NCBI GenBank assembly: GCA_017829005.1 | Contig: JAGAJF010000088.1 | Location: 1 to 49,188 of the forward strand | Length of the DNA stretch: 49,188 nt | From: Oscillospiraceae bacterium | Lineage (GTDB): Bacteria > Bacillota > Clostridia > Oscillospirales > Ruminococcaceae | Reading direction: 5' to 3' | Shown: positions 1 through 49,188 of the stretch, in pieces | Position numbering within the stretch: the stretch's first letter is position 1 | How the letters are laid out: every line of letters starts with the position of its first letter | Position numbers and translations under genes: made by a program | The notes under the pieces: model-generated | The model's input: the letters and a program-made list of their open reading frames with translations, nothing else | Database searches by the model: none | What the model was told of the DNA's origin: nothing

Positions 1-193
1 AATGTCCCACTTCTTCAAGGTCTACAAGCAGCTTGAGGGCAAGGAAACTGCCATTGACGAGATAAAGGACAGAGAGGCGGCTATCGAGATAGTTGACCAC
101 TGCATTGACCGCTACATTGATTATTTCTGCAAGGGAAAGGCCAAGGAACCTGCTCCCGAAAAGAAAAAGGAAACTGTTTCTGTTGAAGGATAA
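1..193 (+). CDS. ppa: inorganic pyrophosphatase, C-terminal fragment
   Basis: The reading frame is open from the window edge, so only the last 63 or so residues are present and the Met at base 2 is probably internal. The segment SHFFKVYKQLEGKET followed by an amphipathic helix (IEIVDHCIDRYIDYF) resembles the C-terminus of family I soluble inorganic pyrophosphatases, where an HFF-x-YK-x-LEGK segment precedes the last helix. The enzyme hydrolyses pyrophosphate to phosphate in the cytoplasm. The charged Pro/Glu/Lys-rich tail after residue 45 is an extension beyond the conserved fold. The gene ends just before an intrinsic terminator. The family call is a recollection from a short fragment; the catalytic acidic residues lie outside the window. 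Confidence 0.7.
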   Translation, partial: MSHFFKVYKQLEGKETAIDEIKDREAAIEIVDHCIDRYIDYFCKGKAKEPAPEKKKETVSVEG

Positions 194-203
194 ATAAAAA
201 AAT

Positions 204-249
204 GCCGCTTTCGGCAGGCTTTTGATGCCTCCGAAAGCGGCTTATTTTT
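204..249. terminator. bidirectional intrinsic terminator
   Basis: An 11-bp stem (GCCGCTTTCGG at 204-214 with CCGAAAGCGGC at 231-241) is followed by a T-rich tract on the plus strand and preceded by seven A residues, which become a U tract on the minus strand. It can end the pyrophosphatase transcript and, from the other side, the folD transcript. Confidence 0.85.
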
Positions 250-270
250 GTTTTAGGAACAGTTATTTTA

Positions 271-305
271 AATTTACCTGCGAGGCGGCAGCAGGCTCAG
301 CCTTA
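271..305 (-). repeat. degenerate head fragment of the dispersed 3' element
   Basis: On the minus strand this stretch contains AGGCTGAGCCTGCTGCCGCC, which matches the hairpin head of the element copy at 328-412, but the conserved core is absent. It looks like a truncated second copy lying between the full copy and the terminator. Confidence 0.45.
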
Positions 306-327
306 TTATGATTTGTCGGAGCAGCTT

Positions 328-412
328 ATTTGTAACGTTACCGAGCCGTCTGCCTGCTGCCCAAATAAACTATAGAACGAGCGGCTGCAGGCTCAGCCTG
401 CCTCAGCCTGCC
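328..412 (-). repeat. dispersed 3'-UTR element, copy A (after folD)
   Basis: Read in the direction of folD, the element starts directly after the folD stop codon with a GC-rich head containing GCAGGCTGAGCCTGC (self-complementary). It continues through the core CGTTCTATAGTTTATTTGG and ends in GGCTCGGTAACGTTACAAAT, which contains the palindrome GTAACGTTAC. The same core and orientation recur after five other genes in this window. Compared with the other copies it carries an extra tandem GGCTGAGGCA unit at the start of the head. Confidence 0.85.
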
Positions 413-1267
413 TCAGTCTGCACCGTTTTGTTTTTTTGCGGCGGTAAGGGTATTTTTCATAAGCATTGCAATGGTCATAGGACCTACGCCGCCGGGAACG
501 GGGGTTATGTAGCCTGCCTTTTCCTTGCAGGCTTCAAAATCAACGTCTCCGCAGAGCTTGCCCTCTTCGTTGCGGTTCATACCTACGTCAATGACTACGG
601 CTCCCTCCTTGACCATATCGGGAGTTACGAATTTTGCCTTGCCCACAGCGGCAACAAGGATATCCGCTTCGGCGCATATTTCCTTCAGGTTCTTAGTCTT
701 TGAGTGGGTGATGGTAACAGTGCCGTTTTTATGGAGCAGGAGCATTGCCATGGGCTTGCCAACGATATTGCTTCTGCCGATAACAACGCAGTTCTTGCCG
801 CACACGTCCACTCCTGTGTCAGCGATAAGCTCCATTACGCCTGCGGGGGTGCAGGGGAGGAAGGAATAATCGCCTATCATTATGTGTCCCACGTTTTCGG
901 GGTGGAATGCGTCCACGTCCTTTTCGGGGCGGATAGCGTTGATAACGGCGGTCTCGTTTATCTGCTTGGGGAGGGGAAGCTGGACGAGTATGCCGTTTAC
1001 TCTGCTGTCGTTATTGAGCTTGTCAACCAGTTCAAGAAGCTCTGCTTCGGTAGTCTCCTCGGGGAGAGCGTACTCGAATGACTCAAAGCCTACCTCGGCG
1101 CAGGCCTTCTTCTTATTGTTAACATACACTCTTGAAGCGGGGTTATCGCCCACGATAACTACCGCCAGACCTATGGATATGCCCTTTGCTTTAAGCTCCT
1201 CGGCTTCGGCTCTTACCTGAGCCTTTACCTTTGCGGAAACTGCCTTGCCGTCGATAAGATTTGCCAT
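413..1267 (-). CDS. folD: FolD, methylenetetrahydrofolate dehydrogenase/cyclohydrolase
   Basis: This 284-aa protein has the normal length and layout of bifunctional FolD, which oxidises 5,10-methylene-THF with NADP+ and hydrolyses methenyl-THF to 10-formyl-THF for purine and fMet-tRNA synthesis. The catalytic YxxxK motif is present as YVNNK near residue 50, followed by GILVQLPLP near residue 95, the Rossmann segment VVIGRSNIVGKP near 160, and the C-terminal signature PVPGGVGPMTIAML near 258. The ATG is preceded by GGAGG with suitable spacing. It is the last gene of a minus-strand run (ymfF, ymfH, lgt, folD) with short gaps, 48 bp from lgt. A copy of the dispersed element begins right after its stop codon. 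Identity is secure. Confidence 0.97.
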   Translation of the reverse strand: MANLIDGKAVSAKVKAQVRAEAEELKAKGISIGLAVVIVGDNPASRVYVNNKKKACAEVGFESFEYALPEETTEAELLELVDKLNNDSRVNGILVQLPLPKQINETAVINAIRPEKDVDAFHPENVGHIMIGDYSFLPCTPAGVMELIADTGVDVCGKNCVVIGRSNIVGKPMAMLLLHKNGTVTITHSKTKNLKEICAEADILVAAVGKAKFVTPDMVKEGAVVIDVGMNRNEEGKLCGDVDFEACKEKAGYITPVPGGVGPMTIAMLMKNTLTAAKKQNGAD

Positions 1268-1315
1268 TGTTTTTTTCCTCCAATATTATAATTTTGTGAT
1301 TTTTTGTCAGTTGCC

Positions 1316-2338
1316 CTATGCGTTATCTTCCTCGTCATCGTCCGAAACGATCTTCTGCTCAGCTGTGAGCTCCTTATGCTTCTTGGCAGCCTTCCTCTCG
1401 GCCTCTTCCTTTTCCGCATTTGCAGCCGCTTCAAGAATTTTCTTTGACTCCTCGCTGTCACGGTAAAGGGAAACGCCCTTTTTCTTCACTCTCACCCTCA
1501 TTATGATAATAAGGGCAAGTGCGGCAATTGCGCTTATGAGTGCCAGCATCTGCGAGGCTCTCACGCTGCCGATATAAAGGCTGTCCGTTCTGAGTCCTTC
1601 GATAAAAAATCTGCCTAAGCCGTACCAGAATACGTACATACAGAAAACTTCACCGTCGAATTTGCGGTGCTTATGATAAAAATGGAGCAGGATAAATCCC
1701 AGAGCGCACCATATTGACTCATAGAGGAAACAGGGGTGAACAGGAGCATAGGGATTTATCTCCATTCCCTGCGCCGCAAGAGATGCCTGATGATTTGCAA
1801 GATACTGCTGAATTTTGCCCCCCGACATTCCCCAGGGGAGGGTGGTATTGCAGCCGAATGCTTCCTGATTGAAGAAGTTGCCCCATCTGCCGAGAGACTG
1901 ACCGATAAGAAAGCCCATTGCGGCAAGGTCGAGAGTTGGCAGTATTCGGAGCTTTCGCAGCTTTGCGGTGATACAGCCGAATAACAGCGCTCCGATTATT
2001 CCGCCGTAAATGGCAAGTCCGCCGTCCCGTATGGCGAATATCTCCTTGATATCGTGGAAGCTTTCGGCGTGAAGTGCCACATAGTAAAGCCTTGCGCCTA
2101 TGACCGCTCCGATAAGTCCTGCAAATACTGCATCCGTAAGACGGTCGCCGTCAATGCCGAACTCCTTTGTGCGTTTAAAGCAGTATATCATTGCCAGCAG
2201 CATTCCCAGAGCGATAAGCACGCCGTACCACTTTATTGACAGTCCGAAAAGGGAAAAGGCTTCGTTATCAATTTTTATATCAATTCCCAGTCCCGGAAAA
2301 ACGATGTTATCTCCGTAAAGTCTTCCGACTTCGTTCAT
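1316..2338 (-). CDS. lgt: Lgt, prolipoprotein diacylglyceryl transferase
   Basis: Lgt transfers a diacylglyceryl group from phosphatidylglycerol to the lipobox cysteine of prolipoproteins at the membrane. The 340-aa product has about seven hydrophobic segments, the GGLAIYGG motif near residue 106, the family signature GRWGNFFNQEAFG near residue 150 with its conserved Arg, and the second conserved Arg region GLGRFFIEGLRTD near residue 240. A charged Lys/Glu-rich cytoplasmic tail of about 50 residues after the last membrane segment is longer than in classical Lgt. The start has a distant AAAGGA, so initiation may be helped by coupling to ymfH, whose stop lies 27 bp upstream. At least five predicted lipoproteins in this window would be its substrates. 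Confidence 0.96.
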   Translation of the reverse strand: MNEVGRLYGDNIVFPGLGIDIKIDNEAFSLFGLSIKWYGVLIALGMLLAMIYCFKRTKEFGIDGDRLTDAVFAGLIGAVIGARLYYVALHAESFHDIKEIFAIRDGGLAIYGGIIGALLFGCITAKLRKLRILPTLDLAAMGFLIGQSLGRWGNFFNQEAFGCNTTLPWGMSGGKIQQYLANHQASLAAQGMEINPYAPVHPCFLYESIWCALGFILLHFYHKHRKFDGEVFCMYVFWYGLGRFFIEGLRTDSLYIGSVRASQMLALISAIAALALIIIMRVRVKKKGVSLYRDSEESKKILEAAANAEKEEAERKAAKKHKELTAEQKIVSDDDEEDNA

Positions 2339-2365
2339 TTGTGATGTTCAGTCCTTTCGGATAAG

Positions 2366-3652
2366 TTACTTTGTTATGGGACGGATAACGGAAAGGGTGC
2401 TGTTATCCGTATCAAAACGTGTTTTCAGGCAGGCGTTAACGTCCTCGAGGGAAGCATTCGCCACCTCTTCGATAACGGAAAATGCGTCTCCCGTGCCTCT
2501 TAGTCCTGCGTTAATAAGTCCCGTTGCAATTGACTCGGGACTGCCCAGACCCTTTATGAGAGAGCCGTAGTAATGCTTCTTTGCTATCTCAAAGCTTTCG
2601 GGGTCAAAGCCCTCGTTTATGCGTCTCTTTATCTCGTCACCAAGCATTTTGCGAACCTTTTCCGGGTCACGGGATTCGCCGCCGAAAATGGGAACGAAAA
2701 ATCCGTCTCCCGAGAAGGTCTCAAAATAAAATGCGGAATTTATAAGTCCGCCGTCATAGAGGGTCTTGTAAAGCTCCGATGTTTCGCCCATAAGAAGCTC
2801 CTCCGCCATATTGCAGAGAACTGTTTCCCTGACGATATCATCATTGCTCACAGGCTTTGATTTGAAGCCAAGATTGAACATGGGAACGGCTACCTCGAAG
2901 CTCTGCTCCCTGTAGCTGTCCTTAACGGTATCGGGCTCCTCGGGAACTATGGAAACAAGCTCCTTATTCTGGCAGGGCTTTAAAAGCCGGTCGCAGACGG
3001 ACAGTATTTCGTCCTCGTCCACATCTCCCGCAATGGCAAGCACCATATTGTGGAGATTGTAGAAGGTATTATAGCAGCGGTAAAGCAGGTCGGCGTTTAT
3101 CTGTGCAATAGATTCTTCGGTGCCTGCAATATCTATCCTTACGGGGTTTTCGTGGTATATGCCCTCAAGGAGATTGAAAAACACCTTCCAGTCGGGGCTG
3201 TCGTCGTACATTCTTATCTCCTGCCCGATTATTCCCTGCTCCTTGCGGACGGTTTCCTCGGTGAAATAGGGCTTCTGCACGAAATCCAGAAGTATTCTCA
3301 GAGATGGAATGAAATTGTCGGTGCAGGTGAAAAGATAGCAGGTCCTGTCGAATGAGGTGTAGGCATTTCCCGAGGCACCTGTCTGTGCGTAGAGGTCGAA
3401 AACGTCACAGTCCTCGTTCTCGAAAAGCTTATGCTCAAGATAATGGGCAATGCCATTGGGAACAGTGACGAAATCCGGGTCATCGGAGGTCTTGAAGGTG
3501 GTGTTCACCGAGCCGTAGCGGGTGCCGAAAAGGGCGTGCTTAACGCTGTGTCCCTCGGTTTTCCAGATAAGTATCTCAAGTCCGCTGTCGTGAAGCACTC
3601 TTGTGTATTTTTCCCCTGTGCGTACGTTGGAAATTATTTCCTTTTTCATCAC
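2366..3652 (-). CDS. ymfH: YmfH-like M16 zinc peptidase
   Basis: This 428-aa protein belongs to the M16 family (insulinase / processing peptidase). The inverted zinc motif HxxEH is intact as HYLEH near residue 70, with the distal Glu expected about 75 residues later. In Bacillus the YmfF/YmfH pair is linked to maturation of the 5-aminopentanol modification on elongation factor P; that role is known from the family and only inferred here. The frame opens with GTG at 3652, immediately followed by ATG at 3649. AAAGGAGG lies 8 nt before the ATG, so 3649 may be the real start. The upstream ymfF stop codon abuts the GTG, which indicates translational coupling. Confidence 0.88.
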   Translation of the reverse strand: MMKKEIISNVRTGEKYTRVLHDSGLEILIWKTEGHSVKHALFGTRYGSVNTTFKTSDDPDFVTVPNGIAHYLEHKLFENEDCDVFDLYAQTGASGNAYTSFDRTCYLFTCTDNFIPSLRILLDFVQKPYFTEETVRKEQGIIGQEIRMYDDSPDWKVFFNLLEGIYHENPVRIDIAGTEESIAQINADLLYRCYNTFYNLHNMVLAIAGDVDEDEILSVCDRLLKPCQNKELVSIVPEEPDTVKDSYREQSFEVAVPMFNLGFKSKPVSNDDIVRETVLCNMAEELLMGETSELYKTLYDGGLINSAFYFETFSGDGFFVPIFGGESRDPEKVRKMLGDEIKRRINEGFDPESFEIAKKHYYGSLIKGLGSPESIATGLINAGLRGTGDAFSVIEEVANASLEDVNACLKTRFDTDNSTLSVIRPITK

Positions 3653-4927
3653 TCAGTCCTCCTTTCCCGTTAAAACATAGACCGTATCAAGCTTCAGAGA
3701 TCTGCCGTAATCGCAAATCTGCTCTCTTGTAACGGCATTTATCCGCTCAGCCGCTTCCTCGGGAGTGAAGATATCTTCGTCAAGATAGCCGTCGGATACC
3801 CAGTCTGCGGCAGCCTTGGGCGAGTCGAAAACGGATTTTAATGCGCAGGTAAGGAGAAGCTTGGTCTTATCGAGAAGCTCGTCGGTAAATTCGCCATTTG
3901 CCGCCATTTCCACCTGCTTCATTATCTCGTTTTTGGCAGGCTCGATATTTGCGCTTTCAACGCCGCTGTCGATATAAATTACGCCCTTTTTGCGGCTGAC
4001 GCTTGCGGAGCAGTAATAGCAAAGGCTCAGCTTTTCTCTAACGCTCTTGAAGAGCATTGAGAAGGGTGTGCCGCCAAGGAGCGCATTAAAGAGCTTTGAT
4101 ACGGCATAGTCCGTCTGAGTGGTCTTATACGCCATGACCATTTTGCTCTGTGCCACTTCCAGCCTGTCGGTCTTGCTCACAGGCTCGGGCTTTGCGGGAG
4201 AGGTGCTGTTTACAGGCTCGTATATCTCTCCCCTGTCCATAGCAGAAAAGCGGTCGGTTATATGCTTTTCGCACTGGGGGGAAATCTCACAGCCCACGCA
4301 GACTATCTCTATCCTTGCAGTTCTGAGAATGTTCTTATATGCCTTATAGACCTCAGCGGCGGTAAGAGCCATTGCCTCGGAGCGCTCGCCCTTGAGAGCA
4401 ATTCCCGCAGGCTCGCCTTCATAGATTATCCTGCCTGCATTTTTTAGTGCATAGCCTCTTTTATCGTTGATATCTGCGTCTATATCGTCAATAAGCTCCT
4501 GCTTTTTCAGCTGAAACTGCTTTTCGGGGAAGCATTCCTCACCGTTTACAAGCTCGGTCACAGGTTCAAAAAGGCACTCTGTAAGAAGTTCTGCGGTCTG
4601 ACGGGTAATATCCTCCCCATTCAAGGCATATTTATCCGCAATGCAGGAAGCTGCAGCGGTTATCTGCACGCTGTCCGTATGGCGGCTTATGCCCGTATGG
4701 ACGCTTGCTCCGTATAACATTCCCAGCCGCCTGTTAAATTCGGTGACTGTGGGGTACTTTTTGCAGGTGTCCTCTATCATAAAGGCTACAGCGGCGTTTG
4801 CGGCGGCAGTCTCCTTTGTGTGTCTGCACACAAGATTTATGACAATGCCGTTTGTCTTGAATTTTGGGTCTGTAAGGACGGTCAGACCTATCCCTTTTCC
4901 GATCTCAGTTCTTTTCCGATTGGTCAC
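3653..4927 (-). CDS. ymfF: YmfF-like M16 family protein, inactive subunit
   Basis: A 424-aa M16-fold protein paired with the active peptidase gene directly downstream. At the place of the zinc motif it has FMIEDT (near residue 50), which lacks both histidines, so it cannot bind catalytic zinc. The C-terminal half keeps the M16 region with LFNALLGGTPFSMLFKSVRE. M16 enzymes often work as heterodimers of one active and one inactive subunit, and this arrangement fits that. The start is GTG, with GGAG 9 nt upstream. A copy of the dispersed element separates it from the small membrane protein gene upstream. The cellular role (EF-P modification) is taken from the Bacillus homologues. Confidence 0.85.
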   Translation of the reverse strand: MTNRKRTEIGKGIGLTVLTDPKFKTNGIVINLVCRHTKETAAANAAVAFMIEDTCKKYPTVTEFNRRLGMLYGASVHTGISRHTDSVQITAAASCIADKYALNGEDITRQTAELLTECLFEPVTELVNGEECFPEKQFQLKKQELIDDIDADINDKRGYALKNAGRIIYEGEPAGIALKGERSEAMALTAAEVYKAYKNILRTARIEIVCVGCEISPQCEKHITDRFSAMDRGEIYEPVNSTSPAKPEPVSKTDRLEVAQSKMVMAYKTTQTDYAVSKLFNALLGGTPFSMLFKSVREKLSLCYYCSASVSRKKGVIYIDSGVESANIEPAKNEIMKQVEMAANGEFTDELLDKTKLLLTCALKSVFDSPKAAADWVSDGYLDEDIFTPEEAAERINAVTREQICDYGRSLKLDTVYVLTGKED

Positions 4928-4958
4928 TTTATCATCTCCGATATAATTATGGTAATAT

Positions 4959-5056
4959 ATTTGTAACGTTACCGAGCCGCCTGCCTGCCGTTACCGAGCC
5001 GACAGTCTGCCGCCCGAAAAAACTATAGAACGTCTCGCTGCGGGTCGTCACCCGCC
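4959..5056 (-). repeat. dispersed 3'-UTR element, copy B
   Basis: In minus-strand sense it starts with the perfect hairpin GCGGGTGACGACCCGC and continues GCGAGACGTTCTATAGTTT, a GGGCGGCAG segment, and the tail GGCTCGGTAACGTTACAAAT. The GGCTCGGTAACG segment occurs twice in this copy, so it carries an internal partial duplication. It lies 3' of the membrane protein gene at 5110-5532 and ahead of ymfF. It is the only copy with no terminator directly behind it. Confidence 0.85.
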
Positions 5057-5109
5057 TGCATTAAGTATAACACATCTTTCGGGAAATTTCTACTTATTTC
5101 ACAAGTTTT

Positions 5110-5532
5110 TCATCTTAAAAAAAGAAGTATTATCCCCACAACAGCCGCAGCCGCCCCGAATATCCTTACGGGGAGCCTGAGCATTTTTTCGGTGCTTATG
5201 AATTTTTCAAAGCGGTTGTCACCTTTTATCAGTGAGCGGTCGGCAGGCATCTGCTCAATAAGGTACACGCATATCCTGTCTCCCCGCTTGTATTCGCCCC
5301 AAAAACGCTCGGTACAGCGGTGGACGAGAGTGCGCTTCTGCTCTTCTATCCGTATCTGTATCACGGCAGAGAGCTTTCCTTTTTCCTTCGGGGTATCAAG
5401 CACCACCGCCTCGTATTCCTTCGCAAGAGAAATGAAGCTTTGAAGCTCTTCCGTATTTCCGAGGGCTTTTTTATGAGCAAGCACCGATATTATTATTAAA
5501 AGAATACCGAAAATTATGAGAAAATAGGGCAT
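5110..5532 (-). CDS. small membrane protein, DUF3592-like architecture
   Basis: I do not recognise a named family with certainty. The 140-aa product has a hydrophobic N-terminal segment (residues 3-19), a polar middle domain of about 90 residues with a Tyr/Arg-rich beta pattern (HRCTERFWGEYKRGDRICVY), and a second hydrophobic segment at 122-139. Two membrane segments flanking a small soluble domain recall DUF3592-type proteins. It begins 9 bp after the hflX stop codon, so it is very likely cotranscribed with hflX and the HTH gene. Its ribosome binding site is weak and overlaps the end of hflX, which suggests translational coupling. Confidence 0.75.
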   Translation of the reverse strand: MPYFLIIFGILLIIISVLAHKKALGNTEELQSFISLAKEYEAVVLDTPKEKGKLSAVIQIRIEEQKRTLVHRCTERFWGEYKRGDRICVYLIEQMPADRSLIKGDNRFEKFISTEKMLRLPVRIFGAAAAVVGIILLFLR

Positions 5533-5541
5533 AATTTTTCA

Positions 5542-6807
5542 TCATTCCTGTTCATAGCGGTATTCTTCCACCATATACAGCACTTTTTTGTCCACAAGTG
5601 CATCAATGAGTGTGCCGCTTTCGGTGTATTCCTCGGAGAAAATCTTTCCGTCCGCCCTGATGGTGTTAAGCAGGCTGCCCTTGTCATAGGGAATGATAAA
5701 GCTGCCCCTTACCGCCTGCTCGGGGAGGTTTGCGGCTATGCACTCAAGAAGCCTGTCAAAGCCGAATTTCTCCTTTGCGGATATTTTGACGGTAGTGCTG
5801 TCCTCGGGGATATTTTCATACCCGGGCAGCTTGTCGCATTTATTCAGCACATCTATCTTGGGAATGCCGTCACAGCCCAGCTCTGAAAGCAGCTCATTTG
5901 TGACCTTTGCCTGTCCGTAGGCGTCCTCGGAGCTTATGTCAATGATATTCAGAATAATATCCGCATTCGCCGCTTCCTCGAGAGTGCTTTTGAATGCTTC
6001 AACAAGGTGATGGGGCAGACGTCTTATGAGTCCCACCGTATCGGTGAGGAGGACGCTTCGTCCATCGGGCAGCTCGATCGAGCGTGAGGTTATGTCAAGG
6101 GTGGCAAAAAGCTTGTTTTCCGCAAGCACTCCCGCATCGGTGAGGGCATTGAGCAGTGTGGATTTGCCCACATTGGTATAGCCCACCACAGCGGCAGTGA
6201 GAACGCTGTCCTTTTTGCGGCGTTTTCTGATAAGGTCACGGCGGCGGCGAATTTCCTCCAGATCATCCTCCAGCAGCTCTATCCTCCGCCTGATATGCCG
6301 CCTGTCTGTTTCAAGCTTTGACTCTCCGGGACCTCTTGTGCCTATTCCGCCGCCCAGACGGGACATTGATATTCCCTTTCCTGCAAGGTGAGCAAGGCGA
6401 TATTTCTGCTGGGCAAGCTCCACCTGTATGCGTCCCTCGGCAGAAAGCGCTCTCTGTGCAAATATATCAAGGATAAGGGTGGTTCGGTCGATGGTGCGGA
6501 CATCGGTTATATTTTCGATATTCCTTGTCTGATTGGCGGTAAGCTCGCAGTCGAATATGAGAAGCTCCGCGCCCAGTGCTTCTATCTCCGCGGCAAGCTC
6601 CGAAAGCCGTCCCGAGCCGATATAGGTGGCTGTATCGGGTGTGGGGCGCTTCTGTATCACCTGTCCCACAACCTCCGCTCCTGCGGTATGGGCAAGCTCC
6701 TCAAGCTCCTTTAAGGAAAGCTCCGCATCGAACTCTCCCGTATCAACGGTTATTATTACGGCTTTGACGGGCATTTCCTCCGCCCCTGTTTCATAAAGCT
6801 CGGGCAT
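5542..6807 (-). CDS. hflX: HflX, ribosome-associated GTPase
   Basis: HflX is a GTPase of the OBG-HflX class that binds the 50S subunit and splits stalled or hibernating ribosomes. The 421-aa protein has the N-terminal HflX domain with the glycine-rich segment GGGIGTRGPGESKLETDRR near residue 155 and an Arg/Lys/Glu coiled region (RRHIRRRIELLEDDLEEIR). The GTPase domain follows, with G1 GYTNVGKST near residue 208, the G3 region DTVGLIRRLPHHLVEAF, G4 NKCDK and G5 SAKE. An AAGGAGAT box precedes the ATG. The gene sits 15 bp after the HTH regulator and 9 bp before the small membrane protein gene. Length and motifs are typical. Confidence 0.96.
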   Translation of the reverse strand: MPELYETGAEEMPVKAVIITVDTGEFDAELSLKELEELAHTAGAEVVGQVIQKRPTPDTATYIGSGRLSELAAEIEALGAELLIFDCELTANQTRNIENITDVRTIDRTTLILDIFAQRALSAEGRIQVELAQQKYRLAHLAGKGISMSRLGGGIGTRGPGESKLETDRRHIRRRIELLEDDLEEIRRRRDLIRKRRKKDSVLTAAVVGYTNVGKSTLLNALTDAGVLAENKLFATLDITSRSIELPDGRSVLLTDTVGLIRRLPHHLVEAFKSTLEEAANADIILNIIDISSEDAYGQAKVTNELLSELGCDGIPKIDVLNKCDKLPGYENIPEDSTTVKISAKEKFGFDRLLECIAANLPEQAVRGSFIIPYDKGSLLNTIRADGKIFSEEYTESGTLIDALVDKKVLYMVEEYRYEQE

Positions 6808-6822
6808 ATGTTATCTCCTTTT

Positions 6823-8340
6823 TTAAGCTTCAAGCTCCTTTTGCGGAGCATTCTCTTCCTCATAAATTTCAGCGTCTGATCTTTTTATCATATCAATGCA
6901 GCTGTCTACCACTGCTGTAAATATGCCCACATTTTCCGTAAGTCCCGAATCTCCCAGGCTGTCTATAAGGTCCTCAAAGGCTCCGCAAAGCCCCGGTTCT
7001 GTGAGCAGACAGCAGAATTTTATCTCCTCCGTAAGGCAGGAAATGATGACAGTTCGGTTTGTAAGGCATATTACCTGCATAAATGACGGCACCGCAAAGT
7101 CCTCGGACAGCATTATATAGCTTCCCGAGTCGGCTTTCATCGACTCAAGGAAATATATCCTTTCCTCGGGACTCATAGGTGTGAGCAGATATCCGGGCAT
7201 ATTAGTCATTTTACCCGTTTTGGCAAAGGAAATTAGTCCTTTCTTGGTAAAATAATTTTTATATCGGCTTGTGTCTGTATTCGGAGTGTTGAAAAATTTC
7301 TCTTTTACAGTCCGCAGGATATCCTCGCGGTGGGGAACGTCTCCCAGCCGTCTTTCCAAAATATCCTCGGTCACGTATGCGGTAAGGCAGGGCTGATATT
7401 CTATGCTGCTGTAAAAATAGGGGGAGCAGTTTGCGAAAACGCCGAACATCTCCGACTGTCCCACTCTTGTTATCATAAGGGAGGAGCGGCTTTTTATCCT
7501 TTCGGAATGTCTCACAAGCTCCTCTCTCATTTCCTTGTCTCCGATAAGCAGGGCGGAGGAAAAATCCGAGGACACCATCACGGAAAAGTCGCTTGATATC
7601 ATAAAATAGGGGTAAGCTGTAAGCAGACTGTCTCCTGCCTCGCGGTTTACATAGTGGTAATAGGGGGAATAGTCTATAGCGGCGCATATGGCTATTTTAA
7701 GGGCACCCTGCAGAGTCTCCATATTGATGTTCTTTTCGCCCTTTGAGCAGGTGTACATTCTGAAATAATGCTCAAGGCGCAGTCCCGAGCCTGAGGCGGA
7801 AAATATCTGCAGGAGCATTTCAAAAAACACGGTATATTCAAAGGGTATGGCGGTGATGAGCTTGGGGGAAGGAAGAGAGGATTCCTTGAGCAGGGCAGCT
7901 CTCATCAGGTTGTTTACATTTACAAGACCCGAAACGCTTTTGATAGTGCAGTCTTTAAGGCTGTCCACACCTGCAGGTACGCAGGTTATGCTGTTGGATA
8001 TGCGGTGCTGGGGCAGGCTCTCGATAATATGCTTTATGCGGCTTCGGTTATAATACGCCGCTTCTCCCGCTTTTTCCCTTGCGTAGCGTTTGGTAAGCTC
8101 GTCACGCTGCTCGGGGGTCATGGGAAGGGCGGCGCAGAGCCTGTCGATAAAGTTCTTGGCAGGCACCAGCTTTCCTGTGATGGTATGCTGAATAGCTGTT
8201 CTGCCCAGACCTGTTACAGCGGACAGCTTCTGTATGGTCATTCCGCTTTTTTCAATGTACCCCGTCAGTTCCTCGGCGAATGTGTCTTTCGGAGCGGCAA
8301 TGCGGTTTGATGTTTTTTCCGAAATGCATTTTCCTGCCAA
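6823..8340 (-). CDS. large HTH protein of unknown function
   Basis: The first 90 residues carry an XRE/Cro-like helix-turn-helix: IQKLSAVTGLGRTAIQHTIT, followed by KNFIDRLCAALPMTPEQ. Some 390 further residues with mixed alpha/beta character and no motif I recognise follow, so this is probably a DNA-binding regulator with a large sensing or dimerisation domain. No ATG lies near the N-terminus. Translation most likely starts at TTG (8338-8340), supported by GAGGGG 8 nt upstream. The next Met is at residue 34, inside the HTH. The gene is first in a tight run with hflX and the membrane protein gene. The target and signal cannot be read from the sequence. Confidence 0.8.
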   Translation of the reverse strand: MAGKCISEKTSNRIAAPKDTFAEELTGYIEKSGMTIQKLSAVTGLGRTAIQHTITGKLVPAKNFIDRLCAALPMTPEQRDELTKRYAREKAGEAAYYNRSRIKHIIESLPQHRISNSITCVPAGVDSLKDCTIKSVSGLVNVNNLMRAALLKESSLPSPKLITAIPFEYTVFFEMLLQIFSASGSGLRLEHYFRMYTCSKGEKNINMETLQGALKIAICAAIDYSPYYHYVNREAGDSLLTAYPYFMISSDFSVMVSSDFSSALLIGDKEMREELVRHSERIKSRSSLMITRVGQSEMFGVFANCSPYFYSSIEYQPCLTAYVTEDILERRLGDVPHREDILRTVKEKFFNTPNTDTSRYKNYFTKKGLISFAKTGKMTNMPGYLLTPMSPEERIYFLESMKADSGSYIMLSEDFAVPSFMQVICLTNRTVIISCLTEEIKFCCLLTEPGLCGAFEDLIDSLGDSGLTENVGIFTAVVDSCIDMIKRSDAEIYEEENAPQKELEA

Positions 8341-8389
8341 ATGTAAAACCCCTCTGTCTGATTATTTTTACTTCATTATACAGCAAAAG

Positions 8390-8420
8390 GGCAGACGATG
8401 GAGCTTATCTATCGTCTGCC
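8390..8420 (-). terminator. intrinsic terminator after the M23 gene
   Basis: A perfect 10-bp stem (GGCAGACGAT with ATCGTCTGCC) with an 11-nt loop lies 25 bp after the stop codon of the M23 hydrolase. On the minus strand it is followed by a short TTTT. A TATAAT-like hexamer for the HTH gene lies just beyond it, so terminator and downstream promoter nearly overlap. Confidence 0.7.
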
Positions 8421-8445
8421 GCAAATTTATAGACCTGAACTTATT

Positions 8446-10236
8446 TTACTGAGATACATAAAGCTCGGGATCGTAATACTTTCCGTCCTTGCGTACCTCA
8501 AAATGGAGATGGTTTCCGGAAGAATCTCCCGTACTTCCCACATATCCGATAAGCTGACCCTTTTCGATCACATCGCCGTACTCAGCCACAAGCTCTGCCT
8601 GATGGGCGTAGACTGTTACATTGCCGTCATCGTTCTGAATGATGATGCAGTTTCCGTAACCGCCGTTCCAGCCTGTGCCTGCGTCTATTACCGTACCGCT
8701 TGCAGCCGCATAAATGGGCGTTCCGTAGGGAGCGGCGATATCTATGCCCTTATGACCTCTTCCGTCGCCCTGATGAGCGGAGATGTATCCGCCATCAACG
8801 GGCCAGAAGTAATCGCCTGTGCCGCCCTCGGTGATGAACTCGGGTGCGCTGTAGTTTATTGTGCCTGCGCCTGAACCTGTGCCTACTCTGATTATCTCGG
8901 AGACAGGTTCATTAACTGTGATGGTCTCGAGAGTGCGCTTTCTTACTGCCGTACCCTCTCTGTATGTAACCAGCGCTCTTGAACGCTGCTCGCCGTTCTG
9001 TCCTGCGGTATCTATTACCACCTGACCCGACGGGAGAGATGCGTCCTCGATGGTGATGGACTCAAATGGTATCTCCTTGCGGAAGGTGACTTCCTTCTTG
9101 CACTCGACCTGTAAATAAGGCACTTCGGACTCTATCTGAATGAGCGTTCCCACTCTGAGGACCTGATGCTCCAGATCGTCGATGACATTTCCGTTATATG
9201 TAGCGTAGCAGCTGCTCAGCTCAGACAGGGTCATTCCCTTACTCTCGGCTATGTTCCAGAGGTTGTCTCCGGGCTGTACCTCGTAATATTCGGGAGCGGA
9301 CTCAACTCCTGTGAGAGTTTTAAGGATACTGCTCTCGGAAACTATCTGATTTTCATCAACATATTCCTCAAGGTCGTACTCAACGTCCTTATCAAAGCAA
9401 ATTTCCTGATATTCGCCCGAATCGTAAGGCTCTTTTATGGTATCAAGCACATTTTCGATCTGATCGTAGCTTTCAACGGCACCGATAAGCTCGCCGTCTA
9501 CTCTTACGGCATAGGCTTTGACCTTTCCGTTTTCAAACTCGGGTATCTCCTCTTCAGGAGCTTCTTCCTCGGATACAACAGGCTTCTCGCTGTATTTCTC
9601 CGACATTCTGCCCTCCATATTTTCCGCAAGGGCTGCCTCGTCGATAACGCTGTCGTTTGAGGTAAGGGGAGTAATGGCAAGAGCGGCGGTCACATAATAA
9701 TCGCCTTCGGTATCGTAATACTTCACTCTGTCGGCTACCACGCACTGAGCCTCGCCCAGCACCTCTTCACCGCTTACAACGCCCACCTGAGCGCCGTCAT
9801 ATTCAACGGCAACGCCGTAATCTCTTGACATTACTGTATTGACGCAGAATACAAGGAGGCAAACAGAGGCTGCAGGGAAAAGGATATCCATGACCGAAGC
9901 AAATCCGCTGCCCTTTCTGCGAACAGCCAGACGGTGTTCCTTCCACTGCATGGCGGCAGCTTTTCTGATGCCGAATATCTTTGATCTTCTCTTAAACCTT
10001 GAGCAGACCTCGGAGACGTTTTCCTTCTTGGTTTTTATAAATGTAACGGGAACCTTGACAAATTCCCTGAGAAATGCCGATACGTCCTGTCCGAAGGGGG
10101 CGGAGGAGTGCTTTACTGCGGAGACGGTGCTGCTCAGAACACGGCAGGCATACTCTGCGGTAAGTCCTGCGGTGCGGCATACCTGCTCGCCCACACATTC
10201 GATAAGCGAAGCTTTAGCGGTTCGCTTTTCTGCCAT
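8446..10236 (-). CDS. membrane-anchored LysM-G5-M23 cell-wall hydrolase
   Basis: This 596-aa protein has a basic cytoplasmic N-terminal region of about 110 residues and one membrane segment near 115-136. An extracellular region with an acidic linker follows, then a LysM domain (EVQPGDNLWNIAE near 320), a G5-like domain (about 378-450) and a C-terminal M23 metallopeptidase. The zinc ligands are visible as the His and Asp of GHKGIDIAA near 495 and the HLHFEV motif near 577, with VYAHQ between. M23 enzymes cleave peptide cross-links in peptidoglycan. The long cytoplasmic N-terminus is unusual for a hydrolase and could dock a partner. AAGGAGATG precedes the ATG. It stands alone between a sigma-A promoter and its own terminator. 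Confidence 0.9.
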   Translation of the reverse strand: MAEKRTAKASLIECVGEQVCRTAGLTAEYACRVLSSTVSAVKHSSAPFGQDVSAFLREFVKVPVTFIKTKKENVSEVCSRFKRRSKIFGIRKAAAMQWKEHRLAVRRKGSGFASVMDILFPAASVCLLVFCVNTVMSRDYGVAVEYDGAQVGVVSGEEVLGEAQCVVADRVKYYDTEGDYYVTAALAITPLTSNDSVIDEAALAENMEGRMSEKYSEKPVVSEEEAPEEEIPEFENGKVKAYAVRVDGELIGAVESYDQIENVLDTIKEPYDSGEYQEICFDKDVEYDLEEYVDENQIVSESSILKTLTGVESAPEYYEVQPGDNLWNIAESKGMTLSELSSCYATYNGNVIDDLEHQVLRVGTLIQIESEVPYLQVECKKEVTFRKEIPFESITIEDASLPSGQVVIDTAGQNGEQRSRALVTYREGTAVRKRTLETITVNEPVSEIIRVGTGSGAGTINYSAPEFITEGGTGDYFWPVDGGYISAHQGDGRGHKGIDIAAPYGTPIYAAASGTVIDAGTGWNGGYGNCIIIQNDDGNVTVYAHQAELVAEYGDVIEKGQLIGYVGSTGDSSGNHLHFEVRKDGKYYDPELYVSQ

Positions 10237-10281
10237 AACAGCATCTCCTTTCCTATTTCTTGTCAGACAGCTAACTTTTTA

Positions 10282-10310
10282 ATTATAGCACAATTTCCCT
10301 TTAAAATCAA
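10282..10310 (-). promoter_or_regulatory. sigma-A promoter of the M23 gene
   Basis: On the minus strand, TTGATT and TATAAT are separated by 17 bp, with TGC directly before the -10 hexamer (extended -10). The predicted start lies about 40 nt before the M23 ATG. Confidence 0.75.
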
Positions 10311-10444
10311 TAGCACTTATCTATCTTTAGGCTATACCGACAAAAAATGCAGACAGCAGAGGGAAATTGCTTGTGATTTTGCCCGTGGTTTTTTTCTTTA
10401 ATAATGACATTCCTTTAGAGAATATCAAAACGGGGACAAAACGG

Positions 10445-10468
10445 TTACAAAGTGGTTACACTTTGTAA
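10445..10468. promoter_or_regulatory. operator-like 10-bp inverted repeat
   Basis: TTACAAAGTG and CACTTTGTAA form a perfect inverted repeat with a 4-bp centre (GTTA). There is no following T tract, so it is unlikely to be a terminator. It lies between the divergent M23 and chemoreceptor promoters, about 135 bp from the former and 315 bp from the latter. A regulator-binding site is the simplest reading, without direct support. Confidence 0.4.
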
Positions 10469-10783
10469 TAATTATAACTCAACTAACGAAAAAATCAACC
10501 CGATTTTGTTATTTCCGTCACTTTTGACAGTGCTTTCGGCATATTAAACAATATGATTTGAAAATAGCAGAACGATTTTAGTAAATATTTTGTCGGCGGC
10601 GGTCGGATTTCATTTAATCTTAACATTTCTTTTGTGTAATTTTACACGGGCATTTTACGGGGAAATATCGCATTCAAGCTCTTTGTAACGTTTTCATAGT
10701 CAAAATGCGGCTTTATCCGCTGTAATGTTTTACAGCCCGGAGCGGGGGCGAAAAATAATTATCTACATTTTATAAAAAATATG

Positions 10784-10812
10784 TTGAAATCTGCGGCAAA
10801 ATATGTTATACT
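10784..10812 (+). promoter_or_regulatory. sigma-A promoter of the chemoreceptor gene
   Basis: TTGAAA and TATACT are separated by exactly 17 bp. The predicted start near 10819 leaves a leader of only about 50 nt with AAAGGA at 10855, which leaves no room for a riboswitch. Confidence 0.8.
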
Positions 10813-10869
10813 ATAACATAAATATACGCAAGCAGAATTTGCAATAAAAATAATAAAGGAATGTGAAAT

Positions 10870-12870
10870 ATGAACGGCTCAAAAAAATCGGCGGGTCTTA
10901 TCAGATCTATTATTATTTCGGTGGTCATTACCATTGCTGTCGCTCTTACCCTTATATCTGTTATCGGCTTCGCATTCTCATATACAAGGACGAAAAACGG
11001 AGTTCAGTCATCGGCTGAGCAGTCTATTACCATTTACAGGGAGAAGATAGATGCGTGGCTTTCGGAGCAGGCTACCTTCTGCCGTGCGCAGGCGAATGCG
11101 GCGGGAAACCTTGTCCCCGGTGCAGGCAACCGCAGGTATAACGACAAGCTTCTTGACTCGGCTATGACCCTTAACGACGCTCTTCTTGACTGCTATACCG
11201 CATATAGCGACACCGCTCTTTATATGGCTGTCACCGACACCTCGACCCTCCCCGAGGGCTTTGACGCCACCACAAGAGGCTGGTACAAGGACGCTTTCAA
11301 TTCAGGCTCGACTATTTTCACCGCACCTTATATCGACACTGCTACAGGCGCTATGATAATCACCGTTGCTTCACCAATTTACGAAAACGGCAATGCTGTG
11401 GGCGTTTTCGGCTGTGATATCACCCTTGACTACATAATGGAGCTGGCAAGCGAAATGAAGCTTACCGAGAACGGCGTCCCCGTACTCATTGACGGTGACG
11501 GAAACATTATGCTCCACGGAAATGAAGCCCTCAGCCCGAAGATAGAAGGCGGAAACGCTGTTATCACCTCTGCTGCCGACGCGGGGGGAGATTATGAGGA
11601 AGTTCTCTCACAGCTTTCCGACGGCGTTTATCTGGACATTAACAAGGACTCTGACGGCTCTTCTAAATATTTCATTTTCAGCCGCCTTTCCTCTGCCGAC
11701 TGGACCCTTGGCTATGTATGCCCCAAAAATGACATTAACGGCTCTCTGAACGGTCTTGCGGTCGTTTATGCTATACTTACACTCGTTTTCCTTGCAGGCG
11801 GCATGGCTGTTGTAATAAGCGTTATCAAGGTAAGTGTGAAGCCCCTCAAGAAAATAAGCGCTGTTGCCGAGGATATTGCGGCAGGAAATCTTTCCGCAAG
11901 CTTTGACTACAGTTCAAATGATGATATCGGTATCCTTTGCTCGAATTTTGCCCGCTGCACCGATACCACAAGACGCTACATCTCCGATATTTCCGAAAAG
12001 CTTGACCGCCTTGCCAAGGGAGATTTCACCGTAAACGTCACCGAGGAATACATCGGCGATTTTGCTCCCATAAAGGAGTCTCTCACGAATATTATCACAT
12101 CTATGCGAAATACTCTTAATAACATCGAGGTGGCTTCCGGTCAGGTGAATATGGGCGCCGCAAATGTGGCTATGTCCTCTACTCGTCTTGCCGAGGGCGT
12201 TTATGATCAGACGGAAAACCTCAAAAAGCTCAACTCGGATATGTCCGTTATCATCGAAAAGGTGAAGGACAGCGACAAAAACGCCTGTGAAGCAAGGCAG
12301 CTTGCCGAGGGTGCAAGGGTCAAGCTGGAGGAGAGCAACCGCGAGATGAACAAGCTTCTTGCGGCTATGAGCGAGATATCCGAAATGAGTGCCGAGACCG
12401 CAAAGATAGTCAAGACTATTGACGATATCGCATTCCAGACAAATATCCTTGCCCTCAACGCTTCCGTTGAGGCGGCAAGAGCAGGTGCGGCAGGAAAGGG
12501 CTTCACCGTTGTTGCGGACGAGGTAAGAAATCTTGCAGGCAAATCCGCCGAAGCTGCAAACCGCACTTCCAAGCTTATAAATCAGACCACCGAAGCCGTT
12601 GCGGCAGGTGCGGCTCTGGCTGATTCAACCGCCAAGGCGCTTTCGGAAGCTGTTGCCGATACCGCCAGAGTGGATGAGAACATCGGCAGGATATCCGATA
12701 CCGCAAGGGAGCAGAGTGAGTTTATGGACAGCGTTTTCCACGGAATAAACGCTATTTCCGATGTTGTAAACACCACTGCCGACACTGCTCAGTCGGGCGC
12801 AGCTTCCAGCGAGGAGCTGAGCGGTCAGGCTTCCATGCTCAAGGATCTTATTTCCGAATTCAAGCTGTAA
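10870..12870 (+). CDS. methyl-accepting chemotaxis protein with Cache sensor
   Basis: The 666-aa protein has a membrane segment at about residues 13-36, a periplasmic-side double Cache-like sensor domain (about 40-300, with GWYKDAF and [12 protein letters not shown]), and a second membrane segment at about 300-325. A HAMP domain ([19 protein letters not shown]) with a second HAMP-like unit follows, and a long signalling coiled coil to the end. The highly conserved hairpin tip is intact ([20 protein letters not shown], then [16 protein letters not shown]), so it should engage CheA/CheW. No che or flagellar genes are in the window, so the output is unknown. Transcription comes from its own promoter. 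The gene is followed by element copy C and an intrinsic terminator. Confidence 0.94.
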
Positions 12871-12968
12871 GCAGAGTGAGCAGGGCTGAAGCGGGCTCAG
12901 ACCATAACCGCTCGTTCTGTAGTTTATTTGGACGGCAGGCAGCCCGACAGCAATACAAATATGTTACC
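12871..12968 (+). repeat. dispersed 3'-UTR element, copy C (after the chemoreceptor)
   Basis: It starts right after the TAA of the chemoreceptor gene. The head is diverged (GGGCTGAAGCGGGCTCAG). The core reads CCGCTCGTTCTGTAGTTTAT, then GGACGGCAGGCAGCC, and the tail ATACAAATATGTTACC. The orientation relative to the upstream gene is the same as in the other copies. An intrinsic terminator begins 14 bp after it. Confidence 0.75.
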
Positions 12969-12981
12969 TATGATCTTTGTG

Positions 12982-13012
12982 GGGCAGGAAGCCGTTTCCT
13001 GCCCTTTATTTT
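12982..13012 (+). terminator. intrinsic terminator between chemoreceptor and GNAT genes
   Basis: The 9-bp stem GGGCAGGAA / TTCCTGCCC with a 5-nt loop is followed by TTTATTTT. The GNAT ribosome binding site AAGGAGG starts immediately after the T tract, so transcripts from the chemoreceptor promoter must read through this hairpin to express the acetyltransferase. Confidence 0.85.
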
Positions 13013-13026
13013 AAGGAGGAGAGCAG

Positions 13027-13803
13027 ATGATAATCCGAAGCGAAATGGAGCTTGCGGCGGCAAAGCAGCTGTCTGTTGACCTGAACTGCTCTCCCGAGGA
13101 CCTTTTCAAATCCGAAAATACCGTTACAATACCAAAAAACAACGATGGCAGGCGGCTTTTTACCGATGAACCGCCTCTTTTTCGGGCTGCTTCCATGGGA
13201 ATGGGTGCGGTCATAGCCGCCGCATACGCTGTGACCCCTTATGCAAAGCTGCTTGCGGAGCAGAGGGACGGTGCGGAGATATTTGAAGCTGCTGCCGTTT
13301 CTGCTCTTAACAGGGAGCTTTTCACCCACGGCTGCTGTATCGGGCATCAGAGCCAGTATTATCTCCCGAAAACGCCTTACAGAAGCGGTGCAAGGCACGA
13401 GGGGTATTCCCTGAGGGTTTTCGAGGGGACGGAGATAAGCGAGCTTTACTCCTGTGAGGGCTTTTCAAATGCTCTTTTGTATAGAAACGAGGGCGCAAGG
13501 CGGGACATTTTAGCCGTTTGTGCCATTAACGGCAGGCGGATAATGGGCATTGCGGGGGCATCAAATGACAGCCCCGTTATGGCTCAGATAGGCATAGACG
13601 TGCTGCCCGAATTCCGGGGAATGGGCGTGGGTGCGGCTCTTGTTTCAGCCTGCGCTGCCGAGCTTCTTGCGGCGGGATATATCCCATATTACGGCACCTG
13701 GAGCGGAAATATCATCTCCCAGCGGCTGGCGGCTAAATGCGGTTTTTTCCCTGCATGGTGCGAGATGTCTTCGGTAAAGCTTCCCGATGTAAGAAAACAG
13801 TAA
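13027..13803 (+). CDS. GNAT family N-acetyltransferase
   Basis: The 258-aa protein has a poorly conserved N-terminal half and a C-terminal GNAT fold (about residues 130-250). The acetyl-CoA pyrophosphate-binding motif is seen as PEFRGMGVGAALVSACAAEL near residue 197, and NIISQRLAAKCGF near 235 is the typical motif B region. The substrate cannot be deduced. AAGGAGG lies well placed before the ATG. I see no promoter between the upstream terminator and this gene, so expression may depend on readthrough from the chemoreceptor gene. A strong terminator follows its stop codon. Confidence 0.87.
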   Translation: MIIRSEMELAAAKQLSVDLNCSPEDLFKSENTVTIPKNNDGRRLFTDEPPLFRAASMGMGAVIAAAYAVTPYAKLLAEQRDGAEIFEAAAVSALNRELFTHGCCIGHQSQYYLPKTPYRSGARHEGYSLRVFEGTEISELYSCEGFSNALLYRNEGARRDILAVCAINGRRIMGIAGASNDSPVMAQIGIDVLPEFRGMGVGAALVSACAAELLAAGYIPYYGTWSGNIISQRLAAKCGFFPAWCEMSSVKLPDVRKQ

Positions 13804-13843
13804 CAGCCTGTCTGCGTTTAGAATTGCAGACAGGCTGTTTTGC
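13802..13843 (+). terminator. intrinsic terminator after the GNAT gene
   Basis: A perfect 14-bp stem (AACAGCCTGTCTGC at 13802-13815 with GCAGACAGGCTGTT at 13826-13839) with a 10-nt loop overlaps the stop codon and ends in TTTT. Confidence 0.9.
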
Positions 13844-13858
13844 GTAAGGTTCTTTTCT

Positions 13859-13927
13859 TCCGTTACCGAGCCGTATGTTTATCGCCCCAAACAAACTATA
13901 GAACGAGTGGCTACAGGCTCAGCCTGT
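13859..13927 (-). repeat. dispersed 3'-UTR element, copy D (overlaps a gene end)
   Basis: In minus-strand sense it begins with the self-complementary head ACAGGCTGAGCCTGT, continues CCACTCGTTCTATAGTTTGT and GGGGCG, and ends in ACGGCTCGGTAACGG. Unlike the other copies, the head is inside the coding frame: the last residues of the small membrane protein (YRLSL-stop) are encoded by it. Confidence 0.8.
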
Positions 13928-14126
13928 AATCCTTGTCCATTACCGTAATAATAATGTTGCCGCCCTCCGAGCTTATGTCAAAAAGGGTCATTTTGTCGCT
14001 GCTCATTGCGTTGTGACAGTTGACGGTCACAATGGCGCTGCCCACCGCAAGTGCGGCGGCGGAAATGATGAAAATGCTTATGATGCTGAGATAATATTCG
14101 GCTTTCCTTTTTCTTTCGGAGGTCAT
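13911..14126 (-). CDS. small single-pass membrane protein downstream of spoIIP
   Basis: The 71-aa product has a basic N-terminus (MTSERKRKAEYY), one membrane segment at about residues 13-36 and a short polar C-terminal part. I do not recognise a family. It starts 2 bp after the spoIIP stop codon, with AAAGGA overlapping the end of spoIIP, so it is almost certainly cotranscribed and translationally coupled. A role in the forespore engulfment stage is inference from position only. Its last five residues come from a copy of the dispersed element, so the original C-terminus may have been replaced or extended by insertion. Confidence 0.65.
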   Translation of the reverse strand: MTSERKRKAEYYLSIISIFIISAAALAVGSAIVTVNCHNAMSSDKMTLFDISSEGGNIIITVMDKDYRLSL

Positions 14127-14128
14127 TT

Positions 14129-15427
14129 TTATGATCGTTCCTTTCCTATGGATATAAGTGCGTCTGCAATTCCTTCGGCGGACAGCTCGCCTGCATATAC
14201 CGCCTGCTCTAAGCTGTTTCCGTGACCGCCTACCTCGATAAGCAGGGAGCCTGTGGTAAGGTCCTGATTGTACTTCCTGTAATCGTAAAGCACGGGGCGG
14301 GTAAGCCCCTTGTACCTGCTTTCCATATGCTGCTCGAAAAGGGAGGCGGTGCGGAGATTTTTCATACAGTCGGGCATTCCCATGGTGCCGTCGTCACAGC
14401 CGCATATTATCATTACCTGGGCACAGCTTTTTCCGCCTATATTTACGGTGGGGGCGATTATCTCGCCGCTTTCCCGCTCTATAGCGTCACGGTGAACGTC
14501 AAGGACTACCTTTATTGAAGGATATTTTTCCAGAATTGCCGTTACAGTCTCCCTGCTTCGGTCATAGGAGCCGTTGTAGGAAGGATAATCGTGGACGGTG
14601 GTGTCGTGATATGTGCGTATGCCCCGCTCCTCGAAAACCCTTGCCATTGCATCGCCTACAACTGCCATATTCCTGCTGCTGTCGGTGGTGCGGCAGATGT
14701 ATTCGGGGTCATAGAAGCCGCTGTCATCGGGCTGGTAGCTTTCGGTGGTGTGGGTGTGCATAATGAGTATCTGAGGCTCGTCCTCGGGTGCGTTAAGCAC
14801 TATCCCGAAATCGGGGGCAAGGAGGGCTTCGGAGTATATATTTTCGGAGGAAAGAGATGTTACATTGCGAATTTGTCCCCCGAGAGGCAGGTCTATGTAG
14901 TTATCTCCCGTTCCCGGCTCATAGCAAAGGGGTGTGACAACGCCGCTCTGAGAAAAGCTGTCGGGGAAGGGGAGTGGGTCATCTGTGCTTTCGGGGGGCG
15001 GAAGAAAATCCTCCACGATCTTCTCTTCATTGGCGGAGGAGGGCATTCGGCGGCTGCCCCGTGACAGCATAAGCACATCTTCCTCGCCCATTTTTTTTGT
15101 ATCAATAATAGTATTGCCGGGCGGCGGCGTATCATTCACCTTTGGGGCAGAATTTTCGGGCGCTTTTTGGGTAAAATACTTTATGATATCATCTCCGCTC
15201 AGCTGCTCGACAAGTGCAGAAAGCCTTGATACCTCATAAGCACCTTCCGAAATAATATCCGCCGCAGGGAGAACTGTTGCTTCGGGAAAGCTCCACAGGG
15301 CAAGGAAAATGATGCCTCCTGCACAGAAAAGTCCCGAACGGGAAGCTTTTCGGCGCGTGGGTGTTTTCGGCGGCGTTTCGGCGTGATAGATTCGAAGCTC
15401 GGAGAAATTGTTTTCTTTATCGTTCAT
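14129..15427 (-). CDS. spoIIP: SpoIIP, stage II sporulation protein P
   Basis: SpoIIP is a membrane-anchored N-acetylmuramoyl-L-alanine amidase/endopeptidase that, with SpoIID and SpoIIM, thins septal peptidoglycan during engulfment of the forespore. The 432-aa protein has one membrane segment at about residues 32-50, a low-complexity linker, and the catalytic domain from about 215 on. It shows the family motifs LIMHTHTTESY near 224, VVLDVHRDA near 308 and EVGGHGNS near 397, which carry the zinc-binding His and catalytic Glu residues. The upstream sequence CATACTAT resembles a sigma-E -10 element, consistent with mother-cell expression. Its presence argues that the organism belongs to a spore-forming lineage. 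Confidence 0.93.
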   Translation of the reverse strand: MNDKENNFSELRIYHAETPPKTPTRRKASRSGLFCAGGIIFLALWSFPEATVLPAADIISEGAYEVSRLSALVEQLSGDDIIKYFTQKAPENSAPKVNDTPPPGNTIIDTKKMGEEDVLMLSRGSRRMPSSANEEKIVEDFLPPPESTDDPLPFPDSFSQSGVVTPLCYEPGTGDNYIDLPLGGQIRNVTSLSSENIYSEALLAPDFGIVLNAPEDEPQILIMHTHTTESYQPDDSGFYDPEYICRTTDSSRNMAVVGDAMARVFEERGIRTYHDTTVHDYPSYNGSYDRSRETVTAILEKYPSIKVVLDVHRDAIERESGEIIAPTVNIGGKSCAQVMIICGCDDGTMGMPDCMKNLRTASLFEQHMESRYKGLTRPVLYDYRKYNQDLTTGSLLIEVGGHGNSLEQAVYAGELSAEGIADALISIGKERS

Positions 15428-15461
15428 ATTATCAGTCCTTCCGAAGAAATGTTACTATAAT

Positions 15462-15469
15462 ATAGTATG
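15462..15469 (-). promoter_or_regulatory. possible sigma-E -10 element of spoIIP
   Basis: Reading toward spoIIP, CATACTAT is close to the sigma-E -10 consensus CATACAxT. A weak -35 candidate (GAATACC) lies about 14 bp upstream. spoIIP is a known sigma-E gene in Bacillus. The assignment rests on eight bases plus that knowledge. Confidence 0.4.
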
Positions 15470-15568
15470 AAAAAACTTCTTCGGGTATTCCTCGGACACG
15501 ATGCCAAAACGAAGGCAAGCCAAAATGGGGGATATATTTTAACAATTTGTAAAACCTCACAAATCCCC

Positions 15569-15597
15569 TTGACATTTTTCGCACGGTATGATATACT
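15569..15597 (+). promoter_or_regulatory. sigma-A promoter of the tRNA-Thr/tRNA-Tyr unit
   Basis: TTGACA and TATACT with a 17-bp spacer; the predicted start is near 15604, about 30 nt before tRNA-Thr. A near-consensus promoter is expected for stable RNA genes. Confidence 0.88.
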
Positions 15598-15633
15598 TTA
15601 ATAGTCGCTTGAGAGAGCGCACAGGAAACTCAA

Positions 15634-15709
15634 GCTGGTGTAGCTCAGTTGGTAGAGCAGCTGATTTGTAATCAGCAGGTCGGGGGTTCAAGTCCGTCCA
15701 CCAGCTCCA
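15634..15709 (+). tRNA. tRNA-Thr (anticodon TGT)
   Basis: The acceptor stem GCTGGTG/CACCAGC, a D-arm with AGCTCAGTTGGTAGAGC, the anticodon stem-loop GCTGA-TTTGTAA-TCAGC with anticodon TGT, and the T-arm GGGGGTTCAAGTCC are all present. The 3' CCA is encoded. No variable-arm anomaly is seen. Confidence 0.97.
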
Positions 15710-15713
15710 TTAT

Positions 15714-15797
15714 GGAAGAGTTCCCGAGTGGCCAAAGGGGGCAGACTGTAAATCTGTTGCTTCGGCTTCGGTGGTTCGAATCCACCCTCTTCCACCA
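15714..15797 (+). tRNA. tRNA-Tyr (anticodon GTA)
   Basis: The acceptor stem GGAAGAG/CTCTTCC, the anticodon loop CTGTAAA with anticodon GTA, a long variable arm (TTGCTTCGGCTTCGG region) typical of bacterial class II tRNA-Tyr, the T-arm GGTTCGAATCC and an encoded CCA are visible. It lies 4 bp after tRNA-Thr and is cotranscribed with it. Confidence 0.97.
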
Positions 15798-15804
15798 GTA
15801 AATT

Positions 15805-15835
15805 GCCTTGCAGGTTTTTCCTGCAAGGCTTTTTT
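15805..15835 (+). terminator. intrinsic terminator of the tRNA unit
   Basis: The 10-bp stem GCCTTGCAGG / CCTGCAAGGC with a TTTTT loop is followed by six T residues, 8 bp after the tRNA-Tyr CCA end. Confidence 0.92.
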
Positions 15836-15962
15836 ATGCAAAGACGTATTTGTATGGGTTTTATAGAAATTTTTGTAAGAGTTTAATATTATCGGGCATA
15901 ATATCCATACGGTTTAGACGGATTTTTAATAAAAATTTTCTAAAAATGAAAGGAAAATCCTT

Positions 15963-17783
15963 ATGGTAAGAAGCGATCTGCGAAATATTGCAATCATCGC
16001 CCACGTTGACCACGGAAAGACCACCCTTGTTGACGAAATGCTCAAGCAGGGCGGTGCTTTCAGAGAAAATCAGGAGGTGGAGGACAGAGTAATGGACTCC
16101 AACGACATTGAGCGTGAAAGAGGCATTACCATTCTCGCAAAGAATACCTCCGTTAAGTACAACGGCGTTAAGATAAACATCATTGACACCCCGGGCCACG
16201 CCGATTTCGGCGGTGAGGTGGAGCGTGTCCTCAAAATGGTTGACGGCGTTCTTCTCCTCGTTGACGCTGCAGAGGGACCTATGCCCCAGACCCGCTTCGT
16301 GCTTTCAAAGGCTCTTGAGCTGGGTCACAAGATAATCATTGTTGTTAACAAGATAGACCGTCCCGACGCTCGTCTTGACGAGATAGGCGACGAGGTGCTT
16401 GAGCTTCTTCTTGACCTTGATGCAAACGATGACCAGCTTGAAAGCCCTATCCTTTTCTGCTCGGGTCGTGCAGGCACCTGCTCCATCAGCCAGTACGAGG
16501 CTGGAACAGACCTGAAGCCCCTTTTTGACACCATTCTCGACTATATCCCTGCTCCCGAGGGCGACGATGAGGGTCCTATGCAGATGCTCATCTCCTCAAT
16601 CGACTACAACGATTATGTGGGCAGAACGGGTATCGGACGTGTTGAAAGAGGCGTTATCAAGGTAAATCAGCCTGTTATCGTAGGCGATTACCACGAGACA
16701 AAGAAGCCTTATAACAGCAAAATTGTTACAGTAAGCCAGATTGAGGGTCTCGGAAAGCAGAATGTTGACGAGGCAAGGGTGGGCGATATCGTATGGATAT
16801 CGGGTATCGAGAACATCACCATCGGTGACACTCTCTGCGCTGCGGATAATTATGAGCCGCTGCCCTTTGTGAAAATTTCCGAGCCTACTGTTGAAATGAC
16901 CTTCTCCGTTAATGACAGCCCCTTTGCAGGCAGAGAGGGCAAGTTCGTTACCTCCCGTCAGCTTCGTGAGAGACTTTTCAAGGAAGTGCTGAGAGACGTT
17001 TCCCTGAGAGTTTCCGAGACCGAGAATACCGACGCATTCAGAGTATGCGGACGCGGTGAGATGCACCTGTCCATTCTCATTGAGAATATGAGAAGAGAGG
17101 GCTATGAGCTTGGCGTTTCCACACCGAGAGTTCTTATGAAGGAAATTGACGGCGTAATGTGCGAGCCTATGGAAAGGCTTGTTATCGACGTTCCCGAGGA
17201 CTGCACAGGCTCTGTTATGGAGAAAATGGGCACCAGAAAGGGTGAGCTGCAGACAATGCACCCCCAGGGTAGCCGTATGAGAATGGAATTTATCATTCCC
17301 GCAAGAGGTCTTTTCGGCTACAAGAGCGAGTTCCTCACCGACACCAAGGGCGAGGGTGTTATGAGCAGCATTTTCGATTCCTATCAGCCCTACAAGGGTG
17401 ATATCCCCAGAAGAAACACAGGCTCCCTTATTTCCTTTGAGACGGGCGAGGCCGTTACCTACGGTCTGTTTAACGCACAGGAGAGAGGTTCACTCTTTAT
17501 CGGTGCAGGCACTCCCGTTTACGAGGGAATGGTTGTGGGCGCATCTCCCAAGGTGGAGGATCTTGTGGTTAATGTCTGCAAGAAAAAGCACCTGACAAAC
17601 ACCCGTGCCAGCGGTTCGGACGACGCACTCCGCCTTGTTCCTCCCAGAAAGCTCTCTCTTGAGGACAGCCTTGAGTTCATTGCCGATGACGAGCTGCTTG
17701 AGGTTACTCCCAAGTCTATCAGAATAAGAAAGCGTATCCTTGACAATGCGCTGAGAGCCAAGACAAAGGCTAAAGAAAAATAA
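15963..17783 (+). CDS. typA: TypA/BipA translational GTPase
   Basis: TypA/BipA is a ribosome-binding GTPase related to EF-G, needed for efficient 50S assembly and stress or cold growth. The 606-aa protein has the usual length and the GTPase motifs AHVDHGKTT (G1, residues 13-21), [15 protein letters not shown] (G2 region), [14 protein letters not shown] (G3) and NKIDRPDAR (G4). EF-G-like domains III and V and the TypA-specific C-terminal domain with GTRKGEL and [17 protein letters not shown] follow. GAAAGGA lies 8 nt before the ATG. A weak promoter (TTGTAA-18-CATAAT) is possible near 15873-15902. Element copy E and an intrinsic terminator follow. Confidence 0.97.
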
Positions 17784-17867
17784 GGCGGGTGACGACCCGC
17801 GGCGAGACGTTCTATAGTTTGTTGGGGCGGCAAGCTGACGGCTCGGTTACTATACAAATGCGTTACC
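17784..17867 (+). repeat. dispersed 3'-UTR element, copy E (after typA)
   Basis: It starts on the base after the typA stop codon: GGCGGGTGACGACCCGC (perfect hairpin), then GGCGAGACGTTCTATAGTTT, GGGGCGGCA, GACGGCTCGGTTAC and the tail ATACAAATGCGTTACC. The first 40 bases are nearly identical to copy B, which lies 13 kb away on the other strand. A terminator hairpin begins 15 bp after it. Confidence 0.87.
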
Positions 17868-17882
17868 TTTGAAAAGAAATAT

Positions 17883-17915
17883 TCGGCTGATGTTAATTCG
17901 TCAGCCGATTTTTTT
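17883..17915 (+). terminator. intrinsic terminator after typA
   Basis: The 8-bp stem TCGGCTGA / TCAGCCGA with a 10-nt loop is followed by seven T residues. Confidence 0.87.
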
Positions 17916-17936
17916 GCGAAAAATCTTACATTTCAC

Positions 17937-17968
17937 TTGCAATTCATAGCAAATTAGTGTATTATAAT
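17937..17968 (+). promoter_or_regulatory. probable promoter of the TtcA-like gene
   Basis: A perfect TATAAT at 17963 has TTGCAA 20 bp upstream, a longer spacer than usual. The predicted start near 17975 lies after the farthest upstream ATG of the frame (17971), which supports 18034 as the true translation start. Confidence 0.5.
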
Positions 17969-18033
17969 ATATGCGGACTAATAATGCTTTACGAAACATT
18001 GTCCGGACAATATCTATCATTGGAGTGGAAAAT

Positions 18034-18801
18034 ATGCAGAGCGTTCAGAGAATGCTGGGATATATGAGAAAGGCTATTCAGGAATTTGATATGATCGAAA
18101 ACGGAGATCATATCGCTGTGGGAGTGTCGGGGGGCAAGGACAGTATGGTGCTGCTTCTGGGACTTATGGAGCTGAGACGGTTTATCGGCATTGACTACAA
18201 GCTCACTGCCATCACCCTTGACCCTATGTTTCACGGGGAAAGCACCGATTACAGCCCCGTTGCGGAGCTTTGCGAGAAGGGGGGCGTGGAGTACAAGCTT
18301 ATTCCCACCGATATCGGACAGGTGGTCTTTGATGTGCTGAAAGAGCCGAACCCCTGCAGTCTGTGCGCTAAAATGAGGCGTGGTGCGCTCCACGAAGCCA
18401 CAAAGGCAGCGGGCTGCAACAAGCTTGCTTTGGGTCACAACTATGATGATGCTGTGGAAACATTTATGATGAATCTTTTTAACGAGGGCAGGATAGGCTG
18501 CTTTGCCCCTGTAAGCTACCTGTCAAGGCGTGATCTGACGGTGATAAGACCTATGGTGCTTGCTCCCGAGAGAGATGTTATCCGCTGTGCCGAGGGTGCG
18601 GAGCTGCCAATTGTTAAGAGCAAGTGTCCTGCGGCGGGTCACACCTATCGTCAGACCACCAAGGAGCTTCTCAAGGAGCTGGAAAAGACCAACAGAGGCG
18701 TTACCGCCCGCATTTTCGGTGCAATGAGGAGGGCGAAGGTCGATGGCTGGGCTGGCAAGGAGTTTGCGGATTATGTGAGCAAGACTTCGGTGAGGAGCTG
18801 A
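18034..18801 (+). CDS. TtcA-like tRNA thiolation / PP-loop ATPase
   Basis: From the ATG at 18034 (GGAG 8 nt upstream) the protein is 255 aa. It has an N-ATP-pyrophosphatase PP-loop SGGKDS at residues 32-37, a CxxC pair (CSLC) near residue 108, and a third cysteine in KSKCPAAGHT near 195. This is the pattern of the TtcA family, which adenylates and thiolates cytidine 32 in tRNA using an iron-sulfur cluster. The frame is open further upstream to an ATG at 17971, but that start would overlap the promoter and lacks a ribosome binding site. Related PP-loop enzymes (TilS, MnmA-like) differ in the cysteine arrangement, so TtcA-type is preferred. Confidence 0.88.
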   Translation: MQSVQRMLGYMRKAIQEFDMIENGDHIAVGVSGGKDSMVLLLGLMELRRFIGIDYKLTAITLDPMFHGESTDYSPVAELCEKGGVEYKLIPTDIGQVVFDVLKEPNPCSLCAKMRRGALHEATKAAGCNKLALGHNYDDAVETFMMNLFNEGRIGCFAPVSYLSRRDLTVIRPMVLAPERDVIRCAEGAELPIVKSKCPAAGHTYRQTTKELLKELEKTNRGVTARIFGAMRRAKVDGWAGKEFADYVSKTSVRS

Positions 18802-18843
18802 ATGTGTCTTACTTCCAATAATTGCTCATATCCAAATCGTAAC

Positions 18844-18872
18844 TTGACTTATTGCGACTACAATGATATAAT
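18844..18872 (+). promoter_or_regulatory. sigma-A promoter of the PASTA protein gene
   Basis: TTGACT and TATAAT are separated by exactly 17 bp; the predicted start near 18879 lies about 30 nt before the ATG at 18911. Confidence 0.85.
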
Positions 18873-18910
18873 TCTATCAGACATTCCATGAGTGAAACGG
18901 AGATGAGCAA

Positions 18911-19549
18911 ATGGGCTTTTGCGGCACTCAGTATATTAACGAGATGAGGTTCTGGTTTCTGTTGGCACTTATTTTCTTGGCGGTGCTTGTAATAAGTATC
19001 CTTGAGATATTTCTCAGAAGGAAGAACAAAAAGAAGATAGCCCCGGCTGTAATTTCCGCTTCTTTATCGGCACTGATATTGATCCCCGTAACAGCAATCA
19101 TTGTGATTTTGGTGCTTCCTCCGTATCCTCCGCCTCGGTATGTTGACCCGATGGTGGATCTCACGGGATACGATTATAATTATTGCAAAACATACTATGC
19201 CGAATATTTTGACCTTTCGGTCTCGGGGGAAGAGTATTCCAACGAATATCCAAAGGGAACGATAATCAGGCACGAGCCTCGTGCGGGAGCGCACATAATA
19301 AGGGGAAGCACCGAGGTAAGGTGCGTTGTGAGCAAGGGTGTGCGGCAGATCGTTGTATGCAATGTGATAGCCCTTAGCGCCGAAACAGCGGAGAAGATGT
19401 TAGCGGCAAACGAACTTGAATATGAGATAAAATATGTGCCTTCGGAGGAATACGAAGAAGGTATTGTAATATCTACCGAGCCCGAACGGAATACGGAGGT
19501 GCCTGCAGGCTCAACAGTCACCCTTTATGTAAGCTCGGGAAAAGAATAA
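18911..19549 (+). CDS. PASTA-domain membrane protein
   Basis: The 212-aa protein has two hydrophobic segments (about residues 13-34 and 45-68) and an extracellular part with two PASTA-like repeats. The first contains YDLSVSG-type spacing with EYPKGTIIRHEPRAGAHIIR. The second contains AEKMLAANELEYEIKY with EGIVISTEPERNTEVPAGST, ending in VTLYVSSGK. PASTA domains bind peptidoglycan fragments and normally occur on PknB kinases or penicillin-binding proteins. Here there is no kinase or transpeptidase domain, so this is a stand-alone sensor or wall-binding protein of unknown partner. GGAG lies 8 nt before the ATG. It has its own promoter and terminator. Confidence 0.85.
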   Translation: MGFCGTQYINEMRFWFLLALIFLAVLVISILEIFLRRKNKKKIAPAVISASLSALILIPVTAIIVILVLPPYPPPRYVDPMVDLTGYDYNYCKTYYAEYFDLSVSGEEYSNEYPKGTIIRHEPRAGAHIIRGSTEVRCVVSKGVRQIVVCNVIALSAETAEKMLAANELEYEIKYVPSEEYEEGIVISTEPERNTEVPAGSTVTLYVSSGKE

Positions 19550-19567
19550 TGCGTATAGGCATATGAA

Positions 19568-19599
19568 AACCTCCCCCGGGATTTCCCGGGGGAGGTTTT
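19568..19599. terminator. bidirectional intrinsic terminator (PASTA gene / mcrC)
   Basis: A GC-rich perfect inverted repeat (AACCTCCCCCGGGA / TCCCGGGGGAGGTT) with T residues on the plus side and A residues on the minus side can end both the PASTA transcript and the convergent mcrBC transcript. Confidence 0.9.
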
Positions 19600-19659
19600 G
19601 TGTATTCAAGCTTTATAATTTATCAGATTGATACAAAATCTATCGGCGCGGAGACAAAG

Positions 19660-19711
19660 CCGACAATCCACACAAACGCACAGCGCGACCTCGCCGCGGG
19701 TCGTCACCCGC
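19660..19711 (-). repeat. dispersed 3'-UTR element, copy F (after mcrC, degenerate core)
   Basis: The head GCGGGTGACGACCCGC plus GGCGAG is intact and begins at the last base of the mcrC TAG stop codon. The core beyond it is strongly diverged (CTGTGCGTTTGTGTGG in place of CTATAGTTTGTTGGGG). Its orientation relative to mcrC matches the other copies, and a terminator lies further downstream. Confidence 0.6.
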
Positions 19712-21063
19712 TACATTGCCGCTCCTGCCGCACGTCTGTGTACGAAGTCCTCGATCTTCTGACCGAAAATATGCTCAAGCACGACAGACAGGCTGTTTTC
19801 CATATCGCCGATGTCCACGAAATAAACACGTCCCAGAATGCCGTCCTCGTTTTTGAAGCATATCTCTCGGCGGTCCTCTCTCAGTTCACCGTAAAGGGGA
19901 TATATGTAGCAGACTGATTGCGCTTTGTACATTTCAAGCAAATTATACAGATCGTATATATCCGTCTGCAAAATGCCCATATTTTCATCATCGGAAGAAA
20001 GTGCCTGCCACTTTGAGTCAAAAACAACTCGCATACCGTCCGCGCGGCTGGTCATGACCGCAAGCGCCTGTGCGCTGTCTCGGGGCATAGGACGGTTAAG
20101 TCTCGGATAACGCTTCTTCTGCAGCTCGCTTTTAAATCTCTGATTGTCAAGCATTCGTCCAAGGCTGTAAGCGGTGTAGCTGTCGAAAAGCTCGCCCGAG
20201 GGGAATATTACGGCATATGCCACGTTTCTTCCGCTTGTAACCGTTACATAGCGGCTGAGCAGGAATATTTCCGCCCATCTGAGAGCGTTTCCGTAGCCTG
20301 CCATACTTCTGTCAAGAACAGAAGCGGCAAAATCCTGCTTGTAGTTCATCGAATACTCCACACCATCAAAATTAGCGATAAGGGAGTCCAGCTTGTTTCT
20401 GCTTCGGGCGGAGGAGGTGATGTTCCTCAGGTATTTGAGGGTGGATTTGATAAGCCTGTTCTCGGGTCGGTCGATGGTAAACACATCGTACTGCACGAAG
20501 AATTTGTCCTTGTGGGCGAAATTCTTTGTTGCGTGCTTGGCGTAAACAACCTTGCCTTTAAGGAAATGCTCGTTTTCGATTATGGGCTGATAGCTCTGCT
20601 TCAAGCCGTTTCTGACGATACCCGAGACCTCATTGATAAAGGCAAGTATAAAGGATTCGAAAACGTTCAGGTTTTCGGCAGCTCGTGTGTTCAGGTTATA
20701 ATTTGTAAGGGGAAGATTTCTCATTGATTGGAGCATATTCAGAAAAACTCTCTTGTTCGAAAGCTCCTCGCCCTTGTTGTTTTTTGCGGAAAGCATAGGC
20801 AGTATCTCGATCTGTGTGCCGTCCTTGAAAACCAGTGCGCCTACGTATCCGCCTGCACGGAGGATACGGTTGTTTCCCTCGCCCTCGGGGGATAACATAT
20901 AGCTGTTGATGCCGCGGGGGTCGGGCATCTTCTTGTCATACACGAAGGATTCGAGCATTTCAAATATGTCGGAGGGAATGGCAACGCCGCCCTCTATATC
21001 GGACACCCCGTCAATTTTAAAGAAGTTGTTTTCCTGCAGCTTATATCGGTCTCTTTTGCCCAT
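19711..21063 (-). CDS. mcrC: McrC, nuclease subunit of a McrBC-type restriction system
   Basis: McrC supplies the PD-(D/E)xK nuclease that is driven along DNA by the McrB motor to cut modified DNA. From the ATG at 21063, preceded by AGGAGG with 7-nt spacing, the protein is 450 aa. The frame is open upstream to 21117 but without a ribosome binding site. The N-terminal half has the McrC-type core (LRAGGYVGALVFKDGTQIEI, then NLPLTNYNLNTR). The C-terminal nuclease region shows MRVVFDSKWQ near residue 375 followed by TDIYDLYNLLEMY. mcrB lies 113 bp upstream, separated by a palindromic spacer. It is followed by a degenerate copy of the dispersed element. Confidence 0.87.
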   Translation of the reverse strand: MGKRDRYKLQENNFFKIDGVSDIEGGVAIPSDIFEMLESFVYDKKMPDPRGINSYMLSPEGEGNNRILRAGGYVGALVFKDGTQIEILPMLSAKNNKGEELSNKRVFLNMLQSMRNLPLTNYNLNTRAAENLNVFESFILAFINEVSGIVRNGLKQSYQPIIENEHFLKGKVVYAKHATKNFAHKDKFFVQYDVFTIDRPENRLIKSTLKYLRNITSSARSRNKLDSLIANFDGVEYSMNYKQDFAASVLDRSMAGYGNALRWAEIFLLSRYVTVTSGRNVAYAVIFPSGELFDSYTAYSLGRMLDNQRFKSELQKKRYPRLNRPMPRDSAQALAVMTSRADGMRVVFDSKWQALSSDDENMGILQTDIYDLYNLLEMYKAQSVCYIYPLYGELREDRREICFKNEDGILGRVYFVDIGDMENSLSVVLEHIFGQKIEDFVHRRAAGAAM

Positions 21064-21092
21064 ATGCCGCCCTCCTGTGCGAAGTCTGTAAA

Positions 21093-21157
21093 ATAAGGGA
21101 CATTGCCGCTTATACAAACGGCAGCTGCCGTATGTCCGAACGCCACTTGCCCCTTAT
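21093..21157. repeat. 65-bp palindromic element between mcrB and mcrC
   Basis: Inverted ends ATAAGGG (21093-21099) and CCCTTAT (21151-21157) flank a central near-palindrome at 21114-21135 containing the perfect 12-bp CGGCAGCTGCCG with extended arms. It could fold as an intercistronic RNA hairpin, or be a small MITE-like insertion. There is no T tract, so it is not an obvious terminator. It shares no core with the dispersed 3' element. Confidence 0.55.
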
Positions 21158-21176
21158 CAATAATGTATGCAGAATA

Positions 21177-22187
21177 TTACAGCAGCTTTCTGTAGGAATT
21201 TATATTCCAGAAAGCGGCTTCGTTTATTTCGTAGGTATCGTCTACATCGAGGAAAAGCTCAACGTTTTCGCCGAAGGTCTTTTTGTAATCGATTGCCAGA
21301 GCCTTGACAAACTGCTCCTCAGGCTCCTTGTTGTAATCGCCCAGCACCCAGCGGATCTTCTGATAGTCGCCGTAGAAATACTCCTGGAGAAGGGGAACGA
21401 TGGCGTTTTTGAAGATGGAACCGAGACGCTGGATAGAGGGGTCTGTTCTGAGAGCCATAAAATAAGCGTGTCCGATGGTATGCTCTCTGTCGCAGAGTAT
21501 CTCAATTCGCTTGTTGATTGTGGAAAGGATGGCTTCAATGCTTACGTCCTCAACGTATGTATCGTGGAAAAGCTCGGGCTGGGGAAGCATTTCAACGAAG
21601 TCGAAACGACGTCTGATAGCCGTATCGAGAAGGGCAATGGAACGGTCGGCGGTGTTCATTGTGCCGACAATGTAAACATTTCCGGGAACGCCGAAGGGTT
21701 CCTGGGAGTATGCCAGTCTTACCTTTACCTCCTCAGGCTCGCCCAGACGCTTGGACGGCTCGATAACGGTGATAAGCTCACCGAATATCTTGGAGATATT
21801 GCCTCGGTTGATCTCGTCGATGATGAAAACGAAGCGCTCATCGGGATGCTCTGCTGCTTTCTGGCAGAACTCACGGAAAATACCCTTGTCAACAACGTAA
21901 ACCATTTCCTTTTTACGTGTACGCTCGCCTCGCTCGTTCATCGTCTCGAGAAAGACGGGCTTGATACCCTCAATAAATTCCTCGTAACCCATTGACTGAT
22001 GGAAGGTGGTGAATTCGATCTGACCGAAGCTGTTTTTCAGCTCGTTGTAGCGGTCGAGCATTGAATTGTAGTCCTTCTTCATAACCGATTCCACAGGGAT
22101 ATTGTAGATTATCGCCAGCGCATAATTGACGGAATTGTAGGTTTTACCTGTGCCGGGAGGTCCGTAGAGGATTATATTTTTTCCCAT
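21177..22187 (-). CDS. mcrB: McrB, AAA+ GTPase subunit (short, no N-terminal domain)
   Basis: McrB is the GTP-driven AAA+ motor of McrBC restriction systems. The 336-aa protein starts directly with the AAA+ core: Walker A GPPGTGKT at residues 9-16, Walker B VFIIDEINRGNISKIFGE near 125-140, and the McrB signature GTMNTADRS near 175 followed by the arginine-finger region LLDTAIRRRF. The N-terminal DNA-binding domain of about 160 residues seen in E. coli McrB is missing. No upstream small gene could supply it, since the region 22188-22837 has no credible coding. AAGGAT precedes the ATG, and a sigma-A promoter lies about 40 nt upstream. Substrate recognition must reside in McrC or elsewhere. Confidence 0.88.
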   Translation of the reverse strand: MGKNIILYGPPGTGKTYNSVNYALAIIYNIPVESVMKKDYNSMLDRYNELKNSFGQIEFTTFHQSMGYEEFIEGIKPVFLETMNERGERTRKKEMVYVVDKGIFREFCQKAAEHPDERFVFIIDEINRGNISKIFGELITVIEPSKRLGEPEEVKVRLAYSQEPFGVPGNVYIVGTMNTADRSIALLDTAIRRRFDFVEMLPQPELFHDTYVEDVSIEAILSTINKRIEILCDREHTIGHAYFMALRTDPSIQRLGSIFKNAIVPLLQEYFYGDYQKIRWVLGDYNKEPEEQFVKALAIDYKKTFGENVELFLDVDDTYEINEAAFWNINSYRKLL

Positions 22188-22225
22188 ATTGATCCTTACC
22201 TTTCAAAGATTGATAACTAAGTTTA

Positions 22226-22254
22226 ATTATATCATAATTGCATTAAAAAATCAA
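22226..22254 (-). promoter_or_regulatory. sigma-A promoter of mcrBC
   Basis: On the minus strand TTGATT and TATAAT are separated by 17 bp, giving a leader of about 30 nt to the mcrB ATG. It lies downstream of the small-RNA terminator, so mcrBC has its own start. Confidence 0.78.
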
Positions 22255-22356
22255 TATCAAAAAGCGCCCCTTTGTATATTCCGCACATTGAATAAAATAG
22301 TTCACATTTTTTTGGTAAAAATAAAGCATTTAGGCAAAAGTTTTTGGAATTTACAC

Positions 22357-22478
22357 AAAAAAATAGCAGGGACAAAGCCCTGCTTCGGAAGATGAGATCA
22401 CATAAAATGATATGTGTAGAACAAAAGAAAGGAGACAACAAAACGGATGTTAACATAGAAATATAAGAACTTAACATC
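22357..22478 (-). ncRNA. candidate small RNA of about 122 nt upstream of mcrB
   Basis: A self-contained transcription unit on the minus strand. A perfect TTGACT-N17-TATAAT promoter (22485-22513) predicts a start near 22478. The RNA would begin with an 8-bp stem (GATGTTAA at 22478-22471 with TTAACATC at 22453-22446). Next come an unpaired UC-rich tract containing CTCCTTT (22434-22428, complementary to AAAGGAG ribosome binding sites), a second hairpin (CACATA/TATGTG, 22416-22399) and a 7-bp terminator hairpin (22384-22365) followed by TATTTTTTT. There is no open reading frame with a ribosome binding site inside. The architecture is that of a trans-acting regulatory RNA. Function and targets are inference. 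Confidence 0.65.
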
Positions 22479-22484
22479 ATATAT

Positions 22485-22513
22485 ATTATAGCGCATAAAT
22501 CCGATTTAGTCAA
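22485..22513 (-). promoter_or_regulatory. sigma-A promoter of the candidate small RNA
   Basis: TTGACT and TATAAT with exactly 17 bp between them on the minus strand, directed to the 122-nt unit and its terminator. Confidence 0.8.
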
Positions 22514-22780
22514 TATCTATAGAACAACTTTTACATTTTTGGAGATTTGCACAATTTATTGGCATTTCTCTTATACAAAATGTACTGCAAACAAGTTATT
22601 ATACAGATCGTAACATTAAATAGATCTATTACATATATGATACAGTTCAAGGCCGCATCAATTAGTTTGTTGCAATTATGATTATATCACAGCCTGCGAA
22701 TATTGTCAAGTCGTGTAAACGTTTGAAAAAATAAAATATCGGGCGGCAATTTTGTATATTATTACCACGATGATTTTATA
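22514..22780. other. AT-rich intergenic stretch with no recognised gene
   Basis: Between the small-RNA promoter and the terminator of the surface-protein gene I see only AT-rich sequence. No frame with a ribosome binding site, tRNA or obvious repeat is present. Confidence 0.5.
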
Positions 22781-22814
22781 AAAAATTCTCCTGCCCGAAA
22801 AAACGGACAGGAGA
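22781..22814 (-). terminator. intrinsic terminator of the surface protein gene
   Basis: On the minus strand TCTCCTG and CAGGAGA pair around an inner CCG/CGG stem, followed by ATTTTTTAT. It lies 24 bp after the stop codon at 22838. Confidence 0.85.
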
Positions 22815-22837
22815 TGATGATACTCTGTAAAAAGCTC

Positions 22838-23557
22838 TTACTTGGAACGCTTCTTAGCGATGAGAGCAGCAGCTGCAGCGGTAACCATTACGCCTGCAAG
22901 AGCAGCAGCGGAGGTGTTGCCTGTAGCTGTAGAGGTTGTTGTGGTATCAGCAGCGGGAGCCTCTGCAGATTCCTCAACGGGAGCTGCCTCAGCAGCAGCC
23001 TCTGTCTCCTCGGGAGCAGCTTCCTCAGCGGGAGCAGCGCCGTTGGGGTCGGAAATTGTGAATGTAACCTCGATCTTCTCAGCAGCGGTGAAAGAAGCGG
23101 CATCAATTGCACCGTAGTGAGGATCGCTCATATCGCCTGTAAGACCGTAAGCATTCTGGATCTCAATTCTGTAGTTGCCCTTCTCCTCGATATCGCCGTA
23201 GCAGATCTTCTCGGGGTCGAAAGGAACCTCAACGCCGTCAGCCTTTACGCTGTCAAGTGTTACTTCAAGATCAGCCAGGTCTGCATAGCCGCCTACGATA
23301 TCAACGCAGAATACGTTTGCGCCGTTGGCAGCGGACATTGTGTTCTCAGCCTGAGTGTTGTCGAGAGAAACGGTGTATGTACCGGGGCCTGTGATGGTAG
23401 CATCTGTTGCCTTGCCTGCGTCCCAGTTGCCCCAGAGCCAGTCAATGTCGGTGAACATAAGGAATGCGGTATACTCGTAAGCGGAAGCGGAAGCTGCCAC
23501 TGCGGAGAGTGCCATTGCCGAAGCTGCAGCAACGGCTGCGATTCTTCTGAGTTTCAT
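22838..23557 (-). CDS. secreted protein with wall-sorting-like C-terminus (STATGN)
   Basis: From the ATG at 23557 (GGAGGAGAT upstream) the protein is 239 aa. An N-terminal signal peptide (MKLRRIAAVAAASAMALSAV, cleavage after ASA) is followed by a beta-rich domain of about 150 residues starting YEYTAFLMFTDIDWLWGNWD, with PGTYTVSLD. A linker rich in Ala/Glu/Pro/Thr follows, and then a C-terminal STATGN motif, a hydrophobic stretch and a KKRSK tail. That order is the layout of a sortase substrate with a non-LPxTG motif; simple membrane anchoring is the alternative. The beta domain resembles carbohydrate-binding modules of gut Clostridia, but I cannot name a family. A leader of about 75 nt precedes it. 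Confidence 0.8.
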   Translation of the reverse strand: MKLRRIAAVAAASAMALSAVAASASAYEYTAFLMFTDIDWLWGNWDAGKATDATITGPGTYTVSLDNTQAENTMSAANGANVFCVDIVGGYADLADLEVTLDSVKADGVEVPFDPEKICYGDIEEKGNYRIEIQNAYGLTGDMSDPHYGAIDAASFTAAEKIEVTFTISDPNGAAPAEEAAPEETEAAAEAAPVEESAEAPAADTTTTSTATGNTSAAALAGVMVTAAAAALIAKKRSK

Positions 23558-23638
23558 TTTGATCTCCTCCAGATTATTCTTTTTTAAATGTGTTTTTGAC
23601 AGTAAAATGCGGAAAGCCGCAAAAATACTTATAAAAAT

Positions 23639-23644
23639 ATTATA
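23639..23644 (-). promoter_or_regulatory. -10 element of the surface protein gene
   Basis: A perfect TATAAT on the minus strand lies about 80 nt before the start codon. The -35 candidate at 17-bp spacing (TAGATT) is weak. A small hairpin (GCGG-CTTT-CCGC) sits in the leader. Confidence 0.5.
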
Positions 23645-23838
23645 CAATATTTTCCTGAAAAAATCTATATTCAAAACGCTAAAATTCAAACGTTTTCATT
23701 GTGCATTTTTTATAGATGTGATAATTTTCTACCGGACACCGCCTGACTCGCAAAGAAGAGTTCGGCATGACAATATTGCAGATTTGGATATTTATGTCGG
23801 GAGGTCCCCGTGAATGATAAGTGCTTATTATCAAATGC

Positions 23839-23867
23839 TTGACAACGGGAGACTGTGGTGGTATAAT
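23839..23867 (+). promoter_or_regulatory. perfect consensus sigma-A promoter of the 149-aa gene
   Basis: TTGACA and TATAAT match the consensus at all twelve positions with a 17-bp spacer. The predicted start near 23874 gives a leader of about 60 nt ending in AAGGAGGAAGG before the ATG. Confidence 0.88.
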
Positions 23868-23934
23868 AATTTGGAAACGACCGTTAGCTTAGGCGTGAGA
23901 TCTGCATTATCGACCTATCAAGGAGGAAGGAAGT

Positions 23935-24384
23935 ATGAAAATAATTCTGCTAAACGACAAACAACGCAAAGCAATAATCAATATGGTAAAACCTTCGGCA
24001 GGTGATTATTTCTCCTATCAGAATTTAAACCTGCTTACAGCGGTATATTATGATGAAAAAAGAGTCTGCCTTACAATAACTCGTTATATGTCGTCTGCAA
24101 TAACAAGAATGGGCAACCACTGCGATGAATATTCCTTTGCTCTGCTTACGTCTTTAGGCTGCTTTTCGGTAAGCTGTACGGAATCCGCCGGAAAATATTC
24201 GGGCATTTTCAGTCCGCTGCCTTTATTTATTTCGGGTGAAAAAATAGCGGAAATGATACAGTATTATCATGACAGCTTTTCGCAGCGGCGAGCTTTGGAA
24301 AAGGAGGCGGTAAAGGATATTGATACGGGAGGTTCCGGCTTTACGGAATGGTATCTTGAAAAAAATGTTTTTACAAGAAAATGA
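23935..24384 (+). CDS. unrecognised 149-aa soluble protein
   Basis: I do not recognise a family. The product (MKIILLNDKQRKAIINMVKP...) has no signal peptide or membrane segment, a mixed alpha/beta pattern, three Cys residues in the middle and a helical C-terminal part rich in charged residues (SFSQRRALEKEAVKDID). The start is firmly set by AAGGAGGAAGG and a perfect consensus promoter. Such a strong promoter and ribosome binding site suggest high expression unless repressed. It is the only plus-strand gene between mcrB and the L10 operon and is flanked by the two minus-strand surface-protein genes. No terminator is evident directly after its stop codon, though the hairpin at 24478-24506 could serve. 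Confidence 0.72.
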   Translation: MKIILLNDKQRKAIINMVKPSAGDYFSYQNLNLLTAVYYDEKRVCLTITRYMSSAITRMGNHCDEYSFALLTSLGCFSVSCTESAGKYSGIFSPLPLFISGEKIAEMIQYYHDSFSQRRALEKEAVKDIDTGGSGFTEWYLEKNVFTRK

Positions 24385-24461
24385 GGTACTGATACTAATG
24401 ATAAAGATCGGTATAAAAGCATTACAGGCATAGAGTGAATTATATCGTGCTTTTAAATGAT

Positions 24462-24506
24462 TATCAGATAAAAGAAAGATCCGCCTTCCGAAAAGGAAAG
24501 CGGATC
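24462..24506 (-). terminator. intrinsic terminator of the small surface protein gene
   Basis: GATCCGC and GCGGATC pair around TTCC/GGAA and a small loop. On the minus strand the stem is followed by TTTCTTTTATC. It could also end the convergent plus-strand transcript. Confidence 0.75.
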
Positions 24507-24531
24507 TCTGTTTCTGCATTTTTAAGGCAGA

Positions 24532-24819
24532 TTACTTAGCCTTCTTAGCAACGATAGCAGCAGCAGCGAGAGCTACGGGAATAACAGCCATAGCTACAGG
24601 AGTGTTGCCTGTTGCGGGAGAGGGAGCAGCCTCAACGGGAGCAGCTTCGGTCTCTACAACCTCGGGCTCAGTCTCCTCAACTGTTTCCTCAACAACTTCC
24701 TCTACAGTCTCCTCCTCGATAACATCGCCTTCGCCGTCGAGGCCCTCAGCCATAGCGGATACGCCCATCATAGAAATTGCCATTGCAGAAGCTGCAAGAG
24801 CAGCAAGAATCTTCTTCAT
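24532..24819 (-). CDS. small secreted acidic protein with wall-sorting-like C-terminus (SPATGN)
   Basis: From the ATG at 24819 (GGAGG upstream) the product is 95 aa: a signal peptide (cleavage likely after MGVSAMA), an acidic Glu/Val/Thr-rich spacer with VEEVVEET repeats, a Pro/Ala linker, and then SPATGN, a hydrophobic segment and a KKAK tail. SPxTG-type motifs are known sortase substrates in Clostridia. Almost nothing remains between signal peptide and anchor, so the mature form would be an acidic stalk of about 45 residues. The C-terminal module is clearly related to that of the surface protein at 22838 (ATGNT plus an Ala-rich stretch and AKK). Function unknown. Confidence 0.78.
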   Translation of the reverse strand: MKKILAALAASAMAISMMGVSAMAEGLDGEGDVIEEETVEEVVEETVEETEPEVVETEAAPVEAAPSPATGNTPVAMAVIPVALAAAAIVAKKAK

Positions 24820-24864
24820 AATTTTTTCCTCCAAACATTGTATTGGTGCTTTTAGCATAGTCTT

Positions 24865-24893
24865 ATTATAGCACAATTCAAAATGCACTACAA
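24865..24893 (-). promoter_or_regulatory. sigma-A promoter of the small surface protein gene
   Basis: On the minus strand TTGTAG-N17-TATAAT with TGC before the -10 hexamer (extended -10); the leader is about 40 nt. Confidence 0.72.
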
Positions 24894-24987
24894 CCATTAT
24901 TATAACAAATTTTTTTCGTTATTTACTCGACAACTTGCACGATTTTCACAAAATCCGCAAAATAGACAGGAAAATAATCACAATTCG

Positions 24988-25001
24988 GTTACAGCTGTAA
25001 C
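24988..25001. repeat. 14-bp perfect palindrome
   Basis: GTTACAGCTGTAAC lies between the end of the methyltransferase gene and the upstream region of the small surface protein gene. It could be a regulator site, though it lies about 95 bp upstream of the nearest -35. There is no T tract. Confidence 0.35.
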
Positions 25002-25017
25002 ATTTTGACTTCGGGCT

Positions 25018-25920
25018 TTATCCCTTATACACCGCAAGTACCATATTTATATGTGGGAAGGACTTTAAGCCGCCCTGTACGCCGAAATAACGCTCTTCTA
25101 TGTCCTTCGGCTCTGTAAGCTCATATATAAGAAAGCCGTGCTTTTCGAGCAGACGGGCGAGAGTCAGCTTATCAAAGGAGCTTTTCATGGGTTCCCCTGC
25201 CGCCATTGCCATTGAGAGCATATTTTTAACACGCCTGTCGCTGCTGTCAAAAAGCCCCTCGTCTCCGAAGTCGAATACAAGGGAGCTGCCCTCGGAACAC
25301 AGCTTTGCAATGCTGCCCAGCGTGCTGTCTGTCTCCTCCTCGGAAAGATAATAGCTTACGCCAAGCCATGAAAAAAATGACTTTTTCGTCCTGTCAAATC
25401 CTGCTTTGGGCAGCTTTTCGGACATATCCTCCGAGGAGAAGTCCACGGGCACGAATTTCACATTCTCGTTTATTTTCAGTCCCGAACGCTTTATCCTTTC
25501 AAGCTTGTCTGCCTGAGTGAGAGGGTGATCGGCTTCGAAAACGGGGTGCTTTGAAACGAAATCTTTTTCCCTGAGCGCAAAGGTATCATATCCCGCCCCG
25601 AGGATAACATACTGCTGTGTCCCTGTCATTGCCGCCGTTTTCAGGCTTTCCTCGCAGAATGCCGCTCTTGCAAGGGGCGTGGGCGCAAGCTGTGTGTTAA
25701 CGATATATCCGAGAGCCTCGCTGTCGGACAGCTTTCCTTTTTGTTCGGGTACGAAAAAGTCGATCCCGCTCAGGATATATTGCGCTATGCCTTCGTATTC
25801 CTCCTTCGTCATCAGCATTTGGGCGGCGCTGTCCGAAAAAACAGGCTTCGTTTCAGTTTTGAAATGATATGCCCTTGCAAATGCCGACATAAGCGCTGTC
25901 ATACTTGATCTGTTGTCCAT
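25018..25920 (-). CDS. leucine carboxyl methyltransferase-family SAM methyltransferase
   Basis: The 300-aa protein matches the bacterial LCM-like methyltransferase family: SAM-binding motif QYVILGAGYDTFALRE at residues 103-118, FEADHPLTQADK near 150, and SFFSWLGVSYYLSEEE near 185. Family members include polyketide O-methyltransferases and many uncharacterised enzymes, so the substrate is unknown. The gene starts 12 bp after a TetR-type regulator gene and is almost certainly cotranscribed with it, which suggests induction by a small molecule that the enzyme may modify. No clear terminator follows. A 14-bp palindrome lies shortly downstream at 24988. Confidence 0.87.
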   Translation of the reverse strand: MDNRSSMTALMSAFARAYHFKTETKPVFSDSAAQMLMTKEEYEGIAQYILSGIDFFVPEQKGKLSDSEALGYIVNTQLAPTPLARAAFCEESLKTAAMTGTQQYVILGAGYDTFALREKDFVSKHPVFEADHPLTQADKLERIKRSGLKINENVKFVPVDFSSEDMSEKLPKAGFDRTKKSFFSWLGVSYYLSEEETDSTLGSIAKLCSEGSSLVFDFGDEGLFDSSDRRVKNMLSMAMAAGEPMKSSFDKLTLARLLEKHGFLIYELTEPKDIEERYFGVQGGLKSFPHINMVLAVYKG

Positions 25921-25932
25921 AAATGTTCTCCT

Positions 25933-26562
25933 TTACTCAATGAGCGAACCGAATATCTGCTTAAATCCGTACTTGCAAAGCTCCTCTTCCGAGAGAGACG
26001 CCTGCTTTCGGATAAATTCGCCCTTGCTCTGTAAAAGACCGTAAAATGCGGAAATTTCCGACCATAAAATGTAGACTGTCAGCTCGGGGATCATACCCTT
26101 GCGGACTTTTCCCGATTTTATGCCGTCACTTATAAATCCGACGAGAGAGCCGTTTATCTCTTCACCCAAAGCAAATATCCTTTTTACCGCTTCGGACGGC
26201 TCGGAAATTTCCGACGGCTTGAAGCTGTTTATTATTTCCGCCGCCAAAGGGTAATTCTTATAAAATAAACCCATTGCGTCAAAAATTTCCCTGCACTGCC
26301 GCTCAAAGCCCACTTCACGGGAAACGATACCCTTCACAGCTTCATTCAGTTCCGAAAGCCCCTCGCAGATAAGGCTGTGGAGAATGTCCTCCTTGCTTTG
26401 GAAATAGGCGTAAACAGTCCGTCTGCTGTAGCCCGAAGCTATGGAGATATCCCCGATAGTTGCCGCTTCAAAGCCTTTTTGCGAAAACAGACTGCCTGCG
26501 CTTTCCAGAATTTTTTTCCTGTGAACTGCCGCAACGTCGGCGTTTTTATTTTCTCTGCCCAT
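25933..26562 (-). CDS. TetR family transcriptional regulator
   Basis: The 209-aa protein has a TetR N-terminal DNA-binding domain at about residues 15-62 (RKKILESAGSLFSQKGFEAA, then IGDISIASGYSRRTVYAYF and QSKEDIL) and a helical ligand-binding domain behind it. The ligand is unknown. It heads a two-gene unit with the methyltransferase. Inverted GTATACT/AGTATAC half-sites lie just upstream, overlapping the likely -10 and the ribosome binding region, which points to autorepression. AGGAG lies 6 nt before the ATG. Confidence 0.92.
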   Translation of the reverse strand: MGRENKNADVAAVHRKKILESAGSLFSQKGFEAATIGDISIASGYSRRTVYAYFQSKEDILHSLICEGLSELNEAVKGIVSREVGFERQCREIFDAMGLFYKNYPLAAEIINSFKPSEISEPSEAVKRIFALGEEINGSLVGFISDGIKSGKVRKGMIPELTVYILWSEISAFYGLLQSKGEFIRKQASLSEEELCKYGFKQIFGSLIE

Positions 26563-26600
26563 AGTATACTCCTGTTATATTTAGTATACTGTGAGTATAC
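26563..26600 (-). promoter_or_regulatory. probable TetR operator cluster
   Basis: GTATACTGTGAGTATAC (26584-26600) is a perfect 7-3-7 inverted repeat, and a third half-site AGTATACT lies at 26563-26570 beside the start codon. The half-sites contain TATACT and can act as or overlap the -10 element. Autoregulation by the adjacent TetR protein is inferred. Confidence 0.6.
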
Positions 26601-26710
26601 CATAAAGATATATGAAATGCAATAGGGTTAACAGAATGTTTACATTCTGTGCGGCGGAACATACGCATTTTCGTAGATGAAAATTTTTTTGTGAAATTTT
26701 CAAAAAGCCC

Positions 26711-26739
26711 TTGACAAAGGGAAAATAATGTGATATAGT
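26711..26739 (+). promoter_or_regulatory. rplJ: sigma-A promoter of the rplJL operon
   Basis: TTGACA and TATAGT with a 17-bp spacer; the predicted start is near 26746, giving a leader of 200 nt. Confidence 0.87.
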
Positions 26740-26745
26740 ATTATA

Positions 26746-26902
26746 GTCATTTAATGACAAGGCTATCATATTCTAAAGACAGCAGGTGGAAGTCAGGCTG
26801 CAACTATGACGACCGTAAATCCTGCCGAGGAAAGAGATCGCTGTACTATTATGTTTGTACGCTCCTTTCCTGTACTGCAGGGAAAGGATTTTTCTTTTTT
26901 AT
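26746..26902 (+). promoter_or_regulatory. rplJ: ribosomal protein L10 leader with attenuator
   Basis: The leader carries the Firmicutes L10-leader core: AGACAGCAGG (26777-26786) and CCTGCCGAGG (26821-26830), whose GCAGG/CCTGC halves pair. It ends in an intrinsic terminator (TCCTTTCC at 26863-26870 with GGAAAGGA at 26881-26888, then a T-rich tract). The AGGAAAG at about 26828 can pair with the CTTTCCT of the terminator stem, giving an alternative fold. Excess L10-L12 complex binding the leader and favouring termination is the known mechanism of this element. Confidence 0.85.
26863..26900 (+). terminator. attenuator terminator in the L10 leader
   Basis: Stem TCCTTTCC/GGAAAGGA followed by TTTTTCTTTTTT, 45 bp before the rplJ start codon. 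Confidence 0.87.
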
Positions 26903-26945
26903 GAATGGGTAGCATAATTTTCAACTTTTTCGGAGGTGAAATTTT

Positions 26946-27455
26946 ATGCCAAGCGCAAAGATTCTTGAATCCAAGAAGGCAAGAGCTGCCGAGCTCACCG
27001 AGCTCGTAAAGAACTCCTGCTCGGGCGTTCTCGTTGACTACAAGGGTATCACCGTTGAGGAGGATACCAAGCTCAGAAAAGAGCTGAGAGAGGCTGGCGT
27101 TAAGTACTTCGTTGAGAAGAACACAATGCTCCGCATCGCTCTCAAGGAGAACGGTCTCGAAGATCTCTGCGGCGTACTCGAGGGTACTACCGCTATCGCT
27201 GTATGCGAGAACGATCAGACTGCTCCCGCAAGAATTCTCGGCAAGTTTGCCGACGCTCACGATGACAAGTTCAACCTCAAGGGCGGATTTGTTGAGGGCG
27301 TTGTTTATGACGCTAAGGGCGTTGAGGCTCTTTCCAAGATCCCTTCCAAGGATGTTCTGCTTGCTCAGCTCGTTGGCTCTCTCCAGGGTCCTATGCAGAA
27401 GCTCGCAGCTACACTCAAGGCTCTCGCCGACAAGAAGGCAGAGGAAGCTGCATAA
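26946..27455 (+). CDS. rplJ: 50S ribosomal protein L10
   Basis: The 169-aa protein is L10 (uL10), which anchors L7/L12 dimers at the base of the ribosomal stalk and is the autoregulator of its own operon. Typical segments are SCSGVLVDYKGITVEEDTKL near residue 25, RKELREAGVKYFVEKNTMLR near 45, and the C-terminal helix that binds L12 (LVGSLQGPMQKLAATLKALA). CGGAGGTGA precedes the ATG. It follows the L10 leader and is cotranscribed with rplL, 62 bp downstream. Confidence 0.97.
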   Translation: MPSAKILESKKARAAELTELVKNSCSGVLVDYKGITVEEDTKLRKELREAGVKYFVEKNTMLRIALKENGLEDLCGVLEGTTAIAVCENDQTAPARILGKFADAHDDKFNLKGGFVEGVVYDAKGVEALSKIPSKDVLLAQLVGSLQGPMQKLAATLKALADKKAEEAA

Positions 27456-27517
27456 GCGTAATTTACTTCGCTTTGCCGCGTGAAAACAAAAAATAAATTT
27501 TAAAGGAGATTATTATC

Positions 27518-27892
27518 ATGGCATCTGAAAAGATCACTGCAATTTTAGACCAGATCGATGTTCTTTCTGTTCTTGAGCTCGCTGAGCTCGTTGAAGCTAT
27601 CCAGGAAAAGTACGGTGTAACCGCTGTTGTTGCTGCTGCAGGTCCTGCTGCAGGCGCAGGCGCTGCTGCTGAGGCTGAGAAGACTGAGTTCGACGTTGTT
27701 CTCGCTTCCTTCGGCGACAAGAAGATGGACGTTATCAAGGCTGTTAAGGACGCTTGCGGTCTCTCCCTCAAGGAGGCTAAGGAGGCTGTTGAGGCTGCTC
27801 CCAAGACCCTCAAGGAAGCTGCTCCCAAGGCTGAGGCTGAAGAGCTCAAGGCTAAGCTCGAAGCTGCAGGCGCTACTGTTGAGCTCAAGTAA
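27518..27892 (+). CDS. rplL: 50S ribosomal protein L7/L12
   Basis: The 124-aa product is L7/L12 (bL12), the multi-copy stalk protein that recruits translation factors. The N-terminal dimerisation and L10-binding domain ([20 protein letters not shown]) is followed by an Ala-rich hinge (about residues 35-52) and the C-terminal domain with [20 protein letters not shown] and [23 protein letters not shown] precedes the ATG. The gene is followed at once by a terminator, so rpoB and rpoC are not in this operon, unlike the classical arrangement. Confidence 0.97.
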
Positions 27893-27920
27893 TCTGAGTT
27901 TTGAACATATAACGCTTTTT

Positions 27921-27951
27921 GGCGGTGCTGATTTTATCGGCACCGCTTTTA
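27921..27951 (+). terminator. intrinsic terminator of the rplJL operon
   Basis: GCGGTGC (27922-27928) and GCACCGC (27940-27946) form the stem, followed by TTTT. Confidence 0.85.
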
Positions 27952-27960
27952 TATATTTAA

Positions 27961-27993
27961 GCGGCACTCTCTGTCAACAACTGAGGGTGCCGC
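27961..27993 (-). terminator. possible terminator after the YfbR-like gene
   Basis: GCGGCAC(TCT) pairs with (GAG)GGTGCCGC around a 13-nt loop 6 bp after the stop codon at 27999. On the minus strand no strong T tract follows, so efficiency is doubtful. Confidence 0.4.
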
Positions 27994-27998
27994 AAACT

Positions 27999-28586
27999 TT
28001 ATTTCGTTTGTTTATCCAGCGTGCCGCTGTAGGCGGGCATAAATTCTTTCAGGAATTCCTCCGCTTCGGGGAGGTTCATTTCGTGAATGGCTTCAAGGGT
28101 GGACTTTTCCGCATCGGTAAAGTCGGAATTGCCCATCTGCCGCTCCTCAACGCATTTTATCAGAGCCGAAAGCTTGTCAGCCGCCTTTACAAGCTCCCAA
28201 AGCTCCCCTTCCTCTTCGGTATGACCCAGCAGCGGGCGGTAATATTCTCTTAGATCCTCGGGGAGATAGGAAAGCATTTTCTCCTCTGCCATTTTCTCCA
28301 CCTTGTCGTACTCCGCACGAATTTCCGCATTGTAATATTTTACGGGGGTGGGCAGGTCGCCTGTGATTATCTCGGTGACATCGTGGTACATTGCAAGAAG
28401 GGCACAGCGCTGGGGGTCAACATTTCCTCCGAACCGCACATTTCTGTAAAGGGCAAGTACGTGGGCGATAAATGCGGTTTCAAGGCTGTGCTCGCTGATA
28501 TTTTCGGTTATGGTGTTTCGCATAAGTCCCCAGCGGTTTATGTATTTCATTCGGGAGATTATGGCGAAAAATTTTTCTTCGTTCAT
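27999..28586 (-). CDS. YfbR-like HD-domain 5'-deoxynucleotidase
   Basis: The 195-aa protein resembles E. coli YfbR, a metal-dependent 5'-nucleotidase for deoxyribonucleoside monophosphates. The conserved blocks are RWGLMRNTITENISEHS (His33), AMYHDVTEIITGDLPTPVKY (the His68-Asp69 pair of the HD motif) and the distal Asp in VKAADKLSALIKC. The length equals the family norm. It is a single gene between the rplJL terminator and a divergent membrane-protein gene, and it probably serves dNTP pool balance or salvage. Confidence 0.92.
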   Translation of the reverse strand: MNEEKFFAIISRMKYINRWGLMRNTITENISEHSLETAFIAHVLALYRNVRFGGNVDPQRCALLAMYHDVTEIITGDLPTPVKYYNAEIRAEYDKVEKMAEEKMLSYLPEDLREYYRPLLGHTEEEGELWELVKAADKLSALIKCVEERQMGNSDFTDAEKSTLEAIHEMNLPEAEEFLKEFMPAYSGTLDKQTK

Positions 28587-28706
28587 TGCTGTTTTTTCCT
28601 TTCTTTATTGCACATTCCTTTAATTGGATTTATTTATGAGGTATTTTTATGCGCTCTCTGCGGGATAATATGCCTGTAGATTTTTTCCGAAAGGGTATGA
28701 TATTAT

Positions 28707-29150
28707 ATGCAAAGCATTGCTTTGGGAGGAAGCTCCCCTTGGTCATCGACCTCCCCTATAGGACGGTACACCGCCGTATTTCTTGGCGGCGGCGTGCTTT
28801 ATTCCCTTATCGAGATAGTGGCAAGGGGGTACACCCACTGGACTATGACCCTGACGGGAGGCGTGTGCCTGCTCATAATGTACCTGCGCTACGCCCGTCA
28901 CCCCGAGGACAGCATTCTTTTCAAATGCTTCTTCGGAATGTGCGTCATAACCTTTTTTGAGTTCACCGTTGGGTGCGTGGTGAATGTGCTGCTGGGGTGG
29001 GACGTATGGGATTATTCCCATATGTATCTGAATGTGCTGGGACAGATATGTCCTTCCTACAGCGCAGGGTGGTTTCTGCTGTCATTGCCTGTGGCACTTA
29101 TCTGCACAGCGGCAGGCAGCCCCGAAAGGCTCAGAACTGCAGAGGGCTAA
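28707..29150 (+). CDS. small integral membrane protein, ABC-transporter type IV-like family
   Basis: The 147-aa protein has about four membrane segments and the conserved pattern of the family annotated as putative ABC transporter permease type IV: GGVLYSLIEIVARGYTHWTM near residue 28, FFEFTVGCVVNVLLGWDVWD near 83, and NVLGQICPSYSAGWF near 108. The biochemical role of this family is not established. AAAGGG lies 11 nt before the ATG, so the start is moderately supported. The stop codon overlaps that of the convergent MATE gene (CTAA shared), and no terminator is seen at the junction. Confidence 0.8.
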   Translation: MQSIALGGSSPWSSTSPIGRYTAVFLGGGVLYSLIEIVARGYTHWTMTLTGGVCLLIMYLRYARHPEDSILFKCFFGMCVITFFEFTVGCVVNVLLGWDVWDYSHMYLNVLGQICPSYSAGWFLLSLPVALICTAAGSPERLRTAEG

Positions 29151-30520
29151 AGTGCCGGCTTTTCGTATTTTAACGCCACCTTTTTTCTCACCACTATGTA
29201 GCATATGAGGTGGACGGTTATGGTCAGTATCCAGGAAATGGGATAAGACAGGAAGACCGTTTCCACTGTGTGATATTCGGGGATTTGGAAAATCGTTGCT
29301 ATCCAGAGAAGCCGCAGTCCGCAGGCTCCTACAAGGGAAACTATCATCGGCATCACAGAATAGCCTATGCCTCTCAGCGCCCCCACAAGAACGTCCATTA
29401 TGCCGCAGAGGGCATATGTTCGGGAAATATATCCCAGACGTATCATTCCTGCGGCTATGACCTCGGTACTGTCGGTGTATATCCTCAGAAGGGGTTCACC
29501 GAAAAACAGGGCGAGATTTCCCAGAGACAGTCCCACAGCGGTAACGCATATCTCTCCGCAGACAAGTATCTTGTTGAGCCGCTTGTATTCTCCTGCACCG
29601 AAATTCTGGCTCATAAATGAAAGTGTTGCCTGATAGAAGGAGTTCATCGCCACGTATACAAAGCCCTCAATATTGGCGGCGGCGGAGTTTCCCGCAACCA
29701 TTACGTTGCCAAACAGGTTCACAGAGGACTGTATCACCACATTGGACAGGGCGAAAACTATTCCCTGAAAGCCTGCGGGCAGTCCTATTCGGAGTATTGT
29801 TCCAAGCTCCTGATTATGGACACGGAGCTTTTTGAGAACAAGTCTGATGGCTCCCGTTTCCTTCATAAGGCATCTCACCACCAGAAAGGCGGACAGGCAC
29901 TCGGATATGACCGTTGCCAGCGCAACGCCCGAAACGTCCATTTTAAAGACGATGACAAACAGCAGGTTCATGACCACGTTTACCGCTCCTGCCGCCATAA
30001 GGTAATAGAGGGGGCGCTTGGTATCGCCTATGGCCCGGAGCAGGGCGCTGCCGAAGTTATAGACCATTGTGGCGGTTATCCCTGCGAAATATATCCGAAG
30101 GTAGTCGGTGGCAAGGTCGATTATCTCATCGGGGGTACTCATCAGCCTGAGCATTTCCTTTGCGCCGAATATGCCTATGACGGTAAGGATAACGCCGCTT
30201 ATAAGGCTGATGGTTATTGATGTGTGAACGGTGCGGCTGAGAGCTTCCTCACGCTTTGCACCGTAATTTCGTGCCGCCGTCACATTTGCGCCTATGGACA
30301 GTCCCACGAAAAGATTTGTGAGAAGGTTAATAAGCGATGTGGTGGAGCCTACCGCCGCAAGGGAGTTGTCTCCCGCAAAGCGTCCTACCACCACGATATC
30401 CGCTGCATTGAAAAGCAGCTGGAGGATACTTGAAAACATCAGCGGCAATGTGAATATCAGCATCTTTTTCATTATGGAGCCGCTGCACATATCCATTTCG
30501 TATTTTTTTGTGTTTGACAT
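29147..30520 (-). CDS. MATE family multidrug/solute efflux transporter
   Basis: The 457-aa protein has 12 predicted membrane helices in two homologous halves, with MATE-typical segments LPLMFSSILQLLFNAADIVV near residue 25, GFQGIVFALSNVVIQSSVN near 255 and ALRGIGYSVMPMIVS near 385. MATE proteins export cationic or organic compounds in exchange for Na+ or H+. The substrate cannot be read here. GGAGG precedes the ATG. Its 3' end overlaps the stop codon of a convergent gene. It lies directly downstream of a lipoprotein gene, but a hairpin lies between them. Confidence 0.94.
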   Translation of the reverse strand: MSNTKKYEMDMCSGSIMKKMLIFTLPLMFSSILQLLFNAADIVVVGRFAGDNSLAAVGSTTSLINLLTNLFVGLSIGANVTAARNYGAKREEALSRTVHTSITISLISGVILTVIGIFGAKEMLRLMSTPDEIIDLATDYLRIYFAGITATMVYNFGSALLRAIGDTKRPLYYLMAAGAVNVVMNLLFVIVFKMDVSGVALATVISECLSAFLVVRCLMKETGAIRLVLKKLRVHNQELGTILRIGLPAGFQGIVFALSNVVIQSSVNLFGNVMVAGNSAAANIEGFVYVAMNSFYQATLSFMSQNFGAGEYKRLNKILVCGEICVTAVGLSLGNLALFFGEPLLRIYTDSTEVIAAGMIRLGYISRTYALCGIMDVLVGALRGIGYSVMPMIVSLVGACGLRLLWIATIFQIPEYHTVETVFLSYPISWILTITVHLICYIVVRKKVALKYEKPAL

Positions 30521-30540
30521 AAGCTGCCTCCATAAATTTT

Positions 30541-30578
30541 TCTGTCCCCCCTGCTTTGCGGGGAGACAGATTTTTTTT
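30541..30578 (+). terminator. intrinsic terminator oriented on the plus strand
   Basis: TCTGTC(CCCC) pairs with (GGGG)A-GACAGA around a 9-nt loop and is followed by eight T residues on the plus strand. On the minus strand, the direction of both neighbouring genes, the hairpin is flanked by A residues and then AAAATTTATGG, so it would be poor. The T tract overlaps the stop codon region of the lipoprotein gene at 30577. Confidence 0.65.
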
Positions 30579-32712
30579 AAAAGCTTACTTCATAGCAGTA
30601 AAGCTCGCCGTTGGTTCTCGGCTCGCCGCCGCCATATTCGCTTATTCTTGTAAAGCTGCCGTTTTCATAAAGATATTCCCCGAAGGAATAGCTGTCGGTT
30701 ATGATAAATTTTTTGCCGCATATCCACCCGCGGCGGGGGGAATATTCCTTATTTTCAGCGGCAGGGCTTGCGATTAGAGCCTTGAGGATATCATCATCAA
30801 GAGGAACGTATTTCGCATAGCAGTATTTCTGAAGCTCGCTGCTGTAAAAAACGCACCTTGCAAAGCTGACACCGTTCTCGTCGGGTGAAGCAGCAGTCTC
30901 AAACCTTGGACTGCCGTTTCTTACGGAATAAATTTCCCCTGACATAATAAGATGGCTTTCATTGCCGTATAGGATAATACTCATATCGGAGATATCTTTC
31001 ATAAAATACGCACCTGTGTCCATAAGCTGTGTTTTTCCGTCCGAGGACACGAAAACGGTAATGAGCTGTTCTGAGGTCTCTTCTCCGTTTCTGTGAAAAT
31101 ATCCCTTGTAGGGCAGGCGCAGGGTGATAAAGGCTTCATTTGCTCCGTCCCCGTCAAAGTCCCGATATGCGGCTGCGCCGAAAAGGGGGGATATCCCTCC
31201 CTCTGCAAAAAATGCGCTGTCGTAGGTATAGCTTTCCCCCTCGGCGTACTCGTTTGCATAGGAGAAAACGGGGAATGTACAGGTATTGCCGTTCCTTTCG
31301 GCGTTTGATATCTGATAGGAAATTTCTTTGTATTCCCTGCTTTCCTTTACGGCTTTTACGGCGGTGTTCAGAAGGCTTTCGCCCCCTGCGCTTATAAGCT
31401 CGTCGGGGGTGATATACACACCTTCCTCTGTTACAGTATATGTGGCGGCGTTAATATTCTCCGTTTCGGGTGGAACGGGCGGGGCAGCGCATATTTCCTC
31501 CGCGGCAATGAGATCCACGGAAATATATGCGCTGTTTTCATATCCCGTGTTAATTATTTTGTCGTTTGTGATGACAAAGCCGCCGTCATCATATTCAAGG
31601 GTGCAGCTGTCGTAAAAATCACCGATACAGACATATTTTCCGCCGAATACGCACATGACCTCCGACAGACTTTCGGGAGACTCCAGCCATTTCGGTGTTT
31701 CGGTGTAATCAAAATATTCTTTGATATCGTCTAAAAGGGGAGAGGAGTATATTTCCTCCGCAAGCCCCTCGGGAGCTTCATCGGCGGCTATTTCCCTGTA
31801 GGCTTTGTCAATGTTGTCCCATATCACAAGCCAGCTGCCGAAAGCCTGCGGAGCGCTTTCACACATTGCAAGCCCTTTCTTGTCGCCTATGAATGAAGCT
31901 TGGTGCAAAAGCTCTGCTTTGCCGTTTTCCGAGCCGTAAATTTCCGAAAAGGTTGTGATGTTATTACAGCCGAAGCTCAGTGCGGCGTGAGCAAAGCCAT
32001 CATATCTGATAAGCCTTATATATCCGTCCACACCGCTTGTGAGAAGCTGCGCTTCTCCCGAGGAGTTTACATAAACCGCACAGTCATCCGTATAGCCGAA
32101 TGTATTTTCTGCATCGGGTATGGTCATAAGGATAAAGGCTTCCTTTTTGCCGTCCCCGTCAAAGTCGGAAACGACTCCGCTTTTGAAGCTTGCAAGGGCG
32201 TGACCCTTTTCGTCAACCGCTTTTGACGAAAGGGAAAATATTCCTTTGAGAGAGATCTCTTCCCCATTCGGCACGGAATAATAAAATACTCCGTCCTCTC
32301 CAAGTGCGGCGGTACGGCAGATAAGCTCGCTTTCCTTGAAAAGCTCCGAATTTCGCACTGCGGCTTCTGTGGCGGCAAGCATTTCTTCGGTGCCCCCTGC
32401 CCCATAAAATTCCGCAGCAGTATAAACGTCCGCAGAGCTGTCAAAAAGCCAGCCGCAGAAACGCTCTGCGTGATCCGAGGTATCTGCGGCAGAGGTGAAA
32501 TACGGTGCAAAGGAGATGGGAGCTTTGTCGGTCTCTGTTGTCTTCGGGGCGGTTTCAGACGCTGTTTCGGTAAATGTGGTCTGAGATGTCACAGATATAG
32601 CCGCAGATGTTTGTGAAGCGGCGGTTTCCGTTGTCTGTCCCGTTTCTTTCTCTGCACAGGAGCAGAGAAGAAGGACAGGGAGGGCTGATGCTATTATAAT
32701 TCTGTTTTTCAC
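30577..32712 (-). CDS. lipoprotein with duplicated DxDGDG-containing domain
   Basis: The 711-aa product has a lipoprotein-type N-terminus (LPVLLLCSCAEK, Cys 19 as likely lipidated residue), a Thr/Ser-rich linker, and two related halves of about 300 residues. Each half has a helical start, a calcium-loop-like segment (SDFDGDGKKEAFILM near 190; RDFDGDGANEAFITL near 540) resembling FG-GAP/VCBS repeats, and an end with a short beta stretch (FGGKYVCIGDFYDSCTLEYD versus ICGKKFIITDSYSFGEYLYE). The two halves point to an internal duplication. No enzymatic motif is visible, so a binding or scaffolding role at the cell surface is inferred. It is followed 36 bp upstream by the SGNH lipoprotein gene and likely shares its transcript. 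Confidence 0.72.
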   Translation of the reverse strand: MKNRIIIASALPVLLLCSCAEKETGQTTETAASQTSAAISVTSQTTFTETASETAPKTTETDKAPISFAPYFTSAADTSDHAERFCGWLFDSSADVYTAAEFYGAGGTEEMLAATEAAVRNSELFKESELICRTAALGEDGVFYYSVPNGEEISLKGIFSLSSKAVDEKGHALASFKSGVVSDFDGDGKKEAFILMTIPDAENTFGYTDDCAVYVNSSGEAQLLTSGVDGYIRLIRYDGFAHAALSFGCNNITTFSEIYGSENGKAELLHQASFIGDKKGLAMCESAPQAFGSWLVIWDNIDKAYREIAADEAPEGLAEEIYSSPLLDDIKEYFDYTETPKWLESPESLSEVMCVFGGKYVCIGDFYDSCTLEYDDGGFVITNDKIINTGYENSAYISVDLIAAEEICAAPPVPPETENINAATYTVTEEGVYITPDELISAGGESLLNTAVKAVKESREYKEISYQISNAERNGNTCTFPVFSYANEYAEGESYTYDSAFFAEGGISPLFGAAAYRDFDGDGANEAFITLRLPYKGYFHRNGEETSEQLITVFVSSDGKTQLMDTGAYFMKDISDMSIILYGNESHLIMSGEIYSVRNGSPRFETAASPDENGVSFARCVFYSSELQKYCYAKYVPLDDDILKALIASPAAENKEYSPRRGWICGKKFIITDSYSFGEYLYENGSFTRISEYGGGEPRTNGELYCYEVSF

Positions 32713-32748
32713 AAATATGTCCCCCGTTATAACAGGTAAAGCTTATAT

Positions 32749-34020
32749 TCAGCTCACCATTATTCCGAAGATGGTGAGAGCGGTTTTGTCGCTGCCCTCG
32801 GCAAGCTTTATCTCAATGGTGTGCTTGCCTGTTTCCTTGCCGATGATGACCTGCTGAGGCTCGCCGTAATTGCCCCAGCCTCCCGAGAAATCTGCATCGA
32901 GGACAGTCTTTCTTTCCCCGTCAACCAGAACATCATATTTGCCGCCCTTGCCGTCGGTCTGCTTTAAGTAGAATATTCCCAGATTTTGGCACTCGACCTC
33001 AAATTTCAGATAGCCCTCTCCCTCGGTAACGAAATTGTCGGGGAAAAGCTCGGGGTAGACCTTATTTCCCGATATCTCAAAGCCGCTCATTTCCGAGGCT
33101 TCTGCCTGAGAGGCGCCAAGCATTTTCGCATTTTTGTAGTAATCGGCGGTGTAGGGGTCAGCGGTGAAGGCAGTATTGGTTTCATCTATATTTCCAAGAT
33201 CATTATATACGCTGTCAAGATATCTTCCCAGAAGCTGACCGATAAGGCTGTGGCCTGCATCGTTGGGGTGGATATTGTCGGGGGAGATATCCTTCCAGTT
33301 AAGAGTGCCTGCGGCTACCTCGGGGTAGACTGCCTCACGGTAGCTGAGCATCGGCAGGTCATAGGCAAGACCTATTTCCTTATGTACGTCCTGTAAGCTG
33401 GTGCCGTTCTCCTGAGTGGTGAAAAGGAGGATAACGGCGGGGTCGCCCTCGGAGTTAAGTATTTTTCTTACAAGGCTGTCGTAGGAATACTTGTTCATTA
33501 CCTTGTCGGTGTCGTTTACGGAAAATTCCACGATAACAACATCGGGCTTTGCGGAAAGGAGCTGTTCATCTGCACGGTGAACGCCAAGGTAGGAGTTTGT
33601 GCCGCCTATTCCTGCGTTTACAAAGGTTATTTCGCTGCTTGGGAATTTATCTGTCCAGTATTTGTGGAAAAGCTCGGCATAGCAGTTTGCCTGATTGGAG
33701 GCAAGGCTGCCCTGTGTAATAGAGCCGCCTATAACGCCTACGGTAACGGGTTCGCCCTTTTCAGCTTTTTTCATTGCGGCGGCAAGGCGGGAGCGGTTTC
33801 CCTCGTTTAAAAGCGCACGCTGATACATTTTATCCGTAAGACCCGCTTCAAGGTCTACGGGGTCGGTGGGGGTCAGGTCGGCTTCGGTGACTGCTTCTTC
33901 GGAAACGGCGGGGGTGGTTTCGGCAGTGCTTTCGGGAGCGGTGTTATTATCTGATTTGCAGGCGGTCAGGCTTACGCACATAAGCAGTGCGGCAAGTCCT
34001 GCGATAATTTTTTTATTCAT
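32749..34020 (-). CDS. SGNH-hydrolase lipoprotein (carbohydrate esterase-like)
   Basis: The 423-aa product has a lipobox (VSLTAC, Cys21), an acidic Thr-rich linker, and an SGNH/GDSL hydrolase domain. Block I is VGVIGGSITQGS (Ser100), the Gly block is NAGIGGTNS, the Asn block is EFSVND, and the catalytic Asp/His pair is DNIHPNDAGH near 245. A C-terminal beta-sandwich domain (about 300-423) resembles the accessory domain of acetyl-esterases acting on polysaccharides. A surface-bound deacetylase of plant or host glycans is likely for a gut Ruminococcus, but the substrate is unknown. A sigma-A promoter (TTGAAA-17-TATAAT) lies about 40 nt upstream. Confidence 0.85.
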   Translation of the reverse strand: MNKKIIAGLAALLMCVSLTACKSDNNTAPESTAETTPAVSEEAVTEADLTPTDPVDLEAGLTDKMYQRALLNEGNRSRLAAAMKKAEKGEPVTVGVIGGSITQGSLASNQANCYAELFHKYWTDKFPSSEITFVNAGIGGTNSYLGVHRADEQLLSAKPDVVIVEFSVNDTDKVMNKYSYDSLVRKILNSEGDPAVILLFTTQENGTSLQDVHKEIGLAYDLPMLSYREAVYPEVAAGTLNWKDISPDNIHPNDAGHSLIGQLLGRYLDSVYNDLGNIDETNTAFTADPYTADYYKNAKMLGASQAEASEMSGFEISGNKVYPELFPDNFVTEGEGYLKFEVECQNLGIFYLKQTDGKGGKYDVLVDGERKTVLDADFSGGWGNYGEPQQVIIGKETGKHTIEIKLAEGSDKTALTIFGIMVS

Positions 34021-34057
34021 TGGGTTATTTTTCCTTTCAGATTAAATTAGTATGTAT

Positions 34058-34086
34058 ATTATACCACTTTTTATAACGGATTTCAA
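34058..34086 (-). promoter_or_regulatory. sigma-A promoter of the SGNH lipoprotein operon
   Basis: On the minus strand TTGAAA and TATAAT with a 17-bp spacer, just downstream of the gltBD terminator. Confidence 0.8.
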
Positions 34087-34097
34087 GGTTCAATGAA

Positions 34098-34137
34098 AAA
34101 ATCCTCCGCAGTCTGTAAAAAACTGTGGAGGATTTTT
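34098..34137. terminator. bidirectional terminator after gltBD
   Basis: AATCCTCCGCAGT pairs with ACTGTGGAGGATT (one G-T pair). T tracts follow on both strands (TTTTTTCATTG on the minus strand). It ends gltBD and insulates the SGNH operon. Confidence 0.88.
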
Positions 34138-34161
34138 GTGAAACATTTTTTCTAAAAAGGC

Positions 34162-34190
34162 TTGACAAAATGACACGGATGTGCTATAAT
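34162..34190 (+). promoter_or_regulatory. perfect consensus promoter antisense to gltD
   Basis: TTGACA and TATAAT match the consensus fully, with a 17-bp spacer and TGC before the -10 hexamer (extended -10). It lies 14 bp outside the gltD stop codon on the opposite strand. A transcript would start near 34197 and run antisense into gltD. No plus-strand frame downstream has a ribosome binding site. Confidence 0.75.
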
Positions 34191-34203
34191 GTAATTGCCC
34201 TGC

Positions 34204-35697
34204 TTATCTGAGTGTGGTGTAGCCCATAAGATACTCGTCAACAGCCTTTGCAGCCTCTCTGCCCTCTCTTATTGCCCATACCACAAGGGACTGTCCTCTG
34301 TGCATATCGCCTGCGGTGAACACCTTCTCAACATTTGTCTTATAGGTCTCGGGGGAGGCTGTGGCTACATTGGTTCGGGGGTTCAGCTCAACGCCGAATG
34401 CGTCGGCGATGTACTTTTCCGTACCTAAAAAGCCTGCGGCGATGAGGACAAGGTCTGCGGGAATGATCTCCTCGCTGTCTCTTACCTGCTCCATCTTTGT
34501 TCTGCCTGTGGCTTCGTCCTTTACGGGCTGGAGACGGATAGTCTCGATGGAGTTTATATTGCCCTTTTCGTCCTTGATGAACTGCTTTACGGTGGTCTGG
34601 TAAATTCGGGGGTCGTGACCGAATACTGCTATGGCTTCTTCCTGTCCGTAATCGGTCTTGTTTACTCTGGGCCATTCGGGCCAGGGGTTGTTTTCCGCTC
34701 TTGTATCGGGGAGCTTGGGCATCATTTCAAGCTGTACCACGGATTTGCAGCCGTGATGGATTGCTGTGCCTACGCAGTCATTTCCTGTGTCGCCGCCGCC
34801 GATGACTACAACGTTCTTATACTTTGCGCTGATGTAGTAGCCGTCGGAGAGGTTTGAACCCATCAGGCTCTTGGTGGTTGCCTTGAGGAAATCTACGGCA
34901 TAGTAGATACCGTTGGCATCACGTCCCGGAGCCTCGATATTTCGGGGATTGCCCGAGCCGCAGCAGAGCACCACTGCGTCAAATTTCGATGTAAGCTCCT
35001 CGGCGGTGATATCCTTGCCCACGTTCACATTTGTCTTAAACTCAACGCCCTCGGCTTCCATAAGCTTTATTCTGCGGTCAACTACAGATTTTTCAAGTTT
35101 CATATTGGGTATGCCGTACATAAGCAGTCCGCCTGGGTGATCCTCACGCTCGAATACGGTGACCTTATGTCCGCGCCTGTTAAGTCTCTGAGCTGCGGCA
35201 AGTCCCGAGGGTCCCGAGCCTACTACGGCTACGGTCTTGCCCGTTCTTACGGAGGGGGCGGAGGGTTCCATCAGTCCGTGGGAATAGGCGTACTCGATGA
35301 TGGAATACTCATTCTCCTTAACGGTGACGGGGTCGCCGTTTAAGCCACAGGTGCAGGCTTTTTCACAGAGGGCGGGGCATACTCTCGAGGTGAACTCGGG
35401 GAAGCTGTTTGTGAGCAGCAATCTGCGTGCTGCTTCGTCCATACTGTCGGTATAGATAAGGTCATTCCACTCGGGGCAGAGGTTGTTTAAGGGACAGCCC
35501 GACACCATTCCGTTATGAAGGGGCTTGCCATACTGACAGAAGGGTACGCCGCAGTCCATACAGCGTGCCGCCTGCTTTTTTCTTGCCTCCATATCAAGGG
35601 GGGTGTGGAATTCACGGTAGTTTTTTATGCGCTCGAGGGGTTCAAGTCCTTCGTTTTCGGTTCTTTTATATTCTAAAAATCCTGTTGATTTTCCCAT
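34204..35697 (-). CDS. gltD: glutamate synthase small subunit
   Basis: GltD is the NADPH-dehydrogenase subunit of glutamate synthase (GOGAT): it oxidises NADPH through FAD and passes electrons via [4Fe-4S] clusters to GltB. The 497-aa protein shows the N-terminal cluster ligands C46-MD-C49-GVPF-C54 and CPALCEKAC, the FAD site VAVVGSGPSGLAAAQRL near 152, and the NAD(P)H site VVVIGGGDTGNDCVGTA near 300. It lies 29 bp after gltB in one operon, which ends in a strong terminator. A consensus promoter lies on the opposite strand at its 3' end. Confidence 0.96.
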   Translation of the reverse strand: MGKSTGFLEYKRTENEGLEPLERIKNYREFHTPLDMEARKKQAARCMDCGVPFCQYGKPLHNGMVSGCPLNNLCPEWNDLIYTDSMDEAARRLLLTNSFPEFTSRVCPALCEKACTCGLNGDPVTVKENEYSIIEYAYSHGLMEPSAPSVRTGKTVAVVGSGPSGLAAAQRLNRRGHKVTVFEREDHPGGLLMYGIPNMKLEKSVVDRRIKLMEAEGVEFKTNVNVGKDITAEELTSKFDAVVLCCGSGNPRNIEAPGRDANGIYYAVDFLKATTKSLMGSNLSDGYYISAKYKNVVVIGGGDTGNDCVGTAIHHGCKSVVQLEMMPKLPDTRAENNPWPEWPRVNKTDYGQEEAIAVFGHDPRIYQTTVKQFIKDEKGNINSIETIRLQPVKDEATGRTKMEQVRDSEEIIPADLVLIAAGFLGTEKYIADAFGVELNPRTNVATASPETYKTNVEKVFTAGDMHRGQSLVVWAIREGREAAKAVDEYLMGYTTLR

Positions 35698-35726
35698 AGT
35701 AAATCATTCCTTCCTTTCCTTGTCTG

Positions 35727-38700
35727 TTACTTGGTGTTCTCATAGAATGCGGAGATTCGTGCGTCGTCGGGGTTCATACCCTGGGCTGTGAACTTCTTTA
35801 TGCTGTTCATCATCTTCGCATAGTCGTGGGGAATGATCTTCTTGAATTTGGGAAGATATTCGTCAAAGTTATCGAGTATCTCTCTGCCTCGTACAGAGCC
35901 TGTAGCTTCGGTATGCTCCTCGATAAGGGAACGAAGCTCGTTTATATCCTCTTCCTCGGTGAGCTTGGAGAAGCCTACGAGAGCCTTGTTGAGCTTGGTG
36001 TAAAGGTCAAATTCCTCGTCAAGGACATAGGCGATACCGCCGCTCATTCCTGCAGCAAAGTTCTTGCTTGTTTTTCCGAGAATGACCGCACGTCCGCCTG
36101 TCATATACTCGCAGCCGTGGTCGCCCACGCCCTCTACTACAACTGTTGCGCCCGAGTTTCTTACGCAGAAGCGCTCGCCTGCGATACCTGCGATGAATGC
36201 CTTGCCGCTTGTTGCGCCGAAGAGTGCAACGTTGCCCACGATGATATTGTCATCTGCTTTGTACTTTGCCTCCTTGGGAGCATAAAGCACAAGCTTTCCG
36301 CCCGAGAGACCCTTTCCGAAGTAGTCGTTGCTGTCGCCCTCAAGCTCAAGGGTGAGACCCTTGGGAATGAATGCGCCGAAGCTCTGTCCGCCCGAGCCGT
36401 GACACTTGACAACATAAGTGTCGTCCTCGAGAGTGTTGTAATATCTTCTGGTTATCTCGGAGCCGAAGAGGGTGCCGAGGGTACGGTTAAGGTTATTTAC
36501 CTTGATATCAATGGTCTTTGGCTCCTTCTTTTCAAGAGCTTCGGACATTGCGGGGATTATCACCTTTTCGTCAATTGTTTCATCAAGCTTGAAATCATAT
36601 ACATCTTCGGGGGTAAAGTGAGAGGGTGCGTCGGTGCCTGCATAGGGGTTTGAGAGAATTTCCGACATATCTATCTTTGCTGCCTTGCTGCCCTCGGGGA
36701 AGTCCTTCTTTACAAGAAGGTCGGAGCGGCCAACAAGCTCATCAACGGTGCGTATGCCAAGCTTTGCCATATACTCACGCATTTCTGTTGCCATAAAGCG
36801 CATAAAGTTTACGATATACTCGGGCTTGCCCTTGAAGCGCTTTCTCAGCTCGGGATTTTGTGTGGCAACGCCTACGGGGCAGGTGTCGAGGTTACATACT
36901 CGCATCATTACACAGCCCATTGTTACCAGAGGAGCGGTGGCAAAGCCGTATTCCTCTGCACCAAGCATTGCGGCGATAACTACATCTCGTCCTGTCATCA
37001 TCTTGCCGTCTGTTTCGATAACTACCTTGGAGCGGAGACCGTTCATAATAAGTGTCCTGTGAGTTTCCGCAAGTCCAAGCTCCCAAGGCAGACCTGCATT
37101 GTGAATGGAGCTGCCGGGTGCGGCGCCTGTTCCTCCGTCATAGCCCGAAATGAGCACTACTCCTGCTCCTGCCTTTGCAACGCCTGCGGCAATGGTGCCT
37201 ACGCCTACCTCGGATACAAGCTTAACGGAGATACGTGCGTCCTTGTTGGCATTTTTAAGGTCATAGATAAGCTGTGCCAAGTCCTCGATAGAATAAATGT
37301 CGTGGTGAGGCGGAGGGGAGATAAGAGCCACGCCTGGGGTGGAGTGACGGGTCTTTGCTATCCAGGGATAGACCTTCTTTGCAGGCAGATGTCCGCCTTC
37401 GCCGGGCTTTGCGCCCTGTGCCATTTTTATCTGAATTTCCTTTGCGGAGGTGAGGTATTTCGATGTTACGCCGAAACGTCCCGACGCTACCTGCTTGATG
37501 GCAGAGCATTTGTCCTCAGGCATTCCTGCGGTGATTATTCTTTCAAGATCCTCGCCGCCCTCGCCGCTGTTGGACTTGCCGCCGATCATATTCATGGCAA
37601 TTGCCATACATTCGTGGGCTTCCTGAGAAATGGAGCCGTAGGACATTGCACCTGTTTTGAAGCGGTGCATAATGCTCTCAACGCTTTCAACTTCATCAAG
37701 AGGTATGCCACCGTCGGGGGCGAATTTGAAGTCGAGAGTGCTTCTGAGGGTGAGATTTCTCTCCTCGGCGTTAAGATATTCGGAATATTTCTTGAAAAGG
37801 CTGTAGTCGTTTGTCCATGCTGCCTGCTGGAGAAGATGTATAGTCATGGGATTATACATATGCTCCTCCTTGCCGCTTCTGGACTTATGGCTGCCTACGC
37901 TTTCCATTGCATCATTTACGGTAAGGTCTCTGGGGTCGAATGCGGCATCGTGGCGGGCAATTACCTGCTCGCTGATGTCGTCAAGATCAATACCGCCCAC
38001 TCTGCTGACGGTATCGGGGAAGAATTCATCGCACACACTCTTGGAAATGCCCAGTGCTTCGAATATCTTGCTGCCCTGATAGGACTGAATGGTGGAGATA
38101 CCCATTTTGGAGGCTATCTTTACAATGCCGCTGACAATTGCCTTTACATAGCAGTTGAGCGCTTCTGTATATTCCTTGTCAATTGCCTTGCCCGAGGTAA
38201 GCTCATAGAGAGTATCCATTGCAAGGTAGGGGTTTACGGCACTTGCGCCAAAGCCGAGGAGGGTCGCAAAATGATGCACCTCGTAAGGCTCGGCAGTTTC
38301 CACGATTATGGAGATAGCGGTGTTCTTTCTTGTCTTTACAAGGTAATTTTCAAGGGCTGCCACTGCAAGGAGAGAGGGGATCGCAAGGTGATCCTTATCT
38401 ACGCCGCGGTCGGAGAGGATAAGGATCGACGCACCTGTCTCGTGAGCCTTGTCTGCCTGGGTATAGAGGCTTTCGATAGCCTGTCTGAGGGTGGAGGTGT
38501 CCTTTTTGTAGAGCATTGAGATATCCGCTGTTTTAAGTCCCTCGATGTTTGCGGTGCGAATTTTTAAAAGGTCGAGATTTGTAAGTACAGGGTTCTTGAT
38601 CTGAAGCACACGGCAGTTCTTCTCGTCCTCCTTGAGGATATTGCCCGAGGTGCCCAGATATACAGATGTATCGGTGATAACCGACTCTCTGATGGCGTCA

Positions 38701-40298
38701 ATGGGGGGATTTGTTACCTGTGCGAAAAGCTGCTTGAAATAATCAAAGAGAGGGGGATTTTTCTTTGAGAGAGGGGGAATGGGGGTGTCTACGCCCATTG
38801 CGGCGGTAGGCTCGGAGGCATTGAGCGCCATGGGTATCATTGTGCTTCTGATAGCTTCGTATGTATAACCGAAGGCGTGCTGAAGTCTTTCAAGCTCCTC
38901 GCCCGAATATCTGAGGGGCTTTTTGTTGGGGATATTGAATTCGTGGAGAGAGTAGAAATTGTGGTCAAGCCACTCGCCGTAGGGCTGTCTCTTGCTGTAG
39001 TAGTCCTTTATCTTCTCGTCCTCTATAAGTTCGCCCTTTACGGTGTCCACGAGGAGCATTTTACCCGGGTGGAGACGTTCCTTTTTAACGATAGTCTCAA
39101 CGGGGATATCAAGTGCGCCTACCTCTGAGGAGAGGATAAGATATTTTCCGCCCTTGTTATCGTCGGTGATGTAATAACGTGAGGGGCGGAGACCGTTTCT
39201 GTCAAGGACTGCACCCAGCAGGTCGCCGTCGGAGAAGATGATGGAGGCAGGACCGTCCCAAGGCTCCATCATTGTTGCATAATACTGATAGAAGGCTCTT
39301 TTTTCACGGCTCATGGTTGTCTGATGCTGCCATGGCTCTGGGATAAGGGTAATTACGGCAAGGGGAAGGTCAACGCCCGACATTGTCATAAATTCAAGAG
39401 TATTGTCAAGACGTGCGGAGTCGGAGCCTGTTACATCAAGGATAGGAACGATGTCCTTCATTCTGTCCCCGATATAGTCGGACTTTAACACGGACTCACG
39501 GCTGAGCATTTTATCCACATTTCCCGTAATGGTGTTTATCTCGCCGTTATGCACCATCATACGGTTGGGGTGGGAGCGCTGCCAGCTGGGGTTGGTGTTG
39601 GTGCTGAAACGGGAATGAACGATGCCTATGGCGCTGTGATAGTCCTCGCAGTCAAGGTCCTTATAGAATTTTCTCAGCTGGTCTACAAGGAACATTCCTT
39701 TATATACTATTGTACGGCTGGAGCAGGAAACTACATAGGTTTCCTTGTCTGCCTTTTCAAATACCATTCTTGCGATATAAAGCTTTCTGTCGAAGGGAAG
39801 TCCCTTTTCGCAGTCGGCGGGCTTTTCGATAAATGCCTGATAGATATTGGGCATACTTTCAAGTGCCTTTGTTCCGAGTACGGAAGGCTCAACGGGTACC
39901 TTTCTCCAGCCGAGGAATGTGAGCTTTTCATCGGCAAGAACCTTTTCGAAGGTCTCCATAGATTTTTTCAGCTTATCCTCGGACTGGGGGAAGAAAAACA
40001 TAGCTATGCCGTATTCTCTCTTGCCGCCGATCTTTATCCCTTCCTCGGCGCATACCTTTGAGAAAAATGTGTGGGATATCTGGAGAAGTATTCCCACGCC
40101 GTCGCCTGTTTTTCCCTCGGCGTCCTTTCCTGCACGGTGCTCGAGAGTTTCAACAATTTTGAGAGCGCTGTCAACTACCTTGTAGTCTGCCTCGCCGTTC
40201 ATATTTACCACTGCGCCTATTCCGCAGTTCTCATGCTCGAAGCGGGGATCGTAAAGTCCCTGCTTTGCGTATGGTTCCTGTACTCTATAGTTGTCCAT
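35727..40298 (-). CDS. gltB: glutamate synthase large subunit
   Basis: GltB makes two glutamates from glutamine and 2-oxoglutarate. The frame opens at 40304 with ATG-GCT-ATG. AAGGAG sits only 2 nt before the first ATG but 8 nt before the second, so 40298 (1523 aa) is the better start. Domains in order: class II glutamine amidotransferase with the catalytic Cys in HENCGIGAVV near residue 25 (exposed after removal of the propeptide), the central domain, the FMN-binding synthase domain with the [3Fe-4S] ligands CVMMRVCNLDTCPVG near 1138, and a C-terminal GXGXG beta-helix domain. With GltD it forms the main ammonia-assimilation route at low ammonium. A leader with a hairpin precedes it. Confidence 0.96.
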   Translation of the reverse strand: MDNYRVQEPYAKQGLYDPRFEHENCGIGAVVNMNGEADYKVVDSALKIVETLEHRAGKDAEGKTGDGVGILLQISHTFFSKVCAEEGIKIGGKREYGIAMFFFPQSEDKLKKSMETFEKVLADEKLTFLGWRKVPVEPSVLGTKALESMPNIYQAFIEKPADCEKGLPFDRKLYIARMVFEKADKETYVVSCSSRTIVYKGMFLVDQLRKFYKDLDCEDYHSAIGIVHSRFSTNTNPSWQRSHPNRMMVHNGEINTITGNVDKMLSRESVLKSDYIGDRMKDIVPILDVTGSDSARLDNTLEFMTMSGVDLPLAVITLIPEPWQHQTTMSREKRAFYQYYATMMEPWDGPASIIFSDGDLLGAVLDRNGLRPSRYYITDDNKGGKYLILSSEVGALDIPVETIVKKERLHPGKMLLVDTVKGELIEDEKIKDYYSKRQPYGEWLDHNFYSLHEFNIPNKKPLRYSGEELERLQHAFGYTYEAIRSTMIPMALNASEPTAAMGVDTPIPPLSKKNPPLFDYFKQLFAQVTNPPIDAIRESVITDTSVYLGTSGNILKEDEKNCRVLQIKNPVLTNLDLLKIRTANIEGLKTADISMLYKKDTSTLRQAIESLYTQADKAHETGASILILSDRGVDKDHLAIPSLLAVAALENYLVKTRKNTAISIIVETAEPYEVHHFATLLGFGASAVNPYLAMDTLYELTSGKAIDKEYTEALNCYVKAIVSGIVKIASKMGISTIQSYQGSKIFEALGISKSVCDEFFPDTVSRVGGIDLDDISEQVIARHDAAFDPRDLTVNDAMESVGSHKSRSGKEEHMYNPMTIHLLQQAAWTNDYSLFKKYSEYLNAEERNLTLRSTLDFKFAPDGGIPLDEVESVESIMHRFKTGAMSYGSISQEAHECMAIAMNMIGGKSNSGEGGEDLERIITAGMPEDKCSAIKQVASGRFGVTSKYLTSAKEIQIKMAQGAKPGEGGHLPAKKVYPWIAKTRHSTPGVALISPPPHHDIYSIEDLAQLIYDLKNANKDARISVKLVSEVGVGTIAAGVAKAGAGVVLISGYDGGTGAAPGSSIHNAGLPWELGLAETHRTLIMNGLRSKVVIETDGKMMTGRDVVIAAMLGAEEYGFATAPLVTMGCVMMRVCNLDTCPVGVATQNPELRKRFKGKPEYIVNFMRFMATEMREYMAKLGIRTVDELVGRSDLLVKKDFPEGSKAAKIDMSEILSNPYAGTDAPSHFTPEDVYDFKLDETIDEKVIIPAMSEALEKKEPKTIDIKVNNLNRTLGTLFGSEITRRYYNTLEDDTYVVKCHGSGGQSFGAFIPKGLTLELEGDSNDYFGKGLSGGKLVLYAPKEAKYKADDNIIVGNVALFGATSGKAFIAGIAGERFCVRNSGATVVVEGVGDHGCEYMTGGRAVILGKTSKNFAAGMSGGIAYVLDEEFDLYTKLNKALVGFSKLTEEEDINELRSLIEEHTEATGSVRGREILDNFDEYLPKFKKIIPHDYAKMMNSIKKFTAQGMNPDDARISAFYENTK

Positions 40299-40378
40299 AG
40301 CCATTACTCCTTACTTTCTGCTATACTCTGAAAGCCGAAACTCTCCCTGAAAAATTCCGGCTTTTTCGGCATACTATA

Positions 40379-40407
40379 ATTCTATCACAGTAATTTGCGC
40401 TTGTCAA
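40379..40407 (-). promoter_or_regulatory. gltB: sigma-A promoter of gltBD with structured leader
   Basis: On the minus strand TTGACA-N17-TAGAAT, with a predicted start near 40372. The leader of about 70 nt contains GCCGAAA and TTTCGGC arms (also AAAGCC/GGCTTT as alternative pairing) before the ribosome binding site. No known riboswitch motif was recognised. Confidence 0.7.
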
Positions 40408-40419
40408 TACAATTTTGCA

Positions 40420-40540
40420 AGTTTTTATAAAAATCTTGCATTTTGACTTGAAATATAATACTTTTGAGGGCTTTTTTGCTCATTTTATGAAAAAGTTATT
40501 AGATGATGTGTCAAAATTGAGACTCAAAATAGTAAAATTT
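40420..40540. other. AT-rich intergenic stretch upstream of gltBD
   Basis: Between the gltB promoter and the terminator of the VanY-type gene I see AT-rich sequence without gene, repeat or convincing operator. Confidence 0.4.
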
Positions 40541-40569
40541 GACCCGAAAGCTTTTTGGGCTTACGGGTC
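40541..40569 (-). terminator. intrinsic terminator of the VanY-type gene
   Basis: GACCCG-A-AAGC pairs with GCTT-A-CGGGTC. On the minus strand AAATTTTACTATTTT follows, so the U tract is interrupted. Confidence 0.65.
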
Positions 40570-40610
40570 GGGTGATTAAATGTTTACAATTCGTATTATA
40601 ATGTAATATA

Positions 40611-41729
40611 TTACTCGGAGTATTTTGAGTCTATGCCCAGATATTCCTCTAAGGTAAGTCCGCTGTCGTACACCTTTTTGGCGGTATCTGTGCCAAGATA
40701 TCTTATATGCCAGGGTTCGTACATATATCCCGTAACGCTTTCGCCGTTTTCGGGGTAGCGGATTATAAATCCGTACTCGGCGCAGTGTACCTTTAACCAA
40801 TCGTATTCGGCGGTGTCGGCAAAGGTGATGTCAATGGTATTGAGGTCAAAGGCAAGTCCTGTCTGATGCTCGGAATGTCCCGGACGGGCGGAATATCTGT
40901 CCGCTTCGGCTTTGCCGCTTCTTTCCACATATCTTTCGTACAGCCCTGCCTGATAATCATAGGAACGATAGCCTGAGGATATGTAGATATTAAGTCCCTC
41001 TGCGGCGGCTGCGGACTGCATTTTGTCAAAGGCTGCCTGTGCGTCGGGGTCTACCCCCGGGGCATAGTCGGCAGGCAGGGCATAGGTCTTATTTGCGATA
41101 AGTATGCCGTCAATGTAGGTAAGCTGCGTGTCGCTCTCGATGCTTTCGGGAGCTTCTGTCTCCTCGGTTTCGGGAGCGGCGGTGACGGTGACGCTCACTT
41201 CCGCATATACATCGGGTGAAACGGCGGACTGCACCTTTATTATGCATTCGCCTTCGGATATGGCGGTGATATTGCCTATATCATCGACCTCGGCTACGCT
41301 TTCGTCCGAGCTGCTCCAAATTTCCGATTTATCGGGGGCGTCCTCGGGGTACATGGTCACTATGGGCATTGAGCTGTCACCCTCTTCAAGGGTTATCTCG
41401 TAATATGTAAGCTCTATGGCGGTTATTTCTATGCTGTCGGGGTCATTTTCTTCCTCGGTCTGAACGGGAAGCTCTATGGGCGGCTCTTCGGAGTCTGTCC
41501 ATGTCTCGGCAGGCTTTGATATTTCGGTGACGGTGTCTGATGTTTCGGAAGTTTCGGAAACGGCTTCGGTATCGGGGGCTGCGGTCTCATGGGCAAGCGG
41601 CTCGGAGGATATGATGTTATCTCCCAAAACGGGTATGGCGTCGGTTTCCTCGGGATATTCCTCAACGGAGGCACAGGCGGAGAGTGCAAGGACTGCCAGT
41701 ACGGCGGCAGGAATTTTCAGTTTTTTCAT
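40611..41729 (-). CDS. VanY-type D,D-carboxypeptidase lipoprotein with Ig-like domain
   Basis: The 372-aa product has a lipobox (VLALSACAS, Cys19), a Thr/Ser/Glu linker, and a bacterial Ig-like (BIG2) domain at about 105-190 (ITAIELTYYEITLEEGDSS, then WSSSDESVAEVDDIGNITAI). The C-terminal M15B/VanY peptidase domain follows. Zinc-site motifs are SGYRSYDYQAGLY near 258, PGHSEHQTGLAFDL near 292 (His and Asp ligands) and YEPWHIRYLG near 342. Such enzymes trim the terminal D-Ala of peptidoglycan stem peptides. Nothing here suggests a vancomycin cluster, so wall maturation is the likely role. It follows the membrane-protein gene at 41760 by 30 bp and is probably cotranscribed. Confidence 0.9.
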   Translation of the reverse strand: MKKLKIPAAVLAVLALSACASVEEYPEETDAIPVLGDNIISSEPLAHETAAPDTEAVSETSETSDTVTEISKPAETWTDSEEPPIELPVQTEEENDPDSIEITAIELTYYEITLEEGDSSMPIVTMYPEDAPDKSEIWSSSDESVAEVDDIGNITAISEGECIIKVQSAVSPDVYAEVSVTVTAAPETEETEAPESIESDTQLTYIDGILIANKTYALPADYAPGVDPDAQAAFDKMQSAAAAEGLNIYISSGYRSYDYQAGLYERYVERSGKAEADRYSARPGHSEHQTGLAFDLNTIDITFADTAEYDWLKVHCAEYGFIIRYPENGESVTGYMYEPWHIRYLGTDTAKKVYDSGLTLEEYLGIDSKYSE

Positions 41730-41759
41730 TTTTATGTATCTCTTTTCTTTATTTCTTTT

Positions 41760-42797
41760 TTATTGGGAGGTTTCGGAAGAGGTGCTGTCAGCACTTTCCA
41801 TAAAGTCGTAATTATCCTCGTCTATGGGCAGGGGCTGTACATCGGGAGTGGGGGGCAGCTCGAGCCCGTCTATGCGATGCTCGGCAAGGAAATTCTTCCA
41901 GAATTCCACGGCGTGGTCAAAATTGACCTGCATTTTTTCCTTTTTCATTCCCATTGTGTCCCCGGGGATACGGAAGGACACGTAAAGGTCGGTATCATCA
42001 ATGGTATCCGCTCCAAGCATATCCATAAAATCCGTTCCTGCAAGGCGGTAGCCTATTTCCTCGGCGTAGGGGTCGTCGGGGAATAGCTCGCGGCAGTCAA
42101 CGAAAACGTCCTCGAGTGCACCTATGGACTGATATGCGTCCTTATCGCCTATTATCATTACCACATTGCCCGACTGGAACTCGCCGATAAGCTTTGTGCG
42201 GTCGCTCTGGGCATAGTAGAGGGACGCCATTGTTTCGTCCGCATAGCCTGTGGGCACGTAGTAGAGACGGGCAAGAGGTTCGCCGTCTCCGTTGTAGTCG
42301 GGACAGTATTTGCTCCAAAGCTCCGTAAGCTCTCCCGAATAGTAGCTCATATCAAAATCGGCGGCTATGTACATTGACTGTATGTCGGGGCGTTCCTTGC
42401 GGATAAAATCGTATACGAGAAATATCACAAGGGCTAAAAACATTGCACCCACAATGATAAAGGCTTTGTTATGATAAAAAAAGTTGCCGATCTTTTCCCT
42501 GACGGTATAGGTGCGGACTTCTTCGGGGACGGTCTCTATATCCTCCTCGGAAATTACGCCCTGTTTCAGCTTCATAAGCTCTATGCGCTCCTGCCTCAGC
42601 TTGTCCTCGTAGGCTTTGCGCTGTTTTTCTTCACGCCTGGCTCTTTCCTCGGCTCTTCTTGCTTCCTCCTCAAGCTCTGCCTTTCTGTCGGCGGCGTCTA
42701 TCTCACGGACTGTCTGCAGAAAGGACTTGGGCTTTTCGGGTTTTTTATCCTTGCTTTCGGCGTTTTCATTTTCGGGCAGTTTTTCTTTATCTTCCAT
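41760..42797 (-). CDS. single-pass membrane protein with charged coiled-coil N-terminus
   Basis: The ATG at 42797, with GAGGTG upstream, gives 345 aa; the longer open frame to 42929 has no support. The N-terminal 100 residues are highly charged (EEEARRAEERARREEKQRKA), typical of a cytoplasmic coiled coil. One membrane segment follows at about 112-130 (AFIIVGAMFLALVIFLVYDF), then an extracellular domain of about 200 residues with SMYIAADFDMSYYSGEL and NVVMIIGDKDAYQSIGALED. I recognise no family. The gene has its own promoter and a terminator-like leader, and it is followed by the VanY-type lipoprotein gene, which suggests a shared envelope role. Confidence 0.72.
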   Translation of the reverse strand: MEDKEKLPENENAESKDKKPEKPKSFLQTVREIDAADRKAELEEEARRAEERARREEKQRKAYEDKLRQERIELMKLKQGVISEEDIETVPEEVRTYTVREKIGNFFYHNKAFIIVGAMFLALVIFLVYDFIRKERPDIQSMYIAADFDMSYYSGELTELWSKYCPDYNGDGEPLARLYYVPTGYADETMASLYYAQSDRTKLIGEFQSGNVVMIIGDKDAYQSIGALEDVFVDCRELFPDDPYAEEIGYRLAGTDFMDMLGADTIDDTDLYVSFRIPGDTMGMKKEKMQVNFDHAVEFWKNFLAEHRIDGLELPPTPDVQPLPIDEDNYDFMESADSTSSETSQ

Positions 42798-42801
42798 TTT
42801 G

Positions 42802-42864
42802 CACCTCAAAAATATAAAAGGGGAACGCTCAGCGCCGTTCCCCCCGTATTTGGTTTTTTTATGT
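42802..42864 (-). promoter_or_regulatory. short leader with intrinsic terminator directly before the ribosome binding site
   Basis: The predicted transcript starts near 42864. A stem GGGGAACG/CGTTCCCC (42843-42836 with 42827-42820) is followed by TTTTATATTTTT (42819-42808), which abuts the GAGGTG ribosome binding site. The layout is that of an attenuator: most transcripts would end at about 55 nt unless termination is prevented. No second structure or leader peptide was identified. Confidence 0.55.
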
Positions 42865-42870
42865 ATATAT

Positions 42871-42899
42871 ATTATAGCACAGGTCAGTTTTTTTTGCAA
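42871..42899 (-). promoter_or_regulatory. sigma-A promoter of the 42797 gene
   Basis: On the minus strand TTGCAA-N17-TATAAT with TGC before the -10 hexamer (extended -10). Confidence 0.75.
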
Positions 42900-42925
42900 G
42901 GGGTAATTTTGATATTTATAATAGA

Positions 42926-42957
42926 TCACCCCTCTCCGCCAAAACGGAAAAGGGTGA
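42926..42957 (-). terminator. probable terminator after the Memo-like gene
   Basis: TCACCC and GGGTGA pair around an inner CCG/CGG stem about 28 bp after the stop codon at 42985. The following U tract is weak. Confidence 0.5.
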
Positions 42958-42984
42958 CGAAATATAGGCTTTGATGAGACATTA

Positions 42985-43929
42985 TCACTTTACCGCTCCG
43001 AAAACGAAATAGCTTGTCACTCCCTCGGGATAGCCTGTTTTGCTGTAGGGCAGACGGGAAACTGTCATTGAATTTCCGTGGTCAAGCTCGGTGACGGTGC
43101 TGTCAAGGAGAGCGGAAAGTCTCACAAAGGTCTCAAGTGTGGGTGGCGAGTCGGTGTTGTCATTGGTCATTTCGGCAATGGCGGAGGTATCGCCGCCCAG
43201 AACTGCTATGCGGGTGCGGTCGTCCATTCTGTCCGTGTCGTGAGGCTCGAGATAATGGGAAAAATCCGTGGAGAACAGGAAAAAGCAATCCTTTTCGGCG
43301 GATATCTCATACAGAAGCTCCGAAAGCTGTCGGGGGATATCCTTGTCTGCCTGCCCCGAGATCAGCACGCAGGCTATCCTCGAATCGGGAAAAAAAGCGG
43401 CGGCATAGGGTATCAGTCCCGAAGCGGAATGGTCGGTCATAAGCATATTGTCATCGTATGCAGCTCCAAGACTTGAAGCGAAAAGCTCGGTCAGCTCCCT
43501 GTCGGTTTCAAGGACGCCGAAGGGAGTGTTCCAGTCGGCGGGAGAGGTGATGACAGCATTTCCCCTGGGCTGATGTATGGGGGCTACTATCACCACCGTA
43601 TCTGTGCTTTCCCGTGTCTCTGCGGCTGTCCGGAAGGCGGAGGATATCATTTCCCCTGCAAGGAGATGATGGGGAACGGTGGCGCACAGAAGCTCGCCGC
43701 CCGTTTCATAGGTGCGGCTCATACCGTCATATGCGCCGAATTCCTTTTCATCGTAATAGAGACATTCGAGCCTTCCGAAGCTTTGCTGTTTGCCCGTTTC
43801 ACCTGTTTCGGCTGAAACGGGCATCTCCTCTGACGGGAGGGGGGAATTCTGCTCTGCATCATTCTCTCCGCAGCCCCACAGCATAAGGGCGGTGCAGAGG
43901 ATCACAGCGGTCATTTTTTTGCTTTTCAT
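42985..43929 (-). CDS. Memo-like (AmmeMemoRadiSam system protein B) lipoprotein
   Basis: The 314-aa product has a lipoprotein signal (ALMLWGCGEN, Cys20), a short linker and a Memo/AMMECR-type domain: ATVPHHLLAGEM near 83, VVIVAPIHQPRG near 112, TPFGVLETDRE near 135, DHSASGLIPYAAAF near 168 and FSTDFSHYLEP near 220. The His/Asp positions match the metal-site pattern of the LigB-related Memo family. Most relatives are cytoplasmic and encoded next to AMMECR1 and radical-SAM genes. Here the protein is exported, and its gene starts 1 bp after the alpha-2-macroglobulin gene, without those partners. The ribosome binding site is weak, which points to translational coupling. Function unknown. Confidence 0.82.
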   Translation of the reverse strand: MKSKKMTAVILCTALMLWGCGENDAEQNSPLPSEEMPVSAETGETGKQQSFGRLECLYYDEKEFGAYDGMSRTYETGGELLCATVPHHLLAGEMISSAFRTAAETRESTDTVVIVAPIHQPRGNAVITSPADWNTPFGVLETDRELTELFASSLGAAYDDNMLMTDHSASGLIPYAAAFFPDSRIACVLISGQADKDIPRQLSELLYEISAEKDCFFLFSTDFSHYLEPHDTDRMDDRTRIAVLGGDTSAIAEMTNDNTDSPPTLETFVRLSALLDSTVTELDHGNSMTVSRLPYSKTGYPEGVTSYFVFGAVK

Positions 43930-43930
43930 A

Positions 43931-46900
43931 TTACTTTACGGTTATGGTCTGAGTTTCGGTAATGCCGCACACATTGTCCCTGCCGCAGGCATATGCTCCC
44001 TCTGCCACAAATTCGCCCGAAACGGCTATGCGGAACTTATACTCTGCCCTGCCGTCCTTATCGGTGTAAAGAGTTACCGTCTGCTTTGAGCATCTGCAGC
44101 TGCCGTTGTCTACATATCTTCCGCAGGAGGGGATAATGTCGGTAACATAGCAGTATGGCTCGGAGGTGGTGATATTTACCGTTACAAGAGCGCCGGGTCT
44201 GTAACCGCCCGAATCTGCGGAAAGGGTCTTGGTCACTCCCAGGTCCTTCTTTGCGGTTATATCGGTGACTCTGCCGCTGTAGTTCATAAATGTGCGGATA
44301 TTTCCAGAAACGGCTTTGAAGTCCGCAGCCTTGAACTGCTCCTCGCCGAAGCCTATGCAGGTGCCGAAATGGCGGTCAAGGGTCACAAGCTTCTCCTCAT
44401 TGCCGCTGTTATAGCTGAAAGCGGCTTCCGAAGAAGCATCTGCACTGTAGTGCTTCAGATAATAGATAAGCTCGGGTGCGGCGGTGTCGTATACATATTC
44501 GGTATTTACTATATAGCGTGCCATTTCGTCCGCTTCTGGGAGTCCCGCAGCTGCTGCGGCAACAAGGGCATATTTCGTATATTCAAGAGTATCGGTGCCT
44601 TTAATGCAAAGCTGTATGCCCTCGTCGGTCTCGGTCCTTTCGGCATCGGCAAGATATTCCGAGAGATATCCCGAAGCGGTATCACAGTCTCCTATGACTG
44701 CAAGGGCTGCTATGAGCTTTAGCCTGTCAAGACCTTCAAAGCCGCTGCTTTCATCGGCAAGGATACGGCGTATCTGTATCATCACAGGCTCGCCCAGAGC
44801 CGCAAGTCCCAGATATGCGTCGGAAACATCTGCGGCTGAGGAGTCTCTGTTTTTGATTATATTATTATAGCTGCCCGAAGCCGTACTGCTGCCCATTATT
44901 TCGGGAACTGCCGCAATAAGCCTTGCGGTGAGCAGAGGATCGCCCTCGGAAGCGTCAAGGAGCTTTACATATCCGTCGCTGTCAAAGCTTACGCTGCTTT
45001 TCAGATATTCCTCTTCGGTGATAAAGCCGAATTCCTTCATTGCATAGGCTGACGCGATGGTTGTATCGGCTCTGCTGCCGTGATATTCGGAAAGCTTATA
45101 AAGGACATCGGTGTAAAGCATATAGTCCTTGTTGAAAAAGGTTATGCGTACAGGCCATCTCAGGGAATCGGCGGAATTCAGTGCCGAGATATCCGACACC
45201 ATCACAACGGGCACCTCAAGCAGGGTATCACAGACGTTAAAGGTGTATTCCGCAGCGTCTTTTCCCTCTGCTCCTTCTGTCTTGAAAAGTGCCTTGTACT
45301 CGCCCTCGGGGAGCTTGCCGAAGGAAACAGAGCCTCCCGAGCTTCCCGAAAGGGTCTTGTTTATGCCCTCTCCGCTTACTGTAATGCTCACCTCATCGGC
45401 ACCGTGAAGATTTGCGGCAAGCACAACATCATCGCCTGTATGGAAGCTGTCGGGCATTATGGGCGAAAGGAAAACAGGCTGCTTCACCACAACGGGATAT
45501 TTTGTATTTCCCGCATATATTGCACTGCTCTTTCCGCTTCCTTCTCCTTTTTCATAGGACACTGCAAGGGCGGTGGCTCTCCATGTGGTGAGATTGTCGG
45601 GCAGCTTGAAGGTGAAATGCGCCGTTCCCGAGCTGTCGGCTGTGCTTTCTGAAAACATTGCCGTATCTTTAAAATCCTTGCGGACAGCCCACTCATCTCC
45701 GCCGCCGCCCATTTCACCGCCGTAGTTGCGGTCGAGGGTGTGCTGGACATAGCTGAAATATTCCGTTACGGAGGGTATGTATATGCTTTGGTACAGCTTT
45801 CCAAGAACATCGGTGTACTGCTCTCCCATTGCAAATGCAGCCTCGTCCACCACGCTCAGAAGCATTGAGGCACCCGACGCAGGGCTGCCGTCCTCATAGC
45901 GCGCACTGACGGTGATACTAACGGTATCTCCCGGCAGATAGGTCTCCTTGTCGGAGGACACCTCAAGGTTTATCCTTCTTTCCGACGGGTCATAGTTAAA
46001 ATTCATCCAACTTTCGTGTACGGGATATATGTGCCTGCCGTCAAAATATGCGCCGCATACGTTTACTGTGGGGATACATTCACGGGTCATGGTATATTCA
46101 AAGCTTGAATTTGTAAATATCCTGCTGTCGGTGAAATCATTGCCATGAACGGTGAAGAGTATCCTTCCCTCACATTTTTCAGCTTCGTCGGAGCTGCTTT
46201 TTTTGAGAGTGAAGGGAATTGTCTGATTTTCCGTAAATCTGAGGTCATATATGTCCTCCCGGTCCTCGGCTTCAAAGGTGTAATATCTGTAAGTGATGTT
46301 CTGGGGAGAATAATAGTCATATCCGCAGGGGAAATACTCTGAATAGGTATTTCTTCCCTTTGAGTCCTTCCAGGAAAATTTTATTTCATAGCTGCCGTTA
46401 TTTTTCTTTATGGGATTATCCGCCAGAACGGCTTTTCCGTTTTCTGTGGTTACCTTGAATACTCCCAGCTCCTCGGTCACAGTTTCATACTTGTAGTCGG
46501 TGATGTTTTTCTTTTGCAGGAAGTCATAGTGACTGCCGTTTTCCGTCTTAACGCTGTAGGAATGAGTGATCTCGGCGGTTATCTCCGTATCGGCGGGGGC
46601 ACCTTTGAAAACATCATAGTTTTTATATTCGTATTCATAGCCTTCGGGGATATTGTCAAGGGTAATGTGGTTTGCGGTAAAGGAAAGCTCACCCGTTTCC
46701 TTGTCCCACTTACACTCTGCCATAATATCGCGGCTGAATGTATAAACACACTTTTCGCCGCTGCTGTAAACGTCCTGCACTCCCGATATTGTGGCACGGA
46801 TCCATTCGGATCTTATACCGAAGTGCTCTTCATCGTCAAACTTTATTTCCGCCTTGGCCTTTCCGTTTTTATCGGTCACTATTTTTTCGGGGGAGACCAC

Positions 46901-48808
46901 CGTGACCCCATAGTTATTCATCTCAAATTCAAGCCCCTCGGCAGGCGTTGTGTCGTAATACGCGGCGGTTATTTCTACAGGCACCGTTTCGCCATCATAC
47001 AGCATCACATAATCGGGAGCGTCTACGGCTACGGTGTAGAGCGGCTTGTCATAATCCTTGACGGTTATATATTTGGAGCAGAGCTTTGTATCTCCCGAAT
47101 ACAGGGCGATAAGACTGCCCCATGTATTTGCATGGTTTTTGTATGTAAACTCTGCTGTGAAGGTGCCGTCCTTGCCAAGCGTTATGTCCTTGCTCTCAAG
47201 AACGGTATCCTCATTATTCCAATACCCGCCTTCACCGAAAACAAGTCTCAGCTCTTCGGGAAGCTTACCCTCTGCCGTTCTCGGTCTGACAACGCCCCAT
47301 ACCTGCACCGTATCGGAGGTGAGATAGGTCTCTCTGTCGGTGAAAAGATACATAAAATAGCTGTCACTGGGGTCATCGGCGCCGTCGGCTGAATATCTGT
47401 AAATATCTCCATAGGTCTTTCCGTTGAAGCTTATCTTTAAGATACCTCTGCCGTAATTTTCCTCGGGGATATCCATCAGCGCAAGACCGTCCTTGTCTGC
47501 GGTGGCGGTATAGCTGCCGTTATCTGTAATAAGCTCTATCTTCGCCCCCTCGGCGGCATTTCCCGAAGCTGTATCATTTATGAAAAACTGCGCCTGTCCC
47601 GGAAGAGAGGCACAATATACGGAAATTGTGCTTATCTGGATATGCCTTTGTATCTTTGTGACGTTATTTCCCGACTGTGCGGTTATTTCGCAAAGGTACC
47701 ACCCCTCCTCCATATCATCGGGGAGCATAAGGAAACGAGGGGCATTATGGTAATCTCCACCTTCGTGAAGTCGGCTTGTTTCCGAATAGATCTTTTCAAG
47801 CCCCGCTGTGGATACCTCATCGCCGTTTTTGGACTCGGAAAGAGAGCTTATATAGCTGTCAATGCTGTCGATCCGGTAAATATCCACATTAAAATCCTTA
47901 TCAAAGTAATCCTCGGAGCAGAATATCTCCGCAACGGTGAGATCGCCCGGCACAAAGGTCTCGGTGCTGTCGGCGGTATAGCAGTAGCTTTTGCTGTAAT
48001 CCTTTGAGGTCTTGAAGCCAAAGCTGCGGCTTTCCTCCAGAACTGTACCGTCCTTTGAGGGCAGACCCTTTTTCAGGGTAACGGTGTAGTTTTTATCCTC
48101 TTCAAGAGACTTGTCGGGAATGAAATACAGGGTGGAGAGGTGGCTTTCAAGATGTCCCGAAACCTTCGGAGAGATCTCAAAAAAAGCCTTTGCGGCTTCG
48201 GAGTCCACCTCTGAACTGAAGGTCATTTCGATACCTGTGTCGATATGCACATAGTCGCTGCCGTCGGCAGGATATGTGCTTCTGACCTTGAATATATCCT
48301 CTGTCTGGAACGCCCATTTATAAAGGCTGTCACCGCTGCCGTTTTTTAGCCCCAGCCTTACAAGCTTTCCCGAGGGAAGCTCCTTGGAGGGACTTATAAG
48401 AAATGAATTATCCGTCTCGCCTGCCGTTACATCAAAGGAAACGTCGGGAGAGAGGGTCAGCATATCCGAGACCGTTTCTGCCGAAGCGGCTTTGTCGAGA
48501 GTGATCATAAAGGAGCTTTCACAGCCGATAAGCCCTTCGCCCTTATCCTCGGTAGGCTCTACCGAAATGATATTTCCGTCAAACCTTTCGGACAAAGGGG
48601 CTGCCGATGATGTTTCTTCCGAAGCGGCGGGTGCTTCGGCTGCAGGCTGAGCGCTTTCCGCAGCCGATGTTACACTTTCCTGCACAGATGTTGTTTCGGC
48701 TGTTTCACTATCTGCAGGTGCATTCCCCTGACAGCCCGAAAATACCCCGGACATCATTACAGCTGCCGTAAGAAGTGCGGCAAGCTGTTTGTAAGTTTTG
48801 TTTTTCAA
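43931..48808 (-). CDS. alpha-2-macroglobulin-family lipoprotein without thioester motif
   Basis: This 1625-aa surface protein has a lipobox-like signal (SGVFSGCQG, Cys26) and a Ser/Thr/Glu linker. Two Big_5-type Ig-like domains follow (about 55-165 and 165-270), then macroglobulin beta domains (MG2-like with FTDRETYLTSDTVQVWGVVR near 490), and the alpha-2-macroglobulin signature GTAHFTFKLPDNLTTWRATA near 1070. A helical thioester-type domain lies from about 1240, and a C-terminal receptor-like beta domain follows. The CxEQ thioester is absent: that place reads SEYHGSRADTTIASAY. Bacterial relatives are thought to trap host proteases or guard the envelope; the non-thioester type lacks covalent trapping. 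The start is TTG with GGAGGG 6 nt upstream. A Memo-like lipoprotein gene follows directly. Confidence 0.9.
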   Translation of the reverse strand: MKNKTYKQLAALLTAAVMMSGVFSGCQGNAPADSETAETTSVQESVTSAAESAQPAAEAPAASEETSSAAPLSERFDGNIISVEPTEDKGEGLIGCESSFMITLDKAASAETVSDMLTLSPDVSFDVTAGETDNSFLISPSKELPSGKLVRLGLKNGSGDSLYKWAFQTEDIFKVRSTYPADGSDYVHIDTGIEMTFSSEVDSEAAKAFFEISPKVSGHLESHLSTLYFIPDKSLEEDKNYTVTLKKGLPSKDGTVLEESRSFGFKTSKDYSKSYCYTADSTETFVPGDLTVAEIFCSEDYFDKDFNVDIYRIDSIDSYISSLSESKNGDEVSTAGLEKIYSETSRLHEGGDYHNAPRFLMLPDDMEEGWYLCEITAQSGNNVTKIQRHIQISTISVYCASLPGQAQFFINDTASGNAAEGAKIELITDNGSYTATADKDGLALMDIPEENYGRGILKISFNGKTYGDIYRYSADGADDPSDSYFMYLFTDRETYLTSDTVQVWGVVRPRTAEGKLPEELRLVFGEGGYWNNEDTVLESKDITLGKDGTFTAEFTYKNHANTWGSLIALYSGDTKLCSKYITVKDYDKPLYTVAVDAPDYVMLYDGETVPVEITAAYYDTTPAEGLEFEMNNYGVTVVSPEKIVTDKNGKAKAEIKFDDEEHFGIRSEWIRATISGVQDVYSSGEKCVYTFSRDIMAECKWDKETGELSFTANHITLDNIPEGYEYEYKNYDVFKGAPADTEITAEITHSYSVKTENGSHYDFLQKKNITDYKYETVTEELGVFKVTTENGKAVLADNPIKKNNGSYEIKFSWKDSKGRNTYSEYFPCGYDYYSPQNITYRYYTFEAEDREDIYDLRFTENQTIPFTLKKSSSDEAEKCEGRILFTVHGNDFTDSRIFTNSSFEYTMTRECIPTVNVCGAYFDGRHIYPVHESWMNFNYDPSERRINLEVSSDKETYLPGDTVSITVSARYEDGSPASGASMLLSVVDEAAFAMGEQYTDVLGKLYQSIYIPSVTEYFSYVQHTLDRNYGGEMGGGGDEWAVRKDFKDTAMFSESTADSSGTAHFTFKLPDNLTTWRATALAVSYEKGEGSGKSSAIYAGNTKYPVVVKQPVFLSPIMPDSFHTGDDVVLAANLHGADEVSITVSGEGINKTLSGSSGGSVSFGKLPEGEYKALFKTEGAEGKDAAEYTFNVCDTLLEVPVVMVSDISALNSADSLRWPVRITFFNKDYMLYTDVLYKLSEYHGSRADTTIASAYAMKEFGFITEEEYLKSSVSFDSDGYVKLLDASEGDPLLTARLIAAVPEIMGSSTASGSYNNIIKNRDSSAADVSDAYLGLAALGEPVMIQIRRILADESSGFEGLDRLKLIAALAVIGDCDTASGYLSEYLADAERTETDEGIQLCIKGTDTLEYTKYALVAAAAAGLPEADEMARYIVNTEYVYDTAAPELIYYLKHYSADASSEAAFSYNSGNEEKLVTLDRHFGTCIGFGEEQFKAADFKAVSGNIRTFMNYSGRVTDITAKKDLGVTKTLSADSGGYRPGALVTVNITTSEPYCYVTDIIPSCGRYVDNGSCRCSKQTVTLYTDKDGRAEYKFRIAVSGEFVAEGAYACGRDNVCGITETQTITVK

Positions 48809-48858
48809 ATCTATCCCTCCATACGTTATGCTGTGTCATAATATTGATAGTTTAAGAA

Positions 48859-48887
48859 ATTATATCACAGTTAATTGTTTTTTTCAA
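48859..48887 (-). promoter_or_regulatory. sigma-A promoter of the alpha-2-macroglobulin operon
   Basis: On the minus strand TTGAAA-N17-TATAAT; the leader is about 45 nt to the TTG start. Confidence 0.82.
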
Positions 48888-48892
48888 TATTA

Positions 48893-48933
48893 TTCAGAAA
48901 GTTTTCAGCATTCGGCATAAAAAACTTTCTGAA
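48893..48933. promoter_or_regulatory. perfect 13-bp inverted repeat between divergent promoters
   Basis: TTCAGAAAGTTTT (48893-48905) and AAAACTTTCTGAA (48921-48933) are exact inverted repeats with a 15-bp centre. They lie between the -35 boxes of two divergent promoters (48887 and 48950). No T tract follows on either strand, so an operator or shared regulator site is more likely than a terminator. Confidence 0.6.
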
Positions 48934-48949
48934 CAGAATTCGTGCTGTA

Positions 48950-48978
48950 TTGACAAATAGAACAAAACTTGGTATACT
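48950..48978 (+). promoter_or_regulatory. sigma-A promoter of the gene at 49038
   Basis: TTGACA-N17-TATACT on the plus strand, with a predicted start near 48985 and a leader of about 53 nt. Confidence 0.85.
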
Positions 48979-49037
48979 TTAACTTAGTGAAAAATCTCCG
49001 ATGTTGCGAGAAGAATATGTCTCGGGGAGGGAACGTT

Positions 49038-49188
49038 ATGGACACAGAAAACAAAGAACAGACGCTCAGGCGCATTTCACAGACTATATTTTCCAAAAGC
49101 GCCGCAGCCTATATTATCAACGCGGCTGCCGATACCTATGAAGAGCTTTTTGCCGATGAGGATTTCAAGGCTGCTGTAGGTCCGTCGG
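49038..49188 (+). CDS. start of an unidentified gene, cut by the window edge
   Basis: An ATG at 49038, preceded by GGGGAGGG and a near-consensus promoter, opens a frame that continues past the end of the window. The 50 visible residues begin MDTENKEQTLRRISQTIFSK and include AAAYIINAAADTYEELFADE. They look like the start of a sensory or signalling domain, but the fragment is too short to name a family. It is transcribed divergently from the alpha-2-macroglobulin operon across a 13-bp inverted repeat. Confidence 0.75.
   Translation, partial: MDTENKEQTLRRISQTIFSKSAAAYIINAAADTYEELFADEDFKAAVGPS

Follow-up and report, generated by a model that had tools for sequence, protein, structure and literature searches.

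A REP-like repeat of a Ruminococcaceae genome with hairpin heads that often lie exactly at stop codons

Polarised insertion beside terminators is a feature of bacterial group IIC introns. Among short repeats, the closest described systems are the REP/BIME/REPIN sequences of the GTAG and CGTC super-families, whose basic palindrome measures 20–40 bp; according to PMC3733652, REP families often lie less than 20 bp from the 3′ end of coding regions, and REP ends with GTAG often supply the TAG stop codon. For E. coli, ribosome stalling has been linked to REPs located no more than 15 nt from a stop codon, as cited in PMC5082802. Firmicutes, Clostridi- and Ruminococcus are absent as words from the main text of PMC3733652. 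No description of the repeat reported here was found among the matches listed in the literature searched, which covers few subscription journals.

The repeat occurs in a window of 49,188 nucleotides, the whole stretch of DNA analysed here, from a draft genome of an Oscillospiraceae bacterium (G000 below; 2.88 Mb in 163 contigs, 93.7% complete). Like REP/BIME/REPIN sequences (PMC3733652), it is a short hairpin repeat that lies mostly 3′ of genes and sometimes supplies the stop, forms inverted dimers, and varies its stems while pairing is kept. It differs from the REP palindrome in that the hairpin forms just the head of a unit of 66–100 bp, that the contact with the stop codon is exact in many copies, and that whole units form tandem arrays. 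With the BOX elements of Streptococcus it shares the modular build, the tandem inner units and the enrichment between convergent genes, whereas the order of the modules and the hairpin head differ, the two being compared by architecture and not by sequence (PMC3049150). The stop-proximal REPs of E. coli also place a hairpin directly past the stop, but here the stop can in addition sit inside the loop.

Six copies named in a preliminary description are present in the window on the strands given there. Copy 1 (family A, 327–412, minus strand) has two partial heads, with the head GCAGGCTGAGCCTGC at 387–401 and the body at 327–380, and directly adjoins the stop TGA (413–415) of a folD-type gene. 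Copy 2 (family A, 4958–5056, minus strand; head GCGGGTGACGACCCGC at 5040–5055, body at 4988–5033) contains a partial second unit at 4958–4987 and lies 53–54 nt past the stop of the gene at 5110–5532, with the next gene 30 nt further on. The third copy (12871–12968, plus strand), directly past the stop TAA (12868–12870) of an MCP-type gene, is a degenerate member of family A with a head starting GCAGAGTGAGCAGGGC and a tail AGCAATACAAAT, which still scores 29.6 bits with the body model. In copy 4 (family A, 13854–13927, minus strand), the end of the head ACAGGCTGAGCCTGT provides the stop TAG (13911–13913) of the gene at 13911–14126. Copy 5 (family A, 17784–17867, plus strand; head GCGGGTGACGACCCGC at 17785–17800, body at 17807–17859) directly follows the stop TAA (17781–17783) of a typA/bipA-type gene. 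Copy 6 (19660–19711, minus strand) has the same head, at 19696–19711, on a family B body, and its junction creates the stop TAG of an McrBC-type gene (19711–21063). All gene ends, in the window and in the genomes, come from our own gene caller. The placement directly 3′ of a stop that had been assigned to all six copies, with one overlapping it and one starting 50 bp later, is seen as such in copies 1, 3 and 5, while copies 4 and 6 overlap the stop and copy 2 stands apart from it.

Terminator-like hairpins follow all copies but the second. They lie behind copy 3 (12981–13005, plus strand; hairpin scan), copy 5 (17883–17908, plus strand; hairpin scan and strict finder) and copy 6 (approximately 19570–19598, minus strand; strict finder). 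Behind copy 1 (205–242, coordinates by reading and partly in the scan) T tracts are found on both strands, and the hairpin behind copy 4 (13802–13839) was read by eye only and has a weak T tract on the minus strand. A search of the window against the curated Rfam families at gathering threshold returned two tRNAs and an L10 leader and no match to the repeat.

The unit consists of the head hairpin, a six-base linker, CGTTCTRTARTTT, a GGGCGGCAG-like stretch and GGCTCGGTAACG, often followed by ATACAAATA, and measures about 66 bp up to GGCTCGGTAACG and about 100 bp with the tail. The common module order proposed earlier (head, CGTTCTATAGTTT, GGGCGGCAG-like segment, CGGTAACG/ACAAAT-like tail) is recognised, partly altered, in copies 1, 2, 4 and 5; copy 3 is degenerate, and copy 6 departs from it by sharing the head only. 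The body of the latter recurs at C16, C54, C58 and C154 of the same genome. The bodies define families A, B and C, where A and C have CGTT and GGCTCGGTAACG in common, C having the head of A and a different middle. Tandem arrays comprise six units with a 66-bp period (C26:56066–56446), three units (C159) and two units (C140); within them the next head begins right after GTAACG, and tail-like sequence is found behind the last unit only. Inverted dimers, joined tail to tail, are present at C54, C136, C24 and C115, and such composites also include long forms whose left flank is of the AATTTG type, the AATTTG-flanked ones appearing inverted. The arm of the body pairs better with its own tail than with permuted partners (13 of 5000 permutations did equally well; 68 copies, from 73 before duplicates were removed), but only 17 of the 68 reach −12 kcal/mol or better, indicating that this second hairpin belongs to the long form and not to every copy. 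A gene enclosed by tail-facing copies at C67 was considered as an autonomous parent and rejected, since it does not look like a transposase; it is probably a DHH-type protein.

A sequence-only body model built from 26 copies gives 66 matches in G000 at E up to 0.1. Among 41 genomes searched (this one, 19 of the genus and 21 others), six have matches, all of the same genus, with 64 matches in G000, 39 in G010, 10 in G013, 5 in G004 and 2 each in G002 and G012 under stricter filters. A 20-nt tail pattern with up to 3 mismatches occurs 49 times in G000, while its reversed form does not occur at all, showing that the repeat is more than chance. The superfamily pattern TTTGYGGCTCGGTAACG, with one mismatch allowed, is found in 13 of the 20 genus genomes and in 7 of 148 genomes of the bacterial family (G000 included), which belong to seven different genera.

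Two exact head types, with hairpins of about 15–17 nt that are part of the longer unit, account for 30 and 32 copies in G000. Perfect hairpins of 5 bp or more occur in the head segment at 131 of 158 unique anchors (80 further loci excluded), and perfect 6-bp hairpins with a loop of 3–4 at 120 of the 158, compared with 861 of 20000 random 50-mers and 53 of 3160 shuffled segments. The stems include GCAGGC/GCCTGC, GCGGGT/ACCCGC, TCAGCG/CGCTGA, TCGGGC/GCCCGA, GAAGGC/GCCTTC, CCGGGC/GCCCGG and GTCGGC/GCCGAC, a list that overstates pairing because it was obtained by hairpin search. Family A has 105 copies in G000 and G010, 13 of which were too short and were dropped from a count at fixed positions. 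Of the remaining 92, 71 carry either of the two main stems, 5 differ on both sides of the stem but still pair, and 16 show single-side changes (about 10) or are degenerate. A consensus RNA fold of 27 head-plus-body copies has 6 pairs and no double change; the two head lengths misalign in it. Pairing of the head is therefore largely kept, with modest covariation inside G000 and G010, and the earlier suggestion of selection on head structure finds some backing in the stems retained through two-sided changes. That the heads are exchangeable is borne out at the copy starting at 17784, which has the GCGGGT head, while its G010 orthologue has a GCGGG fragment and a GCAGGC head. The stop codon is also seen inside the loop, as in GCAGGC-TGA-GCCTGC and, in G006, GAGGGG-TAG-CCCCTC.

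The placement relative to genes was evaluated for the same-strand chains of G000 and G010 (89 in total, 13 without a recognisable head being dropped before counting). Of the 43 headed chains of G000, 31 lie on the 3′ side of a gene, 11 on the 5′ side and 1 has no neighbour (p = 0.003); the corresponding numbers for the 33 of G010 are 23, 9 and 1 (p = 0.02), the copies of the two genomes being partly orthologous and the counts accordingly not independent. As for REPs, the location is thus mainly 3′ of genes (31 of 42 and 23 of 32 chains with a neighbour). The polarised placement at gene 3′ ends put forward in the preliminary description is supported, but the orientation polarity amounts to a bias and is not strict: 11 of 42 chains in G000 face the 5′ end of a gene and tail-to-tail pairs also occur, so that copies in both orientations, which that description had itself held to speak against its reading, were in part found. 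Its premise that REPs lack such a position bias was mistaken, as published families are located mainly downstream of coding regions (PMC3733652).

Among heads 0–60 nt past a stop, 10 of 19 in G000 and 5 of 12 in G010 sit at 0–2 nt, and in 5 further chains of each genome the reading frame extends into the head and ends 7–10 nt inside it. In a set of 142 leading heads, which excludes 80 loci, 22 lie 0–2 nt past a stop, compared with 35 of 2820 random intergenic points of random orientation (Fisher p = 1.6e-15). A further 15 overlap the gene end (−20 to −1), 15 lie at 3–12 nt (110 of 2820 controls) and 26 at 13–60 nt (316 of 2820). Against stop targeting, 64 of the 142 have no properly oriented stop from −20 to +60 nt, and 105 belong neither to the 0–2 nt group nor to the overlapping one. 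To gauge how hairpins at large are placed, 337 element-free genes were examined, of which 41 have a terminator within 80 nt by the strict finder; the stem begins 0–1 nt past the stop in 2 of these 41. The triplets TAA, TAG and TGA precede only 3 of the 105 heads outside these two groups, and the triplet itself is therefore not the target. The AATTTG-type headed chains with a neighbour (14 in G000 and G010) never come within 10 nt of a stop.

Heads facing a gene start number 42; 15 are within 60 nt of it, and 10 of these lie 16–23 nt upstream; by reading, these adjoin the Shine–Dalgarno region. One head at C67 starts at the base following a tRNA-Pro gene whose end is CCA, and several heads contact terminator stems. 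As a general target, terminators were rejected, the excess of stems within 8 nt before the head being weak (10 of 90 leading heads away from stops vs 35 of 705 controls). At 61 element-bearing gene ends, the strict finder places a terminator after the element in 12, before it in 2 and nowhere in 47, and with only 12 of 61 downstream, transcription through the element is not established genome-wide. In stretches inspected later the pattern is mixed. G006 repeats it partly, with TAA|CAGCG and TAA|CGGCG contacts, heads that enclose the stop (TAG or TGA) and others placed on terminator stems; G112 shows one stop contact and one head 17 nt before a start. G126, outside the genus, mostly departs from it and has only one clean head at a stop (TA|G), most of its copies carrying their own left flank.

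The orthologous loci of relatives provide empty sites for the window copies. At S1 the element follows TGA in G000, and G010 has TGA without it; at S3 it follows TAA in G000, and TAA stands without it in G010, G004, G002, G013 and G012. S2, the locus of copy 2, is filled in G010 and empty in G004, G013, G002 and G012, the insertion lying between TTAA and AATATAT and not at a stop. At S4 the stop of G000 is inside the head, which begins about three codons before the old stop, while G010 has a head remnant directly past TAA and G002, G013 and G004 are empty. At S5 three different heads follow TAA in G000, G010 and G013, with none in G002, G004 and G012; against the pattern, G006 has a family C core downstream of the stop in opposite orientation. 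At S6 the head is at the stop in G000 and G010, and G004 has a plain TAA. Judged from these empty sites, four of the six window insertions are exactly at the stop codon and a fifth is within three codons of it. One stop can also carry differing bodies, namely family A in G000 and C in G010 at C20:24855, and A in G000 and G010 and B in G004 at C112:49315. Erosion of the gap by deletion at S3 and S5 is disfavoured, because a native-like spacer before the terminator persists, which indicates insertion. No clear target-site duplication was read at S2, S3 or S5.

On the basis of the empty sites, the several body families and the tandem growth, the repeat is very probably a mobile, non-autonomous element. 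Since relatives hold empty sites, the evidence favours, of the two possibilities raised earlier, polarised insertion of a mobile element over a transcribed 3′-UTR RNA element. A host-adopted form of the latter, in which the heads would serve to stabilise mRNA or to tune translation termination, we consider unlikely. It is consistent with the occurrence of GGCTGAGCC vs GGTTGAACC at one orthologous locus, with the two-sided changes in 5 of 92 stems and with the terminators downstream of five window copies, but the sites are patchy among close relatives, single-side changes outnumber double ones, the consensus fold lacks double changes, and copies are found at gene 5′ ends and tail to tail. Still less probable, to the point of being very hard to credit, is an ordinary REP/REPIN mobilised by a RAYT (Y1) transposase, even if the repeat is palindromic and 3′-biased, forms inverted pairs and supplies stop codons, and even if the Y1_Tnp-bearing genomes of the genus (G012 and G018, two of 20) have 24 and 14 superfamily tail matches. 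No Y1_Tnp was found in G000 (a draft, as stated above), nor in G010 and G006 with their 21 and 85 tail matches, and the four Y1 loci are without the GGCTCGGTAACG core or a GCAGGC head. Inspected by eye, the heads have no constant GTAG or CGTC tag beside them, but host sequence before and GGCGAG or AGCCAC after; family A copies with the GCGGGT head do have CGTC on the opposite strand, at a distance of five bases from the hairpin, where those with the GCAGGC head have CGAG. Because neither the tag nor a RAYT in the genome was found, we do not file the repeat as REP; it may well work like one. Compared with group IIC introns, it is far shorter, and no reverse transcriptase RVT_1 was found in its own draft genome at E ≤ 0.001, where the search for Y1_Tnp likewise yielded no mobilising enzyme.

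A different account of the placement is near-random insertion followed by purifying selection, which would clear coding, promoter and terminator DNA and spare the stretch past stops. In G000 and G010 no copy out of 105 is marked as lying within a called gene, preferences for gene 3′ ends or convergent positions are reported for REP (PMC3733652) and for pneumococcal repeats (PMC3049150), and heads are enriched also at 3–12 and 13–60 nt past stops, as tolerance predicts. But tolerance gives closeness, not contact, and 19 of the 34 heads at 0–20 nt sit at 0–2 (p = 1.8e-8 for a flat spread). We regard this account, the main rival of a position-defined target, as rather improbable. Exact contact, without a preferred triplet elsewhere, suggests instead a target defined by position at the edge of the translated unit, reached by an exact insertion step, a reading for and against which we find the case evenly balanced. 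A version in which the element joins at RNA 3′ ends or ribosome boundaries, inserting via translation termination or an RNA intermediate with an outside enzyme, would draw on the fact that heads meet stops (before, inside as TA|G, and after), a tRNA CCA end and terminator stems, and seems to us very unlikely. The contacts upstream of gene starts misfit its RNA-end form and need the ribosome-boundary form.

For the position-defined target, we envisage a REP-like element whose insertions arise, or persist, precisely at the borders of translated units, the insertion probably being performed by an enzyme acting in trans. The exactness would then stem from the insertion step, with a target chosen by position and not by a triplet such as TAA. 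The head would be transcribed as the first 3′-UTR structure after, or around, the stop codon, as the terminator-like hairpins downstream of five window copies suggest, and, by analogy with what is reported for E. coli REP hairpins, it would affect translation termination and 3′-end decay. If true, the recognition of gene ends through their position instead of a sequence would amount to a novel mode of target choice, and, with hairpins lying on the stop codons of numerous unrelated genes, translation might terminate differently at these. Both matters, the choice of target and the effect on translation, can be tested directly at the orthologous sites, some of which are empty and others filled.

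Contigs terminate within copies of the element at five loci (L088, L090, L107, L103 and L136), which indicates that the repeat breaks the assembly, and the element copy number is therefore probably a lower bound. The window itself also contains an L10 ribosomal leader (26755-26903), matched in Rfam with a score above the gathering score.

At four loci (L322, L323, L311 and L272), heads with the stem TCAGCG/CGCTGA directly abut a terminator-like stem, the T tract being absent between the two. On contig C67, the encoded CCA end of a tRNA-Pro (positions 4498-4574 of L098) is in direct contact with an element head. A head without a body is located at a stop codon, TA|G (L150, G000:C24:17999-18013), and is possibly a remnant.

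The element also occurs in tandem, as an array of six units with a period of 66 bp (L101, G000:C26:56066-56446), the stop codon of the preceding gene falling within the partial first head. In another genome of the genus, the tail pattern of the superfamily is matched five times with a spacing of ~101 bp (G012:C101:2847-3268), and this region is another tandem array.
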